Below are positions 1 through 35,231 of a DNA stretch of 35,231 nucleotides, piece after piece; the stretch's first letter is position 1; every line of letters starts with the position of its first letter. Source of the DNA: Candidatus Poribacteria bacterium (GTDB lineage Bacteria; Abyssobacteria; SURF-5); contig JACRIR010000129.1 of the NCBI GenBank assembly GCA_016215705.1, positions 1 through 35,231 of the forward strand. The letters are read 5' to 3'. A program made the position numbers and the translations under genes. Under the pieces are notes generated by a model. The model was given only the letters and a program-made list of their open reading frames with translations, was not told where the DNA came from and ran no database searches.

Positions 1-142
1 ATAAGGTGCTATACTTATGTAGGACATCTGAGGCCTCCTTTGCCAAAAGGTTTGTTTGCCAATCCCTTTTTAGCAGAAGATTCCGAAGATGTCCATTCTC
101 TTTTAACTAAGACTCACCAACTAATTTGGAGAAGAACCGAAT
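1..142. other. Window start, nothing recognised
   Basis: No complete gene or clear promoter is visible upstream of the methyltransferase gene. Confidence 0.5.
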
Positions 143-199
143 TTGGAAAACCTTAACGCGTCAAATCAGTGCAACCCATCGTTCCAAGGAGAGAAGACT

Positions 200-1213
200 G
201 TGAGTGATTCGCCCAACACACCCCGAATCGGGACCGAACGTATTCAAAACATCGGTTTTGGTTTCAAGCATGCCGGCATTTTGATGGCGGCAATCGAGTT
301 GAGCCTTTTCACAAGAATTTCTGAAGGCTCATCGAGGCTTGAGCAGATTGCCTCAGCTTGTGGTCTTTCGCTCTTGAATGCGGAGCGGCTTGTCGTCGCT
401 TGTGCTGCATTAGGACTGATCGAGAAGCGCGACGGCAAGTACGTGAACGCGCCCGACGTCGAGATGTATCTTGTGGAGGGCAGGCCGCGCTATTACGGCG
501 CGTGGTCGCTGATGGGCAAGGCGGATTTCGCGGATTGGGTGAATTTGGCCGACAGGCTCACAGACCCGAGGTCGCCGTCTGTCCTTGGTATTTATGAGAA
601 AATGACGCCCGACCAGATGGAGATGCTCACACGCGCGATGTACAATGTCGGGCTCGGAGGCGGCCACAAACTGGCGAAACAGTTTGATTTCTCCAGGCAC
701 AAACTTGTGCTCGACCTCGGCGGAGGCTCGGGTGCTTACTGCGTCGCGCTTTGTCAGAGGTTCCCTAACCTCCGCGCGATTGTGTTCGATTTCCCCGAAG
801 TGTGCCGGGTAACCAACGAACTGATTGCGAGCGCAGGCATGGCCGACCGAATCAAAACGCACCCGGGCGATTTCACGCGCGACGCGTTTCCCGAGGGGCC
901 GGACGTAGTAATGCTCAACGGAAATTTGACCCAGTACGGCCCGGATGAGGCGAGGGCAATCATCGCCAAGGCGTTTCGCGGCTTGCCGTCCGGCGGCGCA
1001 ATGCACATCATCGCCGAAAATCTTGACGACCAGAAAACCGGCCCGCTAATTGCGGCGACATGGGGGATTCATGAAGCGCTTCTCGGCAGCGCGGGCCGAG
1101 CCCACAGTGGCGCCGAAGTCCGCTCATATATGGAATCCGCCGGCTTCACCCGCGTCGAGGTCGTCGAATTCGTCGAGAACGTGCTCCAGCGAGTGACGGG
1201 GCACAAATCATGA
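200..1213 (+). CDS. O-methyltransferase-like SAM-dependent methyltransferase (dimerisation domain + class I MTase)
   Basis: Probably transfers a methyl group from SAM to a small hydroxylated substrate; the substrate cannot be read from sequence. The N-terminal ~90 residues look like the winged-helix dimerisation domain of the acetylserotonin/plant O-methyltransferase family (LEQIASACGLS, then NAERLVVACAALGLIEK). The C-terminal half is a Rossmann-type MTase with motif I LVLDLGGGSG and an acidic strand end VFDFPEV. Total length (~340 aa) is normal for the family. The reading frame is open from a TTG at 143, but the GTG at 200 has an AGGAGAG ribosome site (187-193) at good spacing, so I prefer it; TTG at 143 with GGAGAAG is the alternative. 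It stands alone, followed by a repeat element, so context does not narrow its pathway. Confidence 0.8.
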   Translation: MSDSPNTPRIGTERIQNIGFGFKHAGILMAAIELSLFTRISEGSSRLEQIASACGLSLLNAERLVVACAALGLIEKRDGKYVNAPDVEMYLVEGRPRYYGAWSLMGKADFADWVNLADRLTDPRSPSVLGIYEKMTPDQMEMLTRAMYNVGLGGGHKLAKQFDFSRHKLVLDLGGGSGAYCVALCQRFPNLRAIVFDFPEVCRVTNELIASAGMADRIKTHPGDFTRDAFPEGPDVVMLNGNLTQYGPDEARAIIAKAFRGLPSGGAMHIIAENLDDQKTGPLIAATWGIHEALLGSAGRAHSGAEVRSYMESAGFTRVEVVEFVENVLQRVTGHKS

Positions 1214-1423
1214 CGGTGACGGAGAATAGGCGCACACGAGAGCACGGGAACACGTATTAACGGCATGTTGCCCAAAACTGTCATTCTGAGGAGCGGAGCG
1301 ACGAAGAATCTCTCTCGTTTTGGCGTAGTTATGCGCCTGTAAACACAGCGCTGCAGGGTGCAACCCAAATGGGGGGAAAAGATCCCTCATGAAACTGTCC
1401 TGTAGTTGGCGATTTGGCGCGGG

Positions 1424-1506
1424 ATTCTGTAGGTGCGAATGAATTCGCACAATGTTTTCGGGCTTTTTCCGCATCGCACCTGCGAATAAATTCGCACCTA
1501 CAGAAT
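1424..1506. repeat. 26-bp inverted repeat around a 31-bp loop
   Basis: The left arm 1424-1449 (ATTCTGTAGGTGCGAAT then GAATTCGCA) and the right arm 1481-1506 are reverse complements except for two central bases. Each arm is also nearly self-palindromic (TGCGAAT..ATTCGCA). The unit is typical of short dispersed intergenic repeats in environmental genomes. Confidence 0.7.
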
Positions 1507-1519
1507 TATGGGGCAGTTT

Positions 1520-1539
1520 CCCCCTTTTGTTAAAGGGGG
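1520..1539. repeat. CCCCCTTT/AAAGGGGG hairpin repeat
   Basis: CCCCCTTT (1520-1527) and AAAGGGGG (1532-1539) form an 8-bp stem with a 4-nt loop. A close relative lies directly in front of the exosortase gene at 22468-22484, so this is a dispersed repeat family in this genome. Confidence 0.6.
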
Positions 1540-1689
1540 GATAAGCAGTCCCCTGCGGCAAAGCGGATGTCGGAAATCACGACGGAAATTCAGATTTTGA
1601 GGTTGAGCAGCACAGATTCTTCGCTTCACTCAGAATGACACAAGACCATTGCCTTTTGGGCAACAACCCATCAAGAAAGGGTTTTCGAA

Positions 1690-3612
1690 ATGAAGCGATT
1701 GTTTTGTCGGGTTACGGCTGCGGTTCTTATACTGGTCGCTAAGGGCTCATATCTGGCATGGGCTGAAGCGCCGAGCGATTCAAAGGAATTCGAAGCATTC
1801 ATTGACCCGATTTTTGCGGAACAGATGGAGAAGCAGCATATCCCGGGCTCGACGTTCGTGATGGTGAAAGACGGCGAAATATTCCTTATGAAGGGATATG
1901 GGTATGCAGACCTTGAGAGGAAAAGGCGGGTAGCGCCGGATAGGACGCTCTTTCGCGTGGCATCGGTGTCGAAGCTGTTCACTGCGACCGCTGTCATGCA
2001 ATTATATGAGAAAGGACTCATTGACCTGCATGACGATGTGAACAAGCACCTTAAGCTATTCAAGCTCGAGGCGAAATATCCGCAGCCGGTGACTCTTGCG
2101 AATTTGCTTACGCACACGGGCGGATTCGATGAGCGCGCGATCGGGATGGACGCGAAGACAGAAGCGCAAATGCTTCCGCTGGGAGAATATTTGGCGAAGC
2201 GCATGCCACCGCGCGTGATTCCGCCCGGCGAGCAATACTCCTATTCCAATCACGGGATGGCACTCGCAGGATATTTGGTCGAGGCGGTTTCGGGCATTCC
2301 GTTTGAGAAATACGTGGAAGAAAATATCCTGAAACCGCTCGAGATGAATCACAGCAGCTTTTCGCAGCCGCCTCCTTTTGCGGCCGAGATGGCGACGGGG
2401 TACGTGTATAAGAGAGGGAAGAATCAAGCGGTTCCCTACGACTACCACAATGTTCCGCCGGCGGGCGCGTTTCATACAACCGCCGCCGACATTGCGCATT
2501 TCATGATCGCGCATCTGCAGAATGGTCGCTATGGAGACGCACGAATCCTGTCTGAAGAAACCGCGCGTGAGATGCATCGCCGCCAGTTCGGGCATGACCC
2601 TCGCCTGCCCGGCGCAACATACAGTTTTTATGAAGGCTTCGAGAACAATCAGCATGCGATCATGCACGCCGGTGATATTCGCGGATACTCGAGTTTGCTC
2701 TTCTTGTTGCCGGAACACAATATCGGCTTCTTCGTTTCTTCCAACAACAATGCCATAGACTCATATATGGAAGGACCGGGGTTGCGTGAAGCAATCACCG
2801 AAAAGTTCCTCGACCGCTATTTTCCAGTTGGAGAAGGGCAAGTCGCGGAACGAAAACAGCCTGATCTCGTGAGAGATATGAAGCGTTTTGCAGGTCATTA
2901 TCGAAACAACCGCTATTCGCGCCACACAATCGAGAAACTGACAACACTATTCGCGCAGTTTTGCGTGGCGGCCAATGACGATGGCACGCTGACCATATAT
3001 TATCCGGGGAATTACAAGAAACCGACTCGATGGGTCGCTATCGAATCACTCGTGTTCAAGCAAGTCAATGGCGAGGAGCTTGCCATATTCCGCGAGGACG
3101 GGAAAGGCCGAATCACGCATCTGCTTGTAGACACAATGCCCATTCAATTTTCGGAAAGACTCGGGTGGTATGAGACCACGGTATTCCAACTGGGGCTAGC
3201 GACATTTTTCAGCCTTATCTTTTTGTCCGCATGCGCGGGTTGGCCGGCAGCCGCCCTGATTCGCCGCCTCAGAAAGAAGACTCCTGACTACCCTCGTCCT
3301 GCGCGCATGGCCCGATTTGTCGCCGGTGTGATTAGTTTTCTAATCCTGCTTACGCTGATTGGATTGGCCGTCGCGCTAAGAATCGAGACGTATGAGTTTG
3401 TGTATGGCGTGCCACGTTTGGTTATCGGTTTGCTTTTCGGGCCGTTCGTTACCACTGGCTTGACGGGCCTGCTGCCCATCTTCACTGCGCAGGCGTGGGG
3501 CAGGAACTACTGGTCGTTTGCCGGCCGCTTGCACTACACGCTTGTCACACTTGCCGCGCTGGCATTCATTCCGTTTCTCATTTATTGGAATTTGTTGGGT
3601 TTCCGTTTCTGA
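1690..3612 (+). CDS. Beta-lactamase-fold serine hydrolase with C-terminal membrane domain
   Basis: A penicillin-binding-protein-like / class C beta-lactamase family hydrolase. All three active-site motifs are visible: SxxK as SVSK (residues 92-95), YxN as YSN (185-187) and HxG as HAG (326-328). An N-terminal signal peptide (hydrophobic residues ~8-25) sends it across the inner membrane. After the catalytic domain (~35-380) and a linker domain come about four hydrophobic segments (roughly 500-640), so the protein should be anchored with its catalytic part outside. At 640 aa it is longer than soluble family members because of this tail. The ATG at 1690 follows an AAAGGG ribosome site. The substrate is unknown: such proteins include D-amino-acid peptidases, esterases and peptidoglycan enzymes, and true beta-lactamase activity should not be assumed. 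Confidence 0.85.
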   Translation: MKRLFCRVTAAVLILVAKGSYLAWAEAPSDSKEFEAFIDPIFAEQMEKQHIPGSTFVMVKDGEIFLMKGYGYADLERKRRVAPDRTLFRVASVSKLFTATAVMQLYEKGLIDLHDDVNKHLKLFKLEAKYPQPVTLANLLTHTGGFDERAIGMDAKTEAQMLPLGEYLAKRMPPRVIPPGEQYSYSNHGMALAGYLVEAVSGIPFEKYVEENILKPLEMNHSSFSQPPPFAAEMATGYVYKRGKNQAVPYDYHNVPPAGAFHTTAADIAHFMIAHLQNGRYGDARILSEETAREMHRRQFGHDPRLPGATYSFYEGFENNQHAIMHAGDIRGYSSLLFLLPEHNIGFFVSSNNNAIDSYMEGPGLREAITEKFLDRYFPVGEGQVAERKQPDLVRDMKRFAGHYRNNRYSRHTIEKLTTLFAQFCVAANDDGTLTIYYPGNYKKPTRWVAIESLVFKQVNGEELAIFREDGKGRITHLLVDTMPIQFSERLGWYETTVFQLGLATFFSLIFLSACAGWPAAALIRRLRKKTPDYPRPARMARFVAGVISFLILLTLIGLAVALRIETYEFVYGVPRLVIGLLFGPFVTTGLTGLLPIFTAQAWGRNYWSFAGRLHYTLVTLAALAFIPFLIYWNLLGFRF

Positions 3613-3623
3613 GGAAAAGAGAG

Positions 3624-3664
3624 CGGATCACGAATCGCACGAATTGAGCGAATCACACGAATTA
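3624..3664. repeat. Dispersed repeat copy 1 (CGGATCACGAATCGCAC type)
   Basis: About 41 bp beginning CGGATCACGAATCGCAC and ending ACACGAAT. A second copy with few differences lies at 26076-26116. It is followed by an A/T-rich stretch with another tract common in intergenic regions (ATCCGCAGATTTCGCTGATT, 3680-3699). Confidence 0.6.
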
Positions 3665-3751
3665 GATACACATTTTTTATCCGCAGATTTCGCTGATTGG
3701 CGCTGATTGACAAAAACTCCCATATTTGCTATTTTTGTGGTGTCAAGAGAA

Positions 3752-3836
3752 GCCGAAGTGGTGGAATTGGTAGACGCAGGGGACTCAAAATCCCCCGGTG
3801 CTTGGCACCATGAGGGTTCGATTCCCTCCTTCGGCA
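3752..3836 (+). tRNA. tRNA-Leu(CAA)
   Basis: Acceptor arm GCCGAAG (3752-3758) pairs with CTTCGGC (3829-3835), followed by discriminator A. The anticodon stem is GGGGA/TCCCC with loop CTCAAAA, giving anticodon CAA. The long variable arm GGTGC-TTG-GCACC is typical of class II tRNA-Leu. The T-arm is GAGGG-TTCGATT-CCCTC. The 3' CCA is not encoded (CAA follows), so it must be added after transcription. Confidence 0.97.
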
Positions 3837-3852
3837 CAAATGGAATAGCTTC

Positions 3853-5607
3853 TCAAAGAGGGATTTTAGCCTCGATTGTCGTTCCGCCGCCGATTGTAGA
3901 AAGTATTCTCAATGTTCCGCCTATTTGCTCGACCCGCTTTCTCATACCAGTGAGGCCAAGGCATCGGGAGGGAGCGACGTTTAAGAGGTCGAAACCACGG
4001 CCGTTATCTTCGACGACCAAAACCAGGCACTCGTCGCGGAGAAAGAGCCTGACTTTTACCAGACTGGCATTGGCATGACGGCCGATGTTGCTGAGGCCCT
4101 CCTGAATGAGTCGGTAGAGACAAGCTGAGACTTCCTTTCTATACTCTCCGCGATCGACTTCACAACTCCAACGATATTCAATGTTTGTCAACTCGCGAAA
4201 ACTCTCCAGGTAGGATTCTATGGCCGAGATCAAGCCGAGGTCGTCGAGCATGCTCGGGAGAAGCAATGAGGAAAAGCGCCGAATATCGGCAATCATACCA
4301 TCGAGTTTTCTGTTAATACCGCCGACAACGCTTTGAGCGCTCACATCTTCGCTACCGGTAGATTCCAGAAGCGCGCGCGCGTCCGTCTTGAGCGAGTCGA
4401 CACGTTGAGCTAGTCCGTCGAGGAAATCTTTGGCGGTGCGCCTTCTCTCGTCCTCCTGCGCTTCGACGAGTCTTTTTGATAACAGGCGGACTTCCATTCT
4501 CGAGGTTTCAAGCTCCGCAGTCCGCTCGCGCACCATTTCTTCCAGGCGCTCTCTATGCGTTTGAAGTTCTCTCTCGATCTCTTTGCGTTTAGTAATATCG
4601 CGAAGGACAACGACTTTCCCTATGGGCCGATTCTGCCGGTCTTGCAGGGGTGAGACCCTGACGTCGTATATGCTCCGTGAGATTCCCCGGTCCAAGATGA
4701 ATTCTCTGGCAACTCCATTTAGTGGGAGGTCCAAGTGGCCGCTCAGGTTCGGCAATGTTTGTTCTATGAGCGAGCCAATCATCTCCGAGCCGGAAAGGTT
4801 GCTCAGACGTCGGCAGGCCGGGTTGAGTTCGACAATTCGGTTTCGCACATCGAGCATGATGACAGAGTCATCCATGTCTCTAATGACGCCGGCATGGGCG
4901 ATAGGCACAAGGTCCGCAAGGCGCAAGCGAAAGAGGGCATATGCGCCCACAATGCAGGTTATGGCAAAAGCGAAGGGAGTCGGGTCCAGATGCGGGAAGG
5001 GACTCCAGCCGGCCAGGAATATGCCGTTTCCCACCCACGGCGCGATGGCGGCCAACAACATGGCGGCCGCCTGCCTGCGATAGAGACGGTGAGAGCGCAG
5101 GAATGCCTCGAAGATCAAGGCGGTCCCGAAGAAGACCAGAAGGTAGAAGTATCCCGCGCAGAGCCAGAATCCTACACCTACAGGAAGGAACAAAACCGAA
5201 ATTGTGCGGGAAATCTCAATGCTGGCGCTGGTCCAGAACAGATGGTGGAACCGGTTGGTCCAAACCAGCAACAAGGTAGCGAGGGGTCCTATTCCCAAGA
5301 GGACAAGTGTCGAAGGCTTCAGCCAGTGGCTCCTGCCTGTGTATTGAAGAGTGAGGAGCAACCAGGCTGTGGGCACGACGACTATGCCCGCGTACTTGAG
5401 CCGGGCCCAGAAAAGCTTGGCCGGGAGTTCGGCGTTCCCCAATTCCAGAGCATAGGCGAGCGACCATATCGCCACTGCTCCCATTATCAACGCAAGCGTT
5501 CGGTTCTCGCAAGCGCCGCGCCTGCGCAAGGCATAGCATGCCAGGGTGACCATACCGATCGCGGTAAAGAATAGAGGAATTGCGTAAGGTCCGTAATACC
5601 AGGTCAC
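3853..5607 (-). CDS. 7TM-PAS sensor histidine kinase of the NarL/DegS type, phospho-His replaced by Leu
   Basis: Membrane sensor of a HisKA_3-type two-component system. Residues ~1-225 hold seven or so hydrophobic segments (7TM histidine-kinase N-terminal type). A PAS domain follows (~235-345, MLDVRNRIVELNPACRRLS), then a coiled coil (~345-390), the dimerisation/phosphotransfer region (~385-450) and a HATPase domain (~490-584) with N-box RHANAS, G1 DNGRGFD and G2 GLTGMRKRV. In the DHp box the family reads ERxRIARELHDxxxQ; here it reads DERRRTAKDFLDGLAQ, so Leu396 (codon CTC, complement of 4420-4422) stands where the phospho-accepting His should be, while the following Asp is kept. Start is GTG at 5607 behind GGGGAG. 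No response regulator is adjacent. It may be a pseudokinase or a damaged gene. Confidence 0.85.
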   Translation of the reverse strand: MTWYYGPYAIPLFFTAIGMVTLACYALRRRGACENRTLALIMGAVAIWSLAYALELGNAELPAKLFWARLKYAGIVVVPTAWLLLTLQYTGRSHWLKPSTLVLLGIGPLATLLLVWTNRFHHLFWTSASIEISRTISVLFLPVGVGFWLCAGYFYLLVFFGTALIFEAFLRSHRLYRRQAAAMLLAAIAPWVGNGIFLAGWSPFPHLDPTPFAFAITCIVGAYALFRLRLADLVPIAHAGVIRDMDDSVIMLDVRNRIVELNPACRRLSNLSGSEMIGSLIEQTLPNLSGHLDLPLNGVAREFILDRGISRSIYDVRVSPLQDRQNRPIGKVVVLRDITKRKEIERELQTHRERLEEMVRERTAELETSRMEVRLLSKRLVEAQEDERRRTAKDFLDGLAQRVDSLKTDARALLESTGSEDVSAQSVVGGINRKLDGMIADIRRFSSLLLPSMLDDLGLISAIESYLESFRELTNIEYRWSCEVDRGEYRKEVSACLYRLIQEGLSNIGRHANASLVKVRLFLRDECLVLVVEDNGRGFDLLNVAPSRCLGLTGMRKRVEQIGGTLRILSTIGGGTTIEAKIPL

Positions 5608-5858
5608 GAATCTCCCCGCGTCTTAGTCCCTCATAATGACGTCTCGTTTGAAGCCGGGACAGGAAGGTTGATCAAAAGGGGCGTAGTCCCTGATTCTTAT
5701 ACCATAATGACGCCGAAGTTTCAAGCCGGGTTTGGCATGCGCGGGCGTGTTTGCGCTATTGAGGAGCAATCGATGCGAGACGGTTAGACGCTCTTCAAGA
5801 AACCGACTGGAAGGCAAGTTGCGCGACGAATCCGCGATGTCGAGAAGTGAAAGAAACC

Positions 5859-6557
5859 TCAGCACACACTTCTTTTTCGCGCGAAACGTTTCCCGGCGGT
5901 CAAGAGCAGCGCGCCACTGCCAAGGAGCATAAGCGTGGAGGGCTCGGGCACCGGCGGAACCGTTTCAGCGTCGTGAGAGAATGGAGCGAAGTTTCCGGTG
6001 GTGATGCGGTCATTCTCGTCGAGAACATACAAATCAAAATGAATGCCGGCTGAGGCATCTGTAATCTCGAACTCATAGGTTCCCGGGTCACCAATCGTCA
6101 TTTTGATCTCGGTGAACGCGGTTGGGTATATCTCATGCGGCCCCAAGTCGCCGCCTGTCCCATCCGGATTGAGGTCCGATATCGGCGGCAGTCCATACTC
6201 GAAATCGTTTGCCGTAAGCTGCACGCCGTCGATTGTTATGCCCGTGGCATCATCGAAAACCACGTTTCCACTAGCATCGAGCGAGTAAAGGCTTTCGTCA
6301 AGGGCCACACAGAGGATAAGCTCCGTCGTGTCCTCGCCCCCGAAAACGCTCTCATCGGCCACAATGGCGTCCAGCGTGAAATCATCGGAGGCGGTAACCC
6401 ATGTCTGGGTTTCCGCGTCATAATATCCGCCATCTTCTTCGCTGATGAAAAGTTGCAGGCTAGGGATGGCCTCGGCCATCTGCGGCAGTAAAAGAAAGAT
6501 GAGAGCGCCGGCTAAGAAAGCCATGCTCATACTAGTCAAAGTAGTTCTCTTTTTCAT
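5859..6557 (-). CDS. PEP-CTERM sorted extracellular protein (choice-of-anchor N-like)
   Basis: Exported protein and likely substrate of the exosortase encoded at 21589-22461. It has an N-terminal Sec signal peptide (MKKRTTLTSMSMAFLAGALI..., cleavage after AEA) and a textbook C-terminal sorting signal: VPEP (within PPVPEPSTL), a hydrophobic helix LMLLGSGALLLTAG and a basic tail KRFARKR. The mature region is acidic, begins PSLQLFISEEDGGYYDAETQTWVT and contains a long beta-rich domain. This opening resembles the 'choice-of-anchor N' family, from memory only. Start ATG at 6557 is preceded by GGGAGG (6570-6575). A strong sigma-54 promoter match lies at 6589-6603, so the expected 5' leader is only ~20 nt. 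This is the only clear PEP-CTERM protein in the window. Confidence 0.92.
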   Translation of the reverse strand: MKKRTTLTSMSMAFLAGALIFLLLPQMAEAIPSLQLFISEEDGGYYDAETQTWVTASDDFTLDAIVADESVFGGEDTTELILCVALDESLYSLDASGNVVFDDATGITIDGVQLTANDFEYGLPPISDLNPDGTGGDLGPHEIYPTAFTEIKMTIGDPGTYEFEITDASAGIHFDLYVLDENDRITTGNFAPFSHDAETVPPVPEPSTLMLLGSGALLLTAGKRFARKRSVC

Positions 6558-6588
6558 TGGGTATTATACCTCCCTGCATAATAGAGAG

Positions 6589-6603
6589 GCAAGAATCAGT
6601 CCA
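6589..6603 (-). promoter_or_regulatory. Sigma-54 (-24/-12) promoter for the PEP-CTERM gene
   Basis: Read on the minus strand the site is TGGACT-GATTC-TTGC (consensus TGGCAY-N5-TTGC). GG and GC have the required 10-nt separation. Transcription would start near 6577, about 20 nt before the ATG. Confidence 0.65.
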
Positions 6604-6761
6604 AGAGAAAGGAAACTTGCGGCGAGATTGAGATATTTATAATCGCTTGGCGTAAAAGGAGATAGGTAAGCATATGGCGCTATTGGAGGCTCCCAGAGAA
6701 GACCGATAGACGAATCAATTGTCTCTTATTTACGACATGGCCGGAGAAATGTTCGGAAAGA

Positions 6762-6838
6762 GGGTCATTTTAGGCGGCATAGCAACCGACCCTGCCGGGA
6801 GGCGGGATCGGTTGCTCGTAAGAAGTCAAGAATGATCC
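6762..6838. other. Strong stem-loop downstream of the 6857-9226 gene
   Basis: AGCAACCGACCC (6781-6792) pairs with GGATCGGTTGCT (6805-6816), with one mismatch, around a GC-rich loop. An outer, looser pair (GGGTCATTTT near 6762-6771 and GAATGATCC near 6830-6838) extends it. It starts 18 nt after the stop of the minus-strand gene and could act as a transcription terminator or 3'-end stabiliser. There is no T-tract, so intrinsic termination is unproven. Confidence 0.45.
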
Positions 6839-6856
6839 TGTGAACGCCGCTTTATA

Positions 6857-9226
6857 TCATTTCATTTTCATAAAGATTGCCACTTCTGCGCTAGTGTGGA
6901 TATCGACCGGGATGGCATCGGTCCAACCCTTTACCCTCCAGTACAGCCACTGTTTCTTTGGGAGGGAATTCCACGTTTTTAGTGGCATGGCAAAAGGCGG
7001 ATAAGGCGGTGTGCGAAGCGCCGGACTCACATAGAGCATACTTGTAAAGTTTGCATCACGCGCGACCTCGATTTGGAAGATGGTATTGCAGGCAATTGTC
7101 CAACTCATGTACGGCCTTTTGTAGAGCTTTAGACCGTTGCCTGGCGTAACCAGATGCATGTTGTCGCAGGCCATCACGTAGTTGGTCTTCTGTATGGAAT
7201 CGGTTCCGCACAGACCCGAGACCGTCAGAGTGACCGTGTATATACCGATAGATGTGTAGACATGCACAGGGTTGGGTTCGGCACTGGTCGCGCCGTCTCC
7301 GAAGTTCCACTGCCATTGCGTGATCGTTCCGGCGGATGAGTCGAAGAACGGAATGCTTTGGCCGATTTCCCCTTTGGTAATGGCTGCAATGAAATCCGCA
7401 TAAGGAGGCAAACATTCGTACCCGACTTGTATCCCGCCGGAGGCGTTCACTTGAATCTCGATGGTGGGCGGAGTGGTCTCATAGTGATCGACCCTCGAGC
7501 CTTCGACCATCCATCCATTCGAGTCAACTGCATTTCGCCACAGTACGGTGGGCTCGGCCACGTACTGGTATATCTGGTATGCCTCCAAACCGGAATCCGG
7601 AACACCGTTTTGATCGCTATCCACCAACTCGACTCCCGGAAGAGGCAGCTTCACGGTTACAGGGTTGTCGAACACATTCGCCGGTTCGAGGTTGATTGGA
7701 ATTCCGACAGGAGCCGCGATATCAAGAGCCGGAATCTCGTCAACCGGACCAAACCTTGGAACAACAGGCTCGCCTGATCTATACCTGATCTTTGCCCCTT
7801 CAAGAAGCTCATCGTTGACGGAGTCGGAAGCGGGGATCACCGTCAACTCATAAGCGCCACCCTGGGGTCCCGAGGATATCTGGATCGGTCTGTGCTGAAC
7901 AGCCCACTGGTGATCGGCCGCGCTTTCAATCCGGAAAGTCTCCGTGTAGTTCAGCGGATTTCCGGCGAGGTCGGAAAGTGTGAGACCCACAGTAACGACC
8001 GCGTCAAAGGCAAATCCTGAGAGATTTCTGTATGCCACATCGATTTCACGCGAATCGCCCGGGTCAACTTCGCGGACTGCGGCGGGCACGGACGCGCCAT
8101 TCACGGCCAATTGGATGCTCCCCGCGTCTATCCCTATATCATCGAGCACCCGTATCACTACTCCCGTATCCGACGGAATGCGAGGCGTAGGGCCAACATC
8201 ATTATTCGTTCCCTGACCATCATATGGATGCGTTTCGATCGGGTCGACGTAAGGCGCAGAGCCGTCCACCGTGACCGCTACACTGTTGCTCGTCGCCACC
8301 GCAACGCCATTTGCTATTTGCTGAGCGAGTACGTTCGCCGAACCCTCTGACTGGCCTGACACATTGCCGCAGGCGCTGCAAGAGGCTACGCCGACGGGCT
8401 GAGAGTCATATCTGACCAGACATGACATGTCCATCTCGATTGGATTTCCAATCGAAGGTGTGAATACGCCGGAGACAGAAAGCTGAGAGCTCGTCCCTGG
8501 CTTGAGCGTAGTTTGAGAAGGAGAGAGAACGAGGCCGGCGACTACCGGAACACTGGCCGATGAATACGGGTCGGTTCCCATTGCTTCTTCCAATGAGTCC
8601 GGATATCCGTCATCGTCAAAATCACCGTCCGACGTTATGATGGTGTACTGACTGCTCATTATGGCGCTCTGGTTTGTTGCCTGGTCAATCGCAAAGAACC
8701 GCAAGGTAAGACTTCCGGTTATCGAAATTGGCGAGCTATACACAGGAGAACTTTGAGTGGGGACACTCCCGTTTGTTGTGTAGTATATTGTTGAGCTTTC
8801 GCTGGCGCTTAGCGTAACCAGGACGCTTTGGCCATAAGTCCCTCCGGCCGGGCTTGCCATCACCGTAGGACTGGTGAGGTCTACAACTGCGGCGTCAGAG
8901 GCGGCCGAGAGATCGCTGAAGTTGCCGGATACATCGGCAGTCCTCAATTTGTAGTAGTACCTACCGCCATTAGTCACCGAAGTATCGGTCCATGATGTTG
9001 CGCTCAGAACACCGGAGTGGGCCTTGGAATATGGACCGCTGTATGAGGAAGACCTGTGAACTTCGTAACCTTGAACATCCGGCTCCGGATTTGCCGCCCA
9101 AGAAAGCGAGATGGACGAGTGATTGACGTACACGTCTGCCAAAGCGATTGGCGACAAACAAGCAGAAGTAAGAAGAACAGCAACTAAGCCCGGAATCCAT
9201 CCGCGATGAGTGTTGCGAGATAGCAT
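6857..9226 (-). CDS. Large secreted modular protein: FN3, chitobiase-C-like, TSP3/Big cassette, unknown module, PKD
   Basis: A 789-aa extracellular protein made of adhesion-type modules. After a signal peptide come: an FN3-like domain (PDVQGYEVHRSS...YYYKLRTADVSGN); a chitobiase/hexosaminidase C-terminal-like domain (STIYYTTNGSVPT); a calcium-binding thrombospondin-3 type stretch (DGDFDDDGYPDSLEEAMGTD); a Big-like domain (LVLSPSQTTLKPGTS); a ~270-aa region shared with the neighbour at 9776-11464; a PKD domain (WQWNFGDGATSAEPNPVHVY); and a final FN3-like domain. No PEP-CTERM or other anchor is visible. The frame is open to ATG at 9271, but ATG at 9226 has GGAG at good spacing and gives a cleaner signal peptide (MLSRNTHRGWIPGLVAVLL). 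A consensus sigma-54 promoter lies at 9328-9342. Confidence 0.88.
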   Translation of the reverse strand: MLSRNTHRGWIPGLVAVLLTSACLSPIALADVYVNHSSISLSWAANPEPDVQGYEVHRSSSYSGPYSKAHSGVLSATSWTDTSVTNGGRYYYKLRTADVSGNFSDLSAASDAAVVDLTSPTVMASPAGGTYGQSVLVTLSASESSTIYYTTNGSVPTQSSPVYSSPISITGSLTLRFFAIDQATNQSAIMSSQYTIITSDGDFDDDGYPDSLEEAMGTDPYSSASVPVVAGLVLSPSQTTLKPGTSSQLSVSGVFTPSIGNPIEMDMSCLVRYDSQPVGVASCSACGNVSGQSEGSANVLAQQIANGVAVATSNSVAVTVDGSAPYVDPIETHPYDGQGTNNDVGPTPRIPSDTGVVIRVLDDIGIDAGSIQLAVNGASVPAAVREVDPGDSREIDVAYRNLSGFAFDAVVTVGLTLSDLAGNPLNYTETFRIESAADHQWAVQHRPIQISSGPQGGAYELTVIPASDSVNDELLEGAKIRYRSGEPVVPRFGPVDEIPALDIAAPVGIPINLEPANVFDNPVTVKLPLPGVELVDSDQNGVPDSGLEAYQIYQYVAEPTVLWRNAVDSNGWMVEGSRVDHYETTPPTIEIQVNASGGIQVGYECLPPYADFIAAITKGEIGQSIPFFDSSAGTITQWQWNFGDGATSAEPNPVHVYTSIGIYTVTLTVSGLCGTDSIQKTNYVMACDNMHLVTPGNGLKLYKRPYMSWTIACNTIFQIEVARDANFTSMLYVSPALRTPPYPPFAMPLKTWNSLPKKQWLYWRVKGWTDAIPVDIHTSAEVAIFMKMK

Positions 9227-9327
9227 TGGCTTTTCTCCATCGTTCATATCCATTGCCGCATTCATGTCCATACCTGACCCGTCTATCGTTTATCATTAGT
9301 AACGTACTATTCGTATTTAGCTTAATG

Positions 9328-9342
9328 GCAAAGCCTGTGCCA
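9328..9342 (-). promoter_or_regulatory. Sigma-54 (-24/-12) promoter for the 6857-9226 gene
   Basis: The minus strand reads TGGCAC-AGGCT-TTGC, an exact match to TGGCAC-N5-TTGC. Expected transcription start is near 9316, some 90 nt before ATG 9226 and 45 nt before ATG 9271. Confidence 0.8.
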
Positions 9343-9381
9343 GTCTCTCTTTAAGCCAGGTAACGATTCGAGATAGGTACT

Positions 9382-9406
9382 TAACTCTTTGTTTTATATG
9401 ATGTTA
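9382..9406 (-). promoter_or_regulatory. Candidate activator-binding site, TAACAT-N15-GTTA
   Basis: On the minus strand TAACAT (9401-9406) is followed after exactly 15 nt by GTTA (9382-9385). The centre is about 78 bp upstream of the predicted sigma-54 start. The same pattern with the same spacing precedes the sigma-54 promoters at 18133 and 32075. Assignment to the NtrC-like regulator is inference. Confidence 0.45.
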
Positions 9407-9775
9407 TATCTTGGCATTCCCACCCATTGAGACGCGCTCACCTCCTTGAAAATTAGTCTCTAAGCATACATAGATGTAGCGGGCATTACGGAAACGTAAG
9501 ACACCCACGGGCCATTCTTGCCCGGGGTATTTACTCGGGCGGGGTTTAGAAGCTTTGGTGGTTGCGGGACATAGGAACAACGCTCCCGCTGAGTGATTCA
9601 AGGTCAAAGCGGGCACACAAATTCTTTTCAGATTTCTGCGGATGAGAATTCTACCTTCAGGTGGGGTGGACCTTCGAGGGGACTTTCTATAGGTGTGGGG
9701 GATGAATCTGTGCTTCGGGCTGGGGAAGAGCCCTATTCCGGATTAGGACAGACCTGAATCTCTGCTCTGTTCCTA
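9407..9775. other. Intergenic region between the two modular secreted-protein genes
   Basis: No convincing gene. On the minus strand there is a perfect-looking ribosome site AAGGAGGTGAG (complement of 9437-9447) before a 7-codon ORF ending at 9404 (MGGNAKI), which sits upstream of the sigma-54 promoter. Several GC-rich short hairpins occur (for example CGGGC/GCCCG near 9506-9525). GGGCT/AGCCC at 9718-9734 lies 42 nt after the stop of the 9776-11464 gene and could be a weak terminator. Confidence 0.4.
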
Positions 9776-11464
9776 TCAGAAGCCGACATGAAAGCCGCCG
9801 GAGCGTGTAACGTTCACTTTGAGAGTTAGCGCCTTATTCGCGTCGTGTTCCGTCAGTGGGCCTTTGCTCAACACACCGTGAGTATCTGAAATATTCTCCC
9901 ACAGTTCCGTTGGCTGCCCTTTATAGTAATAAACCTTGTACTCCTCCGTTTCTGTGTCTGTGGCGCCGTCGCCATATGGTTCAATCTGTCCGCCTTCGGG
10001 GAGAGGGATGATCAGACTGATGGGATTCTCAAATACGTTCGGGGGCTCGATGTTTATCGAAATCCCGATTGCTTGTCCGATGTCGAGGGAAGGAAATTCA
10101 TCGAGCGGCCCGAATCTCGGTTCGACGATCTCGTTGCACATGAATACGATTCTCGCGCCATCGAGGGGTTCGTCGTTTACGGCATCGGGTTCAGGAGTTA
10201 TCTCCACCTCGCAAGTACCATCTCCCATTTCAGTGATTGTTTGAACCGGCGCATTCTCGGCTGCCCATAGATACTCTGTCTCGCTCTCGATGCGGAACGA
10301 CTCCACGAACTCCGTGTGATTGCCCGCGAGATCGGAAAGGCGCAATTCCACTGTTATGATATGATTGAATGCGAATCCTTCAGGATTCCGGTAGACAATA
10401 TCAATTTCTCGTGAATCTCCTGATTCAAGCCGCCGGATGAAGGGATACACTCTTGCGCCGTCGATGTTCAATTCTATGGTTGTTTCGTCGATTCCGGTGT
10501 CATCCGCGGTCCGAATCATCACAGCCGTGTCGCGTGGAACTCGCGGCGTCGGGCCGTCATCCTGGTCCAATTCGGCGTCGCCGTCGAGGTCTTCACCGGA
10601 GTCGAGAATCCCATTCCCGTTCGTATCTTCGTCTATCCCCTGACCGTCACGCGGATATGTTTCAAGCAGCGCTACGTAAGGGGGTGAATTATCCGTCATC
10701 CGTGTCTGCCCGGCGGACTGCGCGGAGGTTTGAGTTCGGACGGTGAAGTATGTATCGCTCGTATCGGAATAAGAAGCATTCAACAGGCTGGTGATCCTGA
10801 TCTGATAGTCGTTTCCCGGCGCCAAGGTTCCGGGAATTCTCACGGCATAGTCGCCGTTGTTTGGCGCCAGAAGCGCGATGGTATGAACATTCGCGCCGCC
10901 CTTCAGTAGCTCAATTCTCACCAATCTGCCTGTTGCAGAGGTCTTCAGCCATCGAATATGATGTGGGAAAAGCGCGCCTGCGAAATAACTCTCTCCTCCA
11001 TTGGGAGAAATGACAGTGATCGGTCCGCCTGAGGGACATCCTGAAGTCCTTATGACTGCCGCTTCTGAGGGCGCTGAGAATCCGCTGTAGTTTCCGCTCA
11101 CATCAACCGCTCGCAACTTGTAGAAATAGATTCCGCCGTCGACCACGTTTGTATCGGTCCATGCAGTATTCGGGACAGTTCCCGAAGCGTTTTCATAGGC
11201 CCCATCGTGAGAACCCGCTCTGAAAACCTCATATCCCTTCACATCTCGTTCGGGAGCCGGCGGCCAAGACAATGAAACGTAGGGATACTCAATGCATACA
11301 TAGGCCCAGGAGGGGGACTGTCGAAACGACATGATCAGTGTTACTGCGAGGAACACAACAGATAGCGCCCTACGACACGAGGCGCATGCCCGTTGCCGAA
11401 GACAAAAAAAGCCTTCGTAGGAAGAAAGAAACGACATAAGCCCAAAAGACAGGTGGCATACCAT
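9776..11464 (-). CDS. Secreted modular protein, partial paralogue of the 6857-9226 product
   Basis: Extracellular protein of 562 aa. The N-terminus is long and basic (MVCHLSFGLMSFLSS..., hydrophobic core ALSVVFLAVTLIMSF), then an FN3-like domain (RDVKGYEVFRAG...YFYKLRAVDVSGNY) closely matching that of the neighbour. Residues ~145-250 form a beta-sandwich of the 'PNGGE' secreted type (ITVISPNGGESYFAG...YQIRITS). Next is a calcium-loop-like acidic stretch (DEDTNGNGILDSGEDLDGDAELDQDDG), absent from the neighbour. The rest (~265-562) is the shared unknown module (GPTPRVPRDTAV, GDSREIDIVYRN, LSDLAGN, EPRFGPLDEFPSLDI, INIEPPNVFENPI). It ends right at the module boundary with GGFHVGF. No anchor is seen. 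Start ATG 11464 lacks a good ribosome site; ATG 11437 is an alternative. Confidence 0.85.
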   Translation of the reverse strand: MVCHLSFGLMSFLSSYEGFFCLRQRACASCRRALSVVFLAVTLIMSFRQSPSWAYVCIEYPYVSLSWPPAPERDVKGYEVFRAGSHDGAYENASGTVPNTAWTDTNVVDGGIYFYKLRAVDVSGNYSGFSAPSEAAVIRTSGCPSGGPITVISPNGGESYFAGALFPHHIRWLKTSATGRLVRIELLKGGANVHTIALLAPNNGDYAVRIPGTLAPGNDYQIRITSLLNASYSDTSDTYFTVRTQTSAQSAGQTRMTDNSPPYVALLETYPRDGQGIDEDTNGNGILDSGEDLDGDAELDQDDGPTPRVPRDTAVMIRTADDTGIDETTIELNIDGARVYPFIRRLESGDSREIDIVYRNPEGFAFNHIITVELRLSDLAGNHTEFVESFRIESETEYLWAAENAPVQTITEMGDGTCEVEITPEPDAVNDEPLDGARIVFMCNEIVEPRFGPLDEFPSLDIGQAIGISINIEPPNVFENPISLIIPLPEGGQIEPYGDGATDTETEEYKVYYYKGQPTELWENISDTHGVLSKGPLTEHDANKALTLKVNVTRSGGFHVGF

Positions 11465-11505
11465 ATTTAGCGCAATGGGGACATGCTTACAACAATCGTT
11501 TGTGT

Positions 11506-11535
11506 ATTATAACAAAGAGCCCCGGCAAATGTCAA
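11506..11535 (-). promoter_or_regulatory. Sigma-70-type promoter for the 9776-11464 gene
   Basis: The minus strand has TTGACA (complement of 11530-11535), an 18-nt spacer and TATAAT (complement of 11506-11511), both perfect hexamers. The start would be near 11499, ~35 nt before the ATG. Unlike its neighbour, this gene shows no sigma-54 site. Confidence 0.75.
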
Positions 11536-11624
11536 TCAAAAATAAAAGGATTCACCTATTGATTAAAGATGGGGCAACTTGATGTGGGCACTGATGGAGT
11601 TCTTGGGGGATTATGCAGGAGGGA

Positions 11625-11641
11625 GTGTTATGCTATAACAC
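11625..11641. promoter_or_regulatory. Perfect palindrome GTGTTAT-GCT-ATAACAC, possible operator
   Basis: A 7-3-7 perfect inverted repeat about 90 bp upstream of the sigma-70 promoter at 11506-11535. Its half-site GTGTTAT also occurs inside the candidate activator site at 18091-18115. The remainder of 11542-11824 holds no recognisable gene; two short plus-strand frames there have no family features. Confidence 0.4.
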
Positions 11642-11824
11642 ATTGTCAGCAAATAAGTAATGCAGAATTTAAATCAAAAGATGAAAGAGGTGAGACTATC
11701 TTAAAGAAAAGATGTCATCTTTGGATAAAAAAGAAAAGGGTGGCAGGCGTTAACGAATGAGTGAACCCGCTTTGGCTCTTGACAGAGTCTGTCGGCTCGC
11801 CGAATGTGTGTTACAGTTGCGCGG

Positions 11825-12799
11825 TCAGCCTCGTTCCATACGCGCCCTTTCGGGTATACGCGCCCTTTCGGGCAAGAACGTGTTAAGCGCTTTCGGTTCG
11901 ACTTTTGGAACAGTTCTTCTCTTGACGGCCTCCAGCAGCAAGTTTATGATGAGCAGCACGGTTTGAAGTATTATTTTCAGGTCCAAAAGGAGGCAGGTGT
12001 GCCGGATGTATTCTTTGTCGTGAGCAAGCTTCCTTCGGACGTCCTCGATGGATTCATCGTGCTCTTGGCGAACCTGGGCAAGACCGGTGATGCCTGGTTG
12101 GACGATGAGGCGATGACGATAGCCTTCAATGGTACTGCAAAGGCGAGCAATAAAATCGGGCCTTTCGGGCCTCGGTCCGATGACGCTCATCTCACCGCGA
12201 AGGACATTAAGCAATTGGGGCATCTCGTCAATATGGGTCTTGCGAATATAGTAGCCGATCCTGGTAACGCGGGGATCATGGTCGCCGGTAGACCAGGCAG
12301 CTCCCGTCTGTTCTTCCGCGTTCACTTTCATGGAACGAAACTTGTAAATCGTGAAAGGCCTTCCTCCCAGATTCTCCCCGCGGCGAACGTCCTTTCTTGG
12401 ATCGCAGGAGGAGAGCAGTTCGGCTCGATCTGATTTCGCGCGCCGCTCCTTTCTTCTCCTGTTCAGGCCCACTCTTTTCTGTTTATAGATCACGGGACCC
12501 GGAGATTCCAGTTTAATGAGCAATGCGACCACCAGGAGCAAAGGAGCGCTTAGCGTGAGGATCATAAGGGCGAAAGGTATTTCCCACAAGAATTTCACGC
12601 GCGCATAGTCTTCTCCCTTCTGTCTCGAAAGCCAGAGGACCGAAGCCACTGCGGCGACCGTCGCCACGACCAGCGCCAGAATGCGTAGCGCTGTCACTTG
12701 CCCGTGGGCCATCTTGTGAAAATCATAGACAAGATAAGGTGGCGTTCCGAAAAGGACCAGAAAACCGATACCCAATCTGAAGTGTTTGATAGTTTCCAT
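11825..12799 (-). CDS. Polyprenyl-phosphate sugar-1-phosphate transferase (exopolysaccharide initiation)
   Basis: Membrane enzyme that starts exopolysaccharide repeat-unit synthesis by moving a sugar-1-phosphate from a UDP-sugar to undecaprenyl phosphate (bacterial sugar transferase family, monotopic PGT type). Two hydrophobic segments lie at the N-terminus (~8-60), then the re-entrant helix (ALMILTLSAPLLLVVALLIKLESPGPVIYKQKRVG), the motif FTIYKFRSMKVNAE, the catalytic Asp-Glu pair in THIDEMPQLLNVLRGEMSVIGPRPERP, and PGITGLAQV. Between KRVGLNRR and GGRPFTIYKF there is a ~30-residue highly charged insertion. The C-terminus ends in a duplicated PERARI/PERARM tail encoded by two 18-bp direct repeats (11837-11873). 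The PilZ gene lies 22 bp upstream on the same strand, suggesting an operon. Confidence 0.93.
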   Translation of the reverse strand: METIKHFRLGIGFLVLFGTPPYLVYDFHKMAHGQVTALRILALVVATVAAVASVLWLSRQKGEDYARVKFLWEIPFALMILTLSAPLLLVVALLIKLESPGPVIYKQKRVGLNRRRKERRAKSDRAELLSSCDPRKDVRRGENLGGRPFTIYKFRSMKVNAEEQTGAAWSTGDHDPRVTRIGYYIRKTHIDEMPQLLNVLRGEMSVIGPRPERPDFIARLCSTIEGYRHRLIVQPGITGLAQVRQEHDESIEDVRRKLAHDKEYIRHTCLLLDLKIILQTVLLIINLLLEAVKRRTVPKVEPKALNTFLPERARIPERARMERG

Positions 12800-12821
12800 A
12801 TTTATCTGCCTGACGTCCCTG

Positions 12822-13229
12822 CTATGTTGACAATGCCAATTCCTGATTCAACTGGACGGCTACGCCGCTAAAATCATCGAGCGGAAGAATCCTCGCTGCA
12901 TTTTCCACCCTCAGAACTTTACCTTCGCCTTCAAGCTTTGGAGGCATTCCAACCCCTGCCCAGTCGGCAGAAAGGTGGATAGACAGAAACACGTTGTCCC
13001 CCCGCTCCGTCTTGGTCTGAGTGTAAAAGTATATCCCTGTCGGAGTGATATCCCTCGTGTATCCAATCTGGGGTGGAGAATCGTCATTTCTTTTGGCTTT
13101 GTGCTTGAAAACTGTGAACAAGCTCGTTTCGATTCTGGAATACCCACGTCTGTTGGGTTGGCCCACCAAGGCATCTGTGTGTTTGTCCATTATATGTGTT
13201 TCTTCGTTTCTGATTGCGTGCTCGACCAC
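12822..13229 (-). CDS. PilZ-domain protein (c-di-GMP receptor type)
   Basis: A small soluble single-domain PilZ protein. The c-di-GMP-binding arginine motif is present as RRGYSR (~residues 27-32), and the second motif D/N-x-S-x-x-G appears as DITPTG (Thr for Ser). The remainder is the PilZ beta-barrel (GKVLRVENAARILPLDDFSGVAVQL). It lies just upstream of the sugar transferase, so a plausible role is c-di-GMP control of exopolysaccharide synthesis. Start is uncertain: the GTG at 13229 sits only 2 nt from GGGAGGA, which is too close, while ATG 13190 (MDKHTDAL) has only a weak site. A possible promoter is at 13267-13295. Confidence 0.8.
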   Translation of the reverse strand: MVEHAIRNEETHIMDKHTDALVGQPNRRGYSRIETSLFTVFKHKAKRNDDSPPQIGYTRDITPTGIYFYTQTKTERGDNVFLSIHLSADWAGVGMPPKLEGEGKVLRVENAARILPLDDFSGVAVQLNQELALST

Positions 13230-13266
13230 TTCCTCCCATGAGTGTCAATGCAATTTGCGAGCCGTA

Positions 13267-13295
13267 ATTGTATACTGTATTAGTCCTATTTGTAA
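13267..13295 (-). promoter_or_regulatory. Possible sigma-70-type promoter for the PilZ-sugar transferase operon
   Basis: The minus strand reads TTACAA (13290-13295), a 17-nt spacer and TACAAT (13267-13272), four or five of six matches in each hexamer. Confidence 0.45.
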
Positions 13296-13461
13296 CTTCT
13301 TTAGTTGGAGATTGTTATAAATGGAAACCGCTTCCGAGCTCAATAAAGAATGAATGGCAGAATGTTTTTGAACACAAACGAGGTCGAAATAATGTAGGTT
13401 ATTTGCAACAGCTTTTCTTTGTCTTTTCCTTGTCTCCGAGCCCTCGTTCCGGGCCATTTTC

Positions 13462-13501
13462 GCCTCGGACCGGGGAAACCCATAATGTGTCAGACCGAGG
13501 C
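13462..13501. other. Nested hairpin, possible structured RNA element
   Basis: GCCTCGG (13462-13468) pairs with CCGAGGC (13495-13501). Enclosed is GGG-GAAA-CCC (13473-13481 with an extra G at 13472), a GNRA-type tetraloop hairpin. It lies in a gene-free stretch (13230-13999) between the divergent PilZ and kinase genes. I do not recognise it as a known riboswitch. Confidence 0.4.
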
Positions 13502-13625
13502 TGCGAGCAAGACATGGACTGAGAGGAATTTAGCATTAAGAATCTTATTGCCTATTAGTTAATGTGCTGACTGTAGGAGTTACGAACGTGGGAATTCAGC
13601 CAACGCATATATTCAGAAATTTTTC

Positions 13626-13653
13626 TTGACAAATTAAGATTTTACGATATAAT
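13626..13653 (+). promoter_or_regulatory. Consensus sigma-70 promoter upstream of the kinase-regulator operon
   Basis: TTGACA (13626-13631), a 16-nt spacer and TATAAT (13648-13653), both perfect hexamers, in an A/T-rich setting. It points at the kinase gene at 14000 and would give a leader of about 340 nt containing small hairpins (for example TCTGAGA/TCTCAGA at ~13944-13973). Confidence 0.7.
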
Positions 13654-13999
13654 AATTCTGCTGGCATGAGGGCGTTTGATTCCTGCATTTGGAGACGTAA
13701 GGCGCCAGCGACATTCGGCCCCTAGGACATATGAGGCCGGGTTTTCCCAAAAGAAGTAAGTTCTCCATACTCGTGATAGTCTCTGGGAGAAGAATTCAAG
13801 CTCTCTTTTGAAAAGACGATTAGTATTCTGGAGAGAATGGATTGTGTGATCTTGCGCCGGCCCTGATGGAAATACATAATATCCGCAAATGAGGGAGAGC
13901 CTCGTTGCACTAAAATGGGTATGGCGCGCACCCATGAGGTGAGGTCTGAGAATACGTCCCTGCTTCGTCTCAGACGAGAGGGCGCGGAGGAAGACGTTC

Positions 14000-15655
14000 T
14001 TGAGGGCAAGTCCCCGACAGGTCATGAAGAGACGATCTACTTTCATTCCACGTATCAGTATTAGCAACGTTCTCGATGGCGCCAAGACCGCTCAGGAAAT
14101 ACTGTCGTATTGTCTTAAGGAATTGCGTGCTGAATCGGGGTCGCTTTTCGCCATAGAAGAAAACAGTGAGACGCTATGCCTGTTGGGAGCGATCGGCGCC
14201 CGCGAGAATCACCATTGCGGCAAGAGCATAAGAATCGGCGACGGAGTGTCGGGTTTTGTGGCCTCCACCAAGCGGCCACTTCTCGTTGCAGATTCGTGTA
14301 GCCAGAAGGGCATCACGCCCCGGCAGGGCAGACATCCGGTAGAGACTTTCATGTCGTGCCCCGTGTTGAAGGACTCTTCGGTGTTGGGGGTGATTAACGT
14401 TGCAGGGCGCAAAACCGGCCGCGCTTTTTCAAAAAAAGACTTGCAGAAATTGCAGTCGATAGCAGCGGGGTGCGCAACAATGCTTGATCGAATGCTTTCC
14501 TATCGCTCGACCTGTCAGATGCAGGAATGCGTTACTGACGGAGCAATCGACGCTCATGAGAACTATGAGAGCATCGAGAGACAGTTAGAGGACTTGAGGA
14601 CCTATAATGCCATTATCGTGCAGCACCTTTCCGATTACATTTTTGTGTTTGATCGCCATCTAAACATAATCCATTGCAACAAAGACTCGGATTTTGCGCT
14701 TGGCAGCGGCAATAAGAAAGACGTTACGATGAAGGGCCATTGCGTTCTTGACCTTCCTTTTGACGTCGATCGGGGTGAATTGAAGAAAAGTCTGGAGAAG
14801 ATGATAGTGGAACACATGTCTTTCGGCTTGAAAGACGTGAGGCTCAAGGGATCTGATTTTCACATCGCAAATCTATCTTTTTCTCCGTTTTTCTCTCCCG
14901 AGGGCAACATTCTCGGAGGGTTGCTTTTCGTAGAAGATGTTACGAAGACTTATGAGATGCGACAACGCTTGAATGAGGCTGAAAGATTCTCGTTGATTGG
15001 CAGCTTGACCTCGATGATAACTCATGAAGTCAACAACCCGCTTGATGGGATTATGCGTCTCATTAACATCTCGCTTGGGCAGATCAAAGACGATGACCCC
15101 ACGAAGGAATACCTGGTCGAGGCGCAGAAGGGGTTACAACGAATTGCATCACTCGTCAGGTCGCTTCTTAGCTTCTCGCGCAAGAGCATATCGCTCGACG
15201 CCGAAGTGATTCCTCTGAATCGCCTCGTTGACAGCGCGATATCGACCATCAGAAACAGGAACGATGTCAAGGATATTTCGTTTCACGTGAAGTTGGCGAC
15301 GGAGAGCCCGAACGTGAGAACGAACGACTTCTACCAGGTGTTCAGTAATCTGTTGTCAAACTCGTTTGATGCAATCACTCGGGAACAAGGGAACATTGGA
15401 ATAGAGACACAATTAGATGACGATGAACTCCACATAATCGTCGAGGACGACGGCTGCGGAATCCCGAAACACTTGCAGTCACGCATATTCAAGACGTTTG
15501 TGACCACGAAGGAGCGCGGAAAGGGCACCGGGCTGGGGCTGGCGATTGTCAAGAAAATCGTCGAGAAATATGACGGTCAAATAGCAGTGAAGTCCGATGA
15601 AAATATCGGCACCCGAATGCATCTCACCTTCTCTCGCTGCAAGCTGACTTCGTAG
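14000..15655 (+). CDS. Soluble GAF-PAS sensor histidine kinase
   Basis: Cytoplasmic sensor kinase; no membrane segment is visible. Residues ~20-170 form a GAF domain (ESGSLFAIEENSETLCLLGAIG, GDGVSGFVASTKRPLLVAD). A PAS domain follows (~205-320, LSDYIFVFDRHLNIIHCN). The HisKA box is SLTSMITHEVNNPLDG with phospho-acceptor His342. The HATPase part has VFSNLLSNSFDAI, DDGCGIP and GKGTGLGLAIVKKIV. This is the NtrB-like class that pairs with NtrC-type regulators, and such a regulator starts 19 bp downstream. The TTG at 14000 has GGAGGA at good spacing; ATG 14024 is the alternative. It recalls the PrsK/PrsR pairs of PEP-CTERM loci, but PrsK has membrane segments and this does not. Confidence 0.92.
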   Translation: MRASPRQVMKRRSTFIPRISISNVLDGAKTAQEILSYCLKELRAESGSLFAIEENSETLCLLGAIGARENHHCGKSIRIGDGVSGFVASTKRPLLVADSCSQKGITPRQGRHPVETFMSCPVLKDSSVLGVINVAGRKTGRAFSKKDLQKLQSIAAGCATMLDRMLSYRSTCQMQECVTDGAIDAHENYESIERQLEDLRTYNAIIVQHLSDYIFVFDRHLNIIHCNKDSDFALGSGNKKDVTMKGHCVLDLPFDVDRGELKKSLEKMIVEHMSFGLKDVRLKGSDFHIANLSFSPFFSPEGNILGGLLFVEDVTKTYEMRQRLNEAERFSLIGSLTSMITHEVNNPLDGIMRLINISLGQIKDDDPTKEYLVEAQKGLQRIASLVRSLLSFSRKSISLDAEVIPLNRLVDSAISTIRNRNDVKDISFHVKLATESPNVRTNDFYQVFSNLLSNSFDAITREQGNIGIETQLDDDELHIIVEDDGCGIPKHLQSRIFKTFVTTKERGKGTGLGLAIVKKIVEKYDGQIAVKSDENIGTRMHLTFSRCKLTS

Positions 15656-15674
15656 CGCTCATCTCCAAAAACAT

Positions 15675-17066
15675 ATGGCACGCAACAAATCGAAGAACGC
15701 ACATATTCTGATAGTGGATGACGACCCTCTTGTCAAGTACTCCCTTGAAGAGTTGTTGAGTCTGGAAGGTTACCCTGTCAAGTCCGTCTACGACGCCGAG
15801 TCAGCTTTAGCGACGCTGCAAAGCACTCCCTGCGACGTTGTCATAGCCGACATCAACTTGCCCGGGGTCAATGGGTTCGACCTGTTGACGGCGGTGAAAG
15901 ACAAGTACCCCGACATCGTTGTGATTCTGATAACCGGCTACGGCACAATCGAGGACGCAGTCAAGGGAATCAAGCTGGGCGCATACGAATACATCACGAA
16001 GCCGCTCAATGATGACGAGGTCAAGATTTCAATCGAGCGAGCCGTCGAGCAGAAGAACCTTAGACTCGAGAATCTGGAGCTCAAGAGAAAACTGGCGGAG
16101 AAGTTTCAGTTCGAGAATCTGATCGGCAGTCACAATGAGATGCAAAAGGTTTTTCATCTCGTTTCGGTTGTGGCCGATTCCGAGGCGACGATTCTGATAA
16201 ACGGCGCAAGTGGGACGGGCAAATCAACCATTGCGCGGGCAATTCATTACCACTCGCGACGGAAGGAAAAGCCTCTCGTGGAGATAAGCTGTGGGGCGCT
16301 TTCCGAGAACTTGCTCGAGAGCGAACTCTTCGGGCACGTGAGGGGGGCGTTCACAACAGCTTTGACCGATAAGGTGGGCAAAATCGAGAAAGCGGAGGGA
16401 GGAACCGTCTTCTTAGACGAGATTGATACGCTCAGCCTGCGGCTGCAGGTCAAGCTTCTGAGGTTCCTTCAGGACAAGAAGTTCGAAAGAGTGGGCAGCA
16501 CGGATACAATACACAGCAACGTCAGGGTGATCGCGGCAGCCAATCGCGATCTTGCGCGATGTGTTGGGGAGGGCGAGTTTCGAGAAGACCTTTTCTACAG
16601 GTTGAATGTGGTGTCGATGCGTTTGCCGCTTCTTAAAGACCATCTCAGTGACATTCCAACGCTCGTAGACCACTTTATAGCAAAGTACAACAAGATCAAT
16701 TCAAAGAAAGTGCGCGGAATCAGCAACGAAGTGATGAAGCGGTTCTTGTCATGGCCGTGGCCTGGAAACATCCGGGAGCTCGAGAATACGATTGAAAGGG
16801 CCATCATCCTTTGCGACGGGGAACATGTCGGCTTCGATCTTCTGCCCGACTATCTTCATGCAAACGATAAGATTGAGACGTCCGATGGGTTAGTGCCGCT
16901 GGAGGTTGCCCTGGACATAGCCGAAAAGAAGGCAATATCGAAGACGCTCCAGCATTTCAAAGGTAATCGGAACAAGACAGCGGAGTTTCTCGAGGTCAAC
17001 CGCACCACTCTTTATCAGAAGATGAAAAGGCACGCATTGTTGGACGTGAACTACAAGGAGACATGA
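15675..17066 (+). CDS. NtrC-family sigma-54-dependent response regulator with variant GAFTTA loop
   Basis: Receiver-AAA+-HTH activator of sigma-54 RNA polymerase. The receiver (~10-125) has acidic pocket Asp15/Asp16, phospho-site Asp59 (IADINLPG) and Lys109. The AAA+ domain (~145-380) has Walker A GASGTGKS (177-184), Walker B TVFLDEID (Asp248-Glu249) and FREDLFYRLNV with arginine-finger residues. The C-terminus (~415-460) is a Fis-type helix-turn-helix (NRNKTAEFLEVNRTTLYQKM). The sigma-54-contacting GAFTGA loop reads GAFTTA (224-229), with Thr228 encoded by ACA at 16356-16358. It is co-transcribed with the kinase and is the obvious candidate to drive the four sigma-54 promoters in the window. 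Its 3' end overlaps the convergent deacetylase gene by 16 bp. Confidence 0.93.
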   Translation: MARNKSKNAHILIVDDDPLVKYSLEELLSLEGYPVKSVYDAESALATLQSTPCDVVIADINLPGVNGFDLLTAVKDKYPDIVVILITGYGTIEDAVKGIKLGAYEYITKPLNDDEVKISIERAVEQKNLRLENLELKRKLAEKFQFENLIGSHNEMQKVFHLVSVVADSEATILINGASGTGKSTIARAIHYHSRRKEKPLVEISCGALSENLLESELFGHVRGAFTTALTDKVGKIEKAEGGTVFLDEIDTLSLRLQVKLLRFLQDKKFERVGSTDTIHSNVRVIAAANRDLARCVGEGEFREDLFYRLNVVSMRLPLLKDHLSDIPTLVDHFIAKYNKINSKKVRGISNEVMKRFLSWPWPGNIRELENTIERAIILCDGEHVGFDLLPDYLHANDKIETSDGLVPLEVALDIAEKKAISKTLQHFKGNRNKTAEFLEVNRTTLYQKMKRHALLDVNYKET

Positions 17067-17908
17067 GGCGGCTGCGCGATAATGTCGCGCAGGCCGGCGA
17101 ACGAGCCTGAAGCAAGGAGGCGGCGGAGTTTAACCTCCGTTGTTGCGAGGTTCACATAGTGGCGGAATCTGGGAAGGGGCGGAAGAGGAAAGCGAGGCTG
17201 GGCGGGGTCCAGTTCCCATGGGTGGAGGTAGATGACAGCGGGATGGCCTTCGGAATTCATGCGTCGGATTGCAAAAGCGGAAAACCATAGCGGCGCCAGG
17301 CGAAAATATCCGCCTCCTGCGACGGGAAGATTAAGTCCGAAACACCTGAGAGTGAGCGGTGGCGCCTCGGTGATTGTGGCGCCGTTCCGGAGCTTTACCA
17401 CCTCGATGTAGCGACTCCAATCGGGGAACCCGTAGCGGTCATGCCTCACGGGGAAAATACTGGAATCGTAGTCGAAACCTTCCTCAGCCAGAATGTCGAG
17501 AGCCCACAGAGTCCTTTCCGTGATCGAAAATGTCGGCGCCCTGTAGCCGACAATCTTGTCTCCCGTGATATCCTCGAGGATCGCTTTCGCCCTGCGAATG
17601 TCCTGCCTGAATTCCTCGGGAGTCTGCTCATAGATCATTCGATGCGCGTAGCCATGGCAGGCGATTTCATGGCCGTGCCGCCGAATTTCTCGCACCACAT
17701 CCGGAGTACGCTCAGCAATCCAACCAAGGACAAAGAATGTGGCTCTGATACTATGAGCGTGGACTATCTCAAGCAGTTTGCAAACGCTCTGCGCTACTCG
17801 CAGCTCAAATCTAGGCCAATCGTCAAACTCGATGAGAGGCCTTAGCGTCTCCACTTGAAAATAGTCTTCAATGTCAAACGTTATAGCATTGGTTGTGTGA
17901 TTATTCAT
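17051..17908 (-). CDS. XrtA-type polysaccharide deacetylase (NodB/CE4 family)
   Basis: A 285-aa deacetylase of the kind found in exosortase-A exopolysaccharide loci; it should remove N-acetyl groups from a matrix polysaccharide. Near the N-terminus is ITFDIEDYFQVE (catalytic and metal-site Asp pair), then ATFFVLGWIAERTPDVVREI and the metal-binding HGHEIACHGYAH. Next come YRAPTFSIT and YDSSIFPVRHDRYGFPDWSRY, the latter characteristic of this subfamily, and the C-terminal VIYLHPWELDPAQPR. There is no signal peptide, as is usual for this subgroup. Start ATG at 17908 has no strong ribosome site. The gene is transcribed away from the secreted repeat protein at 18264 and converges on the regulator gene. 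Confidence 0.93.
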   Translation of the reverse strand: MNNHTTNAITFDIEDYFQVETLRPLIEFDDWPRFELRVAQSVCKLLEIVHAHSIRATFFVLGWIAERTPDVVREIRRHGHEIACHGYAHRMIYEQTPEEFRQDIRRAKAILEDITGDKIVGYRAPTFSITERTLWALDILAEEGFDYDSSIFPVRHDRYGFPDWSRYIEVVKLRNGATITEAPPLTLRCFGLNLPVAGGGYFRLAPLWFSAFAIRRMNSEGHPAVIYLHPWELDPAQPRFPLPPLPRFRHYVNLATTEVKLRRLLASGSFAGLRDIIAQPPHVSL

Positions 17909-18090
17909 GGTTTGCGATTTTTTCAGATTGCGCGTAGAATAGGGGCGACTTGTACGCTCGATATTCTCGCGGCAAGAGGCCGAGTCCGGGTTTGGAAGAC
18001 ACAGGTTTGAGATTTCCGGCGGGCAGATTCGTCAGTATCCACCGCCAATTCTGTAATCAGGATTCTCTGAAGGTATATCGTGGGCGTTCG

Positions 18091-18115
18091 TAACATATTG
18101 GCTGCTAACGTGTTA
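18091..18115 (+). promoter_or_regulatory. Candidate activator-binding site, TAACAT-N15-GTTA
   Basis: TAACAT (18091-18096), 15 nt, GTTA (18112-18115). The inner bases TGCTAA at 18103-18108 also match the site at 32119-32143. The centre is ~56 bp upstream of the predicted sigma-54 start. The rest of 17909-18090 shows nothing recognisable. Confidence 0.5.
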
Positions 18116-18132
18116 TGAAATCATCGAAGGTA

Positions 18133-18148
18133 TGGCATTTGTCTTGCT
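18133..18148 (+). promoter_or_regulatory. Sigma-54 (-24/-12) promoter for the 18264-19214 gene
   Basis: TGGCAT-TTGTC-TTGCT matches TGGCAY-N5-TTGCW with correct spacing. Expected start near 18159, giving a ~105-nt leader to ATG 18264. Confidence 0.8.
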
Positions 18149-18263
18149 TGTTACTTCGACATTGGTATAATCTCAGTTGTCAACAGAATCCTTCGAGGGT
18201 TCAGCAGATACACCGGGATCGTTGAGGGATTTTCCCCTGAAAGGACACATGGAGGACTTAGCA

Positions 18264-19214
18264 ATGGCCAAAAGGATACTGTTTGTGCTCGGATGCATAC
18301 TGGTCCTTTGGAGCGCAACATCTCCCACGGTGGCGCTGGCAGACGCCTATGTGGTTATCTTCAGCAAGACTGACCAATCATTGACCGGGGTGTCTTATTC
18401 TGCCTCCGGAACCGGGACGATTCACCACACAATCTGTGATCTTGCGTCCGGCACGGGTTCTTACGACGTGTACCAGAATTCAGTTCTCCTCTCGGCAGTC
18501 TCACCCGTTCCTGTGTCTTCCACCGGAACGATTTCTTTTGACACGAATAGCGGCGGCTCTTTTTCCGTTTCTCAGCATGCGGCTGGACCGGATGTCACCC
18601 CGCCCTCGGGCACAGTAGTGGTAAACAGCGGCGCCTCATACGTGTCTTCAACATTAGTGACCCTGACCCTGTCGGCTGTGGATTCGGGCAGTGGTATGGG
18701 TTCCGGCGCGGAAATGCGCTTCAGCAACGACAACGTGACGTGGTCGACTCCTGAATCTTACGCAACCACTAAGTCGTGGACACTCTCCGGCGGAGACGGC
18801 GCAAAGACTGTTTACGCGCGATACAAGGACGCCGCGGGCAACTGGATGTCAAGCTCGGCAAGTGACTCAACAATACTGGACACTGCGCCACCTTCCGGAT
18901 CGGTATCGATAAACGCGGGCGCCGCATATGCGCATGCAACCGTTGTGACCCTTACCCTTTCGGCAACGGACTCGGGGAGCGGTATGGGCTCCGGGGCACA
19001 AATGCGCTTCAGTAATGACAACGTGACGTGGTCAACTCCTGAATCTTACGCAGCCACCAAGTCGTGGACGCTCACGAGCGGAGACGGCGCGAAGACAGTT
19101 TATGTGAGATACAAGGATGTAGCAGGCAACTGGACGTCAAGCACAGTGAGCGATTCGATCACTCTCGACATTTCGCCGCCCTCGACGCCTGCGCCTCCGC
19201 TGATTGGTCACTGA
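18264..19214 (+). CDS. Secreted protein with two 96-residue Ig-like tandem repeats
   Basis: Exported protein of 316 aa, function unknown. The signal peptide MAKRILFVLGCILVLWSATS ends near ALADA. A non-repeated domain (~30-110) follows, then two nearly identical repeats starting PPSG and containing DSGSGMGSGA, MRFSNDNVTWSTPESYA and YKDxAGNW; this type occurs in bacterial surface proteins (Big/OmpL47-like). At DNA level the repeats are offset by 288 bp. A third copy starts (ISPPS) but the protein stops ten residues later, with no anchor. The frame is open from 18177, but ATG 18264 has GGAGGA at ideal spacing and gives the signal peptide directly. Confidence 0.87.
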   Translation: MAKRILFVLGCILVLWSATSPTVALADAYVVIFSKTDQSLTGVSYSASGTGTIHHTICDLASGTGSYDVYQNSVLLSAVSPVPVSSTGTISFDTNSGGSFSVSQHAAGPDVTPPSGTVVVNSGASYVSSTLVTLTLSAVDSGSGMGSGAEMRFSNDNVTWSTPESYATTKSWTLSGGDGAKTVYARYKDAAGNWMSSSASDSTILDTAPPSGSVSINAGAAYAHATVVTLTLSATDSGSGMGSGAQMRFSNDNVTWSTPESYAATKSWTLTSGDGAKTVYVRYKDVAGNWTSSTVSDSITLDISPPSTPAPPLIGH

Positions 19215-19222
19215 GCAACGCT

Positions 19223-19284
19223 CCCGGTTCACTATTGCGGCGCTGAGGCGGATGCGGTGGCGCAAAATCCGCCCAACAACCGGG
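19223..19284. terminator. Nested inverted repeat between convergent genes, possible bidirectional terminator
   Basis: The outer stem is CCCGGTT (19223-19229) with AACCGGG (19278-19284); the inner stem is GGCGGAT (19247-19253) with ATCCGCC (19267-19273). It begins 8 bp after the stop of the plus-strand gene, in the gap before the end of the minus-strand ligase gene. No T-tract follows, so it may halt or protect transcripts rather than be a classical terminator. Confidence 0.4.
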
Positions 19285-19362
19285 CATAATGACAGGGCTT
19301 TTGCGGGTGTGAGTTTGTTTGCTCGCTATTTTCGGTCGCTTTTCTCACTGCGTTCGAGTAGT

Positions 19363-20937
19363 TCACACAGCATCGGGCGAAGCAACTCTAAGGTCTCGCC
19401 TGCATATCTTTCCGGAAGAAGTCTTGGGCAACCCCGAAACGAATTCGACGTGTTTTGGGACCATGAAGCTCTCAAGCCGGCGGCTGCAATGCGTTGCGAC
19501 ATCCCGTTCCGTGAGGGCCATCCCATCTTTCAGGACGACAAACGCCTTGACTGCCTCCCCAAGAATATCGTCCGGAATCCCCACAATAGCCACTTCCAAC
19601 ACTTGAGGGAGTTCATATATTATATGCTCTACTTCTGTGGGAGCGACTTTTTCCCCGCGACTCTTGATAATGTCGTCTTTGCGTGAGACAAAATACAGAT
19701 AGCCGTCGTTGTCCATTCGGAAGAGGTCGCCGGTATATAGGACGCGCTCACCGGGATACCTTCCCTCTCGCAGGGCTCTTTTGTTCTCTTCCGGCATCTC
19801 CCAATAACCCATCATAACATGTGAACCGCGAACCACCAGTTCTCCGACGACCTCGGGTCCAACACGGTTCCCGTTTTCGTCCACGATATATGTCTCCTGA
19901 TTGGGGATGCCTTTCCCGACCGATGCCGGACGCTTATCCAGATCGTCGGGGGGCATATAGGAAACCCGTGTACATTCGGTTACTCCGTACATCGAGTAAA
20001 TCATCGCCCGTGAGAACATCTCTTTGAGTTGCAGGATATGACGGGGCGGCAGCGCGGCGGCTGCATTTGTGATATATCGAACAGAATCAAAATCGCGACG
20101 GCACACATCTTTTAGCGCAAGCAACATTGCAAAAATCGTTGGAACACCGGCGAAACCAGTGACTTTCTCCTGCTTAATGACCTGGATGGTCTGATAAGGG
20201 TATGCGAAGGACTTCTCCAAGACAAGCGTGGCCCCCGTCCGGCTGGATGTCAACACTTGAGACAGACCATAGCCGAAAGATAGTGGCAAGACATTCAGGA
20301 TGATATCCGATTCCACGTTCTTGAGATAGGTTGTGATGGAGGACGTGGCGGAGACCATTGCTCTGTGGGTGAAACACGCTCCCTTGGGAAAGCCGGTCGT
20401 CCCGGAGGTATAAATAATGGCGGCCAGGTCGAGGTCGATAATATCAGGAGCCGGAGGCGTAGCAGAAGAGGTCTCCAGTATCTCTTGCATCGAAAGGTTT
20501 TTCTTGCCTGCTTGCGGGATATTTTTCAGATCACCACAAACCACTGCAAATTTGAGAGAAGGCACGTCTCTTTCGACATCCTGCAAGAGGAGGACGTATT
20601 TGGAATGGGTGACGAAGCCGACTGCCCTGCAGTTATTGAGGATGAAACAGAGTTTTTGCGATCTGGTCTGGGGGTTTATCGGCACAAAAGCGGCGCCCGC
20701 CTTGACAATGCCAAAAATCGAGATTACGGCCTCCGGGGAGTTGTCGAGAAAGACCGCTATGCGGTCGCCTTTTTCCACGCCATGGGCTCGCAAAGCATTT
20801 GCCAACTGGTTTGCCGCGGCATCTATCCGTGCATACGCGCTGCGTTGTTTTCCGCATATCAGGGCTGTCTTTTCCGGAGCCATATTGGCGCTTCGCTCCA
20901 GGAAATCATTCAGCAATGTTCCCTGAACCCTTTTCAT
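19363..20937 (-). CDS. AMP-forming acyl-CoA ligase, exosortase A system-associated type
   Basis: ANL-superfamily ligase that adenylates a carboxylic acid and transfers it to CoA; a member of this kind is regularly encoded beside exosortase A, with unknown substrate. Core motifs: AAIIYTSGTTGFPKGACFTH (P-loop-like), MYGVTECTR, LYTGDLFRMDNDGYLYFVSRKDDIIKSRGEKVAP split over the hinge, and the C-terminal catalytic Lys region PKTSSGKICRRDLR. At 524 aa it is full length. The frame is open to a TTG at 21015, but ATG 20937 (MKRVQGTLL) follows GGAAG at good spacing and avoids overlap with EpsI, so I chose it. It is the last gene of the exosortase-EpsI-ligase run. Confidence 0.93.
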   Translation of the reverse strand: MKRVQGTLLNDFLERSANMAPEKTALICGKQRSAYARIDAAANQLANALRAHGVEKGDRIAVFLDNSPEAVISIFGIVKAGAAFVPINPQTRSQKLCFILNNCRAVGFVTHSKYVLLLQDVERDVPSLKFAVVCGDLKNIPQAGKKNLSMQEILETSSATPPAPDIIDLDLAAIIYTSGTTGFPKGACFTHRAMVSATSSITTYLKNVESDIILNVLPLSFGYGLSQVLTSSRTGATLVLEKSFAYPYQTIQVIKQEKVTGFAGVPTIFAMLLALKDVCRRDFDSVRYITNAAAALPPRHILQLKEMFSRAMIYSMYGVTECTRVSYMPPDDLDKRPASVGKGIPNQETYIVDENGNRVGPEVVGELVVRGSHVMMGYWEMPEENKRALREGRYPGERVLYTGDLFRMDNDGYLYFVSRKDDIIKSRGEKVAPTEVEHIIYELPQVLEVAIVGIPDDILGEAVKAFVVLKDGMALTERDVATHCSRRLESFMVPKHVEFVSGLPKTSSGKICRRDLRVASPDAV

Positions 20938-20974
20938 CTTCGGTAACTTCCTTTCCTGCGCCCGGCAAGGACCC

Positions 20975-21619
20975 TTACTTAAGGTATATCGGCAGCAGCG
21001 GACACACGTCTGCAATAAAGGCTTTTAGCGCCTGTGTATTCTGAACGCGATTATCTTCACCGGCGCGGGTCGAGAATCGAACCAGGGCTGCCCCCGCAGT
21101 TCTCCCCTTGAGATGTTCCATCATAAGATGAAAGCGCATGGCCGGATAGCTGGGTGTCATCAAGTCTCCGGAGACAAAGAAATACATAACATGTTCATCA
21201 CTGCCGCGTTGTTTCAGCACGATTTTATTTGCTGCCAGGGTGGCCTTTTGCGCGTTGGGCAGGGCTATGATTTCCCTCTCTTCCGCCACGATCACCGAGC
21301 CACTGCCGACCATGCATCCCTCGGGCATGTGGAAATAAACGCGATACTGAGGATAATACACGACGGCAGCGGTGATGCTTACTCCGCGCGGACCTACGTA
21401 TTCCCGCATCAGCACATTCGGAGTTTCTAGAATCTCTTTTATGGATTGCTCTACGGGAATTTCCGTACCTGAGAAATCTCCGATGACCAGGGGGAGTTCA
21501 TCGAGTGGCGCAGCATTCGTCGGATGCGCACGGACCGTAACTTTGACAAGCGTCGTCAGGACTGCGGTGACCCCCAATAGGACTACTACTATCGAGAGCC
21601 GTGTTTTGAAAGACGCCAT
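20975..21619 (-). CDS. epsI: EpsI-family exosortase-associated protein
   Basis: Periplasmic membrane-anchored partner of exosortase (DUF3485/EpsI family). One N-terminal hydrophobic helix (SIVVVLLGVTAVLTTLVKV, ~9-27) is followed by the EpsI domain. The family's short His-x-Pro-Glu-x-Cys signature is visible as FHMPEGCMVGSG, and YYPQY and FFVSGDLMTPSY are also typical. EpsI is fused to the C-terminus of many exosortase A proteins; here it is separate. Its ATG lies inside the exosortase gene (31-bp overlap), which suggests translational coupling. Confidence 0.9.
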   Translation of the reverse strand: MASFKTRLSIVVVLLGVTAVLTTLVKVTVRAHPTNAAPLDELPLVIGDFSGTEIPVEQSIKEILETPNVLMREYVGPRGVSITAAVVYYPQYRVYFHMPEGCMVGSGSVIVAEEREIIALPNAQKATLAANKIVLKQRGSDEHVMYFFVSGDLMTPSYPAMRFHLMMEHLKGRTAGAALVRFSTRAGEDNRVQNTQALKAFIADVCPLLPIYLK

Positions 21620-22461
21620 TCGAATAGTCTTCCTATTCCAAGAAGCAAGACAAGCGCAAGAACAAACACCACGAAACCGGATAGATCATGCACAGAGCCG
21701 GTCGCGGCGCTCGATCCGTACCGATGGGCTATGAGTGAGAGCGTCAATACCCGCACTATGTTGGAGAACAGCGCGATGGGGATAGACACTATCAGCATTG
21801 ATATGAACACATGCAAAGGGACCGTGAGAAAGTACGCATAGAGCGACCCAAGCGCCAGGAGCGAAATCAGAGACCGCAGTCCGCTGCACGGATTCCCTAT
21901 GACGAGAGAAGCGGATGGAAAGTGCAACTGGAAGCCTTCCTGGATCACGGGAATTCCAAGGAGCTCCACGATTTTTGCGCCGGATGTCGTAACAAAGAGT
22001 TTCATGGGCACGCCGATGGCATCAAGGGCGGCGCCGGGCAAGGGAAACATGAAGACGAGGAAACCCAGCGGGAAGAGAAGCTCTCTCGTAATTCGATATC
22101 CGAACAAGTATAGGGACAGGCCGAAAACAAGCGCAAGAATCGAGAAGCCGGATGTGAAGTAAACGTCGAGGAGAACGCTCAGCAAGTGCGCTGCCAACGC
22201 GAATAGAATGAGAACAAGGCCCATGAGAGAGGACTCCCATTGAAATTCGCGCAATCGCTCTCTGCGCCGCCAGATCAGATAAGCTGATATGAATGGTATG
22301 AGCAGCGCATGAGAATAATATGAGTCCGGCGCCATGGCGCGTTCCCAGAGCCAGACAAATGTGGACCAGTAAGCTGCCCCGAGAAGCGCCAGAGCAAGCG
22401 CCAAAAACAGCGCCAAAGGAGTTCGTGAAAGCGGAGAGATGTGATGCGCTCTTTCTTGCAT
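21589..22461 (-). CDS. Exosortase (PEP-CTERM transpeptidase)
   Basis: Integral membrane cysteine transpeptidase that cleaves PEP-CTERM signals and probably attaches the proteins to a surface glycan or lipid carrier. About eight hydrophobic segments cover the 290 residues. The proposed catalytic triad is intact: Cys192 (NPCSGLRSLISLLALG), Arg237 (SNIVRVLTL) and His258 (GSVHDLSGFVVF). The sequence is of general exosortase type; I cannot assign the subclass confidently, although the neighbouring EpsI, deacetylase and acyl-CoA ligase point to the XrtA type. Start ATG 22461 uses the AAAGGGGG ribosome site, which is one arm of a hairpin repeat. Confidence 0.95.
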   Translation of the reverse strand: MQERAHHISPLSRTPLALFLALALALLGAAYWSTFVWLWERAMAPDSYYSHALLIPFISAYLIWRRRERLREFQWESSLMGLVLILFALAAHLLSVLLDVYFTSGFSILALVFGLSLYLFGYRITRELLFPLGFLVFMFPLPGAALDAIGVPMKLFVTTSGAKIVELLGIPVIQEGFQLHFPSASLVIGNPCSGLRSLISLLALGSLYAYFLTVPLHVFISMLIVSIPIALFSNIVRVLTLSLIAHRYGSSAATGSVHDLSGFVVFVLALVLLLGIGRLFEWRLSKHGSR

Positions 22462-22467
22462 GGTTTT

Positions 22468-22484
22468 CCCCCTTTACTAGGGGG
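22468..22484 (-). promoter_or_regulatory. Repeat-derived hairpin covering the exosortase ribosome-binding site
   Basis: On the minus strand CCCCC-TAGTAAA-GGGGG forms a 5-bp all-GC stem six bases before the ATG at 22461. The 3' arm (AAAGGGGG) is the only Shine-Dalgarno-like sequence. A relative of the repeat is at 1520-1539. Confidence 0.5.
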
Positions 22485-22527
22485 ATAGGAGGGATTTTGC
22501 TGCAAACATTACTTCAGAAACATGCTA

Positions 22528-24366
22528 CTAGTATTTCGAAAAAGACCACACTTTATCGCTTGTGATGATTGTCGGTGTCCCACTTGCCAAATCCATTCCC
22601 CGCACTTTCCAACTGAATGCAGTTCCGGAAGGGATCATGTTCCAGATCGAATCGGGCATGGTCCAGTTCGTGCCGTAAATGATTTGGCCTAGGCTGTTCC
22701 ACGTCGACCAGGTGGGGCCGGCGGGTAAGAGACTCACATCGACAGCAAATGCGTTGTTGATTCCACCATCCGTTCGCCACGTGAAGGTAGGCGGAGTGGA
22801 CAGTATGGAGGAGTCTGCCGGGGACACAAGACTTATGCCGGTGAGTTGTGGCGCCGAAGCGTAGTGATATCCGAGATCCACAATTCCAATGTCACCGGCC
22901 TGGTCGGTTCGGGTCGTAAGCAGATCAAGCCCGAGGTCGGCTGCCATAGCGTCGCCTTTGTCAATACAGGGGCTGTTCGAGCTCTGACCAGCGGCGATTT
23001 GACTCAAATAGTAGTCACCCAGCGACCCTGTTGCAAACATGGGGTTCGTAGTAATGTTGCTCTGAGCGTCCCATATGAGAGTGGAGCCTGCTTCGATTTC
23101 GACACCCTCTGCGCCTCCCTCGATGTCGCTGAAGCTGATATCGAAAGAGGAGGTCGAGTTGAGCCCTATCTCCAGTCCGACAGTCGCAGAATCGTTCCAT
23201 AGAATGGCATTCGTCGCCGTGATAGAGGACGCGAAACTCCAGACGCCTCCTCCTGCATAGGCCGAGTTGCCGCTGATAGTGCAGTTTTTAAGAAAAGCTG
23301 ATGAAAGGGAGAAATATACTCCACCGCCATAGGTTGCCACGTTGTTAGTGATGAGACAGTTGCGAATAGTGGCTGAGGAGCCAGCGAGGAGGATTCCACC
23401 GCCAACATAGGCGGTGTTCCCACTCACGACACAGTTAGTGATCGTTGGGGACGAATAGTACGGGTAAATGCCGCCGCCGTAATCGGTGAAACCATTGGTG
23501 ATCGTGAATCCATTCACTATCGAGCCTGAGCCCTCGGCGCTGTGGAACAGGAACCCACGACCGTCGAGTTCGCAATTGATGATGCAGTTGGCGGGCCCGT
23601 TTTCTGATTGGAGAGTCAGCGCTTTGCCTCGAAAATCGAGGTTCTTGTTTGACGCCCCGGTGTATGTGCCGTCGCGTACGATGATTGTGTCTCCATCCGT
23701 GGATGCATCAAGGGCAGCTTGAATTGTGGCATAGTCGTCGGGCACAAAAGAGAAAGTAGGGTTAAGAACGGTTACGGATGCGGGATTGCTAGTTGCCACC
23801 GTCTGGGAGTTTACGACTTGCTCGGCCCAAATGTTTGTTGTGCCTGCCGCTTGGCCGAGAATGCTTCCGCAGGCTCCTATCGAGACAATGCCCGACACGG
23901 ACACTTTGTACTCAACGAGACAGGTCATGTCGTATTGGATTGAGCCGCCTGCCTGCGGTTGGAAAGTCCCGACCACATCAAGTTGTTCACTTGCCCCGAC
24001 ATTGAACTGGGTCTGTGTCGGCGACAAGACGAGATTGGCTGCGAAAGGCTGACTCGTGGAGTTCAGCGGGTCGGAATCCATCGACTGCTCCAGAACGTCT
24101 GAATATCCATCGTTGTCGTCATCCGGATCACAAGCATCGCCTGAGTCGTCTCCATCATTATTCTCCTGGGAGGGATTGTAGTCGCCGGGACAGTTGTCAT
24201 CAGGTGTGCATAAGCCGTCATTATCGGGGTCGTCGCAGACTCTGACCAGGATAGTGGCAGAATCCGTTGAGGCACAGATTGCCTCGCCCGGGAAGAAGAA
24301 AAGACCGAGCCACACGAGTACAAAGAAGAAGGCAATGGTTGCAACCGGAAGACGGTTGGCCGTCAT
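22528..24366 (-). CDS. Secreted right-handed beta-helix protein with TSP3/Big cassette
   Basis: Exported 612-aa protein. The signal peptide (MTANRLPVATIAFFFVLVWLG...) is followed by calcium-binding thrombospondin-3-like repeats (DDPDNDGLCTPDDNCPGDYNP, DPDDDNDGYSDVLEQSMDSD) and a Big-like domain (LVLSPTQTQFNVGASEQL) matching the one in the 6857-9226 product. Then comes a parallel beta-helix (~220-450, beginning DYATIQAALDASTDGDTIIV, with GGGIY/GGGVYF rungs), the fold of pectate lyases and phage tailspikes. An FN3-like C-terminal domain (PADSSILSTPPTFTW) closes the protein. No PEP-CTERM is seen. ATG 24414 would overlap the upstream gene; ATG 24366 starts at the signal peptide. Neither has a strong ribosome site. 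Binding or degrading a polysaccharide is plausible but unproven. Confidence 0.85.
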   Translation of the reverse strand: MTANRLPVATIAFFFVLVWLGLFFFPGEAICASTDSATILVRVCDDPDNDGLCTPDDNCPGDYNPSQENNDGDDSGDACDPDDDNDGYSDVLEQSMDSDPLNSTSQPFAANLVLSPTQTQFNVGASEQLDVVGTFQPQAGGSIQYDMTCLVEYKVSVSGIVSIGACGSILGQAAGTTNIWAEQVVNSQTVATSNPASVTVLNPTFSFVPDDYATIQAALDASTDGDTIIVRDGTYTGASNKNLDFRGKALTLQSENGPANCIINCELDGRGFLFHSAEGSGSIVNGFTITNGFTDYGGGIYPYYSSPTITNCVVSGNTAYVGGGILLAGSSATIRNCLITNNVATYGGGVYFSLSSAFLKNCTISGNSAYAGGGVWSFASSITATNAILWNDSATVGLEIGLNSTSSFDISFSDIEGGAEGVEIEAGSTLIWDAQSNITTNPMFATGSLGDYYLSQIAAGQSSNSPCIDKGDAMAADLGLDLLTTRTDQAGDIGIVDLGYHYASAPQLTGISLVSPADSSILSTPPTFTWRTDGGINNAFAVDVSLLPAGPTWSTWNSLGQIIYGTNWTMPDSIWNMIPSGTAFSWKVRGMDLASGTPTIITSDKVWSFSKY

Positions 24367-24394
24367 TGGCTGTCGGGCATTGCCAAGAAATCCT

Positions 24395-25312
24395 TTATTT
24401 CGTCGTTGACACATAGACAGGAGTGTAAATGCTCACGTCTCCGTTGAGCGATTTGATAAGAAACACATAGTTTTGGTCTGCGTATTCGTCCTTGCCCGGA
24501 AAATCGAGATACATTCTTATGTCTGCCGAGCTGCCCGGCGCGAGGTCGAACTCCGGACTTGTCCGGAGAGTGAGGAGCGATGGCGCCGGACACTTACGAT
24601 AGCCTGCTGAAATGCCCGAGTACGAATCCGGCACATCGATGCATTCTATTTTGATATTCTTCGACTCTTTTCCCTTATTCGTGATCTTTAGAACAACGCC
24701 GACCTCTTTTTCCATGTCAAACGTCTTTCCAATCTTTACGTCATGAAGCGATATCTTTTCGGGTTCGACAACAAAGTCGAAATCGCCAACTGCCTTATCC
24801 AGTGATTTCGTGTCGCACTCCTCCGGCGCGATGTCAAACAAGAGCTTGCTCTTCAGTCCGACACCTATAGACGTGCCGATTGTGCGCGACCATATGAAAA
24901 CCTGGAATTTCTTCCCGAGAAGTTCTCTCTCATTGGGTATGGTAACGAAAATGTCGGTCGTGCCGTGCTCATTGGGAGGAATTGTGAATAGATTCTTTTC
25001 CAGGCCTATCCATGAGAGGTCCGGAATCGGCTCGTAGCCGTTCTTCAACTCGCTTTCAGCAGGCAACATCGGATCAATTCTCAATTCTACGGGACCAGCG
25101 CTGGTGTTGAGTATGGCCAGGGGAAGCTTCGCTGTTTCCTCCATGCTGTACCTGTGACCGATGCAAAGATTCGTTACGGTGACTTCTCCGAAACGGGTAC
25201 TCAAGCCGGCGGCAAACACAGACGTCCGCCCTAAGGCCAAGAAACCGAGGACCAAGGCGACGCCCAGCGCAATACGTCCACATTTTCCACTATTGGAAGA
25301 ATCTATGTGCAT
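24395..25312 (-). CDS. Secreted protein with two Ig-like domains (DUF916-like), function unknown
   Basis: A 305-aa exported protein. The signal peptide covers residues ~14-35 (ALGVALVLGFLALGRTSVFA). Two beta-sandwich domains follow: ~40-170, with PNEHGTTDIFVTIPNERELLGKKFQVFIW, and ~185-300, with VGVVLKITNKGKESKNIKIEC and FDLAPGSSADIRMYLDFP. The pattern of a proline/asparagine loop followed by an 'exported, integration-limiting' strand pair resembles DUF916 and pili-chaperone-like proteins; this is a fold guess, not a family assignment. It sits in a same-strand cluster between the small secreted protein and the beta-helix gene, so it may help assemble or anchor them. Confidence 0.75.
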   Translation of the reverse strand: MHIDSSNSGKCGRIALGVALVLGFLALGRTSVFAAGLSTRFGEVTVTNLCIGHRYSMEETAKLPLAILNTSAGPVELRIDPMLPAESELKNGYEPIPDLSWIGLEKNLFTIPPNEHGTTDIFVTIPNERELLGKKFQVFIWSRTIGTSIGVGLKSKLLFDIAPEECDTKSLDKAVGDFDFVVEPEKISLHDVKIGKTFDMEKEVGVVLKITNKGKESKNIKIECIDVPDSYSGISAGYRKCPAPSLLTLRTSPEFDLAPGSSADIRMYLDFPGKDEYADQNYVFLIKSLNGDVSIYTPVYVSTTK

Positions 25313-25465
25313 CTTGGGTTACTACTCCCGCTTCCCCTTTTGACCTTTTCCCCATTTCCCCCAGAGGTCCTTGATCATCCGCGCTCATCTGCGTGCATGG
25401 GCAGTGGCCTACCGTCTCATTATTCCTTTTTGGTTCCAATCCAAAATCTAAAATCCAAAATCTCC
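25313..25465. other. Intergenic short-repeat remnants
   Basis: The stretch includes CCAAAATCTAAAATCCAAAATC (25441-25462, shown here in two halves: CCAAAATCTAAA and ATCCAAAATC) and a tract near 25375-25398 of the kind common in intergenic DNA of environmental genomes. No gene or promoter was seen. Confidence 0.35.
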
Positions 25466-26005
25466 TCAACTAATGCTCCCCGTAATAGTCAGCACAATAG
25501 TCTGTTGCGCAGAGGCGCTTGTTGACGTCGGGGTCTTGAGTTGCAGCCACAGATGCCGAACGGCCTGGTAAGGCACACTCGAGCCGGTTTCGTTGCCGGC
25601 GAAGTGAGTGCCGTCTGAGGCAACAGGCGTCGTACTTAGGATATCGCCTGCGACAAAGCTTGTGGGCGCAATCGAATTGAATTTAGCGCTCAGTACGAAC
25701 ACGTTGGTCGCCGGCGAGGATCCAGCCGTCCAGTTGGCGGTGTTCGAGCAGTTCAGCGAATATGTCTCATTTGCCCCGCTCCCTGTGTTTGTGACCGTCA
25801 GCGAACTAGCGGAGGTCGAGGTGACGCTGGTCGCCAGAGTTCCGAAATTGTAAGACGTTTCGGTTATATCGACTCCTATTGTCTGGCTGATGGTTACGGT
25901 GATGTTGACAGTGTCGGACGAAGCGGCAAACACATTGTTTGTCAGCCCGATCCATATGGTGGTAACTGCTGCCAGAAAAACCATGAATACTTTTTGCTTT
26001 GCCAT
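25466..26005 (-). CDS. Small secreted beta-sandwich protein, stand-alone form of the DUF362 protein's C-terminal domain
   Basis: A 179-aa exported protein. The signal peptide MAKQKVFMVFLAAVTTIWIG ends at NNVFA|ASS. The mature part is Ser/Thr-rich and beta-strand-like: ETSYNFGTLATSVTSTSASSL, VTNTGSGANETYSL, TNVFVLSAKFNS, then FVAGDILST and a C-terminal HLWLQLKTPTSTSASAQQ and IVLTITGSIS. The same order of signatures is found in the last ~145 residues of the adjacent DUF362 protein. ATG 26005 is preceded by AAGGAG; the frame extends to 26092 but the upstream part is basic and not signal-like. It may be a fibre or matrix subunit, which is inference. Confidence 0.8.
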   Translation of the reverse strand: MAKQKVFMVFLAAVTTIWIGLTNNVFAASSDTVNITVTISQTIGVDITETSYNFGTLATSVTSTSASSLTVTNTGSGANETYSLNCSNTANWTAGSSPATNVFVLSAKFNSIAPTSFVAGDILSTTPVASDGTHFAGNETGSSVPYQAVRHLWLQLKTPTSTSASAQQTIVLTITGSIS

Positions 26006-26030
26006 TTCTGCTTTCTCCTTTTTCACTCCC

Positions 26031-26049
26031 GCCCGGAAGCTCTTCGGGC
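26031..26049. other. GC-rich hairpin in the leader of the small secreted protein gene
   Basis: GCCCG (26031-26035) pairs with CGGGC (26045-26049), with partial pairing of the GAAG/CTTC interior. It lies 26 nt upstream of ATG 26005. Confidence 0.4.
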
Positions 26050-26075
26050 AAAGCCGCAAACGCAAGAAAAAGACT

Positions 26076-26116
26076 CGGATCACGAATCGCACAAATCAGG
26101 CGAATAACACGAATCA
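26076..26116. repeat. Dispersed repeat copy 2 (CGGATCACGAATCGCAC type)
   Basis: A close match over about 41 bp to 3624-3664. It is followed by another intergenic tract (TTTGTGCCTTCGTGCCTTCG, 26181-26200) just after the stop of the DUF362 gene. Confidence 0.6.
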
Positions 26117-26214
26117 AAGACAACACCGAACTCTCTTTTCCGTTTAGACCGCTCCCTTTCGTCTTTCGCTTATTGTCACTTTGTGCCTTCGTGCCTTCGT
26201 GGTGTACACCTCTC

Positions 26215-28137
26215 TCAATCCGGTTGAATCGCGACTGTGACACCCATATTCTGAGGGGTGGCCCGACTGGTTCGCGTCGGCGCCCCGAATTGAAACCACA
26301 GTTTCACGTTCTCCCCGGGCGGCACTGAAACGCCGTCCTCCGTTAGCGCCGCGTTGCCAAAAACCGAGGGAGTCGAGAGTGTCGCCGTGGCGCTCAGAAC
26401 GTCGTCACTGACGAAATAGGCGCGCGGGTCATCAGCGTCGCCACAGAACAGGCCCCTGAGCACATATGTCTCCACGCCTTGAGACGCCCCTGGCGTCCAC
26501 CCCGTTCCGGGATTCGTTATCTGCATACTCAGCGTGCCCGTGAGTGTCCCATCATTCGAAACCGTAAAAGCCTCTGCCGGCGCGCTGCTCCTCACGCCTC
26601 CCGGCGCCACTTCCCCCATGCTCCACGCATCCGGCGTGACGGAGATACTCAATGTGCCTGCGACATCCATATTCACGTGAACAAAGTCAATGTTGTTATA
26701 CGTAGCACTCACATTCGGATAAGAGGCGCCGCTCCATGTGCCGACCTCGGCAACCCCCAATCCCAAGTCCATCGCCTCGAGCATGTAGTTGCGGGTATTC
26801 GCGGTGTTCTCGCTTCCTCTTTCCCACAGAAGCAGGTCCGCCATCACGGAGTCAGCAGCAACGGGATCAACGGCAAAGAAGAGCATCTCCGGCGTCCCCT
26901 CGGACGCGAATCTTGTGGACCACAAGCTTGGAGGAGTATAGTTCATGTCTCTGCCGCCGATTATGGCGTCACCAAGAATCAGAACTGTCTTATCTTTGAT
27001 GTGAGTGTTGTTGTTGATATCTACAAGGTCATTGTTTGTTCGCGGAAATCTGGCGGCGTGGAATGCCGTGCTGAAAGAGGTATAATAATCGGTTTCTATT
27101 GAACCGTAGTGATTCTTGAATCCCAATGTGGCCGAGCCGTCTCCGTGTTTCTTGACTATCGGAATGTTTATCAAGTAGTTCGCATTTGCGACGACGTCGT
27201 TTAGCGCCAATGATAAGGCAGGATTGTATCGAAACGTGATTACCGAGTCCGGCGCAGTTCCGCTGAAAGCCGTCAAATGAGTATTTGCGGGACCTCCACT
27301 TTGTGCGCTATAGAACTGTATTCCGCCGATTGCTTTGTCCATGAAACTCGCGCCGAAGAACGTTTTGTATGATTCGTAAACCCATATGTCCGCGCCGGAA
27401 ATATCAGAGCCGAATGCTTCCTGAAGGCTTTTCACGATCGCATTGACCGGCTCGATAATCGCGTCGATGTCATCATCTCTGTCGGTCGGCCAATCTCCCC
27501 AGAAACCCACATTGTTATTGTTCACCTTTATGGCAATCTTCTGATGCGGCTGGTAGTTCGGGATCAATACCCGCCATGCGGCGGAAACGCTCGAAGTCCC
27601 CGTGAGTTCTTTCAACCCCCGATACACCATGTCGTCCACTGCGGTCTGGCTGATCATGTTCCAGTAATCAATGCTTTGATTGTGCCACGAAGCAGCGTTG
27701 CTATTATGAACCATTACGACCCGATGGGGAGAAGGAACAGCCGCCTGCGCGGGACTGGACAAAGCCATTCCGCCGACCGAGACGCCCGCCAACTCAGCGG
27801 ATATCTTCTTCAGTTGAATTCTGTTCCGGATGCTCAGCATCTTGTCATATGCAACCGAGGACGAAAAAGTAATCGCGCTAATGAGCGCAAGCGCAATAGC
27901 CAGCCCTGAGATTGCATTCCAGTTCAGCCGATACTTCAGAAAGTGAATAATGCATCGAAAGCTGAATGGAAAAACGGCAAAAAGCACAAGAGATTGCGAA
28001 AGCGCAGCCCTTTGGCACGGGTAGGCTATCCTCGACGGCTTAGTTCCCGTCCTGAACACGAACCAGAGAAGAGAGGTGAGGATGTATAAGAAGAAACAGT
28101 TCTTGAGTCTTTTTGTCAGATGCTTAGGAATTCTCAC
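26215..28137 (-). CDS. Membrane-anchored DUF362 protein with fused C-terminal beta-sandwich domain
   Basis: A 640-aa protein of the DUF362 family, whose biochemical role is unknown. Two or three hydrophobic segments (~12-30, ~47-65, ~74-95) flank the motif FRTGTKPSRIAYPCQRAAL. The DUF362 domain (~130-490) includes VVMVHNSNAASW, KIAIKVNNNNVGFWGDW, YLINIPIVKKHGDGSATLGFKNHYGS, LILGDAIIGGRD and FFAVDPVAADSVM. The last ~145 residues are a separate domain matching the neighbouring secreted protein at 25466-26005 (FTVSNDGTLTGTLSM, ETYVLRGLF, VPPGENVKLWFQFGAPTRTSRATPQ). Start GTG 28137 has no good ribosome site and no in-frame ATG precedes the first hydrophobic segment. A weak sigma-54-like site lies at 28171-28185. 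Confidence 0.88.
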   Translation of the reverse strand: MRIPKHLTKRLKNCFFLYILTSLLWFVFRTGTKPSRIAYPCQRAALSQSLVLFAVFPFSFRCIIHFLKYRLNWNAISGLAIALALISAITFSSSVAYDKMLSIRNRIQLKKISAELAGVSVGGMALSSPAQAAVPSPHRVVMVHNSNAASWHNQSIDYWNMISQTAVDDMVYRGLKELTGTSSVSAAWRVLIPNYQPHQKIAIKVNNNNVGFWGDWPTDRDDDIDAIIEPVNAIVKSLQEAFGSDISGADIWVYESYKTFFGASFMDKAIGGIQFYSAQSGGPANTHLTAFSGTAPDSVITFRYNPALSLALNDVVANANYLINIPIVKKHGDGSATLGFKNHYGSIETDYYTSFSTAFHAARFPRTNNDLVDINNNTHIKDKTVLILGDAIIGGRDMNYTPPSLWSTRFASEGTPEMLFFAVDPVAADSVMADLLLWERGSENTANTRNYMLEAMDLGLGVAEVGTWSGASYPNVSATYNNIDFVHVNMDVAGTLSISVTPDAWSMGEVAPGGVRSSAPAEAFTVSNDGTLTGTLSMQITNPGTGWTPGASQGVETYVLRGLFCGDADDPRAYFVSDDVLSATATLSTPSVFGNAALTEDGVSVPPGENVKLWFQFGAPTRTSRATPQNMGVTVAIQPD

Positions 28138-28170
28138 TTTGTGTTCTTCGCCCTCGAATAGCGCAGCGCG

Positions 28171-28185
28171 GCATAACCGCAGCCA
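28171..28185 (-). promoter_or_regulatory. Weak sigma-54-like site upstream of the DUF362 gene
   Basis: The minus strand reads TGGCTG-CGGTT-ATGC: correct GG-N10-GC spacing but weaker flanking bases. No TAACAT-N15-GTTA element was seen nearby. The rest of 28138-28400 holds no supported gene. Confidence 0.25.
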
Positions 28186-28400
28186 AAAGGAAGAGAATCT
28201 ACCGAAACCACAGACCCAAGCTGATGCACGGGACTATTTTGGAAAGGCGCTTCACGAATCACCCTCCAAAGGAAATTGCGACACAAACTCAAGAAGAGAC
28301 AGTATTACGGATGCGAAGTTGCCGGGGCGCTATCTCGTATTCTATCGGTTTGAGTGTGATGCAAGTTTTAGGCCAACACCGTGATGCCCATCTCGTCGAA

Positions 28401-29693
28401 CTAATTATCCCGACCGCTCAACCGCGCTGATTGAACATCGGTCGGATTCCTCAAAGAGGTCTTGTAGGGAGGGATGACGAAGTCTCGATACTGACCCGGG
28501 TTGCCGCTCTTCCCGGCTTCTGCAGCTTTGACTATGTTGTATGCTTCGCGCGCCGTGACGTAGTGCAGGCGATACTTGGTTCCATCGTTGTATTTCTCCC
28601 CCAAATAGGAGTGCATATTTTCCCAAATGGGGCCAAGGAGCGCCGAACGGGCATCGTCCGTTGCGCCATGAGCGTATGTCTTCACGAATATCCACGAGGG
28701 CCGACCTTCCACATGTATGCCGGCCCGAACCCATTCATCCACCCGGAATGGCAGAGGCGGATTTCTGTCGGTGATTTCGCCGGTTTCGACTAGTGGATAG
28801 TAGTATGGAAACTCGTGATGCCGCAATTTCCCGAAGTTGATCGAGAGCGGACCTTCGAAAATCAGAAGGTCCCCTGTCGCACGCCTGCCAACCGTCACAG
28901 GGGGACCATGATCATACGACTTCGGCTTGTCCGGGTCATCAGTTGCGTAATAGATGCTGTTTATCTGGCGGGGTTGCGACTCAAAACCCCAAGAGGGAAA
29001 AGTAAAGTCGGCGTAACATCCCTCCTCCCGAAGAACAATAAGCTCATTAGTTACACCGCAGGGATTTCTCTTATCCGTGTGAGCAACCGAATCATCAAGA
29101 GCCCAGTTGCCGTGCGCAAAACCGAAGGCTTTGGCGCCATCCACGGTTTCCAGCGCGCCAACACGACTGAAATTGTCTTTCGCTTTTCGCAGCCTCGCTC
29201 TCAGCGTCTCGCTCGTATCATGATCGTGATGCAGATGCAGTTCGATCTCGCCGTATCCCGCCGCTGAAAGATCAGCCAATATTTCCACTTGCTCCAGCTT
29301 GAATTGCTCTGCAGGGTAAAACCATGTGTATTGCGGCACTACTCCATCGGCATCGGGATGCTTGCGCGCAATGAGCGGGTATTTCTCAACCCACTCCTTA
29401 ACTTTCCATGTGTTGAAGCCAGGTTCGTAGTGGTCAACGGAAAGAAACACTATGTCGATGGGCCCTTCTTGCGGCAGCGCCGCATTTGCGGTTTTCAATT
29501 CCCATTTGAGGTATGAGGGAAGCCAGACGAGAATTTTCTTCTGAGCTGCCTTGTTTCCAACCCAACAGAGCCAAACGAATGCCAGGAATAACAGAATTGT
29601 AATGAAGAAATTTCTTGGTCGTAATAACGAAATTTTCCGCGGAGGGCTTACTTCACCATCTTTCCGACAGCTTTGTGTTTCCATATTCTCCAT
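28401..29693 (-). CDS. Membrane-anchored polysaccharide-deacetylase-like protein
   Basis: About 430 aa with one N-terminal membrane helix (FFITILLFLAFVWLCWVG), so the main domain is probably periplasmic. The features suggest a deacetylase/glycosidase beta-alpha barrel: FLSVDHYEPGFNTW (candidate metal Asp), YTWFYPAEQ, LADLSAAGYGEIELHLHHDHD (His-rich strand end), FGFAHGNWALDDS and GCYADFTFPSWGF, followed by HEFPYYYPL and FVKTYAHGATDD. The order of acidic and His motifs fits the NodB/CE4 class, but the match is too distant to name a reaction. The frame is open to TTG 29744; ATG 29693 and ATG 29684 are likelier starts but have weak ribosome sites. Confidence 0.7.
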   Translation of the reverse strand: MENMETQSCRKDGEVSPPRKISLLRPRNFFITILLFLAFVWLCWVGNKAAQKKILVWLPSYLKWELKTANAALPQEGPIDIVFLSVDHYEPGFNTWKVKEWVEKYPLIARKHPDADGVVPQYTWFYPAEQFKLEQVEILADLSAAGYGEIELHLHHDHDTSETLRARLRKAKDNFSRVGALETVDGAKAFGFAHGNWALDDSVAHTDKRNPCGVTNELIVLREEGCYADFTFPSWGFESQPRQINSIYYATDDPDKPKSYDHGPPVTVGRRATGDLLIFEGPLSINFGKLRHHEFPYYYPLVETGEITDRNPPLPFRVDEWVRAGIHVEGRPSWIFVKTYAHGATDDARSALLGPIWENMHSYLGEKYNDGTKYRLHYVTAREAYNIVKAAEAGKSGNPGQYRDFVIPPYKTSLRNPTDVQSARLSGRDN

Positions 29694-29799
29694 TTCAGGT
29701 GTCCTATTTGTTCTTTCCCTGTTTTTCGAGGCGTGTTTCTTCAAAAAGGGGAAAGAAATCGGTCAAGACTGCAAGTGCGATCTCAAGAGAGAACGGAGG

Positions 29800-30603
29800 T
29801 CAGCGCTTTCTCAAAACAGCAATAATGTTTGTGCGGAATGGCCTCATGAAGCGCATCATCAACAACCGGAGCCAAAGCAGTTCAAGCACGACTATAGGAG
29901 GTAGCAGCACTGATTTCGCCGATGATACGATCATCTCCAGCCGGGCCACCATAAAGTTTGTTTGGGCGGCTATTATTCGGATTCTCCGTTCGCTGTTTGT
30001 TTTATAGTAGGTTGGGAAAATGTCCTTTTCCAGTCTTCCCTCGATAATCCCCGCAAGAATTTTTTTCAAAGGCCACGGGATAATTCTGGAAAACAATGTA
30101 GTATATCCGAGAGCATTCATCGTGTGCATCAGGAAAACGCCGTCACCTCTGAGCACTCGATTTATCTCCTCGAACTGCCTTTCAGGTTTCTGCAGATGTT
30201 CGACCACCATATTGGCTGTGACAAGGTCTATGACGCCGTTTCTGAAAGGAAGATTCGATATGTCACCAACGGCTCTGAAAGAAATGCTTTTGTGGTTCTC
30301 TAAGGAGCCCAGGTCGCGGTCAACTCCAACAACCATTCTGCAGGACCTGACGATTGCGTTTTCTTCCGTGGAGTTCCAGACCGGCAACACATGATGGCCA
30401 CATCCCACGTCGAGCCATACCGAATTAGGTCGTACTCGAGTCTGGAGGAACTTCAGATAGACATCTTGAGAGTGACGGAGATTGGGAACCAACAGCTTCT
30501 CCAGTTTCCAGTAGACCCTGAAGAAGAATCGACGGAGGGATTTTGTCTTGCGTTGCAAAAGAGTTTTCTCGGACTGCCGGACTGGGAGCAATCCGGCAGT
30601 CAC
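29800..30603 (-). CDS. Class I SAM-dependent methyltransferase
   Basis: A 267-aa methyltransferase (Methyltransf_11-like). Motif I is WLDVGCGHHVLPVW, the ribose-binding acidic residue follows VVGVDRDLGSL, motif II region GDISNLPFRNGVIDLVTANMVVEHL, and NRVLRGDGVFLMHTMN. The C-terminus has a hydrophobic stretch (SVLLPPIVVLELLWLRLLM) that may contact the membrane. Start is GTG 30603, with no clear ribosome site. In a glycan locus it may methylate a sugar or lipid-linked intermediate; this is inference from context. Confidence 0.82.
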   Translation of the reverse strand: MTAGLLPVRQSEKTLLQRKTKSLRRFFFRVYWKLEKLLVPNLRHSQDVYLKFLQTRVRPNSVWLDVGCGHHVLPVWNSTEENAIVRSCRMVVGVDRDLGSLENHKSISFRAVGDISNLPFRNGVIDLVTANMVVEHLQKPERQFEEINRVLRGDGVFLMHTMNALGYTTLFSRIIPWPLKKILAGIIEGRLEKDIFPTYYKTNSERRIRIIAAQTNFMVARLEMIVSSAKSVLLPPIVVLELLWLRLLMMRFMRPFRTNIIAVLRKR

Positions 30604-30727
30604 AAATCGTGCAAAGTGGAGAAAAGAAGAAGATTGTATGGAAGAGGCGGCTCTACTCTCGGTCTTTGCGCGTTTCTCCGGCGCTCAGGCTGCGCACGCC
30701 ATCCCACTGAAGGATTGAATGGCTCAT

Positions 30728-31981
30728 CTATTGACCTGCGAGTTTGATGGCGTTTGTGATGTCTTCCTCGGTTAACTCCGTCATCGGATTTGCCGGAGGT
30801 GTGGTTCCTTTCATATACCAATAGACAGCCTTGTTCAAATCGTCTCGCGTCAGTTTTCCCGCCTGCCAGCGGTCCACAACACTTGCGAGCCATTTTGGAG
30901 ACCGCGCAACGGTGATTGGATAGCCCGCGCTGTTGCGCACTCCGTTGCTGTCGACCACATACAGATACGCCGTTCCATAAGGCAGGAAGCCTGTATGCCC
31001 CGTGACTGTTATCGAAGTGTTCGACCACGCGGACGGAACCTGTGTTTGCAGATTGGTGCAGGCTTCATATGTGGCGGCGTTGCCGATCACCACTCGAGCC
31101 CAACTATTATCCAGATATACATCGTCAAAGTAAGTTACGGCCTCACAGTTTGTAGGGCATCCTGGTGTATTTGCGCAGTATTCACCTATCTCAAGAGTAT
31201 TCCAAAGGTACGAATGCGTCGTTATGACGTTTCTTAGATTCAGCACATTTACCATCGGTGTATCCAGCCCTCCGTGCCAAATCGAGATCGATCCATCCGC
31301 AACACCCGTAGAGGACTGTTCCGCTTGAATTTCAATTCTATACCATTTTTTCACCGGAGGCGACTGAATATGACCGTAGTAGTTGTCGGTGAGAGGATAT
31401 CCGTCGCCTACCTGGAGAGTATAGTAATGACTCGCCACAATTTTGGGATCTATTGGGTCCGCCGACCAGTGCTGATCTTTAAGGATAACGTAATCATCGG
31501 ATGAACTGGACAAACGCCAAAGCTTCATTGAATGTCTGGGGTCCTGAATTCCCCAGTCGAAGACGGCCCAGAAAGAGACAAATACTCGTTTTAGATTTGC
31601 GTCAGTCACCCAGTACAAGTCCGCCGTTCTGGCGCTGGTGTCGCAACCGCTCATGTCATGGCGTGAACAAAGAAGACTCCCCGGGAGATTGTTTCCATCC
31701 GCATACGTTATATTCCCCACTGCATAAGTCCAGCCCTTATTCTCTGTTTGCTGTGTATTTCTATCACCAACGATTGCGGCGCCCGGCTGGCTGTCCTCAA
31801 AATCCTTCCACAACAGAGGAACCGGCTGCGATTTGGTTCCGAAGCCTGTTCCGCTCACAGTTAGAGCGCCACCCTCTTGAAATTGTCCACTCACACCACT
31901 TATCTGCGGGTCTCCATAGGTGCTGACATTGGCAAGAATCAGCATGAGCAACAGCATCATGGAAGCGGTACTTTTAAGCAT
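30728..31981 (-). CDS. Secreted IPT/TIG plus lectin/lyase-fold protein under sigma-54 control
   Basis: A 417-aa exported protein. The signal peptide MLKSTASMMLLLMLILANVS is followed by an IPT/TIG-like Ig segment (PQISGVSGQFQEGGALTVSGTGFG). A ~250-residue region has the look of a concanavalin-type jelly roll (VFVSFWAVFDWG, WYRIEIQAEQSS, DGSISIWHGGLD, YFDDVYLDNSWARVVIG), as in heparan/alginate lyase-like proteins; no catalytic residues can be assigned. A second Ig-like part (AWSNTSITVTGHTGFLPYGTAYLYVVD) precedes a helical C-terminus (LTRDDLNKAVYWYMKGT). The frame is open to ATG 32026, but ATG 31981 has AAGGAGGGTGGAG right before it. A consensus sigma-54 promoter and two upstream sites precede it. 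Confidence 0.85.
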   Translation of the reverse strand: MLKSTASMMLLLMLILANVSTYGDPQISGVSGQFQEGGALTVSGTGFGTKSQPVPLLWKDFEDSQPGAAIVGDRNTQQTENKGWTYAVGNITYADGNNLPGSLLCSRHDMSGCDTSARTADLYWVTDANLKRVFVSFWAVFDWGIQDPRHSMKLWRLSSSSDDYVILKDQHWSADPIDPKIVASHYYTLQVGDGYPLTDNYYGHIQSPPVKKWYRIEIQAEQSSTGVADGSISIWHGGLDTPMVNVLNLRNVITTHSYLWNTLEIGEYCANTPGCPTNCEAVTYFDDVYLDNSWARVVIGNAATYEACTNLQTQVPSAWSNTSITVTGHTGFLPYGTAYLYVVDSNGVRNSAGYPITVARSPKWLASVVDRWQAGKLTRDDLNKAVYWYMKGTTPPANPMTELTEEDITNAIKLAGQ

Positions 31982-32073
31982 TACTCCACCCTCCTTACTA
32001 TCTGTCAGGATCATTCGTCTGTCCACTTTTGCGCTAGATTACATGGAATTACGAAATACTTGTGTCTCAGAGA

Positions 32074-32089
32074 TGCAATTCTAATGCCA
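32074..32089 (-). promoter_or_regulatory. Sigma-54 (-24/-12) promoter for the 30728-31981 gene
   Basis: The minus strand reads TGGCAT-TAGAA-TTGCA, an exact match to TGGCAY-N5-TTGCA. Expected start near 32063, giving an ~80-nt leader to ATG 31981. Confidence 0.82.
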
Positions 32090-32118
32090 CAAGCGCTCTA
32101 TTCCATGCAGTATCGAGC

Positions 32119-32143
32119 TAACATCCTTATTGCTAATACGTTA
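32119..32143 (-). promoter_or_regulatory. Candidate activator-binding site, TAACAT-N15-GTTA
   Basis: In plus-strand reading TAACAT (32119-32124), 15 nt, GTTA (32140-32143), with TGCTAA inside exactly as at 18091-18115. It is therefore inverted relative to its gene. A second, partial site is at 32201-32215 (AACACGTTATTGTTA), which shares AAYACGTTATTG with this one. Such paired sites ~70-140 bp upstream are typical for sigma-54 activators. Confidence 0.5.
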
Positions 32144-32271
32144 TTGCAAGCGCTTCCAGCATCCTGTCCCACCAGCCAAGCAGAGAGATCATTTTGGCAA
32201 AACACGTTATTGTTATCTCTGGGTTCCGAAAATGAAGATTGAAAACCACTCCTTACCGCGTTTCGCCTCGG

Positions 32272-32904
32272 CTAGGGCGTAACAAGCAACGATAAATAAC
32301 CGTATCTCGTGGGGAAATCAGCTTCCTCTTTCAGGATATTGAAGGCGCAAACAGACGTCAGGAATAGATCTCGGATCAACCTCCCATACATGACATGCTT
32401 CTGAGTATCCATCGCCCGCCTGAGTCTGCTGCAAGTGAAAGCAACACATCTGATAGGTCTATCAGTGACCGCCAATCTGCATCCTCCATCATGCAGGAAA
32501 GTACACCCATTTCTACCGATCTTGTCGTTGGATTGATCATGTAATCCAAAACGTTTCAACAGGCTCTGACGAAATGGAACAAAACCTTCTGTCCCGCAAG
32601 TCTGCAACGGACTTTCGCTGTATCTTCTCAGCCAATAATCAATGTATGTGAAATGATCGTATGAACCCCTGCAACATTCGCCCTTGCAGTCCGCGCAAAC
32701 CGATGAGAGTGAAGAGTTCAACTCGGCAATTATTCTTTGAGCATCAGTGCGGCGCTTGTTAAGCATGCATAGAACTTCTTGACTCTTAGAGGAAAGGCCA
32801 CGTTCTTTTGGCAAAAGACTTTGGCTCAGATAAAACACCTTACTGAATTGCGCATATCTTCTTACAAAATGCCTGTAGTCAGAGAATGATTTCCCAGATG
32901 CCAT
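32272..32904 (-). CDS. YkgJ-like cysteine-cluster protein (putative zinc/iron-binding)
   Basis: A 210-aa soluble protein with the cysteine pattern of the YkgJ/CxxCxxxCC family: Cys70, Cys73, Cys77, Cys78 (CADCKGECC), then Cys134 (GCTFL), Cys142 (GGCRL), Cys153 (RPIRC) and Cys158. The TDRPIRC motif is characteristic. The family is thought to bind Fe or Zn; its role is not known. The N-terminal 60 residues are helical and charged. Start ATG 32904 is preceded by a run of nine Gs on the coding strand. It does not overlap its neighbours. Confidence 0.8.
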   Translation of the reverse strand: MASGKSFSDYRHFVRRYAQFSKVFYLSQSLLPKERGLSSKSQEVLCMLNKRRTDAQRIIAELNSSLSSVCADCKGECCRGSYDHFTYIDYWLRRYSESPLQTCGTEGFVPFRQSLLKRFGLHDQSNDKIGRNGCTFLHDGGCRLAVTDRPIRCVAFTCSRLRRAMDTQKHVMYGRLIRDLFLTSVCAFNILKEEADFPTRYGYLSLLVTP

Positions 32905-32909
32905 TAGCG

Positions 32910-32918
32910 CCCCCCCCC
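32910..32918 (-). repeat. Homopolymer G9 tract in the ribosome-site region of the YkgJ-like gene
   Basis: Nine consecutive G on the coding strand, 6-14 bases upstream of ATG 32904, at the Shine-Dalgarno position. Tracts of this kind can change length by slippage. Confidence 0.5.
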
Positions 32919-33034
32919 GCAGTGTTTGGTGTTTGGCAATGCATGAACAGATAGATTTTGATCGAGATAACGAGGCGAAGGAGAAGAGAATATCTCCAAG
33001 ATCATGCTCAATATTTCACTGGACGGTGGTCATT

Positions 33035-33895
33035 TCATTTGTTTGGCTTTTGAAGCAAGAGGATGGCATTTGCACCGCAATGCTTTCGTACGTACAAGTG
33101 CATCGCTTGAAATCCCGTGAATTGCACGTGATTAATAGCCGAAATAATCGCCTCCATCCAAAGGAAGGGAACTTTGCAAAGGTCCGGTATCTTCCCCCAA
33201 TAGTGTTCAAAGGGGAGTCTCTCTGCGAAATAGCGTTTCCAAAGCAATACTAGACACGAAGCAGAAATCAACCTCTGCTGAAGTGATTCGTCATCGTAAT
33301 GCCTCTGATAAAAGAGCGGTTGCCCATTGTATTCTCTCTCATAAACTGACTCTTCGGTAAAGGTGTTGTAGCATTCAGAAGCGTAAGGCACCTCGATAAT
33401 TGCCAATCCCCCCGGTTTGAGTACACGTTCAATTTCCGTCATAGCTTTTGAATCTCCTCCGTTCGGGATGTGCTCAATCACAGAGAGCGAATAAACGATG
33501 TCGAAGGTATTGTTGTCGAACTCCAACTGCCTTGCGTCTTGTAAGGACACCCTGTAGTCTCCCGAAGCTCCAAAGGTGGAGTTGTAAGACTTAAACTCAG
33601 CGGCATAGCGTCCAAAAATGTTCTTGTCCTGAATGTCGGTTGCATGAACTACCCCCCGATACTTGGCGGCAAGATAGATAGATAGCAGTTTTGGACTCCC
33701 AATGTCGAGAATCCATGGCGAATTAAACGAATGCTCTCTGAGGACTTGATCCACGACACCGAGAACTGGAAAACGCCAGTATCCGACAGGACAAAGGAAC
33801 TGCTTCAGGCCGTTTACTATGCTACCAGAACAAATAGCCGCAAATCCGACTTTCATCGCAAACCGGTAGATATGCCAGGGTTGAGATTTGCCCAT
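33035..33895 (-). CDS. Class I SAM-dependent methyltransferase
   Basis: A methyltransferase of ~286 aa. Motif I is PWILDIGSPKLLSIYLA, followed by VHATDIQDKNIF, then the methyltransferase-11 motif FDNNTFDIVYSLSVIEHIPNGGDSKAMTEIERVLKPGG. The C-terminal part (ADR/GFQAMHLYVRKHC) is specific to the protein. The GT gene upstream stops at 33897 and ATG 33895 (MGKSQPWH) begins one base after that stop, with AGGAT as ribosome site; the longer TTG start at 33931 would overlap it by 35 bp. Tight coupling with the glycosyltransferase points to modification of a sugar chain or its carrier. Confidence 0.83.
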   Translation of the reverse strand: MGKSQPWHIYRFAMKVGFAAICSGSIVNGLKQFLCPVGYWRFPVLGVVDQVLREHSFNSPWILDIGSPKLLSIYLAAKYRGVVHATDIQDKNIFGRYAAEFKSYNSTFGASGDYRVSLQDARQLEFDNNTFDIVYSLSVIEHIPNGGDSKAMTEIERVLKPGGLAIIEVPYASECYNTFTEESVYEREYNGQPLFYQRHYDDESLQQRLISASCLVLLWKRYFAERLPFEHYWGKIPDLCKVPFLWMEAIISAINHVQFTGFQAMHLYVRKHCGANAILLLQKPNK

Positions 33896-33896
33896 T

Positions 33897-34904
33897 CTAA
33901 TCCTGGACCTGTTCGGCCAAATGACGGTCAATTAATGCTCTCAAAGAGTCAAAATCCACTTGCCAACTGTTACGAAGTTCCGCAGCCAACGCCATCACAT
34001 CGCTGCGAAGAGCATTGCTGTGGAAGATCGACGCCCGGACTGCTTGGGCAATTCCTGCAGCGTTATTTTCCGTAAAGATCGCCCCTCTGTAGAAGTATTC
34101 TCTTAAGTTTTTCGTGTTCGAAAGAATCATCGGTTTGCCGAGCGAGACAGCTTCGTATGCGCCACATGTAAGAAGATTCTCCTCTGTCGTGAGAACCATA
34201 ACCGCGTCGCATGAGTACAAAAGCGATTGATAGGCTCCTTCATTTAAGAAACCAGTAAAAACCACATTGGGAGGCGCTTCAGAGACAATTGTTCCGTTCA
34301 ACTTTCGGTGGTCACCGGTAACGTGGATTACTACTTCGGGATCAATCAATCGCGCAGACTCAATGACTGCATCGAGTGGCTCATCATCGGAATACGAGCA
34401 GACAAAAGCAATATTACTCTTGCCGGGCAAGTCTACTCTTTCCGCCAACGACAGCGATGGAAGCTTGTCCGGAAGGACGAGGGCACGTCCTCCCCAAGTT
34501 TCTACAAGCTCTTTCAGGAATTCGTTCGTGACGATTGTCAGGTTCGCCTTTCGGACGGTATACTTGCTCAACACATGAAAAATCTTGTATTTCAGCAAAG
34601 GACTGCCCATGGTTTCCAGCTTGAAGTTGGAATGCCGGTCAACCATCAGATTGAAACCTATAAGCGATTTCAGCAGACAGGCCAAAGTGGTCAGAACAAT
34701 GGAAGGATTCTGGACGATGACCGTTCTTGGCCGGCTCACAAAGAGCCTCAGAGATGTTTTGGCAGACAAAAGCAGGCATCTGAGAAAATAGTTATGCCCG
34801 GAAAGGTACTTGAACAAAGAAACATCAAGAGCCTTCGCTAATTCGTTTGTGCGTCGTTGATTTTCCCAGGTAATCCAGATGCTATCGAGTCTCTTCCAGA
34901 ACAA
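33897..34904 (-). CDS. Glycosyltransferase, GT-B fold (GT4-like)
   Basis: A 335-aa glycosyltransferase. The N-terminal half has WITWENQRRTNELAKAL and FLRCLLLSAKTSLRLFVSRPRTVIVQNPSIVLTTL, then LMVDRHSNFKLE. The C-terminal half has the nucleotide-sugar side: NIAFVCSYSDDEPLDAVIESARLI, VVFTGFLNEGAYQSLLYSCDAVMVLTTEENLLTCGAYEAVSLGKPMILSNTKNLREYF (E-x7-E type region). It is somewhat shorter than typical. Start is TTG 34904 behind GAAGGG; no in-frame ATG is close. Donor and acceptor are unknown. It is the first of a coupled GT-methyltransferase pair. Confidence 0.85.
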   Translation of the reverse strand: MFWKRLDSIWITWENQRRTNELAKALDVSLFKYLSGHNYFLRCLLLSAKTSLRLFVSRPRTVIVQNPSIVLTTLACLLKSLIGFNLMVDRHSNFKLETMGSPLLKYKIFHVLSKYTVRKANLTIVTNEFLKELVETWGGRALVLPDKLPSLSLAERVDLPGKSNIAFVCSYSDDEPLDAVIESARLIDPEVVIHVTGDHRKLNGTIVSEAPPNVVFTGFLNEGAYQSLLYSCDAVMVLTTEENLLTCGAYEAVSLGKPMILSNTKNLREYFYRGAIFTENNAAGIAQAVRASIFHSNALRSDVMALAAELRNSWQVDFDSLRALIDRHLAEQVQD

Positions 34905-34973
34905 AACCAGTGCCCTTCAAGCTGTGTTTAACAACTTTGGGTAACCGACCTTCCCGAGAAGCAAATACAAACC

Positions 34974-35231
34974 TCATCGATCATCCAACCGGGATTCGAA
35001 AAAGGAGAATTTCTGATTCGGCTGAGGGGTGTCGATTTCTTCGACATACTGAATTTGATACTCTATTCGTCCTTTTAGAATGGGGCCGATTTCTGATCGC
35101 AAATGTTGTTCGAGTCCGAAGCGCGCTTTCGGATTGTCATTGTCCAGCGCGATCAAGATTCTGACTTGCTTAATATTCTCCTGCACGATTCGGTATCTTC
35201 TTACGAGTATCCCTCTTCCACTGAGACTTTC
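34974..35231 (-). CDS. Phenylacetate-CoA ligase/CapK-family protein, C-terminal fragment (runs off window)
   Basis: The frame is open to the window edge without a stop, so the 85 visible residues are the C-terminal end of a longer protein. The order GRGILVRRYRIVQENIKQV, then GLEQHLRSEIG...IEYQIQYVEEI and KFSFFESRL, resembles the end of PaaK/CapK-like adenylate-forming proteins of polysaccharide loci. Stop TGA is at 34974-34976. It is followed after ~70 bp by the glycosyltransferase on the same strand. Confidence 0.65.
   Translation of the reverse strand, partial: ESLSGRGILVRRYRIVQENIKQVRILIALDNDNPKARFGLEQHLRSEIGPILKGRIEYQIQYVEEIDTPQPNQKFSFFESRLDDR

Follow-up and report, generated by a model that had tools for sequence, protein, structure and literature searches.

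The window analysed here, 35,231 nucleotides in length, corresponds to the entire contig C55 of a genome (G000; 5.47 Mb, 270 contigs, 92% complete) that belongs to the family of Candidatus Abyssobacteria. It was compared with two sister genomes from other genera of the same family, G001 (98% complete, in which no exosortase was detectable) and G002, and with a further genome, G043, that carries a true PrsK and PrsR beside its exosortase. The locus combines exosortase machinery, a two-component system and four genes for exported proteins, designated A to D, with their upstream elements (Table 1). The exosortase scores 180.6 with the XrtA model TIGR03109, below the cut-off of 208. The products of A to D all have a hydrophobic N-terminal signal sequence and three of the four lack a PEP-CTERM signal, as the initial annotation had stated for most of them; for D no match was found in Pfam. 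The C-terminus of B (window positions 6857-7180) is formed by a domain of ca. 105 residues that recurs in more than 10 proteins of the sister genomes, that also ends the window protein encoded at 22528-24414, and that may be an ordinary Fn3-like or sorting domain.

Table 1. Genes, sigma-54 sites and candidate enhancer elements of the window
Feature	Position	Strand	Details
Target A, PEP-CTERM protein (choice-of-anchor N)	5859..6557	-	
Sigma-54 site of A	6589..6603	-	TGGACTGATTCTTGC; two mismatches, GG-N10-GC kept
PEP-type (class 2) enhancer candidate of A	6720..6737	-	TGTCGTAAATAAGAGACA; 134 bp upstream of the A site
Target B, modular exported protein	6857..9271	-	chitobiase-C-like, Fn3-associated and PKD domains
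Sigma-54 site of B	9328..9342	-	TGGCACAGGCTTTGC; exact
Class 1 enhancer candidate of B	9486..9499	-	TTACGTTTCCGTAA; ca. 157 bp upstream of the B site; one of seven in G000
Sugar transferase	11825..12799	-	
PilZ-like protein	12822..13229	-	weak match
Soluble GAF-PAS histidine kinase	14000..15655	+	
NtrC-type response regulator	15675..17066	+	receiver, sigma-54 interaction and Fis HTH domains
XrtA-system polysaccharide deacetylase	17051..17908	-	TIGR03006, 363.5 bits (cut-off 276.2)
Half-site upstream of the C site	18049..18057	+	TTCTGTAAT; full-dyad score 4.9 in G000 (weak), 11.3 in G002
Sigma-54 site of C	18133..18147	+	TGGCATTTGTCTTGC; exact
Target C, exported protein with two repeats	18249..19214	+	frame open from 18177
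AMP-forming acyl ligase, exosortase-associated type	19363..21015	-	TIGR03098, below cut-off
EpsI-family exosortase partner	20975..21619	-	
Exosortase (EpsH family)	21589..22461	-	TIGR02602, 180.4 (cut-off 105.55)
Target D, exported protein	30728..31981	-	frame open from 32026
Sigma-54 site of D	32075..32089	-	TGGCATTAGAATTGC; exact
Weaker class 1 dyad upstream of the D site	32134..32151	-	GCTTGCAATAACGTATTA; score 12.1
Second, weaker class 1 dyad upstream of D	32200-32217		score 8.1

All four -24/-12 matches that had been proposed upstream of these genes were located, three of them with the exact consensus TGGCAYN5TTGC and that of A off-consensus with GG-N10-GC retained. Their coordinates agreed with those initially given for A and B, while the intervals 18133-18148 and 32074-32089 were each one base too long. 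The sites lie ca. 31 to 101 bp before the likely start codons. Another match, TGGCCTAAAACTTGC at 28361-28375, has one mismatch and occurs ca. 220 bp before the frame of a DUF362 protein (26215-28137), where the locus may have a fifth sigma-54 promoter.

Sites with up to two mismatches were found 70 times in the window for 58 expected, which is close to chance, so that the site of A taken alone is not significant. Genome-wide scans with the exact consensus detected 67 sites in G000, 63 in G001 and 66 in G002, against 12, 14 and 15, respectively, for the reversed pattern used as control, and the density in G000 would predict 0.43 exact sites for the 35-kb contig, which has three (Poisson P ~0.01). 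The bases right after the core are biased (C/T, C/T, A/T, A/T), as is expected of real sigma-54 promoters, and the rpoN gene, whose presence had to be checked, was found on contig C40 (219.6 bits). In G002, the site of the A orthologue (TGGAGCGATTCTTGC) shows the same departure from the consensus as in the window, that of the B orthologue (TGGCATAAGTATTGC) is exact and that of the C orthologue is identical, while for D no matched orthologue was found in this genome. Chance matches at all four positions, with the genes using other promoters, would agree with the near-chance number of relaxed matches in the window, but this reading is very improbable given the ca. five-fold excess of exact sites over the control in three genomes, and it is largely refuted by the conservation of the sites between genera at orthologous positions. 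Judging from these patterns, the four -24/-12 sites are real and represent genuine sigma-54 promoters.

In G002, the order of the locus is kept for the sugar transferase, PilZ-like protein, kinase, regulator, deacetylase, C, ligase, EpsI and exosortase genes, and the orthologues of A and B sit together on contig C54, away from the contig that carries the regulator. Contig C54 also has sigma-54 sites before two exported-protein genes, X, which encodes NHL-type repeats, and Y, and sites before X and Y are found in all three genomes. X and Y, the latter encoding a small exported protein, adjoin genes for multihaem (CXXCH-rich) exported proteins (see L105:1332-8940, L028, L029, L166 and L167) and are located beside A and B in G002. 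In G001, the kinase, the regulator, the PilZ-like gene, the sugar transferase and B still occur together without a detectable exosortase, which indicates that the regulatory pair is not tied to the exosortase.

As initially described, the region 14000-17066 encodes a kinase with GAF, PAS, HisKA and HATPase domains and an NtrC-type regulator, and the kinase is soluble and lacks a transmembrane stretch (hydropathy of at most 1.19 over 19 residues vs 2.47 in a true PrsK). With the PrsR model TIGR02915 (cut-off 502.6), the regulator reaches 404 bits and ranks 12th in G000, and the kinase scores 75.5 bits with the PrsK model TIGR02916 (cut-off 300), for which the best score in G000 is 108.9. No regulator above the PrsR cut-off was found in G000, G001 or G002 and no kinase in G000 approaches that of PrsK, while the positive controls of G043 reached 541 bits for PrsR and 322 bits for PrsK. 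The local activator is not PrsR, and G000 is devoid of PrsK. The HTH of the local regulator is also less PrsR-like than those of many other regulators, and ca. 30 sigma-54 enhancer-binding proteins are encoded in G000. The most PrsR-like HTH is that of a regulator encoded on contig C68; this regulator has no orthologue among the G002 regulators compared and is thus a poor candidate for a conserved box. PrsR relatives were also sought among annotated plasmid proteins, with only generic NtrC-type proteins among the matches listed.

Inspection of conserved upstream blocks yielded the dyad TTACR-N4-YGTAA (class 1), which occurs in only seven copies in G000. Three of these lie less than 160 bp upstream of exact sigma-54 sites, for 0.02 expected, in the promoters of B, of an HDOD gene and of a PilZ-like gene. 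Of the copies in G002, one precedes the HDOD orthologue, and another lies upstream of a B-like gene on the contig that carries the exosortase; the sigma-54 site of this B-like gene is close to the consensus. Eight copies, taken from six promoters of G000 and G002 and none from G001, served to train a matrix that detected eight further G002 promoters with scores of at least 11 (0.49 in shuffles) and seven G001 promoters with scores of at least 9 (vs 1.13), with no excess among the remaining G000 promoters. Members of the class include X, D, C of G002, PilZ-like genes and genes for exported proteins. No good class 1 dyad was found for X of G000, and none occurs before the local kinase gene, which thus gives no sign of autoregulation. 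In G002, another activator gene adjoins a class 1 PilZ gene (L114).

Other candidate motifs were discarded: no 12-mer was common to at least four upstream regions when up to two mismatches were allowed, the gapped dyad AACA-N-GTTA seen in B, C, D and X also occurs at other promoters, and an initial scan of the genome for TTCYGTAATNNG gave no useful contrast (15 vs 9 in the control). On contig C265 of G000 (L065), a perfect 15-bp inverted repeat (CCGATTACAGAATTG-TATTT-CAATTCTGTAATCGG) with an adjoining third TTAC/GTAA dyad is located ca. 210-260 bp upstream of the sigma-54 site of a large exported repeat protein gene, an arrangement that looks like a multi-site enhancer.

A second PEP-CTERM gene of G000, pepA, was found on contig C106 (L027, L073) with a near-consensus sigma-54 site; it is followed by a gene for a PrsT-like TPR lipoprotein, for which PrsT is the best family (135 bits vs 312, with an incomplete stretch aligned), and is divergent from a Wza-type exporter gene. 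A third PEP-CTERM gene is interrupted by the contig end. The sigma-54 sites before A and pepA, which are off-consensus in G000, are conserved in G002.

The dyad TGTY-N10-RACA (class 2) precedes A at the same place in G000 and in G002 (TGTTGCGAAACAAGAACA at -135), and occurs before pepA at -123 in G000 and as a relaxed copy at -122 in G002. Of these four PEP-CTERM promoters, three hence have the strict form and one the relaxed form, and the positions match between the two genera. Between -200 and -60, the strict form was found in none of the 162 exact sigma-54 promoters of the three genomes. The dyad recurs at -289 to -298 before wza, which encodes the EPS exporter, in all three genera, and no class 2 dyad was found for B, C or D. 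Among the PEP-CTERM genes of G043 with an assignable start, most have both a sigma-54 site and, ca. 95-130 bp upstream of it, a TGTC-N9-GACA-like dyad. The half-sites of this dyad resemble those of class 2 but the spacing does not, and in length it agrees with motif 1 of Haft et al. (17 nt; PMC1569441), which is reported to end in TTTACA. Because both dyads were recognised after inspection of upstream regions, their P values are optimistic, and the least biased evidence comes from the G001 test in the case of class 1 and from the positions before wza in that of class 2.

These observations bear on whether the local regulator could itself be the counterpart of PrsR, which would bind TGTY-N10-RACA and control A, pepA and wza while another activator serves the TTACR-N4-YGTAA set. 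Its location within an exosortase locus, as in G043, and the conservation of both the regulator and the wza box in all three genera would fit such a role, but this appears rather unlikely in view of its score and rank with the PrsR model, its poorly PrsR-like HTH and its persistence in G001.

Elsewhere, sigma-54 sites precede genes that we take to encode PilT, PilB, PilM, FlgB, FlgF, DnaK, GroES, ClpB, ammonium transporters, a gas-vesicle-like protein, HDOD and PilZ-like proteins and a Wza-type exporter, and many of these sites are conserved among the sister genomes. Sigma-54 is a global factor here, and its occurrence before pilus, flagellar, chaperone, ammonium-transport, HDOD and PilZ genes does not agree with the secretome-wide matrix regulon proposed at first. 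The enrichment upstream of signal-peptide genes expected under that proposal was not significant in any of the three genomes: in G000, 12 of 43 sigma-54 targets were positive vs 43 of 183 neighbouring genes (P 0.34), with P values of 0.17 in G002 and 0.28 in G001. Since the predictor was a simple, crude rule that missed B, and since neighbouring genes do not represent a random genome sample, this amounts to an absence of support for enrichment and not to a disproof.

A control dyad, GTTTC-N5-GAAAC, was found upstream of four of the 162 sigma-54 promoters and of no others, ca. 100-124 bp upstream of dnaK in two genera (L014, L174), of clpB (L202) and of an Hsp20-like gene (L164), all four of which are presumably heat-shock chaperone genes. 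Its restriction to chaperone genes indicates that sigma-54 promoters here sort by enhancer into functional sets, and suggests an enhancer-driven sigma-54 heat-shock regulon. Exact sigma-54 sites occur at heat-shock chaperone genes in two or three genera (see also L054, L137 and L189 for groES, and L060 and L133 for clpB).

The initial interpretation was that one circuit, with the local kinase and regulator acting on all four promoters, would co-ordinate a whole matrix proteome. Its first element, sigma-54 promoters on exported-protein genes, is retained here, and the four sites indeed lie within 25 kb of the regulator at a density above that of the genome, with every product exported and the locus order conserved in G002. 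Yet no enhancer is common to A, B, C and D, and A and B have different enhancer-like dyads common to different gene sets, so that the single circuit is not borne out by enhancer anatomy. The location of the A and B orthologues of G002 off the regulator's contig, the lack of enrichment for signal peptides, and the ca. 30 activators of the genome, among which the local one is only 12th in PrsR similarity, also weigh against it, and we regard such a circuit as improbable.

Overall, the four promoters are probably divided between two circuits. All four would need an ATP-driven activator bound upstream, and their products are predicted to be exported surface or matrix proteins. A would belong to a PrsR-like circuit with TGTY-N10-RACA as enhancer, together with pepA of C106 and the promoter of the EPS exporter. 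B would be part of a surface-related circuit with TTACR-N4-YGTAA as enhancer, to which D and C would be assigned more weakly, which would also take in HDOD, PilZ and other exported-protein genes and which the local soluble kinase and NtrC-type regulator would most likely drive. We infer this last assignment because a strong class 1 dyad is located 5-6 kb from the regulator in two genomes, because its similarity to PrsR is low, and because regulator, kinase and B are kept together in the absence of the exosortase. Points against the two circuits are the weak dyad copies of D and of C in G000, the poor dyad of X in G000, the missing class 1 dyad before the kinase gene and the other activator beside a class 1 PilZ gene of G002. 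Taken as a whole, two circuits with the local pair acting on the class 1 set is the explanation that we favour, by a narrow degree of confidence. More tentatively, and with less confidence than in that explanation, sigma-54 of Abyssobacteria might run several separate programmes for envelope and stress functions, with a dyad and an NtrC-type activator specific to each, and with the local pair occupying the position of PrsK/PrsR, steering mostly non-sorted surface proteins and outliving the exosortase.

These data extend sigma-54 control of PEP-CTERM genes past the proteobacterial set of Haft et al. and give two putative circuits explicit, testable candidate enhancer sequences. They also indicate that exported proteins other than exosortase substrates can be linked to the regulators of an exosortase locus, for which reason a PEP-CTERM regulon should not be deduced from gene neighbourhood alone.

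Among known systems, AtoS and AtoC give the best NCBIfam scores for the local kinase and regulator (208 and 428 bits), but the cut-offs of 646 and 714 are far above, no acetoacetate genes are found near the local pair, and the kinase has a GAF-PAS input and no membrane segment. DVUA0057 of Desulfovibrio vulgaris is a plasmid-borne sigma-54 response regulator of an EPS operon for which DAP-chip enriched five predicted PEP-CTERM targets plus several other matches, with no binding motif validated (Rajeev et al. 2011, PMC3333781); it is a parallel to the present case, but differs in its plasmid location and in that its binding was measured. In Aquincola tertiaricarbonis, an RpoN-dependent pepA is located next to prsT (PMC9850573), and C106 likewise has a PrsT-like TPR lipoprotein gene downstream of a PEP-CTERM gene with a -24/-12 promoter; measurements of the start site and of rpoN dependence exist for A. 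tertiaricarbonis, while the evidence for C106 comes from sequence. The closest parallel is the control of PEP-CTERM genes by PrsK, PrsR and sigma-54 (Haft et al. 2006, PMC1569441), in which a sigma-54 site and an upstream activator motif likewise precede PEP-CTERM genes, and adjoining kinase and NtrC-type regulator genes likewise occur near exosortase and EPS genes. Unlike in that system, the kinase here is soluble and not PrsK, the regulator falls under the PrsR cut-off, the candidate box spans 18 bp (N10) instead of 17, three of the four targets are devoid of PEP-CTERM, and the lineage lies outside the Proteobacteria, to which the motif was confined in that study.
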